Shown: one piece after another, positions 1 to 64,000 of the stretch | How positions within the stretch are numbered: the stretch's first letter is position 1 | Layout of the letters: every line of letters starts with the position of its first letter | NCBI RefSeq assembly: GCF_032854445.1 | Contig: NC_088306.1 | Coordinates: 14,379,386-14,443,385 of the forward strand | Origin: Liolophura sinensis | Taxonomy: Eukaryota > Mollusca > Polyplacophora > Chitonida > Chitonidae | DNA: 64,000 nucleotides | Reading direction: 5' to 3' | The notes under the pieces: generated by a model | Databases searched by the model: none | The model's input: only the letters and a program-made list of their open reading frames with translations | Told to the model about the DNA's origin: nothing | Translations under genes and position numbers: made by a program

Positions 1-967
1 AAAGAAACATGATGTAATATTTAAAGATGGGGTTCGTAACAAGGTGCATGTAGAGATGCTAATTTAAGAGGTAGAGATGTTAATTTAAGAGGCAGAGGTG
101 CTAATTTTATTGATGAAACTAGCCTGGATTTTCTGGTATCGGTTGACTGCTTCCACCGTGATTGGGATACTTACTGTATACTAATATTATGTGCATTGTT
201 GTTTTTTAATTAAGGCTCGGGGACACGGTTCATTTCCACCCTTGGCCTGAGGTTAGCTGTAATCATGTGGTCTTCCTTTAGTTTTGTTAGTGATCATTTG
301 CCGTCTCAACACACGTTGATTGCGCTCTGCAGATGAATATTTACGTCAAAACATTCTTAAACTTATTCCCAACGGCCTGTGGTATTCTCCTCCTGCCTCC
401 AGCAATAAAACTTACCGCCGCCATGAAAGTGAACATCATTGAAAATTGTTGATTCCTTCTGTTTTATGAATCCGTCTTTACATGCATTTCGTACTTCGTA
501 TACTTTCTAAATCATTTTGTAGTTGTTTTTTTTTTCTTTTTTGAGGCGTTGTTTTGGAAATTGGCTTTGCGATCATTGTTGATCTGGGACAAAATGGTCC
601 TTGCTGATCTTTTGGTTGTCCGCAAGTAAACCAATGTCTGGTTTGACGCCTAAATTAGCATTGTCCACTCGTTCTTGATCTGGCTTGTTTGTCCATGGCT
701 TTTCTACTCTAGGCAATTTTACTAGAGTTGTTTCTTACCCACCTATTCGGTATTTCCTTTGGTTTAAAGCAACACAGTGCAGAAATTCAAGAATATATCT
801 GTGGATTCATAAAACGATTCTGTAAATAAGTTGTCTAGTTTCAAAGTGAGAGCCAAAACAGCAGCGGAGAAAGTTTTCAGACTTTTGCTGAAATATTCGT
901 AGTTTCAAATCCACTCTGTGTACAATAGAGGGAAGTTACATGGTCATAAGTAGAAAATGAATAATAC
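1..967. other. intergenic, no gene seen
   Basis: No open frame with protein-like content or convincing splice structure is visible. The only recognisable part is a Rep-1 copy at about 420-665. Confidence 0.5.
420..665 (+). repeat. dispersed repeat Rep-1 copy
   Basis: The segment runs from a CATTGAAAA block through TTTCGTACTTCGTATACTTTC, a GCGTTGTTTTGGAAATTGGC block and a final GTTGACGCC-like block. The same order of blocks recurs near 10.2, 21.6, 24.3, 31.2 and 48.5-48.9 kb on the plus strand and near 46.7 and 50.5 kb inverted. The class of element is unknown. Confidence 0.6.
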
Positions 968-1232
968 TATTTATTTATTTATTTGATTGGTGTTTTACGC
1001 CGTACTCAAGAATATTTCACTTATACGACGACGGCCAGCATTATGGTGGGTGGAAACCGGGCACAGCCCACGGGAAACCCACGACCATCCGCAGGTTTCT
1101 GACAGCCTTTCCCACTTACGGCCGGAGAGGAAGCCAGCAAGCTGGACTTGAACTCACAGCGACCGCATTGGTGAGAGGCCCCAGGGTCACTGCGCTGCGC
1201 TAGCGCGCTAACCGACTGAGCCACACATGCCC
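968..1232 (-). mobile_element. tRNA-derived SINE-1, near full length
   Basis: Read on the minus strand it has a tRNA-like head (GTGGCTCAGTCGG A-box region, GAGTTCAAGTCC B-box region), a conserved centre, and the tail GAATATTCTTGAGTACGGCGTAAAACACC followed by AAATA repeats. The plus strand therefore starts with a TTTAT run. Confidence 0.9.
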
Positions 1233-1910
1233 CCTGAGTGATATTAGTAACAATATGTAAGACATAAGCTTCTAGTGTACCTATGTGGTTCTTAAAATAA
1301 ACCCAAAACTCCTAAAATTAAATCATCACGCTTTACCGCTGTTGTAGATTATGTAGAGGTAGAATAATAGAAAAAGCTGACTCTGTATTACCAAGTATGG
1401 CCCACATTGAGCAGTTCACCGATAAGGTAGGTCGAACACGGGAGATAACCTCATCAGTTTTGTGACAAAAGTAAAACTTGTCAGGTTATCTCCCCTGTAA
1501 CAATGTGTTAACCCCAACTTATATATAACGTAAACTGTAAAGTAGCATCACAAGTTAATAATCATATATAACCAATTTTCAAAAGGCTCTAAAACACCAC
1601 CTCTGAAATGAATATGTAAGAAATAAAACAAACACAGAAAAGCTGGTACATGAAAGACATAAGACCGAAACAGTGAATAATTTTCAGTGAGGCAAGGAAT
1701 ACAATTGTTATTCAAGATATGACGTCTTGTTCAAATTTCAAACTCGTAATCAGTGGATAATTTCCAGGTCGAATAAAACTTTATCTGGGTCAAACTGTGA
1801 TTATCAAAAATACAGATGTAACAACCATGGATACTTACACAATCGCCAAAACATTTCAAACCTATGGTGAAAATCTTACATGTAATGACGTCTTGCATAC
1901 CGTAGGTTTG
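1233..1910. other. intergenic, no gene seen
   Basis: AT-rich sequence. At about 1440-1495 GGAGATAACCT and AGGTTATCTCC form an inverted pair around a short spacer; nothing else is supported. Confidence 0.4.
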
Positions 1911-2212
1911 AGTGAGTGAGTGAGGGCTTGGGGTTTAACGTCGTACTGAACCATTTGTCAGTCATACAACGACGAAGGAATCCTTAGAGCGCATGTAATG
2001 TGCTTCCTTGTTGCAGGACGGATTTCCGCCGCTTTTTTACCTAGTGCTGCTTCACTTCGACAACTTACCAAAGCCACGCACGTGCCATTATACTGACACG
2101 GGTCAACCAGTCGTTGCACTATCTCCTTCATGCTTAACGCCACCCAGGATTGACCCTGGATCTACCGCTCCAGAAGCGGAAGCTATACCAACTGTGCTAT
2201 CCGGATGGTCCA
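1911..2212 (-). mobile_element. SINE-like repeat, second family (SINE-2)
   Basis: It starts with GAGTGAGTGAGTGAGGGCTTGGGGTTTAACGTCGTACT on the plus strand in several pieces and ends with a region whose minus strand contains GGATCCAGGGTCAATCC-like tRNA B-box sequence. A second copy lies at 59618-59940 and matches along the whole length, apart from an insertion in the later copy. Family assignment is by pattern only. Confidence 0.65.
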
Positions 2213-2629
2213 TATGTTTTAGGGGACAATCCCACGTGCACGGACTAAAAATGCTATATAAACCTTTCATAATGTTATGATTAAGCCTTATTCAATTCTT
2301 TGCAACAACAGACGTCGTGTCTGTTCACTTCAGTCAGATAGAGAACCCCTCCTCAGCCATTATGCGTAAAATTTCATTACATACGCCTTAAATCACATAA
2401 CGAATAGTGCACTACATGCATGTCAATCGAGCTTTAAACGGTAACTCGAAATAAAAGACTCTTACAAAGCTTGATCCATACACAAAGCGATATTCAATGA
2501 GAATAGCTGTTGGAACGAACAGCTCAATGTCTAATTGACAATCTGTCGATATCTGTTGTAAATAATATTGGGCAACGGATATGTCGTTAGCTAATCTTTG
2601 ATATATTCTGATGTCGATTCAAATCTCTG

Positions 2630-2704
2630 GTATTTATAGCAGCTGCAACCTGACGGGCCCACTTTTTCCCCAAAGGCGTTCATCATCTTTCTTTCTTGTC
2701 TCAG
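2630..2704 (+). promoter_or_regulatory. candidate promoter and non-coding first exon of gene A
   Basis: A TATA-like TATTTATAGC at about 2632 is followed some 65 bases later by the splice donor CAG|GTAAGT (exon end 2704). The next acceptor in a sensible place is TTTACAG at 4435, ten bases before the gene A start codon. The arrangement matches the leader exon plus intron seen for genes C, D and E, but nothing proves the two ends are joined. Confidence 0.4.
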
Positions 2705-2734
2705 GTAAGTCTCTGAACTTCAGTCTAGGGGCCG

Positions 2735-3540
2735 TATCTTCATCGTGTTTATTTAGATGGCCACGTTGTATATATGAACAGAGCAACTGAGATACATATT
2801 TTATTATAAAAATTTATAGAATAGAATATTCCTTACGTCTTTCCAGCGTCATTGAAAACTGTTTCTCTTGGCGTATTTTATATATCAGGGGTAGTGTGTG
2901 AGGCACAACACGTACAGTGCCAGCGCAGCGAAAAGTTATCAAGTGTACTAGAGAGTCCACACAGCTACTGCTTTGGTGGGGTCACTCCTTTGTATAACGT
3001 CTTATTCAAAGCATTTATAGCCATTAATGGAGTCCAAAATAAATTTGTTTGTTTCTTGACATTATGTAGTAGTCTTCCCACTGCTACAGTGGTCACGCCA
3101 AGCTATTTATCAGTAGCTAGGCAATACATGTACCCTTTCTGACCATTAGATACAGCTCTATGCAGATACACGCTTTATAGCTATTAGGCACATAAGGCAG
3201 TATTCAAAACAGTTTGTACTATTTATATAATATAGAGTAGAAATAATTGCATGGTATTACAGAGTAGGCACAAATTTCTTTTGTCTCACAGGCGTCAGGT
3301 CGTGCTGCTATGAAGCAATTGATAAAACTGTAATTCATTGTCACTTCGTTCTGTTTCGAAGTAGGATGAAACTGTTTCTACCTTAGAGAGTCATGTTATT
3401 CTACTCGCTTGTAAGCCAAACAAATCTTCTCCTTTAGATATGCATAGCTGGGCTTAACCCCACTGCCGCATTGGTGTACCGCCAAGCTATTTCATAGCCT
3501 CAGGGCTACCACGCTACCATACTGTCAACTATCAGTTAAG
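2735..3540 (+). other. putative 5' leader intron of gene A, first part
   Basis: About 2735-2875 contains the opening blocks of Rep-1 (a GAACAGAGCAACTGAGATACAT block and a CATTGAAAACTG block shared with 10.1 and 31.1 kb). The rest, to 3540, shows no gene or recognised element. Confidence 0.4.
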
Positions 3541-3544
3541 TGTG

Positions 3545-4060
3545 TTCAGTATGTTTTGCCGAAGTGCGACACCCGTTATATAAACTGCAATCGACTTTAA
3601 TCTAAACCCTGTTTCGGACGTTGCCATATTTGACATTATTCGCACCTTTTTGGTGTAATATAACCTTCTTAAATGAATAATGTTTTATATCTTGTAGTAC
3701 ATGATCTCACAGCAGGATGGTTCTGGGGTTGTACGTGAAGAAATTTCTTTATAAAAACAATGTAGTTTGTTGTCCGAGGCAGTGGTGTAAGCTGTGTTAC
3801 TGCTTGGAGTTTGTTCTAACCGCATATTGGTGCAGCCATTGTAAACCAAATTACTCTGCACTCCCATTGTGCAACGTGCCAAGTGCTGAAAAAGTATCCT
3901 AACAGTATTTGTCTTGTATAAATATAAACGTACAGCAGATCAAAGAGCAAAGCTTGTATTGTTACGTGCCACTGATTATAGACAAGTTTGCTATGACTGA
4001 TTTTACAGATAGCTGAATATAGGCGACTGGCTAAAAGAAATAGGCTATAAATTGCTACTA
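3545..4060 (+). repeat. dispersed repeat Rep-3 copy
   Basis: It begins with a GCGACACCCGTTATATAAACTG block and ends with AATATAGGCGACTGGCTAAAAG. In between are blocks such as GTAGTACATGATCTCACAGCAG and TGGTGCAGCCATTGTAAACC. The same order of blocks recurs at 8385-8945 and, split by a SINE, at 55365-56075. No coding capacity is seen. Confidence 0.7.
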
Positions 4061-4067
4061 TTCAAGT

Positions 4068-4182
4068 ATTTATTTATTTTCATTTGATTGGTGTTGTACG
4101 TGTTTAGTTAGAGTTTACGCCGTACTCGCACGAATATTTCACTTATACACCACCGGCCAGATTTATGGCGGGAGGAAACTGT
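4068..4182 (-). mobile_element. SINE-1 3' fragment
   Basis: Tail and adjacent centre of SINE-1, with about 20 extra bases inside the tail (TGTACGTGTTTAGTTAGAG region). Confidence 0.75.
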
Positions 4183-4231
4183 TTAAGCATTTAAAAGAAA
4201 AATCCTCATGAAATCTTAAGTTAAAGTGACA

Positions 4232-4330
4232 AGAGGGGGTACTTACCGTTTCCGTGTGCTATTTGCCATTGATCACATTGTTGTTGCTGCTCTGGTTTAC
4301 TCTGTAGGCTGTAAATCTTTTATTATATTA
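4232..4330 (-). repeat. Rep-2 fragment
   Basis: Reverse complement of the Rep-2 blocks CAGAGCAGCGAC and TGATAGCTGGCAAATGG that recur near 24.5, 31.4, 39.0, 56.4 and 59.3 kb. Confidence 0.55.
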
Positions 4331-4445
4331 TTGTTTTTCACCGCGGGTTGCATTTATGAAATACGTGTGCGTTGCAGCTTGTGACGGTACATCGATGATT
4401 TTTTTCCTGTTTTCTTGTTTTGCTTGAATTTACAGAAAGAGAAAA

Positions 4446-6793
4446 ATGAAGGCTCCGTTGTTTATTGGCATTTTTGTGTGCCTTGTCAGTCTCACTTCAT
4501 CCACATGTATGGCCGGTATGTTACTGCATTTGTAAATTACTTTTACATTTACTTTAAATTATAAACCGTAAGTGGAAAGGCCTGTCAGCAGCTTTCAAAT
4601 GGTCACGCGTTCCTCCAGGCTATGCCCGGTTTCCCCCCACCATAATGCTGGCGGCCGTCGTATAAGTGAAATATTCTTGAGTACAGCCTAAAACACCAGT
4701 CAAATAATAAAGAAAAATCAAATAAATTTAAATGCCCGTATTTAATTTAGGGGCAAAGCATCGATTATATATCAACAGTACAGTTTATTTGGTAGAGGTC
4801 GGTCAGCATACAGATGATATCATATGTTAACTAAACAGTGCACACCTCCTCCACAACTAGAGGTAAAAATTCCCACACTACAAACAAAGGAACGATATCA
4901 TAGATTTCCATTATATATGTGAAGTCCATACAATGATTTAAATATTCCGCGATTAGGATCCTCGCCACAATTAGACGAAACGGAAATGAAATTCAATTCA
5001 GTTTTACCAATATCCCTGCAACTCGTTTCTCGTAAAGTTTGAAAAGATGGGCGGACTCACGGGCAGGCGGACAGACGGTGACAAAAGCATAACCGACTTT
5101 AGGAAGGCATATTGTGATGGCGACATTATATTGGCTACTCTCGGTTTGATATCACATGTCTAGTTAATTATGCACACAACATGAAGACATCCCCAGCCTT
5201 TCTTGTGTTTTTGTCCGTTCTGAGCTTTAAAATTTTCCAGAAGAACGTTGGATGTCAATTAAAACCACCACCACAAGGGTTTGTCTCGGAAATTTTTCGT
5301 CGTCTCTAAATGACGAGGAATCTTTTGTCCACGACCAGTCACCAGATATGACAAACACAACTGGTGGTCAGTATTGAATCTTTCAGGAAACTATTTGTTT
5401 ATCCGTCTGTTTCCTAGCTACTATACGGAAACAGTTATGCAGGGATTTGTGTGCCGTTTGTGTGGCGGAAACTTACGCTCTTGGCATGTAGACTAATTTT
5501 CGATTACTGACTGCTGTTTGGGGTGGGTTTTGAGGCATTTCTGAGCATTCATCTGATTTGTTTTGAGCTTTGCACAGTATAGAGAAATATGTGGGCATAG
5601 TCCCAAATCATGCCAACAAAAGTTTATTCAGTTTGTGATCCTCGATAACCTGCTCTTGCAATCGTGCAAACATTATGAACGATATGTTCGCGCTGCAATT
5701 CATAGTATCAGCTTTCATCTCTTAATCTCTCACCAGGTCCAGAGTCCTCGTGCATGGAGGGGTGGAACGTCGTTTGTAGCCGACCATTGGCCGACTTTAC
5801 CGTCAAGAAAGCCAAAAGATTCTGTAAGAAAATGCGGAACGGGCAGGTAGTCAAAGGACAGTGTGTAATAGGTAAATTCAGGTCATAAGTGGTTAAAAAT
5901 GAATTTACATAAGATTCATTTGCGGAGTTCAAAGACATTTGAACCCAATTTACCCTAACATACGGACCCCATAATTCTGATTATGTTTTCTAATTTTTTC
6001 CATGGTCAGAGAGAATATGAGACAATATTGTTCAATTCAATAATCTATATATTAAAAATATATAAACAGAAAAACTGGTGTAGCGTACCTTCATTTGTTT
6101 TTGATTAGTTTTGTTGCATTCGGCTACATAATTTGTTGTCACAGCAGTTCCAGCAGCCACAAGCCATAATGTGGTCGTAAGCTCGAATCCAGCTCTCGCT
6201 GGTTCAGCTGTTTTCGGATCAAGAAGTTTGTGAGGTACCTGGCGAATTATGGTGATTGACTCCAGGCAATTCGATATGCTCTGATGATAATCATACTATT
6301 GTCATATAAGAGGAAAGAATCTGTATTACGCTGTAAAGCCTCGATGATATAGGTAAATTTCTTAGCATCTTTTCAAACCTATCCGAGGGATATTTGTACC
6401 CGTTACGGACTAACCTGCCATACATTACAATAACCTAAGCGGATGGGGAGATTTATATAGTACATTAACATATACACGGACCAATTTCGATAAATGTTAC
6501 CATTAAATTGCGCGTTACCAAACACATTTAGTGTCGTAATTCAAATCTTCTTAACTATATTTGAGATTTCTTGTCAGGGCGTAATTCACAGTTTCCTCTA
6601 TCACATATGTTTTCCTTTATGTCTTCTGCTACACCTATACCTCCAGTCCTGATTAATGTTATACTTCAACTTGTTTTATCTCCGACTTATTTCCTTTGCT
6701 AAAACTCTACATATTTTGAACGTTTTCCTGTTAACTTTTTCAGCGGGTGGATTGGGTGTAAACACGAACGCATGTTGTACGCTTGGGAAGTAA
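4446..6793 (+). CDS. secreted six-cysteine peptide, paralogue A
   Basis: Three coding exons: 4446-4515, 5737-5871 and 6744-6793, giving 84 residues. The donors are GTATGT and GTAAAT, and both acceptors are pyrimidine-rich before CAG. Both introns are phase 1. Residues 1-23 form a hydrophobic signal peptide ending near a TCMA sequence. The mature part has six cysteines spaced C-x7-C-x15-C-x12-C-x12-CC and ends TLGK. It opens with the family motif CMEGW and carries a basic stretch (KKAKRF, KKMR); by count the mature peptide has about ten Lys/Arg against three acidic residues, the most basic of the five. A likely extracellular cationic peptide such as a host-defence effector is inferred from this, not shown. 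The start ATG follows an AG acceptor by ten bases, as in the paralogues. Intron 1 contains a SINE-1 fragment. Confidence 0.85.
4576..4733 (+). mobile_element. SINE-1, 5'-truncated, in intron 1 of gene A
   Basis: Starts inside the conserved centre (AAAGGCCTGTCAGCAGC) and runs through GTATAAGTGAAATATTCTTG to an AT-rich tail. The tRNA head is absent. Confidence 0.85.
4740..5730 (+). other. rest of intron 1 of gene A
   Basis: No element or gene is recognised here; the polypyrimidine tract CTTTCATCTCTTAATCTCTCACCAG at its end is the exon 2 acceptor. Confidence 0.5.
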
Positions 6794-6938
6794 ACAAAAG
6801 AGCAGCATAACGAAGAGAGGACGGAAAGATTTGAACTCAAGACTATTTTGATGCGAATACAAAAACATCAGTGATGATGATTTGAGCGTTCCTTTCACGT
6901 ACGGTGTCGTTTTCCCATATTATATTACATGAGGGTTA

Positions 6939-6944
6939 AATAAA
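6939..6944 (+). terminator. candidate polyadenylation signal of gene A
   Basis: AATAAA 146 bases after the stop codon, in GGGTTAAATAAATAC. Confidence 0.5.
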
Positions 6945-7339
6945 TACATCAGGAGATGACGAAGGACTCTGCGTTGTTATTATCAGAATATGGATATAAC
7001 TGCAGCCCTCTGAGGAGATTATTTGTTTGGCTGAGAAAGTTCGGACAGTTTTATCCAATGATACAGCACTCAGGTCTTATCAATGGGAGAAGTAAGAAGT
7101 AGTAAGCAAGTCGACAATGATTTGGCAAATCTTCTGACTTAAAGCCACTGCCGATACAGTAACAGGTGTAGAATCGGGTGTTTCGAGAGCATAGCTTTTG
7201 TCCAGTGACGGCTCCCATCTTTTGGAAAGTATTTGATGGAATCGATGGGATTTTGCCGGCGTTACGCACGTGTAACCGTTCATGAGAGTTTGGTACGAAC
7301 ATCCGTGTTTCTTTCATCCTGTCGACTACATTCTACTGT

Positions 7340-7640
7340 CTGCAAAATCAGTCATATTCGCTACAAATTTTGCCTTAAATCAGTGACACATAACAATATA
7401 TGTTGGAAGTCGATATTCCTGCACAGAAAATGTAGTTTAAGCACTTTTCTAATTCATAATGCTAAAGTATTGAAGCTGCATTTCCCTTGCAATTGTATAG
7501 ACTTACAACGTAACAATGTGTAGTGCTTGTGGTGTTACGTGTCTCTAACGAAAGACAATTTTTGTTGCGAGTATGACCGATTTTACAAACATCTGAATAT
7601 AGGCGACTGACTAAAAGAAAAAGACTATAGTGTGTACATC
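7340..7640 (+). repeat. Rep-3, diverged partial copy
   Basis: The end blocks TTCCCTTGCAATTGTATAGAC, GAGTATGACCGATTTTAC and AATATAGGCGACTGACTAAAAG follow the Rep-3 order seen at 3950-4050 and 8800-8945. Confidence 0.6.
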
Positions 7641-8009
7641 AAATCTTCACTTCAAGTTTCGAAAATGTTACATCACTCAGATCGTGCATGATATCTGGCC
7701 TGTGATAGTTGTATCTAATTCCGCTTAACACGGGGCTGAGGAAGCCAACAGGAGCCGGCACGCTAATCACGAGGCCATGGAGGCACCCAGTTGCAGTCTA
7801 AGCGCGACCTATATTTACATGTCACGTCATCTTGTTTATATTGCAAGATAAACAAACGCTGCATAAAACAATACACATTTACTTTTTCAGAGAAACTTGC
7901 CCTCTGTGCTCTTTTACATTGCGAATTTGTATATTTTCTCGCTTTCACTGCTTGTTTACATGAACAGTTAGAATAAAACCCCAGCAGAGGTAAATAGACA
8001 AGAGCAAGT
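7641..8009. other. unassigned repeat-like stretch
   Basis: Contains TCTAATTCCGCTTAACACGGG, a block also found near 31035 and, inverted, near 56930. No gene is seen. Confidence 0.4.
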
Positions 8010-8110
8010 ATTTCACCGGTTATGTGTGCCCTTTTACCAATAATCACGCTGTTGTCGCTGCTCAGCTATTTCTCCGTGTGCTGTACGTTTTAACTATATT
8101 GGATGCAATA
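8010..8110 (-). repeat. Rep-2 fragment
   Basis: Reverse complement of Rep-2: CACCGGTTATGTGTGCC and GTTGTCGCTGCTC correspond to the GGCACAcATAACCGGTG and GAGCAGCGACAAC blocks of other copies. Confidence 0.55.
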
Positions 8111-8171
8111 AGGAGACTATAAGGAGCTAGGGTCTGTTTATTCATCGTGTTAAATTAGATGGACACGTTGG

Positions 8172-8370
8172 ATTTGTTTATTTGATTGGTCTTTTGCGTT
8201 GTACTCAAGAATATGCATTTATACGACGCCGGTCAGCATCATGCTGGGAGGAAACTGGGCAGAACCCAGGGGAAATCCACGCCCACCAGGTTGCTGGTAC
8301 ACCTTCTTACGTACGGCCGTATAGAAAGCCATCATGAGCTGGACTTGAACACACAGCGAACTCACAGATT
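8172..8370 (-). mobile_element. SINE-1, truncated at the tRNA head
   Basis: Tail, centre and part of the B-box region (GCTGGACTTGAAC) are present on the plus strand; the first about 70 bases of the head are missing. Confidence 0.8.
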
Positions 8371-8384
8371 ATTGGGTATAGTTC

Positions 8385-8945
8385 AACGTTTTGACGGAAG
8401 GCGACGCCAGTTACGTAAACTGATATCGACTGTATTGTGAATCCTGTTTCTGACACTGCCATGGTGGAAATTGTTTACACGTTTTTGTGTAATATAACCT
8501 TATTAAGGGAATTCTATTTTATCTGTTGTAGTATATGATCTCACAGCAGTATCATTTTATAGATGGATGTTAAGAAATTAAAGCGATGTAGTATATTTGC
8601 TAAGACAGTAGTGTAGGGTGTGTTATAGCGTAAAGTTTGTTCTATGCGGTTGTTGGTGCAGCCAGTGTAAAATAAATTACTCTCCACGCCCATTGTCCAT
8701 TTGCTTTTGAATAATTATGACGTCATCCAAGGCAGTGAGTTTTTTTTATCGAAACTAAGCTTATGGAGTTCGAACATTATAAAATGCATTTTCTTTGCAA
8801 TAATGTGGACGCCCAATATATATCAGTGTTTAGAGCTGGGGTTGTTACATGTAACTGACTAAAAGCAACCTTGGCAGTGAGTATGACTAATTTCACAGAG
8901 AGCTGAATATACGCGACTCGCTAAAAGAAACAGGCTATAGGACGT
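8385..8945 (+). repeat. Rep-3 copy
   Basis: Complete run of Rep-3 blocks from GATATCGACTGTATTGTGAATCC to AATATACGCGACTCGCTAAAAG. It follows a SINE-1 copy and is continued by an inverted Rep-1 pair at 9040. Confidence 0.7.
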
Positions 8946-9039
8946 TACACGGTTTGAATATTGATTTCACTCATTCGCAAAGAACATACTTTGCGTCTTT
9001 TCAACACATCATGGAAAACCGTTGACCGGTTCCCTCGCA

Positions 9040-9265
9040 TGACTCCATTCTATCTTCGTACTTTATATACTTTCTTAGTTTTGATGGTCTTGGCCTTGTG
9101 ATAAATGAACAGAAACGTCCATCTTGCTTGACGGCTGGTATAGGAGTCTATGGTTCGACGCATAGATTCGTAAATACCAGCTGATCCCTAAAACGACGTT
9201 TAACACAAACCACTTAAGAATTGAGAAAGTATATGAAGTATGAAATAAGGACCGAAATCTAAGGA
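9040..9265. repeat. Rep-1 in inverted pair
   Basis: CGTACTTTATATACTTTCTTAG at the left and GAGAAAGTATATGAAGTATGA at the right are inverted copies of the same Rep-1 block, separated by about 140 bases that contain CCATCTTGCTTGACGG. Confidence 0.55.
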
Positions 9266-9349
9266 ATGCTTCTCTATTACGTTCTGCCAACTTTATTTAA
9301 TATTTACATTTATGTAATTATCCCTTGTATATTCCTTACATAATTGATG

Positions 9350-9615
9350 TTTATTTATTTATTGATCGGGGCTTTACGCCGTACTCAAGAATATTTCACT
9401 TATACGACGGCGGCCAGCATTATGGTGGGAGGAAACCGGGCAGAGTCCGGGGGAAACACACGACCATCCGCAGGTTGCTGGAAGACCTTCCCACTTACGG
9501 CCGGAGAGGAAGCCAACATGAGCTGGACTTGAACTCACAGCAACCGCATTGGTGAGAGACTCCTGGGTCATTACGCTGTGCTAACGTGCTAAACAGCTGA
9601 GCCACGGAGGTCCCC
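9350..9615 (-). mobile_element. SINE-1, near full length
   Basis: All parts are present from the TTTAT-rich tail to the tRNA head, whose complement GAGCCACGGAGG ends the copy. Confidence 0.9.
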
Positions 9616-10139
9616 TCATAACTGATGTTTAGTGTTTCTCGAAAATGCCACTTCATAGTTTCCGAGTTTATGAATGATGGGCTTGCCTGTTCCCGCGGTT
9701 CTCAGGGAACAAGAAATAGTTTCAATTCAGGCTCATAAAATGTCTTTTCTTGCAGAGCCATACGTAAAAGAGGCATGCGAATGGCTTGTACCTATCTCGC
9801 CTTGTATATTTATTTGTACAACGGTGATTATTTCGTCGTTTGAGCTCCTTCTGCGTATGAAGTGCGGGTTTCTCAACCGTAAAATTATAAAAAATAAATC
9901 ATTCTAGCACACGTCATATGTGATATGTATCATAACTGGTTAAGTGTATAAATGAAATGTTGAAGAAGTGGCTTGTACACAGATTGATTCATTTATAGCA
10001 ATATAAAGATAGTTATGTCTTTCCACTATATCCTTGGTGTTTGCACCGCACTTTTACCGTGAAATAACATGTGCCCGTGTTGCACATTTACTGGGCGAGA
10101 TAAGAAAGTTATTTACTTATTACATGCTTCCCTAGAAAC
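9616..10139. other. intergenic, no gene seen
   Basis: An open frame of 77 codons at 9674-9907 has no initiator context, splice structure or recognisable content and is treated as chance. Confidence 0.4.
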
Positions 10140-10330
10140 TTTGAGTCCTTCCAACATCATTGAAAACTGCTTTATCTTTTTATGAATTCGTCTAAATTTC
10201 GTACTTCATATACTTTATTCATTATTCAGTGTTTTGGGTTGAACGTTGTTTTGGGAGCTTGTCTTGCGATTTTTTAGCTTGAGCGTCCGTTTTGGTTGAC
10301 GGATGATATGTAAGAACGCCTAGATTAGAA
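10140..10330 (+). repeat. Rep-1 copy
   Basis: Blocks in the usual order: CATCATTGAAAACTG, TTTCGTACTTCATATACTTT, TTGAACGTTGTTTTGGGAGC and GGTTGACGGATGATATG. Confidence 0.6.
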
Positions 10331-10954
10331 TATGTTAAGTTTAAAGACTAGGTATTATCGCCATTCTGGGATCACTTCGTTGACCGTCCGGCTTGAAGTG
10401 GAGTTGCTCGAAATTAAACCGGGGTCGTGTCATACAAAAGACTTAACAAATTCTACTTGTTGCTGTGTCGCTTAGCGCTCAACACTGACAGGGTAGAGCA
10501 AGAGCTACTGGGCGGCCAGGTGTCACTATAATGCGACTGGATGGACCATCATGTCTATCTTCAGCTTGTCAGCACTTTGGCGGCATGGATTCGCCCTGCA
10601 ACAATAAGACACAGTATATATATACACACCGAGCGTCATCGCGTCACCTGCTTGTCGTCATATGAAGGAAAAATTGTTACATACGACGTAAAATCCCAAT
10701 CATACTCCAAAGAGTTGTCAACAAAAGTTCTTACACGATTGACTGGTTTTTATGAATTAGTTGCAAGGCTTAATTCCTGGTAAGGACATTAACTTTCTAG
10801 ATATTATCTATTTGGTAGCCGGATTACTTCCTGTTACTATAACGAATTTGCAAGACAAAGTGCAACATACTGTCAATTTACTTCTGAGTATAAAGGATGT
10901 TAGGAGAGCTCTTGAAAGTAGCAATATAAAATCAAGTCAGGTTATAATGAAGCG

Positions 10955-11245
10955 GTATTTAGAATTCTTCATCGCTGGTCTGCTGTTACTCTCTGTTGCA
11001 GTCTTTGATACTGTGTGCCTGACGTATAAACCAGGATTCTCATGTCTCATGGGGGATTACTAGTCCCCGTGGCATTGTCCCTGTGTATTGTTCTCTTTGT
11101 TACAATATATTAAATGTGATGACTCTACAAGATTTGAATCATTTTGTACCAGTGATGTCTAGTAAATTTTTTATTAACATCGCCGCATTTTTCTCTAATT
11201 CTGCATCACTGCATTTTTTTCCTAATTCTGTCTAAGCCAAGGTGC
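10955..11245 (-). repeat. Rep-2 copy, inverted
   Basis: Shares long blocks with 40545-40815 (ATAAACCAGGATTCT, AATGTGATG, CCAGTGA(C/T)GTCTA) and ends with CCTAATTCTGTCTAAGCCAAGG, the complement of the Rep-2 end. The 100-codon open frame at 10761-11063 falls in this repeat and is not called. Confidence 0.6.
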
Positions 11246-11295
11246 GATGGGGTGTCTAAGTTGATACTATTAACACATTCACATGAAGTCAGAGG

Positions 11296-11395
11296 TATTT
11301 ATTTGTTTATTTATTTATTTGATTAGTGTTTTACGCCGTACTCAAGAATATTTCACTTATACGACGGCGGCCAGCATTATGTTGGGAGGAAAGTC
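11296..11395 (-). mobile_element. SINE-1 3' fragment
   Basis: Tail plus about 60 bases of the centre, ending at GTTGGGAGGAAAG. Confidence 0.8.
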
Positions 11396-12100
11396 AGAAG
11401 TATTTACAGCTGACAAGAGGCTACGTGTGACTATTTGTCCCAGTGTCGCCGCTGCTATACTTCAAAAGAGGCAATGTCTCGTAAAGGACATTATGATAAG
11501 TTGGCACATCCTAGGTGGCGACATGGCGGTTTAGTGATACAAACTGCATGCCAAGAACAAAGAACACAACTAATTATATGGCGTTATTTCAGGAAACACG
11601 GTCAATAGGCGTGATTTTTTGACGTCTAGATCATACTGCAATAGCAACTGGCTTCGCTGCATATGTTTTTTACCAAGTTCTCCTTGTACCATGGTGCTAA
11701 GGGTGTAAATTAAGCATATACATGAACAATTAGAGTTATATCCCTAAAAGGGGTGGTTTGACAGGCCGTATTTCACACGTCACGTATCACAATTCTTCCT
11801 TCTCAGCTTTGGTTTTACTCTCCAAGCTTCGGTATATTTATGTCCATCAAAAGGGTAATTTACATTCCCAAAACTAAAATCAGATATTCTTTGGCAAAGG
11901 CGTAAGGGTATGCTATGCTGCCGGTTTTTTTTTAAGATGGAATTAAAAAACATACTATGTAGAGTATTACCGAATTTCTGTCAACCACACAATTTATATA
12001 TTCAGAAGTGCAGCGCAAAACACCAATCCAAAAAATTACATCAATACATAAATATATTCAAGGCTTACTGAACATGTGAGCTGCGGCCATTAAAACTTCG
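11396..12100. other. intergenic, no gene seen
   Basis: A weak SINE-1 tail remnant (GCAAAACACCAATCC) lies near 12010. Nothing else is supported. Confidence 0.4.
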
Positions 12101-12105
12101 TAAAA

Positions 12106-12111
12106 TTTATT
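12106..12111 (-). terminator. possible polyadenylation signal of the desaturase
   Basis: TTTATT on the plus strand (AATAAA on the minus), about 530 bases after the stop codon. No closer AATAAA was found on the minus strand. Confidence 0.25.
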
Positions 12112-12643
12112 TTTGCAACGGCGGTAATACTTCACACGTTTAATTTGTTATGTGCATATACATATCTCACATATATATCAATGATCTCAAAGACTCTTCT
12201 CAAATCCATAATATAAAAATAGAACAAAATACCCAAGAGTAGTTTAGCGTTAGTACACACTGTCCACACAATGTACGAGTTTCCCAGTTCATCCAAAGTC
12301 CAAACACCGGTCCATCAGCTTATGACATAATAAATGTGAGATGATGTCTTCCTGATTTTTAAAACCTGGATTATATTTCGACAGGATTAAAATGATAAGA
12401 TAGCCCGTTTTTTTACCACGGAGGCAGTTACCATAGAAAAAGGTGTCATATTTAAAATCTGCTGTTTTTAACTTGCATGCTCATCGATGGGATTCGCATT
12501 CACAGGTAGAAAATTCACACGAAAGCTGTGTTCATGAGGGAGAAAGTTGTTTCACAATATATGTAGGATCAACAGTGAAAGACAATAATAAATAAACACC
12601 ACACAGGTAACCCTGTTTTACGTGACCCTTTGTATAACACAAG

Positions 12644-13687
12644 TCACCTGTACCAATACACTTCCTCGTCATCTTCTATAACACGTGTTCGTAGATATTT
12701 CCAAAATAAACGAAAAAATGACGGTAGAATTGGAGCTGGATTAACTCGTAGAAGATGTGGATAGCTTTTTTTGAATGCTAGAGTAGCTTCCTCCAAATGA
12801 TAGTGGGGCAATTTGGGAAAGAGATGATGGAGATGGTGCGTGCCCACGTTGTGAATTATTCCGTGAAACCAGCCATAGTGCCGGTCCACTGTTGATAACT
12901 GTCCTTGCACGTAATTCCATTTTTCGTGAGATACCCAGGGGATATCATCGTCTGCGTGCTGAAGGAATGTGATGACTAAACCCCACAGGAGGTGTGCTAT
13001 GAGCGGAAGGACGAAGTGGAGTAGTAAAGAATCCCAACCGTAGTGCACCGCGTACTGATACAAAATGGCGGCCCAGAGAGCATCCAACATTAATGATACA
13101 ACGCTTTCAATCCGGCGTCCTCCATCTACATAGGTATGGATAAGATCGTCATATGAACGAACAGATCTTGGCCCGGAGTCCACGGCCAAGTATGCAGTCC
13201 AAAGTAGACTGTTTTCTGGTTGCCAAAGAATTTCCCTTTTTCTAAGCGGGAAAAACAATTCGTCTTTGTCTATGTTGCAAGTGTTTTTGTGGTGGACCCG
13301 ATGTGAGTACTTCCAACAGCTGTAAGGCATTAGGAGAGCAGTGTGTAACACACCGCCAACTACGTCGTTGAGAAGCTTGTGCCTGGAGAAAGATCCGTGG
13401 GAACAGTCGTGCCCTATGATGAACAGAGCGACGAAGAACGTACCCTTGAGAAACGCATAAACGGGAGCGACAGCATACACAATGTACCATGGCAGGGAAA
13501 CGCGCATCCACTCGAAAGTCAGGTGAAGAGAGGCAACAGCGGCCAAATCCCGAAAAACGTAATACATGGACGTCGACACTTCTGGCTCGAAGCAATGTTT
13601 CGGGATGACTTTTTTTATGTCAACCATAGTGGGGAAAGTCGCTTGTGTCTTTCCATTCACTTTCTCCTGCACCTTTGACGCATCCAT
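12644..13687 (-). CDS. methyl-end (omega / delta-12-like) fatty acid desaturase
   Basis: An uninterrupted 347-codon frame. The product is a membrane-bound, di-iron fatty acid desaturase with all three histidine boxes: HDCSH (residues 93-97), HRVHH (129-133) and HHLHH (284-288). Hydrophobic segments flank them (about 63-92, 104-121, 196-212 and 221-243), as expected for an endoplasmic-reticulum enzyme. There is no N-terminal cytochrome b5 domain, so it belongs with methyl-end desaturases (FAD2/FAD3, nematode FAT-1/FAT-2 type) and not with front-end desaturases. Such enzymes insert double bases toward the methyl end of C18-C20 acyl chains and allow de novo linoleate or omega-3 synthesis; they are established in several molluscs and other invertebrates. 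Exact regioselectivity cannot be read from sequence. The start ATG lies 12 bases after a CTTACAG acceptor, so a non-coding upstream exon is likely. Confidence 0.92.
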   Translation of the reverse strand: MDASKVQEKVNGKTQATFPTMVDIKKVIPKHCFEPEVSTSMYYVFRDLAAVASLHLTFEWMRVSLPWYIVYAVAPVYAFLKGTFFVALFIIGHDCSHGSFSRHKLLNDVVGGVLHTALLMPYSCWKYSHRVHHKNTCNIDKDELFFPLRKREILWQPENSLLWTAYLAVDSGPRSVRSYDDLIHTYVDGGRRIESVVSLMLDALWAAILYQYAVHYGWDSLLLHFVLPLIAHLLWGLVITFLQHADDDIPWVSHEKWNYVQGQLSTVDRHYGWFHGIIHNVGTHHLHHLFPKLPHYHLEEATLAFKKSYPHLLRVNPAPILPSFFRLFWKYLRTRVIEDDEEVYWYR

Positions 13688-13699
13688 TCCGAAAGATTC

Positions 13700-14339
13700 C
13701 TGTAAGCATACAGCGGTATAATAATATAGAGTTGAAAAAGCACTGCATACTTATAATAAGAAATGATTACATACAGGATAGAAGAGGCTTGCGAATAAAT
13801 TGTAACTGCTGTCCTTTGGCGAATTCTACATGATGGAGTTGCTACTATATTTAAGCACTTTCATAAAGTAAGACTAAAATATCAAAGATCACAAGCAAGG
13901 TGGATAAATCTAGAGTAGCGAAAAAATGTTGTATTCATATTTGCCTTGTAAAAAGAGCAAACAAAATCAAAATAGTTTTCTCAGAATATGTCAAAGTTAG
14001 CCCAGGCTTACAATAATAGGCATATAAATGCATTTGCAACAGAACTGATCACAGCTGAGTAATTGTAGGGCAGATTTTAGACAAGTCAGAACCTCAATGA
14101 CAAGAATCAGGGTGTCCTATTTTGATGACGGCTCCATTCTAACAAAGGATGGTGGTGGTGCGGACGATTACTGGTTGATCAAACTGACTGGGAAATTCTG
14201 GCCATTTAAGTCATTGACTGCATTTAAATTAAAGAGCGTTTCAGTCTGTTTTCCATTTCATTTATAGCAAATGCAAAACACTGGTGTGCCGTACATTTTG
14301 TTCCTTTCAGAATTTACATCTGTACATATCGCCGCTGTT
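13700..14339. other. upstream region of the desaturase, no gene seen
   Basis: Probably leader intron and promoter of the minus-strand desaturase gene. I cannot place the first exon or a TATA box with confidence. Confidence 0.35.
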
Positions 14340-14520
14340 AGCTTTAAATATGGAAGACTACAGCATAGGGAGAAAAACCAGAGCAGCATCGGCACCTCTT
14401 GTTTGTTTACCTGAGTCATGGTCTTATTCTAATTGTGTAAATGTTTAAGTAGTAGCAAATTACACACCCCTATCTCCTTGCCTTAAGCAGAATTATTTTT
14501 TAGAAGGCAGTGATGTAAGT
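14340..14520 (+). repeat. Rep-2 copy
   Basis: ACAGCATAGGGAGAAAAACCAGAGCAGC, in pieces, then GTAAATGTTTAAGTAGTAGC and a CACACCCCTA block, ending CCTTAAGCAGAATTA. The order is that of other Rep-2 copies. Confidence 0.6.
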
Positions 14521-14559
14521 TGCAATTTCTTAGAGATTTCAGGTTTAGAATAACTCAAA

Positions 14560-15575
14560 ATGCAGGAATTAGTAATCTTGGGAGATGTTACTGAAGACAT
14601 CAGGCTCTTGGAAATATTTGTTGATAGTTGAAGCAGGCAGGGGTAGATGCCAAGTTTTCGAAGGGAACTTAAAGTTTAAGGTGTACTGGTAACTTGATAG
14701 CAAATTATAGCCATGCATTAAGTACATGGGGACTGGAAAACTCCTTCGTGTGTGGTATCTGATGGCAAGAGTTACTGCCCTTGACGAGGAAATAGCTGTC
14801 AACTTGTCTTGGCTGTTTATGAGAGGTTTAGTTACAACCTTCATGAAATATTACAGTTCCTACTGATTGGCTGTTGTCGTAACTTGCTTTATCAAGCTCG
14901 CAGAATTCGTCTAATCCCATGTCACTTTATCATCCACGCATTTGCACTAAGAGTAAGCTATAACTATCGTGTCCAGCAACCGTGACTGAGATAATTAGCC
15001 TAATGAAATAGACGTTGTATGCTAACGACTCTTACAACGTTTGACGGGAGGCCCTTTCTTAAAACGCTGTATATTTTTCTCTCCATAATATACAGAATCT
15101 CCGTAGCGTTGTATACATAGCATTTTCTCAATGAGTAATTCATCGCCCGGGGGAAAATACGAGAGAATCTGACTGTGGTTTAGATTAACTTGTCTTGAAT
15201 TCCGTTGCACCCATGAACGTCATTGTATTAATACTATATCGACGACTCTGGAAATTGAATGCAGTCATTGACCCACAACGACACAGACGTTATAAATTAA
15301 TCTGCGCCGTCGCTGCTCACCGTATTGACCCTCTTCGCGTGTATCCCATTCATTGCTAACCAGTTGTATTTGCGCGTAGAGATGTGGCTCAAGAGAAGGG
15401 GTGGGGAGGGAAAGATATTGAATTTTACACAAAGAACACTTACAACTGTCACTTGTAAGCCTATCTACCTTTGTTGATAATCGGTTGTGGTGGGCGGCGA
15501 GATGTGCTCATATATCATGTACAAGATCTGATCGATACGCTCAGCTTTGAAAATGTGTGTCTTATGTCATAAGAC
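14560..15575. other. intergenic, no gene supported
   Basis: Minus-strand open frames of 91 codons (14569-14844) and 62 codons (15022-15210) exist. The second has somewhat protein-like composition, but no start context, acceptor or homology is recognisable. Confidence 0.35.
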
Positions 15576-15579
15576 CATA

Positions 15580-15840
15580 CAGGGGTCACCTTAACCGAGA
15601 GGTGGATGTACAAGCGCCGCACAATGGCCCAGAAGACTCACGCCAATGTTCTCGCTATGGGTTCAAGTCCAGCTCAAGCCGAATTCCTCTTCTGTCGAAC
15701 GTGGTGAGGTCTGACGGCAACCTGCGCATGGTTGTGGCTATCCCCGGTTTCCTCCCACCACAATGCTGTCTGCCGTTGTATAAGTGAAATATTCTTGAGA
15801 AGGGCGTAAAACACTAATCAATCAACTAAATAAATAAATG
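15580..15840 (+). mobile_element. SINE-1, full length, diverged head
   Basis: The B-box region GGGTTCAAGTCC, centre and tail are intact; the A-box region is diverged. Confidence 0.85.
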
Positions 15841-15989
15841 TGTTTAAAGTTATTTAACATAGAATACAGAAATACAGTTCATTTACAACCAAGCTAATTT
15901 TTTATTAAGATTTAGAAAAAGATATATTTGCGGTGGAACCGTTGAAATGCAATCGTTTTTCTATTTATCTCAGCTAGGTTAATCTAACT

Positions 15990-16060
15990 GTTCAAGCAAA
16001 TGCTTAACTGTAGCAAATTGCACTCCCCCTAGCACCAAAGGCATTATAATGTAGTCCATC
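15990..16060 (+). repeat. Rep-2 fragment
   Basis: TAACTGTTCAAGCAAATGC, GTAGCAAATTGCACTCCCC and CTAGCACCAAAGGC match consecutive Rep-2 blocks. Confidence 0.5.
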
Positions 16061-16372
16061 CACATTGTAAAAGCACTGCCATTTTATCTTCAATCCAAAT
16101 GCAATATCATTCATTTGTATAACTGCATTGCAAAAGCTACTTTTAGCTTTTATACAATAAATAATAAGCACTATCATTTATGGCACGGAGTTCGTTTCAT
16201 ACCAGGATATATAATGTTAATTGTATTTATCTTTTAATGTTACTGATTTAATAATCATTCGGAACAAGCAATAATCACATTGCACTATTTTCGACATTTT
16301 TTCCCTTCGTATCATTAGTGCAAATATATGTCAGGTTCATCAAATACCAAGACACTGAGAGACTTTGACATC

Positions 16373-16476
16373 AACAACCTGCAGATGTCGTGAGTTTCCC
16401 CCGGTTTCTTCCCATCAAAATGCTGGCCGCCGCCATGGGTGTCAAATATTCTTGAGTGGGGCATAAAACACTAGTT
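16373..16476 (+). mobile_element. SINE-1 3' fragment
   Basis: Starts at AACCTGCAGATG and ends in ATAAAACACTAG; a short deletion removed part of the centre. Confidence 0.75.
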
Positions 16477-16479
16477 ACA

Positions 16480-17490
16480 TTTCAGACGACATATCTAAAC
16501 AGGTACAGAACTACCTTGCCAAGTAACTCTTCAGAAATCGACAAACTTGAACGAATACATTAAGACGAGATTTAGGCCTCGCGGGACATGCCCAGACAGT
16601 TGACAGCAGATGTTCCTATTACACAAACCGCGCGGCACATTCTATGGACCAGTGTAAACCTTTCCAGAAAATATTATCCACTATCTTTCGTTTGCGAGGA
16701 AAACGAAAATTTCAGCGTCTGTATAGAATGAAAGAATATTCCAGAATACTTACAATCTTCCAAGCAGTCCTAGCAGAAAAATTGGAATGTTCAAGGGCAC
16801 TGGTGTTGAGCGATAGGTTTGGTCTTACTTCCACAGGCAGTCACCCGTGGTCAGACCCGCAGACTACACACCACCTGTGACCGACTGGTTCAATGTGTCT
16901 GTAAATATATTTCGTTGTAACAGATAGTCCTAGTTTCAATGAATGGTGTGATTTTTTGTCACATGACCTGGCACATATACAGAACATGCATGTTTAATAT
17001 AGGGATATGCACACAGACCACGCCTGGTGATGTCTAACGTGTCGCTATTGGAAGGGTGTACTCTAATAAGACTAGGATTACTCCCTAACCTAAAAGGGTC
17101 TGTTCGACCTCATATATTTTGTTACGCACACAGTCTTTGTGTCTTCGTTCCAGTCTGACGAATATCTCATAGATTGTCTGGGCAAAACAGATGATCGGGT
17201 TGACAAACAATTCACGAGTTCAATCCCGAGTTTTGACACGGAATTTGTGCATTGGACCACGCTCGCATGATCGCTTATGCCGTGCAAGACGCGACTTGTC
17301 TTCCACTGATAGGGTGTGCACATCTGTATCTTGCAATAAGGCAGTCACAGCACATGGTAAAACCACAGCAGCAAGGCCACCAAAAAGCTTGCCTATATCA
17401 GACACATGAATGCAAAACTTCCGCTCAATACATAAAGAACTGAAATCGTAAATTTGGTCATTTAAGGTAACTAATATCCTCACAGAGCTT
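16480..17490. other. intergenic, no gene supported
   Basis: GAGTTCAATCCCGAG at about 17217 resembles a tRNA B box and may mark an old SINE head. Overlapping frames of 60-90 codons on both strands at 17.1-17.5 kb have no recognisable content. Confidence 0.35.
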
Positions 17491-17494
17491 CAGC

Positions 17495-17925
17495 CATGGA
17501 ACATCTTTGAGTCATTGTGCTTTACATACATCTAAAACTTCAGGTAAATACATACAATACTTTTCAAGATACCAAACTTAACATATTTCTTTAACATTGA
17601 TCCTTACACACAATACACTAAGTCAGGAATTCAGTAATTTACGGTACTTAATATGTACACACGGAACAAAGGATGGAACATTCTTCCCGTGCATTTCTGT
17701 TCTACATGTGTGCAAACCATGGGCTCAATACATGCAGTACTTTTTGAGAAACCACCCATAACACCCTGTTCAATATTGATTCTTATACAAAATACACTAA
17801 ATCAGGAATTCAGTAGTTTACGGTACTTGATATGCACACATCCAATCAATGAAGGAATATCCCCCTCGTGCTATTGTGCTCTACATGTGTGCAAACCCTG
17901 AGCTCAATACCTGCAGTACTGAAAA
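17495..17925. repeat. tandem repeat, 179-bp period, about 2.3 copies
   Basis: The landmark CTACATGTGTGCAAACC starts at 17702 and 17881, and AATACACTAA starts at 17612 and 17791, both 179 bases apart. Further landmarks (CAGGAATTCAGTA, TTTACGGTACTT, CTCAATAC) repeat in the same phase. Confidence 0.85.
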
Positions 17926-19055
17926 ACTGAAAGGGCGAGTTCATCGGACAATGTAAAATACATTTAAAAATTGTGTATTTTACTTCTGTATAACAACCAT
18001 TCAATCGTTAAAACAGTTAACTTAATAATTCAACGTAAAATTCTGTTATAGACTGTGTGCTTGAAAAACAACGGCTTATTGCGATGTTGCAATCAGTTAG
18101 AGTGTATATATATAAAGAATACAACAATCAATTGTTATTATACGCATTATACGGTGAATGAAGCCCATATATTCTTTTTTGATGCATCATGTAATCAAAT
18201 ATACGTCATAGCCTCACATAAAAAATCAAGATGTACATTTGCTCTTTTAGATTGGATGACACATTTAACACCTTTACATCACAGTCAACTCTCAATGCAT
18301 AAATTTAAGATTTTCTGTTATTCTAAAAATTCAGAAGACTTTTAAAGAGGCTATACCAGAAATTTTTGGCCGAAAGTTTCGCGTGGCCTCGTGTATCACT
18401 CAAAATCGGTACTAAAGTTCCTAGTATTTACGAAGTTGATCGCAATATAACAGTTTAAAATTTATAATCATTTAAAACCACATAGTTAGCCATTTACCGA
18501 AGGTTATACATTTGAGCTATTCTTGGTGAGTACATAAAGTTTGATTTGATTAGAGAATACGCACTTTTGCCAAAAATCTCCACTAAGCTCTACAGTTTTT
18601 TCAAATAAATGCAAACTCACCTCGTCGCTTGAACGCACTTCTTCTGCGTTGACTTTTTTCCATTGGCGAGTCCACATTCAACAACTTTCAACAAAGAAAA
18701 TGCTGTATTGTTGTTAAACAACGTTCAGTCCGTGCCGAATAAACTTCATCCTGTTCAAATCAGAAACATTCATGCTGGAAAAATTGGGGTTCTCCAGCAC
18801 CTTCAATTAGACAAACATCTTAAACCTCACAAAACAGTGAAGTCTACTAACTTGAATAACAATTCCAGCTATAATTATTTATGATCACATGAGTTTATTG
18901 ACATATTTATTGACACATTAAATTTGTTACGCTTGTGTTAAAATCTCTTGTATTGATATTCAGTTACTGCTTTATGGGTTATTCGATTTGCTTCGTTTTG
19001 TAGTGGGCCAGTTAGCCCCATTGAGCGCAATACATTTTTGCTACATCAGTTTCAT
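17926..19055. other. AT-rich intergenic, no gene seen
   Basis: Open frames at 18055-18345 and 18663-18884 have no initiation, splicing or domain support. Confidence 0.4.
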
Positions 19056-19236
19056 TTTTTTTTATTTATTTGATAAGGCTTTTAAGTCATACTCAAGAGT
19101 ATCTCAGGTATACGACGGTCAGCATCATGGTGGACGCAAACCGGGGGAAACCCACAATTATTCGCGCGTTGCTGGCAAACCTTCTCACGTAGGGCCGGAG
19201 AGAAACCCAGTAGGTCCATGGACTTGAAAATTCACA
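19056..19236 (-). mobile_element. SINE-1, truncated and diverged
   Basis: Tail, shortened centre and part of the B-box-side region are recognisable; the tRNA head is missing. Confidence 0.75.
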
Positions 19237-20345
19237 AATGGTCACACTTAACTGATGATACGACAACTTTTCAATTTGCCTCAGTTAGTGGTCAACAGCA
19301 AAACAAAAATGGTTATTATTTCTTTCAGGTTGAACATTTTATCGACTTATCACCAGTCACTATGACAAAATATACAAGGTTTCAATTCAGTGTGACGAAC
19401 CTTTTTTAAAATAGTCAAAACAAAACAGAGCTGTCTTGATGGGTGACTTACAAAGAAGCTACATACCAAATCTCAATTCAGTTCGATGCAGGCTATTTTG
19501 TGACAAAAGTGTTTAAATTTCAACCCACCTGTAAGGCACTCTTCCACTCGCGTATGTCATTGTTTGAAGTTTGATGCTTAGCTCACTGAGTTATCGAGGC
19601 AAGCTGTGAGAAAAATGCTTTTCAAACGCCTGAGAATGACCAGCGATGCACGTATTCCCCCAACATTGTCACAAGATAGCCCCTGACCTTAATTTCTGGT
19701 CAAATGATAAAGGATACCTTGCGTTGTTTATTCAGGCCATGTGTCCGATGGTTAGTTACTCTGTCAAACATCTGCTGTGTTCATGTTGTATTTAACCAGA
19801 TGACGGGTATACACGCAGTGCTCGAAATGGGTCAAAACTATACATGAATAAAGCGAAAAGCGCAAAGTAAAGCACTGAATACTTTGTAAAATATTGTAAA
19901 TCCGTGAAAAGTCCACAAAATTCTCATGGGTATGACTTATAGGGATATACTGGTAAAAAGTGGTAAAATCCCCGACTGTAAATAGATTTTGGGTAAGCAA
20001 CAGCGGGTTAATTTGTGAATATGTCGAAAATTATGTCGAGCAACTGCAGAATAATGGGTAAACGTTTAGTAAGCACAGGTGTATATATGAAAATAAACTG
20101 ATAAGGACATCTAGTATCAAGAATAAGCTCTCGTAAGTAAATCCGGTAATAAAAAGAACCGACAATCTTAAATCTGAAGGCAATGGTCCCTGGTTCAAAC
20201 CCCAACAGGGCCTTTTCGTCATACATATTGAAATAAATAATCGTACGGGAAGAAAACAGCTGTGGTCAATCAGAATTTACTGATGCCATGTTGTGTAGGT
20301 TGTCGTTGTCTTCGGCACGATTTTGCTACAAGGCTGTCTGCTGCG
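19237..20345. other. intergenic, no gene seen
   Basis: TGGTTCAAACCCC near 20192 is B-box-like and may be a SINE head relic. Nothing else is recognised. Confidence 0.35.
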
Positions 20346-20349
20346 GCGA

Positions 20350-20598
20350 TACTTGTTTATTTATTTGTCTGGAATCACTTATTTCACTTATACAACGGCG
20401 GCCGGCATCATGGTGGGAGGAAACGGGCAGAGCCCGATGAACACCCACGACCACCCACAGGTTGTTTGCAGACTTTCCCACGTACGACAGGAGGGAAAAC
20501 CAGCATGAACTGGATTTGAACTCAGACCGATCGCATTGGTGAGAGACTACTGGGTCGTTCCGCCTCGCTAGTACTCTAACCACGTCGGCAGTCCGCCA
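20350..20598 (-). mobile_element. SINE-1, near full length
   Basis: The part of the tail that reads ACGCCGTACTCAAG on the plus strand is deleted (sequence jumps from TTGTCTGGAATC to ACTTATTTCAC). The rest, including the head complement, is present. Confidence 0.85.
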
Positions 20599-20854
20599 GT
20601 GCGAACAGATTATTACAAAAGACTAAACACACTCCCTATGGGGAACACCATGGCTTAAGTATAATTACATGAACAAAATTAACTTTAGTAACATTATTTT
20701 AATTTCATTAGACGTTATTAGTATAGAATTAGTCAAAATACTGTGTTGTCATGTATATTCAATAAAGATTTTCATACAAACGATGTAAATGCTCCGGACC
20801 TCTGCAGCTACTATAGTTCGCCGGCAGAATCCTCGCTTGTTGCGCAAATATGCA

Positions 20855-21015
20855 GCAAAATAAGGTAAAATTTGAGCAGCGACAATGGCAAATCGTGACG
20901 TGGTCTGTGAAATACAGCCTCCCGTCAGTGTACCGCAGTTGGGGTGAAATTTTAACCATTCATATCAATGCTCAATAAGGCAGAGACTTAACCTCTACCC
21001 ACAGCACTGTGGAAT
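20855..21015 (+). repeat. Rep-2 copy, diverged
   Basis: TTGAGCAGCGACAATGGCAAAT, GAAATACAGCCTCCCGTCAG and GTACCGCAGTTGGGG follow the Rep-2 order. Confidence 0.5.
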
Positions 21016-21560
21016 TAGGCGCGATAATATCCTTTACAATTTATTAGACGGCATTGATCTACAATTACACAAAACGATGTGTTGTCATTTAATAAATATT
21101 TACATGAAAACAGTCCAAAGGCAATATAATCGTTGCATTCGTGGTCTTTCGTATCGATTTGTGAGTGTTCTAATTCGTGTTCCATGTTCATTTCGGGGAA
21201 AATTTCAAAAATTTTGGAGGCAACATTCGTATAAAAGGTTTCGTAAATCTTGGGGAAGCTGTTGGTTGCAATTGGAAGCATCGCTATGTCGTAACGGTTC
21301 CCATATTCAGTCGATTTATGGAGAATAGGTGCGAAATATTTGCGAAAGAATACAAATTTTCAATAGTTTCGTAACGCATTCTTAAGTCATAAACAGAGTG
21401 CGGAGATCGACCAAGAGAATCTTATGTCGTCACCGTCTGGCACAAGATTCCGCTAAGTGTGAAGTACTGAAAATAATCAATAGGATACGTTTCGGGCGTG
21501 TTGTTGGCTGAAACACTGGATTCTGCGACCAAGAATGAATGCTTGCAAAATCAGGCTAAG
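21016..21560. other. intergenic, no gene seen
   Basis: Overlapping short frames on both strands only. Confidence 0.35.
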
Positions 21561-21564
21561 TCGT

Positions 21565-21650
21565 TTCATATACTCATCCTTGCATTATATACATTTTCTT
21601 AGTTCTTTGGTGATTTGCTTTGGGAATTGCCCTTGCGATTATTGACCTGG
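21565..21650 (+). repeat. Rep-1 fragment
   Basis: TTTTCTTAGTTCTTTGGTGATT and CCTTGCGATTATTGACCTGG are Rep-1 landmarks shared with 24.3, 31.2 and 48.5 kb. Confidence 0.6.
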
Positions 21651-21659
21651 TTCGTTCAT

Positions 21660-21730
21660 TTAGTCAGCCAGAATTATGTTGGACGCAAACCAGGCAGAGC
21701 CCTGGGAAAATCCACGACCATGCGCAAAGT
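21660..21730 (-). mobile_element. SINE-1 internal fragment
   Basis: GTCAGCCAGAATTATGTTGG to CACGACCATGCGCAAAG on the plus strand, abutting a Rep-1 fragment. Confidence 0.65.
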
Positions 21731-21734
21731 TTGT

Positions 21735-22410
21735 ACTTAAAGTTTACAACTTGAGCTGCCTGAATCAATATGATTTCGGTGATGATTCTTGGATGACTAT
21801 TCGCGCAAATGTAATCAAATATTAAACAGTAACCAAATCCCGACCAAAAATAACCTTCGAAATAAACACAACATCCTTTAAATCAATGGTTATTAGCCTC
21901 CTATCGCTCGTGGAATCCTCTCCAAAACAATACAACAAAGAGATTATTAGATTAGATGGTATAGTAAGGCTCTACAAGTGACCCGTGACAATACAACACG
22001 TGACACTGGATTAGCAGGTAGGAAGAAGTTGATGACAACTGGTCAGAAGGCCTGGTATTATGCAAATGAAGACATAAAGGCTGGTTTTCTTCATCCAAAG
22101 AGTCTGTCCCTTGCTGCCCTTGCTCGTTGGTTAGTTCGTACTGTATTTCATGTTTTATTTCGATCCCCGTGATGTAGAGTTCATAATAGTCGTTACACAC
22201 AGTTTTCTTTCTTCTAGGAAAACGAGGAAAATTGTGCAAAACTGAATTGTCTCGAAGTATTTGTAGAGCAGTCGATGTATGCCATACCTACAGAGAGAAG
22301 CCACTTGCACGTATTTACAACGTACCCAATCATCAATGTGCCGGCCCTATGTCCGACTTATTAGAACAGAGCACGTCCAAAAAGGATAATCATCATTAAG
22401 CCACAGAGCT
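21735..22410. other. intergenic, no gene seen
   Basis: Open frames up to 95 codons on either strand lack support. Confidence 0.35.
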
Positions 22411-22515
22411 GCTTTATTTACTTATTTATCTGATTGGTGTTTTACGCCGTACTCAGGAATATTTTACTTATACGACGGCGGCCAGCATTATGGTGGGAGG
22501 GATGCGGGCAGAGTA
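22411..22515 (-). mobile_element. SINE-1 3' fragment
   Basis: Intact tail and about 70 bases of centre, ending at GGTGGGAGGGATGCGGGC. Confidence 0.85.
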
Positions 22516-24160
22516 GAGCTTCTTTAAAGTAGATCTCCAACGCAGAGCTTTCCAAACTTCAGACCGATAGTTAGATGTCCCCTGAATTAATTCCGATCGT
22601 TTTAAAACTTCGAAAACGGAACAAAACCGGCAGATTTTGGTCATCAAACATCAGAAAATCTGCTCCGCTATGAACGAGCCACAGTTGACGTTGTGACGTC
22701 ACAGCGGTACTTTCTCTGCAGGTATCTGAGGCTTTTGAATGTGTATAACAAGAAACACTACAACAGTCACGAGGCTACAGAACAAAACACACCTCGCCCA
22801 CAGGCCGCTGTGCGCGCTTGATACATCACATCATACCGAACCTTGAATCCCATAACGGGATTCCAGACAAATTTTAAATTGGCATTTTTATATGTTACCT
22901 ATTGCTGTTTCCATTCGATATAATTCAAACCTTATTTATTTTTGCCGGTGATACTTTTGTAAAATTAAAAGATTAGCTCGATTGTTGGTTTCAGCGGCGT
23001 GGAGTGACTGCCGTCAGCGCAACTCAAAATCGGTTGGCCCGACTGCAAGGATCCTCGTGTCACAGTCAGTATCGCCCAGCTTGGCGGTACACGCTTTTCC
23101 CCAATTTAATAAACCTCCGGTAGCCTATCTTTCCAAATATTTGTTGTAAAACTGTTTTACTTATATTACTGTCAGGGTGCTAACTAAAAGATGTGTACAT
23201 GCACGGGTAATTATAGGTTAAGTCACACGATAGCTTCTGGAAAACCACACAGCTGGTGAACCTAATGCATGGATTAGGGCATGCTTTGCAGGGCTTTCCA
23301 ATACATACTCCCGGCAGGTATTCACGACATGGCGTACCCCGCCAAGGCTCCGCGGTCGACAACATAAGCAGAAGGTCCAACTTTATTCTTTGTCTATTTA
23401 AATGGTTTACATAATAGTTGTTTAGATGCAGCTTACAGACTAACATAGCAATATTGTGTTTAGTGAACATTTAGTGAGAAAATAAAGTCGTTGGGGTTCT
23501 CCGTTAAAGAGTTTCTGCTTATGTTGCTCAGATTTAGTTAAGCAATGATTTCTTTTTCAGTCAGCAAGCAAGGAATGGAAGTGCCAGTAAAAGGCCTGTG
23601 ACGTCATTTTAATGATACACCCCAGTGATATTTGATAGCCTAAATAACCAAACTTATCCAATCCACAATTTCTGCAATCAGTTACCAGCCACATGCATTA
23701 ATCATTCTAACATATACCACTTACACCAATTTGCTCTCCAGAAATGAAACTCTTTTCCGCCTGCAATATCCTTCACTGGATGTGGGGGTAATATAGTCTT
23801 ATCTGATTTAATTTCCGAGACAAATTAAGCAAGCCATTGATGAATATTCACTAAGTGAGGTCTTTGTTTACATCCCATCTTTTTCCATCCTTTGTTCGTC
23901 ATACAACACCGCGCATACTTTTCTACATGCGTGAACTTCAAGGCTGTAGCCGAAGACAACTGTTACAGAAAATCACAATGGAAGCTTCGACTAATATTAG
24001 TAAGATAAATTTGAAAAGGTGTAAGTAGATAAGAAGATTTCAAAAGAAGTATACACAAACGAATTTAATAAAAACTTAATTGCAAGAGTTACGACGAGAC
24101 ATCAATTATTTTAGAACAGATTCTGAAAGGGCGGAGACTTTAATCGATATATTCTCGGAA
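22516..24160. other. intergenic, no gene seen
   Basis: GTTGTGACGTCAC near 22690 is a palindromic CRE-like TGACGTCA site. The minus-strand frame at 23180-23470 contains several cysteines but has no start, signal peptide or splice match to the peptide family. Confidence 0.35.
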
Positions 24161-24179
24161 GGTACAAAAAGTAAAGCCC

Positions 24180-24221
24180 AGTTTATAGCTGCAAATATAT
24201 CTACCACTTTCTGTAAATAAG
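24180..24221 (+). promoter_or_regulatory. candidate promoter and leader exon of gene B
   Basis: GTTTATAGCTGCAA resembles the TATA region proposed for gene A (TATTTATAGCAGCTGCAA), and a donor AAG|GTAAGT follows at 24221. The gene B coding exon begins 9 bases after an acceptor at 25583. The link is inferred from arrangement alone. Confidence 0.35.
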
Positions 24222-24239
24222 GTAAGTTCATATTTATAT

Positions 24240-24680
24240 GTTACCAATGTACTTTATACACTTTCTCAGTTCTTTGGTTTTTTGTGTTGAAGGTTTTCTT
24301 TTTTTGAGTTGATCTAGCGATTACTCAAACGGAACGGTTGACGGCTAGTATATGAATGCCTGTTTTAACGCCTAGAATGAACATGTATGCATGTAGAACC
24401 TTTTCAAGTTTGACTGTATTTTTGGTTGAAAAAGTTGGTGACTTATTTCATACTTTATATTCTAATACAAAAACCTTACAGCATAAATAGTAAAACCAGG
24501 ACAGTTACAACAGTGTGATAGCTGGCATCGTAACCGATGAAATACATCCTCTTCTCAATTTAACTGAAGCAGTGTTCTAATAACTGTACATATAAATGCT
24601 TAACTAGTAACCTGCTACACGCCCACTAGCATCATGGAATTTAGGTAAACAAATGCAGTGATGTTTATTTGCGATTATAG
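24240..24680 (+). repeat. composite Rep-1 plus Rep-2 copy
   Basis: Rep-1 blocks (ACTTTATACACTTTCTCAG, TTGACGGCTAGTATATGAATG) are followed directly by Rep-2 blocks (CAGCATAAATAGTAAAACC, TGTGATAGCTGGC, GCAGTGATGTTTATTTGCG). This shows that the two are parts of one longer element, as also at 31140-31558. Confidence 0.65.
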
Positions 24681-24852
24681 GTGTGCATTTCCAAATTTTT
24701 CACCAAAATTTGGCTACAGGAATATTTGCTTACATTTGTGTTCAAGCCCCTTTCAACATTTCTTTGTTTTATTTCAACGTTGTCCTGTTGGAAAAGTATG
24801 GTCCAAGTATTGGTGATAGTAATAGCTCTTTCATGAAAGCTTCATAGGATCC

Positions 24853-25106
24853 TGGGGCCTCCGTGATCGAGGTGGTTAGCGTACCAGCACGGCGCAATGA
24901 CCCAGATGTCCCTCACCAATGCAGTCTCTGTGAATTGTGTCCAGTTCATACAGTCTTCCTCTACGGCTGTACATGGGAAGGCCTGGCAACAACCTGCGGA
25001 TGGTCGTGGTTCTCCGCCGGGCTCTGCCCGGTTTCCGCTCACCATAATGCTGTTATATAAATGAAATATTGTTGAGTACGGTGTAAAACACAATCAAATA
25101 AAAGCA
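24853..25106 (+). mobile_element. SINE-1, near full length
   Basis: Head GGGGCCTCCGTGATCGAGG through tail GAGTACGGTGTAAAACAC; about 20 bases before the tail are deleted and the B box is diverged. Confidence 0.85.
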
Positions 25107-25592
25107 TAAGTACATATAAATCATAAGGTCCTTGTTGACTTATTGGTCACGGATTGAAGCGCTGGATGTGTAATCGTCAGTCAATTGACCAATGAAGCAG
25201 TCTGTTAATTGATTCGTCAGGAAGATAGTCAGGTAACAAAACCAGAGTCAATTCTGGAAAGTAAAGCTTTTCCTTGGCACGACACCAACGTCGTTTACGC
25301 GTAAAATGCTTGTGTATTGATTTAACCTCTTCTTTGTTTTGCCAGTGTTAGCACATTAGAAAGAATCAAGTTACACGCCCGATTAAACAGGTTGTATCAC
25401 TATAGGGGGCTTAATAAACTTGTCTCGTAAAGCATTTTAACCTAGACGAGCTTGGTTAAATTTTAACCATCTGCAAAGCTGCAACTGTTTGAACAGGCGA
25501 TACCAGTAACGGGGAATGAATTAAATTAAATTAAAGCTTTTTAACCTCGTGTAAAATTTTTAACGTTTTACCTTCTTTCGCAGTGTGCAAAG

Positions 25593-28500
25593 ATGCGCTC
25601 CTTGTTCGTTGTCGGTCTTTTGGCCTCGGTCCTTGTCTTTGCAATGACACAGGGTAAGTAAATATCAATTCTGCCTAAGTAACGATTTGAGTAAATTCAG
25701 AGAGTAATATACAAAGATATGCCTGGACCGAGCTGGTTTCTAATCTTGACCTAAGCGGCCTAATTGCACCCATTTCATCAAGTGTCGGTCTATATGTAGA
25801 GCAGTTATTGCACGGAAACCAACGACCTTTCAAGATCAGTGAGATCAAAATACTCAAAACTCATGCATGGATGGAGCTCGTTTTCGAACACGATCTAATG
25901 TTGCTTTGTTCTGGAAGGAAGCTAAACGTTTCGAAATTTCGAAAATGTCTTCGAAAAACTGACCCCGGAACTGTTTATCGACACTCCAGACTTGTGTTGT
26001 GTTCTGCAGGATCTACCGTTCTCATAGACTGCACATTACGCAAGCGCCCACAATTTCGGTCACCTAACAAATGTTCACGTTTAAACTGTTCTTAACAGAT
26101 TTAACTCTTCTCCTGTAGACTTCCGCCATTTGTGTCTCCAGCCAGAGCAAACTCAACAATGTCAGTGCATGTCAGTTAATGTGGCTTAGGCATGTTTGCT
26201 TGATGATTTTAGTGCGATTGTAGGCGCCTTCTAGTGATCACCATCTTTTCAGTAACTTCCACATCCATCTGTCTCGCTTCTTTCGCAGCATTTTACATAA
26301 TCTACGGATAACAACTGGAAATCCTAACCTGCTCACCAGATGATATGTAGAACACGTTACTTTTCTGTACTAAACCATTGCAATCCTTAGCAATGGTGGG
26401 AAGCTCCGTCAGCAACCTGCGGCTGGTCGTGGGTTTCCCCCGAGCTTTGACCGGTTTCCTCCCACTTGGCCACCGTAGGACAAGTGAAATAATCTTCAGT
26501 GGGGCACACAAACACAAATCAAATAAACAAATAAATAAATAGCAACATACCTTGAATTAGTGATTCGAGGGGAATCGAATCTGTCTCTTTCGAAGTGCCC
26601 GCCTACTCGCCGATGGTGGTATTTATCCAATACTGGCAGATTTACGAAGTGGTTGTCAACGTTTCACCAATCGCATGCGCTTGTAGAAAATAGCGGGCGG
26701 GATTTAACGGCGCCCGATGCGGAATCTGTAGGTTGTTTGTATATTGCAATGGTTCCGTGTACAGAAGGCACCCGGATCCCGATCTAGATCCACTGCTGTG
26801 CGGGGTAAGGAAATCATGTCCGAAAAAAGTCCATCACTGATACAGCTTGAGAGACTCTCGTAGGTTAAGTAAGCTAGGGCGATCTTTGCCCTGCCTTATA
26901 ACTGCTGAGCGCTGAGGTAATATACTTGAACCAGCTCTCTATGGCTTCACTGCAGCATTAAATCATGCGGTTTTTGAAGAATCTCAGGAAGAGTAGTGTT
27001 TTAGCCCTTTTTCTCCCGATACATAAACCTGTCTTTTATTACATGTACATGGGAATGTAATTCGTGAGCTCGACACCCAATGAGTAGTGGTGGAGCTAAT
27101 AATTGTATCCATGCAAATAAATCATTGTTTATTCTTTCTTATCTTTTAAGCAGCTAACCATAATTTACTTGTTTCACCAAATTTGTTATTCAGTCTTTCA
27201 ACCGTGTTGTTGTTGTTGTTTTATGCTTAGATTGTCCTGAGGGATGGGAGACTAAATGTTCGAGAGACATGAAGCAATTCACCAAGAAAGATGCCAAAGG
27301 TTTTTGTAAATCTCTACAAGGCAAATATAAGAAAGGCATATGCTATATCTGTAAGTCAGTAAATCGTCTCATATCTTAAAAGTATCTCACAGTGCTGGCT
27401 GGCGTCGTATAAATGAAATATTCTTGAGTACGCTGTAAAACACCAAATACATATAGCGATTCTATAGACATTTATCTACTGAAGACAAAACATTTTCATC
27501 CAGATAGATTCAAAATGTAAACCGATGCATAAATGTTTCCGTTATTATATATTTCCCTGCCGTTTAACGGCCTTCTCAAACATTTTCCACTTCGGATACG
27601 GCAGACAGGTTTTGGGCTATAGAGGAAACCAGTGTGCCTGGCGTAATCACATACGATACAACATAAAAATAGTATATATAACTGTGGGACAGATAGGAGA
27701 AACGCAGTCAACAGTTTTCAATCATGCAGGAAAGACAGTTCATATTATAGGTATCACATCCAATTAAAATTCGTAGCCGGTGAGTAATTTAAATGTCGAA
27801 CATAAATATTGGTATCTCTTTTGCGCGTTCATTATAACTTAAAATAACAAAACCAAGTTTATGAAGAAAACACAAATGCTTACAACCCCCAAGTCTCCGG
27901 TTATAGGCGGAATTGCACACAACTGTGACACAGATGGCCAGAGATCCTGTATGCTGTGTCAATATTTGCCAACAAAAGGGTTGTACTCACTGTAAAATGT
28001 ACTCAATGTAAAATTTACTTTCCTTAAAAATGTTGTTTTGTACTTTTTTTTTGGTGTTCGCCAAAACTCATCAATATTTTTGAATCGTCTGCGCATTCTG
28101 ATTAACGCTGGTTGAAGACCAAAATGCTATGCACGTATATCTGTGTGTCAGATGTCGGAAACACCCAGGGTAAACCTGATTTAAGTAGATGTGTTTATAC
28201 TGCATTGTCTTCGCAATAATATAGACATCCAACATATTCGTGTGTAGAACTTATGTTATGACGAGTGAATGACGAAAGGCAATTTTTGGTTATATGTATG
28301 ACTAATTTTGCCGAGAGCGGAATATAGGTGACAAATTACTACACACTATGGAGTATTTATCGCACTGGAAACCGCTTCTTTTCACCAGAATCTGTATTAA
28401 CTTTTTATGCTTTCTTAGCTTTTTGGAGATATGTCTTGAACGTCTCCCTAAGTGCCGCTCCCTAAATTATATCTCTGCCACTGTCAGACAAGTTTGACCT

Positions 28501-29334
28501 TTCAAGTATGTGCGAGACTTGAAGCCTTGTTTAGGATTAGCCTCACAACTGGAGTCTTCGCGAGGAACTATTTAATCAGCATTCATCAATACAATCGCTT
28601 CATTTATCATGGTCAGAGTCATGCTGGGCATACCTTTGATACGCAGAATGCATGTCAAGGTATTGTCAGAAACACATGTTGAACCACAGTTTTTGTCTCC
28701 TGCCTCATCACCGCAACCTCAGCGTTTTTCAAGATGTCTAGACAAAGTTTGCTAGTGGTGACAGTGATGCAAAGCAAATGTAGAAAGCCACGCATGCGCT
28801 GTGAGGATGTATGGCGTTCATTAAGGTTGTAGATTGAAATATTAATGTTTGATATCCAGATTCAATGCCTTCAGCCATGTGGATTCTCCCTCAGGCGATG
28901 TGTATTTTCATTCAAATCCCAGCTAGATTTCTAACACACCTGTGCAAGCTGTGAACAAAAAAAAAACGAAAAAAAACACGTCCAAAGCCTTAAATAATCA
29001 GTTTCCTATTTACATGGCGTACATATAGAATCGCGATTAAAATTTTGTTCTGTTAGGTCGAGAAAAATAATTTATGGCGTCTTTCTTATGACAATGATGC
29101 ATCGTTTTTCTTGAAATGGATTATTTGAATTCCAACATTTCTGTGCGTTTAATTCTTTATGAGATGTAAACAAATTAATGAAAGTATTTCACGCAGTTTT
29201 CAGCTGTCTGTTTGATGAATTTCGTTTCATTTTTATAGTTTCCCTTTACTATAATGTTAAAAATTTGGGCGTTTTTTGTTTCAGCCAGTGAGATAGGAGT
29301 TGCGGCTAATGCTTGTTGTTACGTCGGGAAATAA
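25593..29334 (+). CDS. secreted six-cysteine peptide, paralogue B
   Basis: Three coding exons: 25593-25653, 27231-27350 and 29285-29334, giving 76 residues. Both introns are phase 1, with donors GTAAGT and GTAAGT. Residues 1-20 are a hydrophobic signal sequence (RSLFVVGLL core). The mature part opens DCPEGW and has cysteines spaced C-x7-C-x15-C-x11-C-x12-CC, ending YVGK. It is lysine-rich (about eleven Lys/Arg against six acidic residues), with the basic runs TKK and KYKKG. Exon 2 is 12-15 nt shorter than in the paralogues, the loss falling between cysteines 2 and 4. Exon 3 keeps the invariant 50 nt. It is the most diverged member together with A. Both introns hold SINE-1 and Rep fragments. 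Function is unknown; an extracellular defence or venom-like peptide fits the architecture. Confidence 0.84.
25654..26390 (+). other. intron 1 of gene B, first part
   Basis: No element recognised. The 95-codon frame at 25808-26095 lies in this intron and lacks support. Confidence 0.4.
26393..26541 (+). mobile_element. SINE-1, 5'-truncated, in intron 1 of gene B
   Basis: Centre (GTCAGCAACCTGCGGCTGGTCG) and a diverged tail followed by AAATA repeats. Confidence 0.8.
26542..27225 (+). other. intron 1 of gene B, last part
   Basis: Ends in a long pyrimidine-rich TTG repeat (GTTGTTGTTGTTGTTTTATGCTTAG) that serves as the exon 2 acceptor tract. No gene is seen. Confidence 0.45.
27395..27450 (+). mobile_element. 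SINE-1 tail fragment in intron 2 of gene B
   Basis: GCGTCGTATAAATGAAATATTCTTG followed by GTAAAACACC, starting 45 bases after the exon 2 donor. Confidence 0.8.
28195..28345 (+). repeat. Rep-3 end fragment
   Basis: TTCGCAATAATATAGACATCC, TATGACTAATTTTGCCGAGAG and GGAATATAGGTGAC match the last third of Rep-3. Confidence 0.55.
28470..28595 (+). repeat. dispersed repeat Rep-5 copy
   Basis: CACTGTCAGACAAGTTTGACC, TTGTTTAGGATTAGCCTCAC and AATCAGCATTCATCAATAC recur in the same order at 38035-38160 and 42995-43110. Confidence 0.7.
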
Positions 29335-29518
29335 GCATCAGATTCATTGCCAGCCAATGGACGGATGCACTTCAAGCTCGCGTCCTAACGCTGATCTATG
29401 AATTGTCACTATGTATCGCTTTTTCTGTTTTGTTTCTCCCTCATGTGATAAAATATATATTAAACGACATGTATGCAAAGATCCTCGTTTTGTTTTACAC
29501 TCATGTTATAAATGAATG

Positions 29519-29524
29519 AATAAA
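29519..29524 (+). terminator. candidate polyadenylation signal of gene B
   Basis: AATAAA within GAATGAATAAATAAATA, 185 bases after the stop codon. Confidence 0.45.
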
Positions 29525-29749
29525 TAAATAATTATGGCCATTCATGTAATAAAAAAATGATTGAATGAATGATTATGGCGTATTTCAGCCATGTCAGGAA
29601 TTAGTGAATGGTTTTCGATGTGACGAGAGATTTAATCAGGAATCAATGAATGGTTTCCGATGTGACAATGACAACATTCAAAGTGAAATAAAACAGACAG
29701 ACATGTTTAATACCCCTCAAAAGAACTAAACCTCAGTTATAAAAAAACC

Positions 29750-30007
29750 TGGGTGGAGGATCTGTGGCCGAGGGGTTAACACGCCAGCGCGGCGCAATGA
29801 CCCAGAAGCTTTCGACCAGTGCGGTCGCTGCGAGTTCAAATCTAGCTCATACATACATGTACATGGGAAGGTCTGACAGCAACCTGCGGATGGTCGTGGG
29901 TTTCCGCTGGGCTCTGTCATGTTTCCTCCCACCATAATGCTGGCCGCCGTCATATAAGTGAAATATTCTTGCCTACGGCGTAAAACACCAATCAAATAAA
30001 TAAATAT
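29750..30007 (+). mobile_element. SINE-1, near full length
   Basis: Head, B-box region GAGTTCAAATCT, centre and tail are all present; the tail has GCCTACGGCG in place of GAGTACGGCG. Confidence 0.9.
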
Positions 30008-30570
30008 GAGTTCTGGAAAAGTGTATGTACATATCCATATATAGTGAAGACAAACAATATTTTCTGGTATAGGCCAAGGGGATGGATATGGAATTATAGA
30101 TTCGATTGTGTATGGAACATTTACCAAACATGACCCTCATGTGATAACATTTAAACTGAATACACATGTATGTAAATGAGGTCCTGGTGTGATTTCATAC
30201 TTCTGCGAAAAGTTATTTCCCTGTACACACATGTGGACACATTCCCCATGTTTGGTCTGCATAAGGAGGCAAAGAAGGCTCTCTTTGGCCGAGTTGCCAA
30301 AAGAGTTTCATCGCTTTAACATGGATACAATATTACAAGAATGGGTTAACAATCATTCATCCCTGTTCTTTGATAAGAAAGTTAGACTTTGACCAATCAG
30401 AAGCTCGAATCGACCAGTGTCTGTCCGGCTCACTCCATCCATATATGGGTATATGCCTAATGACAATCAAAGAAGGGAGATGTTGTAAATCATGTTAAAC
30501 ACGTTGGTGAAGTGATTAAGCCTTATTGTTCCTTGCAAGACTGTCAGGTAATAAGGAATTAGCCCCATCA
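30008..30570. other. unassigned, possibly 5' part of the following RT relic
   Basis: No frame longer than about 65 codons. The position suggests it may be the eroded upstream part of the element at 30575, but no motif was found. Confidence 0.3.
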
Positions 30571-30574
30571 GACT

Positions 30575-31075
30575 CGGTCTTTCTCATTTGCTAAATGGTA
30601 TATTGATGATCTGCTATCTTAAAACAATCCATATATAGCAAAAGCTGTGAAAGATATCTACCCACCCTTCGCTGGGATTAAAGGAACTCACAGACTCTCC
30701 AGATGGTACATCTTATCTCGACATGTATTTGTACAAAGGCCATAATGGTTTCCTCCCTCGAAGACTTTACAACAAGAGAGATAGTTTCAATTTTAAGATT
30801 GTAAATTATCCTTACTTGGACAGCAATATACCGAAGGGTCCCGCATATGGCGTATACATATATCGCCTTGTAGCATTTGTTGTTGTGGGACGGTGTTAAA
30901 TCAAATCAAGGTGTGTCAAGGTTATTCCATCAACCGCCTTCACTCAAGTTTCTTAAGTATTTTAATAAGCATTATTCTCTTGTAAGTAAATATGGACAGA
31001 GCGTCCAGAATCTCTTGCGCTCTGCTTATCGATCGTGTCTAATTCCGCTTTATCCGGGAATAGGAGCTGTTTATT
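30575..31075 (+). pseudogene. reverse transcriptase C-terminal relic
   Basis: Frames broken by stops and shifts encode YIDDLLS (the RT catalytic YxDD motif, about 30601), then LTDSPDGTSYLDM, KRDSFNF and NIPKGPAYGVYI, then KFLKYFNKHYSLVSKYGQS. This order resembles the region after the catalytic motif in a widespread class of animal retroelement RTs that includes Penelope-like or related elements. I am sure of RT ancestry but not of the class. At least one frameshift separates YIDDLLS from the rest, and another follows the GVYI block, so it is dead. Confidence 0.65.
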
Positions 31076-31139
31076 CATTTTGAATAGGATTGCCACCTTG
31101 GATATATGAACAGTTGCAAACAAAGCTCAACTGAGATAC

Positions 31140-31558
31140 ATTTGTTCTTCTCACTGCATGATTCCGTCCTATTCTCCTATCTCATACACTTTCTTAGTTC
31201 TTTGGAGGTTTGCGTTGTGCGTTGTTTTAGGAATTGGCCTTGCGATTATGGACCTGGAACGTTGACGCCTCGTATACGAATGTCTGTTCGGACCCACAGA
31301 CCCTTGGTTATGGCGGATGAAGCTAGCACTTTGTGACAATTCAAGGATTTAGAAGACATCAGCATGGAGAGTAAAGCTATAGCAGCAAATGGTTAAATGT
31401 AACCGGTGAAATCCGGCCGATTGTCAGCTGATCGCAGGTAGGGTTTTATTCTAGCCCTCCATGTAAATTTTTGAAATATACCAATATACACGCAGCCTAC
31501 ATTCAGCACCATGGCTAAAGCAGAATTTTGTAAATGCTGTGATTTTAAGGGCAATTTA
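31140..31558 (+). repeat. composite Rep-1 plus Rep-2 copy
   Basis: Rep-1 (TCATACACTTTCTTAGTTC, GTTTTAGGAATTGGCCTTGC) then Rep-2 (AACCGGTGAAATCCGGCC, CACCATGGCTAAAGCAGAATT). Confidence 0.65.
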
Positions 31559-31559
31559 A

Positions 31560-31748
31560 TACTTATTTATTTATTTGACTGTTGTTAAACACCGTACTCA
31601 AGAATATTTCACTTCTAGGGGCGGACAGCACTATGGTAGGAGAAACCATACAGAAACTGAGGACAACCGAAGACCATCCACCAGTTACTGTGGAGACTCC
31701 GGAATATCTTCCGGAGAGGAAGCCAGTAAGAGTTGGTGCAATTTAACA
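31560..31748 (-). mobile_element. SINE-1, truncated
   Basis: Tail (GTTAAACACCGTACTCAAG on plus), diverged centre and start of the head side (GGAGAGGAAGCCAGTAAG). Confidence 0.75.
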
Positions 31749-31749
31749 G

Positions 31750-32799
31750 GCGTGGATTTAATACTGATCTGGAATTAATCAAAATGCAATGTTGTCATCA
31801 CATTTAATAATCATTTACATGAAAACAATGCATTGGGACCTTTTAAATGAAATGCACTTTGAATAAAATACGTGTTGCATGGAAAGGCATACATGTATTT
31901 GTACCCACTCTGGCAAGATTCATGCAACTTCAAACTTGCGGCGTGCGGGGAACACCTCGCGACTGTTACGATGCCGCTATTACATTGCGATAGGCCAGCC
32001 TTTGTTCTCGGAGCACGTCCGTTCAGTTCTGAGCTTTGCTTATTTTGTAATATCTCGTATCACGTTATAGTTTCTTTTTTCTGGGTTGCGGTGAATATTA
32101 TTGTTGCGTGGTTCTTGTTGGTGACTAGACTTGTCTTGTGTCTGTGCATTGGACTGTGAAGGTCTGACTGCCTTTTTTGTGTGTAGTGCCGAGGGTGGTG
32201 CAGTGTTACTGATTTAAGTGGCACTGGTCTTTGGCCCTCGCTCCATACACTTAGGGGGGAAATTCAAACTATTTGCCATGCTGTTTTGTATGTGCAACAG
32301 GCGTGTAGTCCTTGTATGCTCAGTACATTGCGTGTTATAGTACTGTTTGTATTGGTTTACGTTTATGCCTTTGTAGATGTGTTTGTACGACGTTAACACA
32401 CATGAACTCACTCACTCGCACTTGTAGATGTGTGGTGTTGTAGTTTGGTTTGGTTTGGCTATGATAATAGGGAGTGCCATGTGCCTCTGGGCAATAGTGT
32501 GGTGCATGTGGTAGATTGCTTTCGGTAACGTTTCTGACTGTGCTGTTTATTGTATTGGTGATAGCTCACGTGGTCTTGCAAATGTGTTACGGTGGTCGTC
32601 TCTGTTGTGTATGCACTTTGTCCGGTGCTGTCGGCCCCTTGCCCTCTCTAGTCATAACGGCCCTTGCTAAGCTGGCGGTTACAATCAAGGATGTATAAAT
32701 ATGTATAATATATGCATTTTAAGGCGACAGAATTACGTGGCTTGGTTAGTTACTGGGTAGTGGTAGCTGGTTTCCTGTTGGCAAGGCTTCTTCAGGGGG
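31750..32799 (+). other. possible leader or LTR side of the retroelement
   Basis: G/T-rich sequence unlike its surroundings, with no gene. Its position just before the gag relic suggests a 5' LTR or leader, but I found no matching copy on the far side and no clear primer-binding site. A short CACTCACTCGCAC piece at 32405 resembles the complement of the SINE-2 end. Confidence 0.3.
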
Positions 32800-32830
32800 T
32801 AATTCGGATCACGTTGATGCGCGGCCGCCA

Positions 32831-33796
32831 TTGTTGATTCATGAGTTTGTGGATCGCCTTGTGGATAAGTTAGGGGATCGTTTTGAGCAGAGTTCTAATA
32901 GACTTGATCAGGAAGTTAAACGGGAGATTGTACGCCTCCCCTCTCCCCAATCTACCCCACTGACTACTGCCAGTGCCTGTTTTGGCGCCCCCCCCCCCTA
33001 CCCCCTTCCACTGAAACAGTCCGTGGTGTCCACGATCGGACTAGCGTGTTCACTAGGGGGGTGTTTACTAAGGGAGTGTAGGTTTAAGAGATAGCGGCTG
33101 TTCCCAAGATGGGGCTGAGGTTAAATAGAGTAAGACACATGAGCCTAGGTTACTACCCCAGTCCTAGTAGTCGGAGCTCTGAGGGGAGACCTCGACTGGG
33201 CTGCTCTGGCAGTGGTAGGGAAACATTTAATTACTCGCCAATTAGGGTGCCGGAGACCGAGCCAAAGTATAGGAGTCGCTCCATGGTGAGTACGTTTAGA
33301 CGTCAGGCATCCCCGGGGTCCAGATCGTCTGGTATGGGAAGTGACTCGTCCCAGTTATCTAACTCGGAGGGTTGTCGCAAGCGACGTAGACCTCAGGCCG
33401 TTAAGATAGCATATTTTAGTGGTGAGGCTACCTTTAGTTTTCCGTTCGAAGCTGCGGCTAAGAGATACAAGTGGTCCTATTGAGATAGGTTAAGGCGCTT
33501 CAAAGAAAGTTTACGAGGTAGGGCCGTAGAGTTTTATCAGACCAGGTCTCGTGGTGTGGCATGATGTTGGTAGGTTGTTCAAAGATTTCAAACGACGATA
33601 CGGTAAACGTGATCCCTGCGAGGTAGTTTGGAGGCGGTTCTTTACGGAGGGGCGGGGTAGGGTAGAGGGCCTAGAACGCTGTTTGCTTTGGGGGCCAGCT
33701 AACCAGATTGAATCGAGTTCTGCGGTTGCAAATATGACAGTGCGGGAAGCGGAGCGGTCGGTAGGTGTAGATTGGTCTATGTTAACACAAGCTTAA
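32831..33796 (+). pseudogene. gag-like remnant of the Ty3/gypsy element
   Basis: Pieces 32831-33094, 33109-33483 and 33551-33796 lie in differing frames. The middle and last pieces resemble a capsid-type gag segment (AAKRYKWSY, then LRRFKESLRGRAVEFYQTR, then LFKDFKRRYGKRDP), where stop codons and shifts separate the parts. A basic RRR/KRRRP stretch is present. Recognition rests on general gag appearance and on position before the protease. Confidence 0.55.
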
Positions 33797-34501
33797 TTAG
33801 GAGGGTCCCAAGCAGGGGTTGTCATACATACGGCCTCTGGAATGACTATCCTTGATAGGGATTTGTACAAGCAGGTAGCCGCCCGCTACCCGATAACAGG
33901 TAGTATCAACCTCAGTGGAGCTTTCCCTACAGGTAGCTGTCTGGGTGAGGTAGTAAGGGACTTTGATATTGAGACAGGGGGTGATCCATATGTATTGGAC
34001 GTTGTGGTCGCCCATATTAGAGATCCTATGTTGCTGGGATTTGATTTCCTCACGGCTCATGATTGTGTTCTTGATTTGCATTGGAATATATTGTTGTTTG
34101 AGATAAAATTGTGCATGTTGTACAAGTTAAACTCTGCTGGAGATACGTTAGAAGTCCGTCGGGTAATGGTGCAGCATAGTACCGTTATTCCCCCATTGAG
34201 TAAGGTGACCTTGACCGGCTGTATGACAGGAGACGGTCAGGGGGAGTATGTGGTCGAACCATTGGCGCCAATAGAAGGGTTGTTGTTTCCCCGTGTTGCC
34301 ACGAATCGGCGTACTTTGGTCCCGTTGGAAGTGGTTAATGGTGGGGAGCGGGACGTTACCCTTGGACCAGGGACAGCTGTGGCGTGTGCCGTGGAGGTAG
34401 ACACCTTGGTCTCTGAAAGTGATAGGGAGCCCGAGAGTGATGGCGACGGAGATGTATTGCCGCCATATTTGGTAGACTTGTATGACAGGGGTAAGGAGTA
34501 A
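33797..34501 (+). pseudogene. retropepsin-like protease remnant
   Basis: The open part is 33842-34501. It has LGFDFLTAHDCVLDL, a typical second half of a gypsy-type retropepsin fold. Near 33826 the place where the family has its catalytic Asp-Thr-Gly reads HTA, so both the aspartate and the glycine are changed. The frame ends at TAA (34499-34501), directly before the RT-side sequence. Confidence 0.65.
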
Positions 34502-35660
34502 CTGGCCAGTGCTCTTCGCCAATTGTTAATTGACTTTCAGGATGTGTTTTTTCAGTATGGTTTTGATTTGGATTGTTTTAGTGGTTTAAAGCACGCTACA
34601 GAGACAGGGGAGGCCCGTCAGTTTAGGCAACGCATGCGTAGAACACCGTCAGGGTTTGAACTAGAGGAACAGCGGCATCTTGCGGCTGTGTGAAGCTGGT
34701 GTCATTCGGCTTATTTGAGGGTATTTTGATTATCGGCGGTTAAATTCGGTGACTGTCAAGGATGCCTTTCCGTTGTCGCAGGTTGATGATTGTCTACTCT
34801 TGGTGGGCCTGAGTATTTTTCTACGTTGGATTTGGCCGCAGGATATTGGCAGACTGTGATCACGCCAGAGGATTGGTGTCAGACAGCATTTATCATTAAG
34901 TTCGGTTTGTATGATTTAGAATGTATTTCGGCCTCCGCAATACGCCAGTGACCTTTCAGCGGGTTATGAATCAGGTGTTGAGAGGGTTGACTTGGAAGGA
35001 GATTTTGGCCTATTTAGATGATGTTATGGTACTAGGTAAGACCTTTGAGGAAGCATTGGCTAACCTCCGAGTTGTGCTTCAAAGAAGTTAGGGACAATGA
35101 CCTGAAGTTGAAACCCAGAAAGTGTGAACTGTTTAAAAAGGAAGTAAATGTTTGGGCAGAAATGTGAGCTCAAAAGGGTTAAGTGTAGCTGACGGCAACC
35201 TCGAGGTTATGGCCAAGTGGTCTGTACCGCAGTATAGGAGGGCTGTAGAATCGTTCCTGGAGTTTATGAATTATCATAAAGGAATTCTTTTCAGGCTTAG
35301 GTCAGTAGGCTAAGCCGTTGTATGCATCGACTGGGCCTAAGGCTATGATTATGTGGGGATTAGAAGAGCAGGAAGGTTTTGAGACCCGTCAGGATTTTTG
35401 TTGTCCACACCAGTCTTGGCCTTTCCCACTGCCGACGATATGTTTATTCTGGATACCGATGCCTCTGCCACGGGAAATGGGGCGGAGCTGACACAGGTTT
35501 AGGATGGTAAGGAACCCAGCTCAATGTAAGTATTGTACCACCCGTAGAGAGCTGTAAGGGGTAGTCCGGTTTACTAGGGAGTATAGGCACTATTTGTTGA
35601 GTCGACCGTTTTTGATCTGGATGGATCATAACAGTCTGGTGTGGTTGACCAGATGTGTAA
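34502..35660 (+). pseudogene. reverse transcriptase and RNase H remnant
   Basis: Directly after the stop come LRQLLIDFQDVF and FRQRMRRTP, the usual linker and RT entry. Then MYFGLRNTPVTFQRVMNQ lies at about 34921 and the catalytic YLDDVMV at 35011-35031. RNase H follows as FILDTDASATGNGAEL at about 35446-35490 and LIWMDHNSLVWLTR at about 35615. Stops and frameshifts break it between these motifs. Confidence 0.85.
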
Positions 35661-36315
35661 AGGTTAATGAGACCTGGGGTCGGTTTGACCTAGATATAGA
35701 TGACGTCATCCCGATAACGGTTAAAGACCGATCGTGTCAAATGGCTAGTAGAATAGTGGCTGGGGGTGTGACCCCCGAGCCCAGTAGTCTGGAATTGGCT
35801 AACGCAGCCGGGGATCCGGAGGGCAACGGTCTCACTAATGAGAATACGGCGGTTGGCCAGGGAGATAGTGTACTAGAGGACCCGCCACATAGTCTTTTAG
35901 ATTGTACCCTAGGCATAGAGACTTCGGGAGAAATTTCATCCCATGTAAAAGGTAACCCCATGGAAGGTGAAGAGGGGTTTCAGTTAGTACCAGAGGAACT
36001 GGGGTACGTTAGTGCCGCCCAATTGGCGGATCCAGATCTAGTGCCTGTTTTGCGATCGGTGAGTGATGGAGTAGAGCCTGAACGGGTGCATTTGAGTAAT
36101 AAGGTAACTAATCATCTATGGCAATGTAGGTCGCCGTAATTAGTGAAAGATGGTGTCCTGATGTAAGAGTGGGACTATGGGTCGTATAGAGGAGGGAAAT
36201 TGGTGGTGCCAGCTGAGTTACGGAACGAGGTACTACGGTTAGTGCATGATGTAAAATTTTCTGGCCACTTACGACAGCAAAAGAACATAGCTAGGTTACG
36301 TTCCACCTTCTTTTA
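35661..36315 (+). pseudogene. linker and truncated integrase remnant
   Basis: The frame 35594-36139 starts in RNase H, and after MDHNSLVWLTR a deletion joins it to an acidic linker. After the stop, a second frame reads KLVVPAELRNEVLRLVHD and FSGHLRQQKNIARLR, the HHCC zinc-binding start of a gypsy integrase (histidines near 36244 and 36267). It ends at a TAG near 36315, and no catalytic core follows. Confidence 0.75.
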
Positions 36316-37130
36316 GCCCAGAATGAGTGCACATGGCGCTCGCTTTGTTGGTATGTTTGCTGCCTGTAATCGGGACAAGAAACCTCGCCAGAATAACCTC
36401 GGTGGATACACTTTGATATCCTTGAACCCTTGTCCCCCCCCCCCCACTCCCCACACACACACACGTAAAATCGACGTGCAAGAAACCCTGGGTAGTTGCA
36501 TATTGTCAGACATCACTGATCTACACGATTATCATATACAAGGTGTTACACTGCATTGCAGACAGCCACACAATTGTCTACATAGTTGTGCAACACATGA
36601 CGAGAGTCTGTATTATTTGTCATGTTTAACAGCCCACGCCTGTAACAGTAAATGTCACCCCAACTGGGGTGTCTGTTATATAGATACCTTGCTCTGCCGT
36701 TACCGTGCCTTTCCTGTTGATGTTTAAGAGCTGATGTAGAGAATGAAGAGTGATTTACATACAGCTGTTCAACGAGGGACTGATCGTTGGTTGGAGATTA
36801 TAGGGTTGACAATTTTACATCTGTGTATCTGATTAGCGTATTTGAGGACAAATACATGTATTTTATGTAATGGCGGATTAGGTGTATGATTCAATGACAA
36901 ATACTTTTAATAACGGTATATGCCTGTTGTGGGCGAGATATATCATAATACTTATGGATAAACCTAGCTCTGTAGGGCTGTGATTACATATACTATCAGA
37001 GATCTGTCTGGTTCTAAAAGCCTACCCGGAACACCTCTGTGCATCCCTTGCTGTCTTTAATATACTACTGCTCGGCACCAAATAATTTGTCTGTCCGTAG
37101 TCATAGTTATCTCAGCCATCAATTCCGGGT
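36316..37130. other. intergenic with C-run and CA-repeat
   Basis: A run of ten C at about 36436 is followed by an ACACACAC run ending near 36465. The open frame across it (36323-36727) is judged spurious because it depends on this low-complexity stretch. CCTACCCGGAA at 37021 has an inverted partner at 37125. Confidence 0.5.
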
Positions 37131-38030
37131 AGGTGTTCCTGTTACAGCCCAAACTGCCTCTATTATAAAGAGATGGCTTGTTCGAAATACACGACAGTTT
37201 AGCCGCACAAAAAAGTAACCAAAACCAGCAGATTTTATTTTACAACAATTTATTAGCTTAACAAGAACAGATAATAAGACTTATACAAATACTAAAGAAA
37301 TTAAGTTTAACAAGAAAGGATAACAGTATCTATACAAATACTAAGGTACGTACGGTGTCAAGTACAAAGGGACGCATATATTCCACAATATATACCATAC
37401 AGGCATAAATGCTCAGAGGCAAATTCACAAGAGGGAAAATCCACAGTATAACTGAGTGTATGACGAAATATACACAAAATTCCACAGACAGGGTCCGTGT
37501 GCTAATAAGCACTGTGTATACAAGAGCACAAATTAAACATACAAGTTCAGACTGAACAAGTGCTCGGTGGAGATAGGATATAACAAAGCCAGAGGCTATA
37601 AAGACACCAAAATTCAGCACAAAAGGCCTACTAAAATAATACACAGCGAAAGCATCCAAACTCTCAATAATTCTCCTTTCTCCTCTCTGTTCTCTCCGTT
37701 TGACCTGCTTTCATAGGTCTTATATAGCCTTGTGGAATTGTCCAGAATAAGAAAATTCCTGAACACTTGATGTAAACAAACAGGCACCGAACTGAGCGTA
37801 TTCTGGAACATTCTAAGGTAGAGGCAGACAGCACTCCCTGAACTTAGCATATGTAAACAGTGGCAAGCTATATTTAGAAACTGACGGCAGTTGTGCGCAT
37901 AACATTCCCGTGTTCCCAAGTGTCATCACTAATTTAATCCACACAAACAGGAAACTAGTGGAAGCTTGATAAATGCTAACTCCATGTTTGAATGCATACT
38001 CCGTAGGGTGAAGCGAATCATGTATACAAT
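37131..38030. other. AT-rich, short direct repeat, no gene supported
   Basis: TTAACAAGAACAGATAATAAG and TTAACAAGAAAGGATAACAG start two copies of a roughly 60-base direct repeat at 37255-37350. Minus-strand frames here (109 and 101 codons) are hydrophobic and Ile/Val/Phe-rich, as expected by chance. A solo LTR is possible but untested. Confidence 0.35.
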
Positions 38031-38034
38031 TTTC

Positions 38035-38160
38035 ACTGCCACTATTAGACAAGTTAGATCTTTTGACATGTGTATTGGATAATTGTTTAGGATCAGTCTC
38101 ACCAGCAATGAAATAGCAGGAACCCCTTAATCAACACTGATGAATAAAAAAAATTCCAGA
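38035..38160 (+). repeat. Rep-5 copy
   Basis: CACTATTAGACAAGTTAGATC, TTGTTTAGGATCAGTCTCAC and AATCAACACTGATGAATAA match the copies at 28470 and 42995. Confidence 0.7.
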
Positions 38161-38164
38161 CGGA

Positions 38165-39005
38165 CCCTCACAAAGTTAACGATGGACTGTGTGTGGTTCT
38201 GTCGTTGTTGTGGCTTCAAACCGTTTTATATCTGAACATAAATCACACTTCTGTAATCTGTGGTCATGTGGAACCACTCGACAGCCAATGTAAGGAATGA
38301 CACCGTTGTTACCGTTGTAGTCTGCCTTGCTCAGTAATCTTGTTCGCTTACAAAATGGATTTATCAACTGGCACAGACGAACAGTTCTGTGGGGCGAAGG
38401 TGCCAGAAGAGAAGAAAACAAAAGCTTAGCTTCTATGACATTGATGAAACGAGGCAGAGTGGACAGCACATATGTTTTCTTCCCTCCATCTCCCCTCAGT
38501 ACGGATAATGTGGTACAAAAGTTTCCCGCCCATGCGCAAAGAATAGTCTATGTTAAACATTAGGGTAACGCGTTATTAAACCATTTTCCTCTGGCTTAGA
38601 GGATTAAAATGTTGGGAATTTGTGATTTGTTAGAAAAAGTGGTAACATCCCGTATAACTCAACGAACTGTGATATAACCATGTTTATGAATTGCACAGAC
38701 AGGCCTACGACTGTGCCAACATCTTCCGAAAATTTTACAGTTTCGCCTAATATCACAGCATTGGCCAAGCCAGCTATGGTAACTGGCAGCTTGGTAAGCA
38801 ACTATTTTGCCAAAGAAGACACTGTCAGATCTGAAATCCTGTGGGCCTTTCATACTGTGGAGCGTCATTATTCTTTTCGTTCCAATGAGGGAATAGACAG
38901 GCTATTTCAGAATATGTTTTTCTGACTGACTTGGCTAAAACATTTTCTTGTGGACAATGCGTATATTTGCTCATTTGCAAAATGACGATCTGCAGCAATA
39001 TCCCC
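38165..39005. other. intergenic, no gene seen
   Basis: Short frames on both strands only; none has a signal peptide, domain or splice match. Confidence 0.4.
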
Positions 39006-39009
39006 CAAT

Positions 39010-39225
39010 ATATTAAAAGAAATACCCCTTACACAGTAAAACCAGATCATCAACAGCAGTTCAAATGATGGAATCCGACCTCTTAATAGTCTACGTCACG
39101 GGGGGCTTTATTCTGTTTGCGTAAATTGTTAAATAATCGCAACTAAAACGCCCCCGAGCACCATGGCTTCAGCAGAATTAGGTAAAATAAATGCAGTGAT
39201 ATTATTTGCGATTTGATAGTCACTG
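39010..39225 (+). repeat. Rep-2 copy
   Basis: AGTAAAACCAGATCATCAACAGC, then CACCATGGCTTCAGCAGAATTAGG and ATGCAGTGATATTATTTGCG. Confidence 0.6.
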
Positions 39226-39239
39226 GTTTTAAATTACCC

Positions 39240-39392
39240 TGGTACGTGGGAAGGTCTCCAGCAACCTGCGGATGGTCGTGGGTTTCCACCGGGCTGTGCA
39301 CGGTTTCCTCCCACCATAATGCTGGCCGCCGTCGTATAAGTGAAATATTCTTGAGTACGGCGTAAAACACCAATCAAATAAAAAAATAAATG
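39240..39392 (+). mobile_element. SINE-1, 5'-truncated
   Basis: Centre and tail are nearly unchanged (GTATAAGTGAAATATTCTTG, GTACGGCGTAAAACACC), suggesting a young copy. The tRNA head is absent. Confidence 0.9.
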
Positions 39393-39977
39393 AATTACTC
39401 TGAATCCTGTCATTTCATGAACAATGGTATGAAAGTATTGCAAAGGTATCCCAGGCCTCAAGGATGCTCAGTCCACCAGCATGCAATACCATGCAATAGT
39501 CACTTACAATCCCAGCAGCATTTATCGGTAATGTACGGGATATTTCATCAGCTACATGTATATTGTTGCTCGCTGTGCATGGGATGACGCTGACCAGAAG
39601 TCGAAATTAAGACGGTTGAAAAAGGGAAGGGGTAAAAAAAAAGGTCAAAATGAAGTAAACAACTCTCACCGCCCACAACTTACACCAACATAAATTTTAC
39701 ACATTACAATTAGCATGCAAGATTTTACGTGACAATAGAGAAGGAAAGCCCTCGTCTGTTTTTGGTCACGTCAGGCTTAGACTTCGGAGAACTGCATTGG
39801 ATGCTGAGTTTGGCGAAAAATTTAAGTATAAAATGTGACTTAATACAAGTAATACGCTTTCGAACAATTTGCTCCTGAGCTTCTGCGTCGCGAAGTCAGC
39901 AGTCATCGTCTGACTGTTTTCTGTATAAACAAGAAAAGTGGATATGCCCTCAGAAAAATATATACAGATGATTGACT
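39393..39977. other. intergenic, no gene seen
   Basis: Nothing recognised. Confidence 0.4.
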
Positions 39978-40126
39978 ACTGCTTTACTTCATCGGGGAGG
40001 TCGTAGGCCATTGTCGGGTGAACGTGAGCTATTACTTTGACACTGCTTTACTTCATCCGGGAGGTCGTAGGCCATTGTCGGGTGAACGTGACCTATTACC
40101 TTGACACTGCTTTACTTCATCCGGTT
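39978..40126. repeat. tandem repeat, 64-bp period, about 2.3 copies
   Basis: ACTGCTTTACTTCATC starts at 39978, 40042 and 40106, exactly 64 bases apart, and the intervening sequence is nearly identical. Confidence 0.9.
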
Positions 40127-40410
40127 ATCGTTGTACATGAGTTTGTTCATGTGACCCAGCGCTAACCAGTACAAAGCAGGAATAGCTCTGAAGGTATAAC
40201 AACTATTCTATTTTATCTTTTATATATAACACCTATTGCAGCGATGAAAAAGCTTTGATTTGGACAGGTTGAAACGTAGTAGCACACAGATTTCACAAGC
40301 CTATTACAAATTTAAAAGTGAAATCATCTTGGAGTGGGTATAAACTATCACTTTATGTGGCGAATTCGGCTGTGGTTTTAAGTCAGGCAGCTCATAACGT
40401 AAGTGAAGGA

Positions 40411-40442
40411 GGGAAGGGGACGGGGGAGGGGGGGGGGGGGGG
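40411..40442. repeat. G-rich run
   Basis: GGGGACGGGGGAGG followed by an uninterrupted run of about 18 G. Length here is prone to sequencing error. Confidence 0.8.
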
Positions 40443-40544
40443 CAAAGATGTCTGAAACAGGCCGAATCATCGGAAGCTAAGATAGCAGTCAAGTATTTTT
40501 GCTAACAGGTATTCGACACGACTTCCAAATTAAAAGTGAGCGCA

Positions 40545-40815
40545 GACAGTTTCGACATGTTTGCCAGCTATCACACTCTCGTCGCTGCTCCAGTTTTTCT
40601 CTCTACGCTGTACGTCTCAATTACACTGTATTCCTGCATAAACCAGGATTCTGCTGGTAGACTAACCATCCCTGAGGTTTGGTCCTTTTGCATTGTTTTA
40701 ATGTGATTGTGCGTTAAATGTGATGCGAACACAGCATTTTGAGTAATTCAAGACCAGTGACGTCTAATAAATTGCAATTAACACCATTGCATTTTACCTA
40801 GTTCTGCTACTGTTT
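40545..40815 (-). repeat. Rep-2 copy, inverted
   Basis: GCCAGCTATCACACTCTCG, GTCGCTGCTCCAG and CTCTCTACGCTGTACGTC are complements of Rep-2 blocks. The far end matches 10955-11245. Confidence 0.65.
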
Positions 40816-41094
40816 ATGCATTTACATCAAGAGTTGAATAAAGTCAACAGAATAAAGCAACGTCCAGACTATCCAACATCACTTAACTTTTGTGAACTCA
40901 ACAGCAAGTGTTGAGTAATGCATGAGTAATATAAACTCTCAATATTGCATTAACTTGTTACATTTTCGACACCAAAGTTGGTGTGAAACACACGACCAAA
41001 AGAGTTCCGTTCTCAACCGTCCTCAATAAATGATTTGAACATCTCATGTGGTTTATGTGGCTATAAATGTTACTGTACGATGATCAGCTTTCAC

Positions 41095-41331
41095 TGGTGG
41101 CCGAGGGGGTTAGTGTGCCAGTGCGGCGCAATGACCTAGCAGCCTCCCACCATTGCGATCGCCGTGAGTTCAAGTCCAGCTCATGCTGGTCTGTCGCCAA
41201 CCTGCGGATGGTCGTGAATTTTTCCAGGCTCTTATCCTGTTTCCTCACCATTATGTTGGCTGCATTCTTATAACTAATATATTCTTGAGTATGGCAAAAA
41301 ATAAAACAGCAATTAAATAAATAAATAAATG
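41095..41331 (+). mobile_element. SINE-1, near full length with deletion
   Basis: Head, B box GAGTTCAAGTCC, a shortened centre (the CTTCCTCTCCGGCCG part is missing) and a diverged tail. Confidence 0.85.
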
Positions 41332-41334
41332 TGT

Positions 41335-42220
41335 CAAACTGAGCTGTATTTGAACCATGCAGCGACCTTCTTGATGAAATGATGGTGAACTTGCGAATAG
41401 GCCATTCAAAAGTGAAGAAATCAACCGTTTTGACAAACTCCCAGTTTCTAACTGACTGTTAATTAAGTTAGGGCGTATCTGAAGGGATGTATATCTGGAT
41501 TATTTTCTTTTAACAACGTTTTTATACATTTTTCACGCATGGGTGAATGAAACCCGAATAAGCCACCATGCCTTCGTCAGGTACATGGCTGAAAAGATAG
41601 GGCTAGATTCCAACAGGCAATCACGTTGGTCAAACGCCAGAAAGTCACAGTGAACCAACGCTGTACTCTCGTCTGAGCACAGGAATCGTAAATACTATTA
41701 TTATACCCTGTAGAGTGATTCTTGCTTTTCATTGGTTAATACACGATCCAACGATATACTGCAAAACATGACATAAAATTATAATGTACCCAAACAAAGC
41801 AACGTCACCCTCACGAAGTAATATTCCAATTTCACCAGGCAACAGCCACGAGGCAACAACCTGGCGCTAACATCCGATACTCAGGTGTGTTTATTTTGTT
41901 GCAGTTATCTCCCTTTGTGAACTCTGTTCTTTTGTTTACACAGTAAACACCTGGATGATGGCTTGCTCCGCTATCGATGTACAAATTCTGCTATTCAAAG
42001 TACCAACTGAGCAAGTTAACTTTTTGTGGTTTAATAAAACATTAGTGCATGCTGGGGGATGATATCTCAGGAATTACCAGGCCTCGGCATATCGTTGAAC
42101 ATCTATTCTATCGAGCTGACAATTCCTAATATAAACTCCCTAAGCACTCAGTATCTGTAAATCAGACCCTATTTCAGTAGTCTGGGTCATTGTAATAGCT
42201 CTTGGCTGTACAGCCATAAC
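41335..42220. other. intergenic, no gene seen
   Basis: GTTATCTCCCTTTG at about 41905 repeats a motif found in the gene D and E upstream arms. No gene is recognised. Confidence 0.35.
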
Positions 42221-42225
42221 TATTT

Positions 42226-42558
42226 CTAGGGTATGTGTGGTTCGTACTGTGAATAGGGTATGTGTGGTTCGTACTGTGAATAGGGTTTGTGTGGTTCGTA
42301 CTGTGAATAGGGTGTGTGTGGCTCGTACTGTGAATAGGGTATGTGTGGTTCGTACTGTGAATAGGGTTTGTGTGGTTCGTACTGAGAATAGGGTATGCGT
42401 GGTTCGTACTGAGAATAGGGTATGTGTGGTTCGTACTGTGAATAGGGTATGTGTGGTTCGTACTGTGAATAGGGTATGTGTGGCTCGTATTGTGAATAGG
42501 GCATGTGTGGTTCGTACTGAGAATAGGGTATGTGTGGTTCGTACTGTGAATCGGACAT
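42226..42558 (-). CDS. possible repeat protein, nine-residue repeats
   Basis: A 110-codon frame with an ATG at 42558. It consists almost wholly of twelve copies of the nonapeptide YSQYEPHIP and stops at TAG directly after the last unit. In this frame six of the differences between units (TCA/TCT, GAA/GAG, CAG/CAA) are silent. The replacements fall mainly at one position (Ile, Lys, Thr, Met). In the other two minus frames the same six changes would all alter residues. That favours this frame being translated. Against it: all three minus frames and one plus frame are open simply because the 27-base unit lacks stops, there is no signal peptide, and no flanking exon was found. A structural or matrix-type low-complexity protein is conceivable; a non-coding minisatellite is equally possible. 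Confidence 0.35.
   Translation of the reverse strand: MSDSQYEPHIPYSQYEPHMPYSQYEPHIPYSQYEPHIPYSQYEPHIPYSQYEPRIPYSQYEPHKPYSQYEPHIPYSQYEPHTPYSQYEPHKPYSQYEPHIPYSQYEPHIP
42229..42551. repeat. minisatellite, 27-bp unit, 12 copies
   Basis: Unit GGGTATGTGTGG followed by TTCGTACTGTGAATA, twelve head-to-tail copies without any length change. Substitutions affect only a few positions. Confidence 0.97.
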
Positions 42559-42802
42559 TTGTATGAATGATCTGCCCTCTTTTTACCACCCGTGCAAATG
42601 ATCACCCTACTATAAGTGAAAAATTCCATGTACCCGTTAAGCAACAGTCAGATAAGTAAATGTGCACGTTTTTTATGAACCTGTCAGTTTCCACTTACAT
42701 AATAGGCACTAGTCACAAATAACTTGAAGCGGAAGATTAATATTTCCACTCACCCTTCTGACTGATGAATATATTGATGTTTTCGAGGACATATTAGACC
42801 GA

Positions 42803-42834
42803 TAATAATATTATTAATATAATATTATTAATGA
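42803..42834. repeat. AT palindrome
   Basis: TAATAATATTATTAATATAA is the left part of a near-perfect palindrome made only of A and T, able to form a cruciform. Confidence 0.7.
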
Positions 42835-42994
42835 TATACCCCTTCATGATATGGCTATAATACACTCATCATGAAAATTTTCATCGCGGATCTTACCGAT
42901 AGACCCACTGTAAAAAATCCAGCATGCTTTTTGGCTAAGATTTTTTTTTTGTTGTTAACCTTAAAGTGCTGCTCTCAACCCTCGTTTTAGATCA

Positions 42995-43110
42995 CTTCCA
43001 TTATTAGACAAGACTGACCTTTGAAGCCTATGCGATGGACGTAAGTTTGTTTGAGATATGCCTCAACACTGTCCTCGCGAGAAGCCATGTAATCATTCAT
43101 CAATAAACTT
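42995..43110 (+). repeat. Rep-5 copy
   Basis: CATTATTAGACAAGACTGACC, TTGTTTGAGATATGCCTCA and AATCATTCATCAATAAAC, in the order of the 28470 copy. Confidence 0.65.
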
Positions 43111-43700
43111 GTTTGATGTTTGTTGGAATCATACCGGTTACGTTTGATCATCATTTTGAATACCACATGTCCGTCGTCGACAGTTTCCTTGATGGTCTGT
43201 AAGTAATGCAAACGTCAGACTTGACGCTTAAATTTCACACAAAACCCATTTGCTGCCGCACTGAAGTGGTACCAATCGAAGAGCAAAATTGGTAGCAAAA
43301 TCGCAGTTCAGGCCATAAACAGATAAAAGAACCTGCAGAATCAAATTCGTGAAGAGTAATTTCATTAATACAATCAGCAGCATAAACCGAAGATTTTATC
43401 TCCGACAGTCATCAGTAATCTTATCTCATTTGCATTGTAATAATTAGAACTTACGTCTAAACAAACTAATACCGCGCGATCTTGATTCTATTAGTGGTTA
43501 ACGAAATCAGTGTAAAATCAACTGATTTGGCCATGCATTTTAATAATGGAAGCCAACAGCTGGCGACCTGTTCACGTGCAGGGTGCTGTGATGCGTGAAG
43601 TATTAAAGAGAAATAATTCGATAAAATTCATTTAATTGCCGGAAGTTTCATAAAATGCCAGCAGGTGCTCATATCCGCTTCTCTCTGGATAAGAACTAGT
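43111..43700. other. upstream region of gene C, no other gene seen
   Basis: Contains no recognised element. It is presumed to hold regulatory sequence for gene C. Confidence 0.35.
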
Positions 43701-43708
43701 CAGTCTGG

Positions 43709-43790
43709 ATAAATAGTGGACACACACTGACCATCGACACACTACACCTGTTGTCCAGTCTACCAGAGTGACCAGTGCCTCAAACCTCCA
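43709..43790 (+). promoter_or_regulatory. candidate promoter and leader exon of gene C
   Basis: A TATA-like GATAAATAG lies at 43709-43717 and a donor CCA|GTAAGTAT at 43790. The following acceptor TTTTTTCAG ends at 44055, 12 bases before the ATG. The leader shares ACTGACCA and overall layout with those of genes D and E. Confidence 0.6.
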
Positions 43791-44067
43791 GTAAGTATAT
43801 GCCTGTGCGTAGATTTGAGATCTGTTTAATTCTTTCTGGCTTAACTTCTAGAAATACAAGTCTGTACTTCTCGATTCATTAACATGGAACTCGGTCTTTT
43901 CGAATGTTCTGTTCTCAAACACACTAAAGCTGCACTAGTACAAACACGTATTTCATTTAATCCTGCAGTAATTATGACTATATGGCTGCCTTCATCTTGC
44001 ACTACTCTCTCCCTTAATGCTGAGCACCCACTTATTTCACATAAACTTTTTTCAGGTCAATTTAAAG

Positions 44068-45837
44068 ATGCATTCACCTACTCTGCTTGTGTTGCTTGCT
44101 TGTCTTTTGGGAGTCGCGGTTTGTCAGACGGGTAAGTTTTGTAACACGTGACCAATCACATACGGCTGTAGCAAAACTGCAGTATATCACAGAATCTGTG
44201 AAGTATCCACTCCACAAAATTTTCAGGCAGCACAAAAAGTCGTTCAAACAAATACATATATATATTGGATTCCTAGATACTGTATAACATTTTAACGAAC
44301 AGTAGTTTCATTATTCTGGAGCAATAGACGTGACTTCTGTGTGTTACGCTTCACCTGTAGTCACATTGTGGCATTCAGTTGTCTGGTAGATTTCCTGCCT
44401 GGAACAATTTTAATATGCACCATCAGAGCTTTGTTGTCGCCTTGAAAATAAAAGATCAAGTAAATTTAAGGTAAATCTGTAGACAGGTGGTTAAGGGTTG
44501 GATGGGTATTCTTGGTTTATAATAATAATCTTAAATGTCCAATATTATCAACCTTTACCAAAATGTGCAAAGAAAAGTTTGCAAAATCAGAGCGGTAATC
44601 TACGCGAAAAATGTTCAAAAGTCTTGCCAGGAAACAAAGGTCATCTTTTTGGGCTGTGTAAGCGTTAAGGATTTGTAGGAATAAATATTTTGAGTTATTC
44701 AGGTAGAGTAGCTTGAACAAAACACTGAATCTGGACAAGCGGATATATATTACGCGCCTGGCAAGACTCACAAAAGTGTCCTCAGTAGAGATAGGGGTAA
44801 ACGTTACAGACACAATATATATAATATGGGTGTATACTAACAATCAAGAAAATCATAACAACGGCTTAAACCTATAAAACGTGTGCTATTGCAGATGTCT
44901 GGCAATGAAAACTGGTTGCATCCTGAACTCATTGCCAGACATCTACAAAAGACCTAATTCAACAGGCTGCCCTAGATATTACTCACTGACTGTTAGTATA
45001 CAAACATATACTGTGTCTCTAACTCTCTGTCTGCATTTTCTGTTGAAGACACTTTGGTGAATGTCGCAACGTAAGAAATCGTTAAGGATTTGGTTCATGA
45101 CCTATTTATTAGGAAACAAAAGAAACCAGATCTACTGACTGGCTCAGTAACAATACATAACAGTACAACAGACATAGACGATGAAATTAAATCGGACAAA
45201 TTGTTAAAAATGTAGACTGTCGATGAGTTTACAAAAAATATAATAATGATGACAAAAATAATAGCTGGTCTGTATTGGTGTGAGTCTTGTTTGTTCCTCT
45301 CCAGAGTCTCCCGCTGAGGTATGTCCAGAAGGCTGGAACATTACCTGCACTCGACCTCTGTCAGAATTTACCGAGGTGAAAAGGCCCAGGAAATTCTGTA
45401 AATCCATCGGTTACATCGCGAACGGCCTCTGTCACACAGGTATCCGTTTACTGTTGTTTTCCTGGCGTAGATCGCAAAAAGTGTTGCTTCCTTTCAGTTA
45501 TGGAAACAATGTAGCTTTGCAGGAAATTAATGAAAGTCCTAGTATCTCAAGGGTACAGGTGATAATCTTCGCATATATAACGTCATTTTAAACAATTCAT
45601 TTCGTGAAGATCCAGTAGAAACCACACATTTTTACATTCCTTCCTTCAAAACTAGTTTTTATTCATTAATTACATTCATGTATTTATTGTTGAGCCATTA
45701 TAAATGCGTACTTCATGTAATTACATATAATACTTTAACATTTGACAAATTTTATTTGATAGTTTTGTTTTCTGTTTGTTGTTTCAGTGTCCGGGGATCT
45801 TGTCACCCCTAACGGTTGTTGTGAATATGGGAAGTAG
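44068..45837 (+). CDS. secreted six-cysteine peptide, paralogue C
   Basis: Three coding exons: 44068-44131, 45305-45439 and 45788-45837, giving 82 residues. Both introns are phase 1 (donors GTAAGT and GTATCC; acceptors CTCTCCAG and GTTTCAG). Residues 1-19 are a leucine-rich signal peptide with the family ending AVCQT. The mature part has CPEGW and cysteines C-x7-C-x16-C-x10-C-x12-CC, ending CCEYGK. Acidic and basic residues roughly balance, unlike A and B. The stretch RKFCKSIGYIANGLCHT is identical to paralogue E. A 12-base leader piece separates the acceptor from the ATG, as in D and E. An extracellular disulfide-rich peptide is certain as a type; its activity is not known. A terminal Gly-Lys could allow C-terminal amidation after removal of Lys. 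Confidence 0.9.
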
Positions 45838-46043
45838 ACTAACCGGACTGGTATAAATGTAGATATTTACTCTTATGGAAAGTGTAAGATGATTGGGTTA
45901 TTTCGAGCAACTCAGAAATCAGTTCCACTTCGATTGTTGTATGGTCATGGATTTGTCAAACTACGCTTCAAGCGCTCACAATACGTGAGGTAATAAATCC
46001 TTCTGTTAGCATAAAAACGAATGTCTTGACTTTAATCTGGACA

Positions 46044-46049
46044 AATAAA
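46044..46049 (+). terminator. candidate polyadenylation signal of gene C
   Basis: AATAAA in GGACAAATAAAGTATTG, 207 bases after the stop; an earlier AATAAA lies at about 45993. Confidence 0.5.
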
Positions 46050-46302
46050 GTATTGCATAGAATTTAAAAAACTCTTGTTAAAATTGTTCTTTTACGTTGG
46101 AAATCGGTGTTTAGAGAACATGGTTATTATTGGATAAATCCAGTGCCTTTATTTAATCAGTTTTTAATGCTGCGTTAAGGTTCAGTGTTCAGGTTACTTG
46201 GTCGAGAGAAAAAGGATTGAACACGAGGCCTCATTTTGGTAAATACAGGTACTGCTTCCGTCTTGAGATTCAACGCCGGAAAATTTGTGACGCCAGTAAA
46301 CT

Positions 46303-46570
46303 TGTATATTTATTTGATTATTGTTATTCTGAATCTTAGTGAAAAAATGTTTACTTCTACAACGTCGACCAGCAATATGGTGCGAGAAAACCTTTTAGAG
46401 CGTGGGATAAAACCCACGACCATCGGCATATTGGTGGCGAATTTTCCCAGGTATGATTCTGGAGAGGAAGCCAACATGAGCTGGTCTTGAACTCATTGTG
46501 ACTACATTTGCGGGAGACTTTTAAATCACTACTGTGGTAGCGCGCTAACCACTCAGTCAAAGAAACCCTC
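46303..46570 (-). mobile_element. SINE-1, old full-length copy
   Basis: All parts can be aligned but it is the most diverged long copy in the window (for example ACTTCTACAACGTCGACCAGC for the usual ACTTATACGACGGCGGCCAGC). Confidence 0.8.
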
Positions 46571-46644
46571 AGAAGGCATTGTAGTCATGTGACAAGTGAT
46601 TGTTCTTTTAAACTTATAGTATCTGACGAAATAACAAATATCCA

Positions 46645-46720
46645 AGACGACGTAAAGTTACACAAACAACGAAAGTGTATGAAGTACGAAATTAGGACGG
46701 AATTCCAACTGTTCACGTAA
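46645..46720 (-). repeat. Rep-1 fragment, inverted
   Basis: AACGAAAGTGTATGAAGTACG and AAATTAGGACGGAATTCC are complements of the Rep-1 start. Confidence 0.5.
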
Positions 46721-47224
46721 ATCTTAAATAATGCAAAGGAACTTAGTCCACCAACAGAATCCTGATTTATCCCGACAAACAACATAAAAGAATAAACAGT
46801 GAATATCAATGAATACCTTTTTGGTCTATTCTCGTCTGTTCGTCGAAAATTATTCGTTACTTGGGAGCAAATGGTATATGTACGCACCAAAGAGAGAACA
46901 CACAGAGGTGATGTAATATGTCAATGTGTTGGTAAATTCTCAATCTTTCCGGGTCTGGTTTCCAAACAGATCCTCAAACAATAATAAGCTGCGGCAAATA
47001 TAAGCTAAGGTCGGGAACCAGCTATACAAGATCACCAGAGACTGGTTCATATGGCAAATTACCAGTAAGCAACACGATCGAAATAAAACAATAAATGGTG
47101 ATTACATCTTATTTCTTTTGCGTATTGCTATTTATTTAATAACAAATTCTAAGCACAGCTCCCCTATATGTCACGTGGTAGGTCTAACATGTCACCTTGA
47201 TGACGCCTCCTGTCGACCCGAGAC
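46721..47224. other. intergenic, no gene seen
   Basis: Nothing recognised. Confidence 0.35.
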
Positions 47225-48275
47225 ATTGTAGTCTGCACGTTAATACCAACACCACCGCAAACCAGATGCCGTTGGAGCAGATCACCAGACACTCGGGAGT
47301 TCCAGTGTGTCTTGCTGGTAAACTTCTGACTGTTTTCTGGCTTCCCAAGAGTTTTGAACTACGTCATTGTGACAGCTCTGATTGCTTGGAATGTTACAAA
47401 CATCGGTCCGAGTAGAATTTCAGGATACCTGTCTTGTCCTGCAGGAAAATGTTTTAAGCTATTACTTTGGGTATATTTTGACATATACTCTAGAGCCTGG
47501 AGAGAAAAAAAAAAGACGTACCTAAAGAGATTCCTGCCTTTGTAGTCAGATGCATTTCTAAAAAATAAAACTTTCTCTGTTATTGCTTTTCCCAAGCTAA
47601 ATATACTTTTTCCTCAGCGTACTCAAGTGTTCAAAATTGATCTTCTGTCTAACTTCCGAATTGTTGACAATATAACCACATAGTGTTGTTTAGCCCGTCT
47701 GTATAAAGCGACAAGTAAGATGGTTCCAACACAACTCTACCGTCTAAGTATGTCGGATAAAAAAAAGACTTGATCCCCTCGTCTGCGACCAGCACCACCT
47801 CAAACCGGATGTCGTTTGGGCAGATCAGACTTTTTTCTGTCAACCCCAAAGTACGTGTTTAGTACACCTTTGACTACATGGAACGTTTTCAGGCATCGGC
47901 CTGAGTAGAAATTGCCGTTAACTGTCATGTCCGGGAGGTTTTTCCCTGCAAAGAGACATCATTCCGCTATTATTCTAGGTATATCAGAAGAAATCAGGCA
48001 TATTGTGACGGATGTTCCGAAACCTGGTGAAAAAGAACAAATATGAGATGACATAAATTGCTGATAGACCAACAGTTCAGAAAAAAAAACTATATACTAC
48101 TACACTGCTGATTTCAAACTAAATATAAGTTTTCCTCCATGTATTCACGTGTTCAGTTTTGAGGTCTCCCACACCTATGAGAACAAGTGTATACGACATT
48201 TGATCTGTGCTTCTATATAAAGCGATAAGTTACATAGTTTGAACACAATTCTACTATTGAAATATGACTAATATA
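47225..48275 (-). repeat. tandem duplication, about 525-bp period, possible gene relic
   Basis: ACCACCGCAAACCAGATGCCG (47252) matches ACCACCTCAAACCGGATGTCG (47793). GTATAAAGCGACAAGTAAG (47701) matches TATATAAAGCGATAAGTTAC (48216), and AAGCTAAATATACTTTTTCC (47594) matches AAACTAAATATAAGTTTTCC (48118). These give a period of roughly 515-540. On the minus strand a 66-codon frame (47649-47849) has protein-like content (PNDIRFEVVLVAD, FYPTYLDGRVVLEPS), and upstream of it TTTGCAG precedes an NGNFYSGRCLK frame. Stops break the matching frames of the other copy. The original protein is not recognised. Confidence 0.6.
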
Positions 48276-48279
48276 AAGA

Positions 48280-48575
48280 CTACAGCATAGTAAAACAAGC
48301 TCAGCGACGACGGTGTGATAGCTGGTAAATTATAACCCATTACCATTGCACAAATGAGATACATATTTTAGTATCGACAACTTGTATACCAGCATGATAC
48401 ACGATTTTAATTCTGATTTTACTCAGTCGCCTGGAACATAACTTGCATCTTTCCACCATTAATGAAACCTGTCGACTGCTTCACTTTGCATGATACTGTT
48501 CTCATTTCGTACTTTATATACTGTATTTTATATGGTGGTTGGTGTTTAACATCATTTTGAGAATAGGGCTAGCTA
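48280..48575 (+). repeat. Rep-2 then Rep-1, left part, split by SINE-1
   Basis: CAGCATAGTAAAACAAGC and TGTGATAGCTGG belong to Rep-2. ATTTCGTACTTTATATACTG and GTTTAACATCATTTTGAG belong to Rep-1. Rep-1 resumes after the SINE at 48863. Confidence 0.6.
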
Positions 48576-48862
48576 TTATTGACCAGGGGGCCTCCGTGGC
48601 TCAGTTGGTTAAAGCGCTAGCGCAGCGCAATGGCCCAGAAGCCTCTCACCAATGCAATCGCTGTGAGTTCAAGTCCAGCTCATGCTGGCTTCCTCTCCGG
48701 CCGTACGTGGGAAGGTCTGTCAGGAACCTGCGGCTTGTCGTGGGTTTTCCCCGGACACTGCCCGGTTTCCTCCTACCATAATGCTGACCGAGGTCGTATA
48801 AGTGAAATATTCTTGAGTACGGCGTAAAACATAAAAAAAAACAATAAATATTATTGACCAGG
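48574..48862 (+). mobile_element. SINE-1, full length, with target-site duplication
   Basis: SINE body 48588-48848. A box GTGGCTCAGTTGG, B box GTTCAAGTCC (48667-48676), centre, and tail GTACGGCGTAAAACA ending in an A-rich run. It is flanked by perfect 14-base copies of TATTATTGACCAGG (48574-48587 and 48849-48862), the duplicated target inside a Rep-1 copy. This copy best defines the ends of SINE-1 in the window and proves retroposition. Confidence 0.96.
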
Positions 48863-48965
48863 AGCGTCCATCTTGGTTGACGGCTGATATACGAATGTCT
48901 CTTCCGACATATCCATGGAACGTTGATATAGAATCACCCCGTCCAAATGCACTTAGTGGTGGACC
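48863..48965 (+). repeat. Rep-1, right part
   Basis: AGCGTCCATCTTGGTTGACGG and GCTGATATACGAATGTC continue Rep-1 after the SINE insertion. Confidence 0.65.
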
Positions 48966-49185
48966 TCCACCTGTTTAAAAGATCGTCCATTACCGGGCAG
49001 AGGATTGATAATAGTCGTTGTTTTATTTTCTGTCGTTATGTTTTGTGAAGTGCAAAGCAGAGAATAGAAGCTATTTCTTCTCAAGTTTAGAAGAAAATTA
49101 ACTAAATCTTGTGCTTCAATGGCTACGAACAGTTTATTTTCGAAATTAAATTCTAAATTTCTACAGCTGTTGTAAAATGGTTTTT
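48966..49185. other. intergenic
   Basis: Nothing recognised. Confidence 0.35.
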
Positions 49186-49189
49186 TTTT

Positions 49190-49975
49190 TAATTTGACAA
49201 TCTTTTTTGCAACTGAAGTAAACTTGTAAAGTGTGTCCTCTTGTGAAGTCTAAAATATTCACACATACTCGTATAAAAAGTCAAGGTTGACAACTCTTTT
49301 ATGAAAAACAATGTGGGTAATGACATACTCTTTTTATTACCTGCTGTAATTTTTTGGATTACCAGCTTGTCGTCGGATAAAAAGGGTAAGCAGGCGTTGT
49401 TTGGATGGATAGCCGAGGTCGTCAATCAGATGTATGTGTAACGGCACCCGATGAGTGTCAGAAAGTTGCCGGAACGTGTCTTGCATCACGTGTCGATCCC
49501 AGCCATTTTGCCACAATGTCAAGAATGTTGTATTTACAATCCTGAACAATTTGGACTTTCATGCTGTGGTAGTTGTGATGATTGACGAACTAATTTTCAT
49601 ACGTGTATGATGCAGTTATTTGAATGTGGGTACCATCAACAGCCCCAACAACACCTTGGAAGCTGGGCAATAGCGTAAAACTCGACCTGTTTATAGCAGA
49701 TTTCTTGCTCAGTCAGAGAGCGGTCATTCTGTTTGAAGCAAGGCAGATGTGATTGCTCTTGATACCGATGGTTTTGTGACACCCATATCATCACCACTGC
49801 ACAGCTGCATTTTTCCGGTTGCCAAGAAAGGTAGAGTTGTCAACACAAAGCTGTAGGTCCAGTTTGATCCACTTGAAATGTCGTCCCTAACTATTGACTG
49901 TATAACAGTTTCCCGCATCATCCAGACGAAATCTGACAGCTTCATATTATTATATTCTAATAAATAATCTCTCCT
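49190..49975 (-). pseudogene. PIF/Harbinger transposase (HARBI1-like), degenerate
   Basis: On the minus strand, fragments in shifting frames give the order of a Harbinger transposase. First is FLATGKMQLCSGDDMGVTKPSVSRAI (split here: FLATGKMQ, then GVTKPSVSRAI) at 49760-49830. Then comes GVVGAVDGTHIQI with the first catalytic Asp at about 49640, YHSMKVQIVQDCKYNILD, and LIDDLGYPSKQ with the second Asp region near 49410. Stops and frameshifts occur between the parts, including a TAG after SYTYEN. The end carrying the last catalytic Glu is not recognisable. Terminal inverted repeats were not found. It is an inactive DNA-transposon relic. Confidence 0.85.
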
Positions 49976-50400
49976 TTCTTTAAACTGGAATCCGTTTGGT
50001 CAAAGGCCAGCCATGCTGTTAATGTTTTTAACAACAATTTTTAGGCAGATAAAAGTGGTCTTGGGCAAACTTAAAATTAAGAATTTACTTTTTTATCATT
50101 TTTATGAATAGTTCTTAAGAGTTTCTGGAGAGACCTGATATTTTAGTTGGTGTAAGAATTTCTCAGCACTATGAAATTCTTAGGAATGTTCATGCATACG
50201 GGTTCTGATGTGATGCCATAGGTCCCAATATGTTCAGAAAAGGCCACCGTAGAATACAAAGTTTTAAATGCATTTTACTAGGCCAATTTTTTTAATCGAA
50301 ATATTTCATCGGAAATGTACTTCACGCCAGCGTTTCTCTTGCTTTTATGCCCAGCCTGATGTAATATGCCTTCCATTGCGCTTTCAATATTACAACCGAC
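49976..50400. other. intergenic, no gene seen
   Basis: Possibly the outer part of the Harbinger element; no motif supports this. Confidence 0.3.
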
Positions 50401-50404
50401 AAGC

Positions 50405-50560
50405 GTTCACCCAAAATATACGTACCCGGTGCATATATCCGAGACAATTCCCAAAACGGTGTTTAACACAAATCATCAAAGATCTAAGAAAGTAACTAAA
50501 GTGTGAAGTCATGACAATCAACTGTAAACATACAAAGTAAACAGTTTTCAATGATATTGG
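50405..50560 (-). repeat. Rep-1, inverted
   Basis: CAATTCCCAAAACGGTGTTTAAC, ATCTAAGAAAGTAACTAAAG and CAGTTTTCAATGATATTGG are complements of Rep-1 blocks in reverse order. Confidence 0.6.
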
Positions 50561-50920
50561 AAAGGCGCAATGAATGTTCAGGGCGAATGAGTGAAATCAG
50601 TGTTCATATTGTGTACCATGCTAGCATATTAGTTGTCGGTAATAAAACATACATCTCATATCGCCCTTGATAGCAACAGTTCATGTATCCAACGCGGCAA
50701 TATAATTCAACACGATGAATAGACGTAAGGAACTTAAAATGAAGGTGTTTGGTGGAATAACCTTGACACCCTCGTTTTCGCAGAAATAGTTTTGGAGGTT
50801 GATTGGAATCGCCACATATCACAAAGGATTTCGCATAGTCATACTACAAAGAAAGGCTGAATGTCTATATCTTCTGCTCCTAGTATATAGGTTCAGAGCT
50901 TCTTGGGCTACGGCCTTGCC
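50561..50920. other. intergenic, no gene seen
   Basis: Nothing recognised. Confidence 0.35.
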
Positions 50921-50923
50921 AAA

Positions 50924-51116
50924 ATTTATTTATTTATTTATTTCATGGGTGTTTTACGCCGTACTCAAGAATATTTGACTTACATAACGGCATCCGCAGG
51001 TTGCTGTCAAACCTTCCCACGTACGGCCGGAGAGGAAGCCAGCATGAGCTGAACTCACAGCGACCACATTGGTGAGAGGACCATGGGTCATTGCGCTGCT
51101 CTGGCGTGCTGACCCC
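50924..51116 (-). mobile_element. SINE-1 with internal deletion
   Basis: Tail and head are present; about 70 bases of centre between CATAACGGC and ATCCGCAGG are missing. Confidence 0.85.
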
Positions 51117-51229
51117 CATTCATTGCCAAAGTCAAAATTGGAACAATTCCACCGTATTGGTACAGTCTTCGGCCCTATTGTATTTGCCTATAAACGTCTA
51201 TAATCAGAAGACCAGTGGAGAAAGTACTT

Positions 51230-51515
51230 CTATAACAGTACACGAAGGCGATGTCTGGGTGAGGAAAACCAGAGTATCCATGGTGTAAACCACCAGGCTC
51301 GAGCAAGTTACTGACTAGCCTCCTCAGGAATGACATTCAGATGTGATCACCATATTGTTGGAAGACAAGCTGTCTTAACTAAGTAACGTTAGACTGCTAA
51401 AACTAGACCATCGCCTAATGCTGCGAGGGTGCCAAAAGACCTGCAGGATCTTACAAATTGCCGACAACCGGATTTGAATCCACACCTAGTAATTCAGGTG
51501 GTCATCAATTAATAA
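51230..51515 (-). mobile_element. SINE-like repeat, third family
   Basis: GGTGAGGAAAACCAGAGTATCC and TAAACCACCAGGCTCGAGC lie toward the 3' side. CGGATTTGAATCCACACC, whose complement is a tRNA B box (GGATTCAAATCC), lies at the 5' side. Confidence 0.55.
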
Positions 51516-51673
51516 AGCAATAAATCTTAATTCTGATTATTAAAACTTAGTACACGTCATTCGTTTGACAACAGCTGTAAGTTTATTCAATACAGAACAT
51601 TTTCCACATAACATTTAAAGAGTAACGAAGAATCCTTAAGGGGTCTTTTTACAGTGATATTCCGCCGATCGGA

Positions 51674-53683
51674 TTACTTCCCGTACTCACAGCATCCGTT
51701 GGGAGTGACAAGCTGGCCTGACGCTGGAACAAGACAAAAGGAGATCAAGTTTATAGTCATAAAACATCTAAAGACCGTGAATGAGTAATGTATTTAATTC
51801 ATTGGTGTTTAACGTTATACTGAAGAGTTTTCTCTTGTAAATGATGGCGATTAGTATTATAGGTGAAAGAGACAGGAAAGACCGGACAAAACCACCGACC
51901 AATGAGTAGTTACTTATGAACATTCCCACATGTGGCTTACAGATATACACATAATATTGGTGAAAGATTTATTTGTTTGGTGTTTTACGCCATACTCAAG
52001 AATATTTCACTTATACAATGGTGACCAGCATTATGGCGGGAGGAAACCGTGTAAAGCCCGGACCAAACCCACGATCATCCGCAGGGTGCTGGTAAGCCTT
52101 CCCACGAACAGCCGGAGAGGAAGCATGAATTGGGCTTGAACTCAGAGCAACCGCCTTGGTGAGAGTCTGCTGGGTCATTCCGCTGCGCTGGCGTGGTAAT
52201 TCCGTAGGCCACAGACGCCCCAATTATTGGTGAAAGAGATGTGGTCAAACGAAAGCCGGACTTTGCTAAAATGGCTGCACGAGCGTCTATGTCCGCCTAC
52301 TATCACCAAGGCCTAACTAACAAAGACGAGGGGAATCGACAAATTCCCTGTAATCTCACTTGTGTCTATCATCTTCACAGTTATGCATGCGATATGTGTG
52401 GTTGGTTTGAACATTAAACGAACAGCGCCTTAAGGAAGTTAACCTAGGTTTAGGCAGGAAATGGCATCCACAGAATATGTATGTCAGAGGGTACGTTTAC
52501 ACTACGTACAAATCTAGGCGTCGTAACACACATTCGTGTATCAGCTGTCAACCAGACATTCGCGGTTAATCATTTTCAAAATAACATTACCGCCAAAGAA
52601 CCGAAAAAAATTGTAAACAAGTATGGAGTCACTTTTAATAATTTAAAACTGCCAAAAGTTTTACAAGATGCCTGAAAGACGCAAGAAGTGTTTTAGTCTC
52701 ATACATCAGACAACTATAAAAGCAGAGTGCCTATGATTCTGGATACTCTGTTCATATTTACTTACAAATGAGATAGTTGTGCTTTTTGCGTGTCTAAAGA
52801 AATTTTGACTGAAATTTTTTATTTATTTGATTGGTATTTTACGCCGTAAGAATATTAAGAATATTTCACTTATACGACGGCGACCAGCATTATGGTGGAA
52901 GGAAACCCACGACCATCCGCAGGTTGCTGTAAGACCTTCCCACTTACGGCCGGAGAGGAAGCCATCATGAGCTGGACTTGAGCTCACAGCGATTGCATTG
53001 GTGAGAGGCTTCTGGGTCATTACTCTGCGCTAGCGCGCTAACCAACTGAGCCACGGAGGCCCCGGAGGTGCAAAGGAACACGGATGTGCCAGTATACTGT
53101 GTGTCATTAGGACGCCGTACACTGTACGTTATGCCCGTAACACCGATGTGACACTTAACATTTCATACCTGTCTGACACAAATACTACATCCTTGTTTGA
53201 AACAAAAACTAAATACCTGTGTGGCAGAGGTCGTTACCGATATAACCGATGGATTTACAGAACTTTCTTGGACGTTTCACTTCGGTGAATTCCGCCAGGG
53301 GCCGTGTACAGGTGACACTCCAACCCTCAGGGCACGTGCTGGAAGACTCTAAATAAGTAAACGTTACAGCCGTTTATCGTATTACAAAAGGACTAGAAAT
53401 CAGTTTTAGTAGTTTAACTGATGAGACAAAATAGAAGTTCAAGAGAAGACGATGTACCATATAAACAAATGAGGAAAAGACGGCATTTTCAGATGTTTAT
53501 TTTATAATTGAAATGAAATTTTATCTAAACATCCATAAGATACATTATTTAGCCTTGTTTTATTTAAGTAAAAAATAATTTAGGCTGTTGACTAAGAGCT
53601 CACGTATAAAGGTGCTTACCAGTTTGACAAAAGATCACGCCCAGCAGGCCGGCACACAAAACAGCGATTGGCAGGAAATTCAT
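51674..53683 (-). CDS. secreted six-cysteine peptide, paralogue D
   Basis: Three coding exons on the minus strand: 53683-53620, 53348-53217 and 51723-51674, giving 81 residues. Both introns are phase 1 (donors GTAAGC and GTATTT; acceptors TTTAG and TTCCAG). Exon lengths 64, 132 and 50 equal those of paralogue E. Residues 1-19 are the signal peptide (FLPIAVLCAGLLGVIFCQT). The mature part has CPEGW, cysteines C-x7-C-x16-C-x10-C-x12-CC, and ends CCEYGK; the last exon encodes the same peptide as that of E. Charge is near neutral. The two introns hold SINE-1 copies absent from E. It is divergently oriented to E with a mirrored promoter region, so the pair arose by inverted duplication. The frame is intact and looks functional. 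Confidence 0.9.
51795..51910 (-). mobile_element. SINE fragment of another family, in intron 2 of gene D
   Basis: TTGGTGTTTAACGTTATACTG begins a tail complement, followed by AAAACCACCGACC. Similar order is seen at 61590-61720. Confidence 0.5.
51967..52222 (-). mobile_element. SINE-1, near full length, in intron 2 of gene D
   Basis: Tail, centre, B-box region and head complement are present, with a short deletion at the CAGCATGAGC site. Confidence 0.88.
52223..52815 (-). other. intron 2 of gene D, unassigned part
   Basis: No element or gene is recognised. Confidence 0.4.
52816..53063 (-). mobile_element. SINE-1, near full length, in intron 2 of gene D
   Basis: Well conserved head complement GAGCCACGGAGGCCCC, centre and tail. 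AAGAATATT is duplicated in the tail, and the CGGGCAGAGCCC segment is missing. Intron 2 thus carries two SINE-1 copies in the same orientation. Confidence 0.9.
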
Positions 53684-53865
53684 TGCAGTAGATTTCTGAA
53701 ATATAGGGCAACACGCGATCAAAACATTAACACCGCAAATGCAGTATTATTGTGCAGGTTTTCTTTATCTTCTGGAAGAGGGGTCTATCCATGGCTAGCT
53801 TTAAGGAAGAAAAAAGTACCGCAGAAGTGATCAACTTATTTCTGACATTGTCGACCATTCTTAAT

Positions 53866-53952
53866 TATTTTATTTATTTATTTGATTGGGTCATCCTGGA
53901 TCATAGCGCCGCGCTGGCGTGCAAACCCTCTCTGCCACGGAGGCACCCCCTC
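53866..53952 (-). mobile_element. SINE-1 reduced to tail and tRNA head
   Basis: TTTATTTGATTGG runs straight into ATCATAGCGCCGCGCTGGCG and GCCACGGAGGC. The entire centre is deleted. It lies in the leader intron of gene D. Confidence 0.75.
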
Positions 53953-54440
53953 GACCATTTTCACTACTCAAGTCCAGATATTACCAGTGGTGAAATTTTA
54001 CCTGAGAATTAAATATGAGCACGAACTGTCATTTCACCCGTAAGCACTCTGGTCAATGCCGTATACTGGAGAGCCCATTCACATAGATCGTGAGAGTAAC
54101 AAAGCAAAAGTTTCATTTCTTTTGCTCTCAGTGGTCACACTTTCTCTGATTTTTGCAAGCAAAATAAGAATTATCAGTATTTAAAATCTTTGACAACGCC
54201 AACGATGAAGGACTTGTACACTCAAAAAATTTTAACCCAAAGCCTGTTGTCTGAGTGATGCTTGAATGCATTCTGTTATAACAACAGATTGTTCTGCTAA
54301 ATACTACACAAATTTTCTATTAATTCAACATAAGGATTCTACTAGACTAACAGAATACATTCGAGTGTTAAGCAGACAACAGACCTTTTGTTAAAATTAA
54401 CAAATTAAATTTTGGAGTGTATTTGCAACTTCGGGGCTAA
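53953..54440 (-). other. leader intron of gene D, unassigned part
   Basis: TGTTAAGCAGACAACAGACC at 54367 and GGGTTGTCTGAGTG-like sequence near 54247 suggest an old inverted repeat (AAAATTTTAACCCAAAGCC and complement of TTTTGTTAAAATTAAC). No gene is seen. Confidence 0.35.
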
Positions 54441-54680
54441 TAAGATGCGGGTTCAGTCATGGCCTTTGAAGGGCTTCTAGCTCTTATTGTTGGTGGGACC
54501 ATGGTAAAATTCGGGCCTTGCACTCATCGAAAGCCAGTTATTATTCAACAATAACGCGTTCTCGCCAATTCTAGTTGATTTACCATGGGCACTACGGTTT
54601 TTCCCCATCCACGATGCGGACAGACATCCTGAGTGGAAAGTGGAGTTTGGCGTTAAATGACGAACAAATAACTAAATATT
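54441..54680 (+). mobile_element. SINE-like repeat, further family
   Basis: GCGGGTTCAGTCATGG is B-box-like, and the 3' end GGAGTTTGGCGTTAAATGACG with AACAAATAACTAAATA is a typical molluscan SINE tail. Confidence 0.5.
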
Positions 54681-54688
54681 ATACTTAC

Positions 54689-54765
54689 GGTTGTTCGAAG
54701 TTGTCACTTTGCACAGTGGACTATAGGTCAGCAATGCCCGTGGTCAGTTCTGGTCCAGTATTTAA
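54689..54765 (-). promoter_or_regulatory. promoter and non-coding first exon of gene D
   Basis: On the minus strand TTAAATA (54765-54759) is followed by ACTGACCACGGGCATTGCT and ends with the donor CC|GTAAGTAT (exon end 54689). It matches the gene E promoter almost base for base. The next acceptor, TTTCAG, lies 12 bases before the gene D ATG (exon start 53695). Confidence 0.7.
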
Positions 54766-55190
54766 GCAAACTGACCGGAAAGGTTTCATAGCTCGTCCAT
54801 CATAAAATGCCGTAGTAATTAATGTTTTAATCAAATGTTAGAATTTTATGGGGATTATTTAAAACCGTTATCCTATACAAAGTTTGTCCGACATTTTAAC
54901 ACTCTGGGTTTGCTGGTCAGAATTACAGCTATTTGCATGTCTGATTAAGATTCCTCAACAATTTGGTTACACTGCTCGATACATATCAGTTATAATCAAT
55001 AACAGCTTTGATATGCTGTGTTGATAAAGAAATGATTACACGCGAGGCTGTTACACGTGAGTCAAAGGGAGATAACTGATGATTACTTCCAGAACTAAAC
55101 GGTTACACAATTCCCTGTTCTTCCCTAGTGCCGGTCCACTTTATGTATCAGAAATTCGGTTAACTGCACAAGGGTACTGTGGGTACTACT
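54689..55190 (-). repeat. left arm of the D/E inverted duplication
   Basis: Reverse complement aligns with 57610-58085: matching AAACCTTTCCGGTCAGTTTGC, GACATGCAAATAGCTGTAATTC, GTTATCTCCCTTTGA and TCTGGAAGTAAT. The octamer ATGCAAAT is at 54931-54938. Confidence 0.75.
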
Positions 55191-55364
55191 CACACACAGT
55201 GTTATAATCAAAAATAATTCGACATAGATCAATCCGTACATAGCAAAACATTTATAGTTTATATTGTCAAACTGCATAAGCTAGGTTTTCACGGCAAGAA
55301 CTCATTGCTTTCGGGTGAAGTCATTCAAAAACCAGCGGCATCCTGGAAAATGAGTTTAACATGT

Positions 55365-56075
55365 TTTAAAGGAATGCGACACCTGTTACCTAAACTGCTA
55401 TCGACTTTAGTGTACACCCTGTCTTATACATTTTAGTATAATGTAACCGCAATAAATGAATTTTATTTTATCTCTTGTATTTATTTGATTTACTTATTTG
55501 ATTGGTGTTTTACGCCGTACTCAAGACTATTTCACTTATACGACGGCGGCCAGCATTATGGTGGGAGGAAACCGGGCAGACCCCGGTGGAAACCCACGAC
55601 CAGCCGCAGGTTGCTGGCAGACTTTATTTCTTGTAGTATATGATGTTAACACAGTATCGTTTTATAGATGATGTTGTTGGAAATTCTGTTATTAAAAACA
55701 ACTTAGCCAATTCACTGAGACAATGTAGGCTGTGTTACTGCGTTTGGATTGTTCTAACCACATGTTGGTGCAGCTATTGCGAAACAAGTAACTTTATACA
55801 CCCATTGTCCAGCATGCAAATTGCTTTTGAATAATCATGATGTGTCCCGAGACAATGAGATCGAAACCATGCTTATGGAGTTTAACATTTTGAATTAGAA
55901 AAAGTACTCTAACTTTGAGTTTAACATTTTGAATTAGAAAAAAATAGTCTAACTTCATTTTCCTTGTAATAATGCGAACGTCCAATATATCAGTGTGTAA
56001 AGAGTGTTGTGTCAGGAAAGGCAATTTTGGTAGCGTGTATGACTGATTTTACATATAGAGGGCTAGCTAAAAGAA
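55365..56075 (+). repeat. Rep-3 copy interrupted by SINE-1
   Basis: GCGACACCTGTTACCTAAACTG to TTTATTTTATCTCTTG lies left of the SINE (55480-55626), and TTTCTTGTAGTATATGATG to GAGGGCTAGCTAAAAG lies right of it. GAGTTTAACATTTTGAATTAG is locally duplicated near 55877 and 55917. It fills the centre of the D/E duplication. Confidence 0.7.
55480..55626 (-). mobile_element. SINE-1, 5'-truncated, inside Rep-3
   Basis: Intact tail and centre up to GGTTGCTGGCAGAC. Short flanking duplications (TTTATTTTATCTCTTGTA left, CTTTATTTCTTGTA right) suggest the insertion site. Confidence 0.88.
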
Positions 56076-56398
56076 AGAGATTATGGCACACGGCGTACAC
56101 TAAAACGTAGAATAAGCGACAACTGTACACTACAGAAGTGGTATTGTACAACTTAGGTCAGCATTTGAATATAGTGTAGCCAGGTATTCTGCTCCTTGAA
56201 ACAGAGTTGTTTTATTCCATAAATTGCCAACGTGTTATGTCTACCCTAACTATCGACTCTTTGCTCCAAGAATGTAATATCTGGACTGCGGCGTCTCGAC
56301 ACGGATTTTCAACACAACATGGACTCGTACAATACCACTCCATAATGTGCAAAACACTTCACAGTAACCTAATAATATAAGTTTCATGTAGCATGTAT

Positions 56399-56640
56399 AT
56401 AATTAAAGACGTACGGCATAGAGAGTAAAACCAGAGTAGCGACTACAGTGGGATAGCTGGCATATGGTCACACGATATAATTAAAGACGTACAGCATAGA
56501 GAGTAAAACCAGAGCAGCCGACTACAGTGTGGTAGCTGGTCAAATGGCCACACGATATAATTAAAGACGAACAGCATAGAGAATAACCCAGAATAGCGAC
56601 GGTAGTGTGATAGTTGGTAAATGGTCACACATAACCGGTG
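56399..56640 (+). repeat. tandem triplication within Rep-2, about 79-bp period
   Basis: ATTAAAGACG starts at 56402, 56480 and 56560. Each unit holds CATAGAGA, TAGCTGG (or TAGTTGG) and GGTCACAC (or GGCCACAC). Confidence 0.9.
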
Positions 56641-57000
56641 TAATACGGCCTCTAGTCAGTTTACCTCAGTTAGGGTTTTATTCTAACTGTTCATGTAAAT
56701 GCATAAATAGTTGCAAGTTACACGCCCCCTTGCCCCATGGCTGAAGCAGAATTAGGCAATATATGCAGGGATGCATTCGAGGAGGACGTTCTCGCCATTC
56801 TGCTACCGAAGCGGCCTATAAGAGGTCGAAAATCCAAATATGTATCTTACATGCGCTTTGATTGTAACTGTCCATGCATCCAACTTGGCGATCTAATTCA
56901 AGACGGTGAATATAGCGCCCCTAGTTCCGGGTTAAGCGGAATTAGACACAACTGTAAGGAAGAGTTCCAGGGATTCTGGATGAACTGTCACTGTATATAT
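56640..57000 (+). repeat. Rep-2 continuation with 109-codon open frame
   Basis: After the triplication Rep-2 continues (GTCAGTTTACCTCAGTTAGGG, TTACACGCCCCC). An ATG in the conserved block CCCATGGCTGAAGCAGAATTAGG opens a frame to 57066. Other copies have the same block but no long frame, so coding is doubtful. GGGTTAAGCGGAATTAGACAC near 56936 is the inverted form of a block at 7717 and 31035. Confidence 0.4.
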
Positions 57001-57066
57001 TCCAAATCGTCAACCTGTAAAATTATTCTGCTTTTGTTCATTAAATGGATATTGTCTGTATTTTAA

Positions 57067-57605
57067 ACTCCGTCAATTTAACAACTGCAGTTTAAGTTTA
57101 AATTTAATATTGTTATACATTTTTTGATTTGTTAATTACAGGTCAAGACGAGTATATACACCCCCTGCATCATTGAAAGCTGACAAACACTTCCCGCTTC
57201 ACTTGTTTCCAGCTTTATTTCTATTTATATAATATTTTCTTGCACATACTTAAATAACTAAAGACTGATTAGGTGTAGAAAGCACTGGGTATGTACAAGC
57301 CCCTACTCACGGTTTCTTTGTGAGTGAATGCTCCATTCTCTTTAGCCAAATGGCATCGTGATGTTACCTGAGGTTAAACTCTTTCATATTGGTAAACAAA
57401 GGTACCTATTGTTTTACCGTTCAGTTTTGATGGATTTGAAATTGAATGACAGGCGTCGGTTGAAATAAACATGTATATACCACATGTTAACAGTTTGGAA
57501 AATTACAACGAAACTTTGTCTCGCAGCCAATCATGAGATATAGATCAGTATCGATTACAATATCTTAAGTGCGTGTACATGTGTAACTAGCCACATTGTC
57601 CTTTT
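57067..57605. other. intergenic between genes D and E, no gene seen
   Basis: Nothing recognised. Confidence 0.4.
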
Positions 57606-57609
57606 ACGG

Positions 57610-58085
57610 CTACACAGATTTCTTACCCGTACGGCGACTGGTCCTAATGGAGAAAAGGAAATTGCACCATGGCGTAAACATTTAACTCCGGAAGTAATTG
57701 TCATTAATTATCTCCCTTTGATTCGCCAGACCTTTGGCAGTCCTGAAGTGGTATCAAGATAGCTAATAGCTCGTGTATGATTATAACCGATGTTTATCAA
57801 GAAATATTAGCATTCTTATTGAGAAATCATAATTAGACATGCAAATGGCTGTAATTCTGTCCAGCAAATACCGCGCTTAAAATATTGTGCAAATTTGTTA
57901 TTGCAGGACAATGGTTTCAAAGTAATCTCACTTATAACATTTAATTAAAATTCCAGTTTACTGTGGAATATGAATGGACGAACCATGAAACCTTTCCGGT
58001 CAGTTTGCTTAAATACTGGACCAGTACTGACCACAGGCATTGCTAAACCATAGACCACTGTGCAAACTGACAACTTCAAACAACA
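57610..58085 (+). repeat. right arm of the D/E inverted duplication
   Basis: Counterpart of 54689-55190. Carries the octamer ATGCAAAT at 57839-57846 and TATCTCCCTTTGATTC at about 57710. Confidence 0.75.
58009..58085 (+). promoter_or_regulatory. promoter and non-coding first exon of gene E
   Basis: TTAAATA (58009-58015), then ACTGACCACAGGCATTGCT, and the donor CA|GTAAGTAT at 58085. Nearly identical to the gene D promoter. The partner acceptor is GTTTCAG ending at 60077, twelve bases before the ATG. Confidence 0.7.
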
Positions 58086-59270
58086 GTAAGTATTTTTTTA
58101 TTTATTTTATTGCCGTTTTACTAATAACTTCACTTTTCACTTAAAGGAGTAGAAAATCTACCATTGAAAAGAGTATGCATTTCCTAGCAGGTGCATGCCA
58201 TAAAAAATGCTAATATGTACCTCAAGTTGATAAATTATAAATAAAGTCAGCGCCAAAATCCTCTGTGGGCGACTCCATTTTGCCTAAGAACTAGTCCTGA
58301 AGTCTTCTGTGTTAGGAGGAGAATTGCCGTCGGAAACCTCCTCCGAAGTGCACTTGGTATATTTCTGGTAGAAATCTTCGATGGACTCAGCGATTTATTC
58401 CAGCTGTGCGGTTTCAGACTTTACGTGTATGGCGAAAATCGAAAAAAGTATGCAGCTGGCACCAACAGATAGAAAAAAATGTGCCTTTTTCAGCCTATAG
58501 TGTCATATTTTTAAATTTCTTCTTCTTAAACGATATGGATGGCGGAATTCACCACAAACAAGTTTTGCCACGCTCCCAACAAAATTTTCCTCTTTTGGCG
58601 TGCAGATTTGAACGCATTGAAGGGAGATAAGTGACCTGTACCAAACACATCCAATGGAACGTAATGCCACTATGTCAGTGAAAGCTTGGAAATTTAACAA
58701 TTCTCTCATGACTAGGATTGAATCCGCGTCCTGTTTCTTTCGTAGTTTGGGTCTTGCCTCCTTACGACGCAGTCACGTACCGTTAACACAGGTATCACAT
58801 ATCGAGGTAATCGGAGTCGTCTAGTTTGAAAACACATATTTATGGTTCTTCCTAAACGTCGTCAAACGTTTTGTACTGGGTATATTCTTGGTAGTTTACA
58901 TGTGATGCAAAACAAAGCCGTGACGTTTTACTACTCTAGCCAGGGTGGATTTCAGACTTAGCCATATTTATGCTAACATTGAAATGGAAATTCAGTACTG
59001 TGCATACGGGTCAAAGGATAGTTCGTTCTAATGTCCGGTGCTCAGGTAAAATTCCAGAATTGCTATAGGAAATGCTAGAGTGAGTATAGTACGAAGTGAA
59101 GAAGGACTTTGTACAAATGATTGACGATGTACTGAACCAATTATCTGTGGACAGATCAGAAACTAATTTCAGCGACAATGCAAGAGAAAGTTTGACAGTT
59201 ATTATAAAAGAACGCTTAATCGCTTAAACGTAACCTTTTTGTGAATCACGCAAAGATATTTAACATACAA
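58086..59270 (+). other. leader intron of gene E, first part
   Basis: No gene is recognised; frames at 58406-58630 are unsupported. No clear counterpart exists in the leader intron of gene D, which is far shorter. Confidence 0.4.
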
Positions 59271-59274
59271 CTTA

Positions 59275-59465
59275 AAAAGCTGTACAGAATAGAAAATCAG
59301 AGCAGCGACGACAGTGTGATAGCTGTGATAGCTGGCAAATGGTCACATGTAAGTGGTGAAACCCCAGTTAACTGTTCATTTCATTGCTTAATAGTGGCAA
59401 GTGACACGCCCCTAACACCATGTCTTACAAAGAATTATGTAAAAGAAATATGCAACGATGTTAAG
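59275..59465 (+). repeat. Rep-2 copy in the leader intron of gene E
   Basis: CAGAGCAGCGACGACAGTGTG, TAGCTGGCAAATGGTCACATG, then GGCAAGTGACACGCCCCTA. GTGATAGCT is doubled. Confidence 0.65.
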
Positions 59466-59617
59466 TGCAACTGATGTTAATTGAAGTATATATTAGTCTA
59501 GAATTCGGTCAATACCGACGTAAGTCCGTTAATCAAAGAGCAAGTATGAGACCAAGCTTAAGTTGTGCCAGAAGCTAACTGATAAATAAGATAGAGGTAT
59601 TTCATTGCGTATTGTTA

Positions 59618-59940
59618 GGGTGAGTGAGTGCTTCGGTATTAACGTCGTACTCAACAATTTTTCAGTCATATGACGACGAAGGAATCCTTAGGGTGCATGT
59701 ACATGTAATGTGCCTCCTTGTTGCAGGAAGTATGTCCACCGCTCTTTTTATTTAGTTCAGATGCTTCACTGAGACGTCTTACCGAAGGCAAGTAAGCCGC
59801 CCCGGGGATACGAGTCAACTAGCCCCGTACGGGCCAAGCGAGGAAGTTACAACTTCTTTTAAAGTCTTAGGTGTGACTCGATCAAGGATTGATCCTGGAT
59901 TTACCGGTCCCGAACTGTGCTATCCGGGCCGGTATATAGT
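59618..59940 (-). mobile_element. SINE-2 copy in the leader intron of gene E
   Basis: Matches 1911-2212 (GTCATATGACGACGAAGGAATCC, CTCCTTGTTGCAGGA, GGATTGATCCTGGAT) with an insertion of about 40 bases near 59800. Confidence 0.7.
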
Positions 59941-60089
59941 TAAGGTAGTTCGGAGAATATTGTCATCCTGCTGAAAGCGGTGATACTCGACTAACATCGC
60001 AATCGCTGTCCAAAACTGTTTCTAAGCGGGTACCCTGTCACTGTTAATGTTTCAACTGTGTATTACCTATGTTTCAGACATCTACCACA

Positions 60090-61266
60090 ATGAATTCCCT
60101 GACAATCGCTGTGTTGTTTGCCTGCCTGCTGGGCGTGGTCGTTTGCCAGACCGGTAAGCACCTGTGGAGATCGATGGTTTTAAATACGTTAGCTCAAGAT
60201 CGATATACCAATCTTCAGTCAACAGCCTTAATTTATGTTAACCTAGGTGCAAATTTATGTTAACCTAGGTGCAAATTATGTTAACCTAGGTGCAATTTTA
60301 TAAAATAGGAAAATTAGCTTACGATTTTATATCAACTATATAGGTAGCATTTGAAAACACCATATTTGCCCTGATCTGACAGTATGATAGTAGATTGTCT
60401 TCTTCTCTTTGATCTTTTTAACAAGTATAAATTATTTACCACTTCCATCTATAACTTCTATGCCATTCTTATCTAATGTGATAAACGATTATTTTAGACA
60501 CTCAAAGCTCTTGCCCCGAGGGGTGGAGCGTCACCTGTACTCGATCCCTGACGGAATTCACGGAAGTGAAAAGTCCGAGAAAATTCTGTAAATCCATCGG
60601 TTACATCGCTAACGGCCTCTGTCACACAGGTATGTACTGTAGTGTCTGTCTCGCACAACGATGCAATGTTTGTATCACACAGTGTTGCAAAAGGATGCAG
60701 TCTAAGTGACAAACCTGTACGCAGTGTTACGTAAAGTTACCTAGAAGTAGAAATATACTCACGGGTTTCAACCATGTCGGCAAGATGTAGTGGCCGATGC
60801 ATCAAATCCATCCAGCGTCGGGTTTGAACCTGCACCCTGTGTGTTCCAGCGATTAAAGACAAGCGCCTATAACAAAGGCCAACTCCCAACCTCAAGAATA
60901 TGTGATAGACGTATACGCACCTAGAGTTAATCTCATGGCAATCCTTGGTTAGGTAAAATTTTACTTGCATAAGGTTGTATATGTTTTGTATTTAGAATGT
61001 CACTGATAATATAAGTTCGCCAGGAACTCGCCAGATGTCGGTGGTTTTCTCCAGCACTACTCCGCCCATTAAATCGACTATAATGGTGGGAGTTAAATAT
61101 ACTCTTGTAAGTTGTTAAAAAAACAGGCAAATAAATAAGTAAATCCATGACATTTGAATCGTTCAATACTTTATAACTGAAACTTTTCTAATAAAGTTCT
61201 TTTTTTTTTCTTTCAGCTTCAGGCCAGCTTGTTACTCCAAATGGATGCTGCGAGTATGGAAAATAG
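60090..61266 (+). CDS. secreted six-cysteine peptide, paralogue E
   Basis: Three coding exons: 60090-60153, 60498-60629 and 61217-61266, giving 81 residues. Both introns are phase 1 (donors GTAAGC and GTATGT; acceptors ATTTTAG and CTTTCAG). Residues 1-19 are the signal peptide (LTIAVLFACLLGVVVCQT). The mature part has CPEGW, cysteines C-x7-C-x16-C-x10-C-x12-CC and the ending CCEYGK. Net charge is about +1. It has the same exon lengths as paralogue D and differs from it at only a few mature positions; RKFCKSIGYIANGLCHT is identical to C. The ATG is 12 bases after the leader acceptor. No polyadenylation signal is obvious before a SINE-1 tail at 61399. Function is unknown; it should be a stable disulfide-linked extracellular peptide. 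Confidence 0.9.
60233..60298. repeat. three short tandem repeats in intron 1 of gene E
   Basis: ATGTTAACCTAGGTGCAA occurs three times with a period of 21-22 bases. Confidence 0.95.
60760..60880 (-). mobile_element. SINE head relic in intron 2 of gene E
   Basis: GGGTTTGAACCTGC is the complement of a tRNA B box (GGTTCAAACC); the surrounding CAAGCGCCTATAACAAAGGCC resembles a tRNA-head complement. Confidence 0.45.
61020..61135 (+). mobile_element. SINE 3' fragment, non-SINE-1 family
   Basis: GATGTCGGTGGTTTTCTCCAGC, CACTACTCCGCCCATTAAATCG and an AAATA-type tail. Confidence 0.55.
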
Positions 61267-61398
61267 ATCAATCTGCGTGCACTTCATCCTGTGTTAAATA
61301 CCCCTTCAGAAACCTTCGGTACACTTCAAGTGTTGCGTTACAAATTTCCTGTGTTGAATACACTCGCGTCCTTAATGTCGAATGAATGACAATGTTTC

Positions 61399-61560
61399 TT
61401 ATTTATTTATTTATTTATTTATTTATTTGATTGATGTTCTACGAAGTCAAGAATATTTCACTTATACGACGGCGGCCAGCAGGAGACTGGACAGAGCCCG
61501 GAGGAAACCCATGATCATCCGGACGTTGTTGGAAGAGTATGGCGTAAATCAAATAAATAT
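61399..61560 (-). mobile_element. SINE-1, truncated, with opposite-facing tail piece
   Basis: TTTATTTATT repeats, tail and centre in minus orientation up to CATCCGGACGTTG. The sequence then ends GAGTATGGCGTAAATCAAATAAATA, which reads as a SINE-1 tail in plus orientation. Confidence 0.75.
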
Positions 61561-61589
61561 ATAAATATAATAGATATAGGGTTACCATA

Positions 61590-61775
61590 CCAATCGCGGA
61601 AAAGTCCGATACATCATCACTATCTATGTTTCCAACAAAGACTAAAACAGCACATACAAAGTAACTGGAGTTGTATACGACGACTATTAGGTTGAGTGGA
61701 GAAAACCAGAAAAACCACCGCCGTACAAAACAGAGCAAGAGCTGGATTCGATCCTGCTAAATAGTTGATCAGGGG
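61590..61775 (-). mobile_element. SINE of another family
   Basis: GAGAAAACCAGAAAAACCACCG lies in the 3' half; GAGCTGGATTCGATCCTGC gives a tRNA B-box complement at the 5' end. Confidence 0.55.
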
Positions 61776-61799
61776 TTCATCAATTCTGGTAAGAGCGAT

Positions 61800-63340
61800 G
61801 AATGAGCCAGGAAGAGCCTTTCATAGATGCCTTTTATAGATGCCATACTGAAAAAAAATATCCCATCAATACGATAGGATTTTAAAGTTCGAAGAATATC
61901 GGCTATTGAGAAATTGCTGAGAAATTTTACATCTGTGAAGTACAGATATGCATCTCATGTTGGCGGACAAATAATCTGGAGTGAACGTCAGGCTGTGATA
62001 ACCGCCACAAGAGCGTTGTTAACGGCTTAGTGCGACCAACCCCTCACCTCCCCTTCCTCCCTGAACAGTGAGAACATGGGCCATGTATACATTCTTTTGT
62101 TATTTTATTCCAAAAATATAAGATGATTAATTAACAACACTCGACTAATTGATTAAACTGGTTAAGATGATATCCTCTGTTAGTGGTGATTTGAAAACAC
62201 CGACAGGGAATACATAGAATAAACATGGGTCGCAGCGATTCTGCGGAAACATCGGTGTCGCCAGCCGCAAAGTCGTAAGCGTCGTAAGTCCCATTTCCTA
62301 CGCTGATAAATCTGGCAAAACTATACATGTTCGGGTGAGACTCGAGCACACGACCTGGGATGTTAGTGTATTTGACGAGCAGTTGGATAATTTGGTTCAC
62401 GACAAATACGATATCAAGCATATTTTTACCCGAATGCTCGGGACGTTCTATAATCAACATCCGGGGAGTGTAAGGTATATTCTGTCGTGATTTTATACGC
62501 CGTCCCATTTCGGTTTCGTGTGATTGCACGACTTGATGATGTCATTTTTTACAACCTCCAGCGTGGACTTTCACAACAACCACGGCAGGAATCTGTTTGT
62601 AAACATGTCTTAGTGCTGTTACATGAGACTGCGCATGTGTGCTGGATGTATTTGCGCAATATCGTGCAAAACTATAACAGCAATCCTGTTGGCTGAATAT
62701 CAGAAAAGTGTTAAACACATCATTACGTATAACTCGAAAAAGGCAATGAACAAAACAAAATGGCAACTAGTATACAAATACTACCAGGGTTTTATATGCT
62801 CCCTGATCAGCACTCTACAACATGTACCCGTTTAAATGAAGGTTTGTATTAGTTACAATTTGAGACTTGCAAAAGAAAACAGTGTGAACATTTTGATCAG
62901 CACTAAATATTTACTTATACAATATATTATTTATGCACTAGAATACTGGTCTAATTCGATTTATGTGAAACCAAAATTTTAATGAGCAAATAACACGTCG
63001 AAACATCTTTGGCAATTCATGTCCTAGTTATGATTGACAACACTGTGTGCCTTCGATAAAACTTCTGACGATTGGTAAACAGTACAATGTGATCCACCCT
63101 GCTCAATTCATAATTATGACAAGATATTCAATCTGCTGATAGTTTAAACAGTTAAAGGGATCATGTATTTGTACATAAAGACAATCAAGTATGAGTTTTA
63201 TTTATTTATCTATTTACTTGGTTATTCATTCATACTGGAGTCGGAACACAAAGACGTAGAAAGTTGAGAAAGCTTAATTGTTTTTTATTCTATCATTTCT
63301 CCACGTCAGAAAAATCTTACTTTTATACCTATATATATAT
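61800..63340. other. intergenic, no gene supported
   Basis: The minus-strand frame at about 62131-62540 (roughly 130 codons) has balanced composition but no ATG at its start, no splice partner and no recognised domain. Confidence 0.35.
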
Positions 63341-63344
63341 ATTT

Positions 63345-63530
63345 CTTGAGTGCTGATTAACACCACGCGCAAGAATTTGGCTGGGGGCGTTACAGGAAAT
63401 GTAAATGGCATGAGACACGCTTGTCGTCGATCACCAATTCTCGCCAAAGACCCACAATCAGTGAGATCAGAAGAACATACAAATTCCTGGCCCGAGGCCG
63501 GGATTGAACTCGCACATCTTTATTTTGAGG
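63345..63530 (-). mobile_element. SINE-like repeat, further family
   Basis: Starts CTTGAGTGCTGATTAACACC and ends with GGCCGGGATTGAACTCGC, the complement of a tRNA B box (GAGTTCAATCC). Confidence 0.6.
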
Positions 63531-63544
63531 ATACGTGTAAGACT

Positions 63545-64000
63545 AACTTCTACGAAACAATATAGTTGTAAATAGTCAACAAAAGCACGACTGGATATTC
63601 ACAGTGTAATAACACTACAATAGTTCAGTCTTAACTGCGAAATACTAGTGCTATCGTAAATCAATGACGAACACGGTTTTCTCCAGACAGTAAATTTCGC
63701 TGATCCCCTTGTTTCCCGATTACGTCATCGTCCGGGTTGTCTAAGACAGACCCTTCATGCAATTACCCAAGAAATCCCAGCCTTTAAGGTAACGTTTGTG
63801 TCGAATTTAAACTGATGCACACTCGCTTAAAACAGTTGCCAGGATATTGTATGAGGCTGTGTGATGTTCAGCATTTGGTTTGTGATTTGGAAGCCCTGTA
63901 AAATAAAATACATCGAAAATTATGATTACATTCAAACGAACTGGAATTCGTCGTCCACCTTATCGAAACTTTATTTACTTGTTTATTTTCTTTCATTCGC
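63545..64000. other. intergenic, no gene seen
   Basis: Nothing recognised up to the window end. Confidence 0.4.

Follow-up and report, generated by a model that had tools for sequence, protein, structure and literature searches.

What are the five small genes that lie scattered across the window analysed here, a 64-kb stretch of DNA from the chiton Liolophura sinensis, and what might their products do? Each is complete and encodes a short peptide with six cysteines; gene D is on the minus strand and the others, A, B, C and E, are on the plus strand. A first-pass annotation had proposed that each comprises three coding exons separated by phase-1 introns, and the gene models bear this out: each of the ten introns that part the coding exons has GT-AG ends and lies in phase 1, exon 3 measures 50 nt in every gene, and internal stops are absent from all five models. 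The features are as follows (P0001 and P0002 are public protein records):

Gene A exon 1, 4446..4515, plus strand: hydrophobic leader (predicted signal peptide) ending in phase 1; joined letter for letter in P0001.
Gene A exon 2, 5737..5871, plus strand: C1-C4 of the mature peptide; found by exon models including held-out; in P0001.
Gene A exon 3, 6744..6793, plus strand: C5C6 and terminal GK; found by exon model; in P0001.
Gene A upstream exon pieces of the public model, 1397-1426 and 2640-2705, plus strand: located by tblastn (translated match) of the P0001 N-terminus.
Gene B exon 1, 25593..25653, plus strand: hydrophobic leader ending in phase 1; held-out sequence model E 1.1.
Gene B exon 2, 27231..27350, plus strand: C1-C4; exon models including held-out; relative P0002.
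Gene B exon 3, 29285..29334, plus strand: C5C6 and GK; exon models.
Gene C exon 1, 44068..44131, plus strand: leader; five-gene exon model.
Gene C exon 2, 45305..45439, plus strand: C1-C4; exon models including held-out.
Gene C exon 3, 45788..45837, plus strand: C5C6 and GK; exon model.
Gene D exon 1, 53620..53683, minus strand: leader; five-gene exon model.
Gene D exon 2, 53217..53348, minus strand: C1-C4; exon models including held-out.
Gene D exon 3, 51674..51723, minus strand: C5C6 and GK; exon model.
Gene E exon 1, 60090..60153, plus strand: leader; five-gene exon model.
Gene E exon 2, 60498..60629, plus strand: C1-C4; exon models including held-out.
Gene E exon 3, 61217..61266, plus strand: C5C6 and GK; exon model.

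The spliced product of gene A (84 residues) is contained exactly, through all three coding exons, in P0001, a Liolophura sinensis protein annotated as 'uncharacterized LOC135479726'. The public model differs in having 35 extra residues upstream, a start that would place the hydrophobic stretch inside the protein. In all five genes a splice-acceptor-like site occurs 9-12 nt 5' of the ATG, and there is therefore probably at least one additional 5' exon; if translation of gene A truly begins at the ATG at 4446, its two upstream pieces are probably 5' untranslated. The predicted first exon of gene A is thus supported by an annotated protein, itself a model. That of gene B is called from its position, its hydrophobicity and the frame of its splice; for C, D and E, mutual resemblance is added to the same three properties. 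The exon joining proposed for B to E is read from the DNA alone.

The window was scanned in six frames with one model per exon, trained on the full set of five genes; for each exon five loci and no more stood out, the worst true locus at 8e-8 and the best background at 0.035. Held-out models, from whose training the tested gene or genes were excluded (C, D and E were tested after training on A and B only), recovered exon 2, with E 2.4e-15 for A, 3.0e-12 for B and 1.4e-12 to 3.9e-12 for C, D and E; in the run on C, D and E the best background fragment scored 0.68. Held-out exon 3 was weak, at 0.0043 to 0.18, yet ranked directly behind the training loci in every run. Exon 1 behaved differently again. 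That of A was not among the best 8 matches listed, that of B scored E 1.1, and with the model trained on A and B, C appeared at 0.31 and D and E were not among the matches listed. Judged by these models, the leaders are not recognisable by sequence across the deep branches of the family.

The leader, taken by the annotation for a signal peptide, is hydrophobic in all five genes, and 1-8 residues lie between its presumed end and C1; no dibasic propeptide site precedes the first cysteine in any of them. The cysteines follow the order C-C-C-C-CC throughout. When recomputed, their spacings are 7,15,12,12,0 in A, 7,15,11,12,0 in B and 7,16,10,12,0 in C, D and E, in agreement with the pattern C-x7-C-x15/16-C-x10-12-C-x12-CC first described, in which the spacings of 7 and 12 stay fixed and only the middle two vary (15-16 and 10-12). 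The opening motif CxEGW and the C-terminal Gly-Lys, likewise noticed earlier, are present in every peptide. We read the final Gly-Lys, newly here, as a likely amidation signal; with the leader, a C-terminal glycine followed by a basic residue makes up the pattern of amidated secretory peptides in all five precursors, a pattern of sequence only. Secretion and three disulfides are likewise predicted. Signal peptidase would cut off the leader of each precursor, the six cysteines would pair to form three disulfides, and a carboxypeptidase would trim the final lysine, exposing the glycine for conversion to a C-terminal amide. The product would be a compact extracellular peptide, one per gene, of about 54-61 residues on the assumed leader cleavage. 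As amides, A and B would be cationic, with net charges of about +7 and +5, and mature C, D and E near neutral, at 0 to +1; on the assumed cleavage, the latter three would begin with a glutamine that could cyclise. With that cleavage, three disulfides and the amide, the calculated monoisotopic masses are 6281.06 for A, 6007.81 for B, 6726.13 for C, 6577.01 for D and 6510.95 for E; pyroGlu forms of C, D and E would have 6709.11, 6559.99 and 6493.93.

Mature C, D and E differ from one another by 18-28 synonymous and 5-9 nonsynonymous changes, and their pN/pS of 0.08-0.10 amounts to strong purifying selection; their leaders, at 0.43-0.71, are much less constrained. The pairs A-B, A-E and B-E share 24-28 of 54-55 mature residues, and their mature pN/pS is 0.39-0.45, with synonymous sites saturated.

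In the libraries searched, no family already described claims these peptides, which is what the annotation had supposed. The Pfam library holds models for beta-defensins, big defensins, macins and conotoxins; no Pfam model reached its gathering score with the five precursors, the mature parts of A to E, or P0002. NCBIfam returned three weak rows only, and a PDB profile search with the mature region gave a best match of E 1.4. Two AF2 models of one protein have pLDDT of 51 and 54, and both, at this low confidence, place a strand-helix-strand-strand order in the mature part; a structural search with them brought up plant defensins or brazzein among non-significant rows. A search of 5.8 billion proteins yielded 365 candidates, two of which were relatives, P0001 and P0002, the second matching gene B exon 2 at 44/62 residues, intron edges included. 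Of the five genes only A was itself found as a protein in these database searches; distant relatives would have been missed because three shared 5-residue words were required. The family appears so far to be named only from a chiton, and so few relatives would fit a lineage-restricted, locally duplicated family of effectors.

Could the genes be an artefact, unrelated open reading frames joined by splicing that does not occur, or else decayed copies? The appearance of A alone in the protein database, the unrecognisable held-out leaders and the weak held-out exon 3 would all suit that idea, but held-out exon 2 was found at E 3.9e-12 or better, introns are uniform in boundary and phase, reading frames are open, synonymous changes prevail in mature C, D and E, and B has a relative in another record; we find it scarcely credible. 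A to E are paralogues, alike in anatomy, splicing frame and cysteine pattern, and we tentatively take them for amidated, disulfide-rich extracellular peptides whose likeliest role is host defence, with signalling close behind. The defence role is a guess, albeit one with reasons. Such effectors would act in the haemolymph or at body surfaces, A and B as the cationic members and C to E as conserved near-neutral ones. In favour of defence are the charge of A and B, the invariable Gly-Lys, the C-C-C-C-CC order, an intron position and exon layout like those of defensins, the intactness of all five genes, and the existence of amidated six-cysteine antimicrobial peptides in other marine animals (turgencins, as described in the available text of PMC7024374). 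Against it, mature C to E are near neutral and strongly constrained. Defence peptides are often cationic and evolve quickly. The upstream start of the public gene A model, the unrecognisable leaders, the DNA-only reading of exon joining in B to E and the low confidence of the AF2 models also count against this explanation.

If the peptides were signals—a hormone, a cytokine-like factor or a waterborne pheromone—they would be amidated, disulfide-stabilised ligands whose receptor holds the mature sequence while the leader drifts, and we regard this as possible. The invariant amidation-type ending, the selection contrast, and the near-neutral charge and potentially cyclising glutamine of C to E all accord with it. 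Six-cysteine hormones are usually widespread, however, whereas this family forms one local cluster of several genes and its relatives are named from a chiton only; A and B, besides, carry a strong positive charge and have diverged. Nor does any such family occur in the available part of a mollusc-wide neuropeptide survey (PMC6425005). That the family supplies toxins or deterrents to a secretion (of salivary, mucus or egg-coat type) seems very unlikely. Mollusc venom families are typically multigene clusters of short, disulfide-rich, amidation-type peptides, as this one is, but conotoxins have a conserved leader and a hypervariable mature part, a pattern that C, D and E reverse, and no Pfam family rose above cut-off.

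Gene A was already public, if only as 'uncharacterized'; new here are the amidation reading, the selection contrast within C, D and E, and the division by charge between A and B and the rest. The annotation had called the cluster a candidate 'new system'. The family is new, but 'system' is too strong for what is a familiar kind of thing, short disulfide-rich secreted peptides. Chitons are a little-studied class of molluscs: a single big-defensin transcript, from Chiton olivaceus, was reported in 2020 (PMC7203481), and systematic peptide surveys were lacking as of 2019, according to the available part of PMC6425005. With five clean genes and a spacing that is fixed in part, the family is a directly testable set of peptides, by expression, mass spectrometry and folding. 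Public RNA-seq for L. sinensis covers digestive gland, foot, gill, gonad and heart (PMC11068029, whose species name was corrected to L. sinensis in PMC12441733).

Big defensins, too, have the cysteine order C-C-C-C-CC, and A to E might be trans-defensins, of the big or beta-defensin lineage, that have diverged extremely, their C2-C3 segment lengthened and an intron gained. In the available text of PMC7203481, big defensins, and beta-defensins as well, have a phase-1 intron before the cysteine module, as A to E do, and C-terminal amidation is mentioned. Big defensins there also possess a hydrophobic N-terminal domain as well as a prodomain with a dibasic site, both absent from A to E, and their six-cysteine module occupies a single exon (PMC3182236, PMC7203481), whereas in all five chiton genes C4 and C5 are separated by another phase-1 intron. 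Compared by domain and exon layout, big defensins do not fit. Sea bass beta-defensin genes, with exons of 55, 121 and 25 bp or 58, 112 and 22 bp (PMC8231796), resemble A to E in cysteine order and in the succession of leader, four-cysteine and short CC exons. By arithmetic on those lengths, their first intron would be phase 1 and their last exon would carry CC, but their second intron would be phase 2, against phase 1 in A to E. Beta- and trans-defensins are further marked by disulfides 1-5, 2-4 and 3-6 and a three-stranded sheet, for which the two AF2 models, at pLDDT 51 and 54, are too poor a guide. By the one-member yardstick of sea bass beta-defensin 2, whose spacing derived from residue numbers is 5,3,11,5,0 (PMC8231796), the C2-C3 and C4-C5 loops have 3 and 5 residues versus 15-16 and 12 in A to E, and beta-defensins do not fit either; the annotation was right that the spacing differs and that the likeness goes little further than adjacent cysteines. 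With these mismatches, no Pfam match, and a big defensin already reported from a chiton, we think trans-defensin descent quite unlikely; if real, it would show how far the defensin lineage can drift.

Other likenesses are partial. The CS-alpha-beta framework of the cis-defensins, such as those of plants, is defined by C-x3-C and C-x1-C pairs (available text of PMC5234102), which A to E lack; its strand-helix-strand-strand order is given for the mature part by the two low-confidence models of one protein, whose structural matches fall short of significance. A separately evolved chiton defensin-like scaffold, amidated and uniting this cis-like order with the trans-like C-C-C-C-CC, and with a rigid mature part and drifting leader in C to E that would suit a receptor or a fixed target better than an arms race, is unlikely; a new scaffold would add to the natural disulfide frameworks. 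The opening CPxGW...C...FC recalls the C-type-lectin-like N-terminus of snaclecs, whose best row was E 0.013 with the leader and whose single row without it was E 2.2. C-type-lectin-like domains exceed 100 residues and have conserved C-terminal cysteines; mature peptides of 54-61 residues are too short. Turgencins, antimicrobial peptides of ascidians, have six cysteines and an amidated C-terminus (PMC7024374), and, likened by description, share with A to E both the cysteine number and the amidation-type end.

Five complete paralogous genes lie in the window, each rebuilt from the DNA and each coding for one small predicted secreted peptide with six cysteines:

Genes A, B, C and E: plus strand
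Gene D: minus strand

Every gene has a leader exon of 61–70 nt, which encodes a hydrophobic segment (the predicted signal peptide), a middle exon of 120–135 nt that carries cysteines 1–4, and a final exon whose coding part is exactly 50 nt, stop codon included; in this final exon cysteines 5 and 6 stand side by side, and Gly-Lys ends the peptide. Two introns separate the coding exons of each gene, all 10 of them GT-AG and in phase 1, and the cysteines are spaced 7, 15 or 16, 10–12, 12 and 0 residues apart. The three coding exons, phase-1 introns, cysteine spacings and Gly-Lys ending described in the first-pass annotation are thus borne out in all five genes. The end of exon 2 (GYIANGLCHTG, 45409–45439) resembles exon 3 (VTPNGCCEYGK, 45788–45837), with equivalents in D and E, and the two are often overlaid by the aligner; the likeness is perhaps an old internal duplication, or perhaps chance.

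Between and around the peptide genes are other features:

12644–13750, minus strand: uninterrupted 368-residue frame between genes A and B
33088–36139, plus strand: possible retroelement fragments
42227–42551: 27-bp tandem unit, 12 times, open in several frames
968–1235, 9347–9616, 48585–48850 and 51958–53065: example copies of a dispersed repeat

In the 368-residue frame, PF00487 (fatty acid desaturase) matches at E 8.7e-23, and DUF3474 matches the N-terminal part below cut-off; an omega-type desaturase, intronless here, is one possible identity. Among the possible retroelement fragments, the frame at 35558–36139 matches reverse-transcriptase RNase H (PF17917) weakly, at E 2.1e-4 and below cut-off, and two frames next to it match nothing in Pfam. 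Because the 27-bp unit is open in several frames, any long reading frame in that array is probably an artefact of the repetition. The dispersed repeat, which reaches about 250 bp and has many copies in either orientation, is possibly SINE-like; intron 2 of gene D and intron 1 of gene A are among the peptide-gene introns that contain copies.

Profile models built for each exon and run over all six frames of the window found the same five loci every time, and no clear sixth. With all five genes in the profile such a test is circular, and so it was repeated with the tested genes left out. Exon 2 of gene A then scored 2.4e-15 and that of gene B 3.0e-12, and a model trained on just A and B found exon 2 of C, D and E at 1.4e-12 to 3.9e-12, the next background match being 0.68. 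For exon 2 this test is decisive. Exon 3 is too short to score well when held out (0.0043–0.18), but in each run it came directly behind the loci used for training. Leaders are unrecognizable to held-out models across the deep branches: A was not among the eight matches listed, B scored 1.1 and C 0.31, and D and E were not among the matches listed. The case for the leader of B is therefore its position, its splice frame and its hydrophobicity; for the leaders of C–E it is these three together with mutual resemblance.

Two matches among 365 candidates came from a profile search of proteins, which detects only relatives with three 5-residue words in common and in which B–E themselves were not found. 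One, P0001 (‘uncharacterized protein LOC135479726’), is from the chiton Liolophura sinensis (Mollusca, Polyplacophora) itself, and joins the three exons of gene A exactly as predicted from the DNA. This public model begins upstream of gene A's leader, and its 35 extra N-terminal residues come mainly from 1397–1426 and 2640–2705. A splice-acceptor-like site lies 9–12 nt before the equivalent ATG in all five genes, and for this reason we think that translation of gene A probably begins at the ATG at 4446. The other, P0002, is identical to gene B exon 2 and its intron edges at 44 of 62 positions, with one inserted residue that takes the C2–C3 spacing from 15 to 16. Tissue RNA-seq exists for L. 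sinensis (PMC11068029, where the species was first published as L. japonica; corrected in PMC12441733).

In the mature parts of C, D and E—what is left after the leader—18–28 synonymous differences stand against only 5–9 nonsynonymous ones (pN/pS 0.08–0.10, Fisher p 1.1e-9 or smaller), whereas leader plus short linker (26 codons) gives 0.43–0.71; all these ratios are rough, because synonymous sites are near saturation between C and both D and E. The contrast is seen in all three pairs, and the D–E leader and linker are not distinguishable from neutral (p 0.37). Pairs A–B, A–E and B–E give 0.39–0.45 (mature) and 0.60–0.72 (leader) at saturated synonymous sites, so strong constraint is shown for C–E only. 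Venom peptides usually have a conserved leader and a variable mature part; in C–E this pattern is reversed.

The leader, and the lack of any dibasic site before the first cysteine, suggest that each peptide would be secreted directly, one per gene. A Gly-Lys end, invariant here (5/5), is a classic substrate for trimming and amidation; the Lys would be removed and the C-terminus then amidated. As amides, the peptides would carry net charges of about +7 (A), +5 (B), 0 (C), +1 (D) and +1 (E). Host defense is the leading, if tentative, possibility: relatives are seen narrowly, the genes are locally duplicated, A and B are cationic, cysteine order and gene layout are defensin-like, and amidated six-cysteine antimicrobial peptides have a precedent in an ascidian (PMC7024374). 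Signaling, which we consider only a little less likely, would fit the amidation-type ending, the near neutrality of C–E, and the rigidity of their mature sequences.

The peptides were said at first to belong to no recognized family, and the comparisons agree. No Pfam model reached its cut-off with any of the five precursors, or with the mature parts of A–E and P0002, the best mature row being Glyco_hydro_4 for C (E 0.0051; 16.8 of 23.2 bits); the three rows found in NCBIfam were weak; the best PDB match of the mature profile had E 1.4; and literature searches turned up no family of this kind among the records listed. The CS-alpha-beta framework, as described in PMC5234102, is absent from A–E. 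So are the prodomain with dibasic site and the hydrophobic N-terminal domain described for big defensins (PMC7203481), whose cysteine module is reported to lie in one exon (PMC3182236, PMC7203481) but is split by an intron in A–E. Sea bass beta-defensin 2, from its residue numbers in PMC8231796, has loops of 5, 3, 11, 5 and 0, versus 7, 15–16, 10–12, 12 and 0 here. Fish beta-defensin genes (55/121/25 bp, PMC8231796) have a second intron whose phase, derived arithmetically from exon lengths, differs from that in A–E; in layout, they are strikingly similar.
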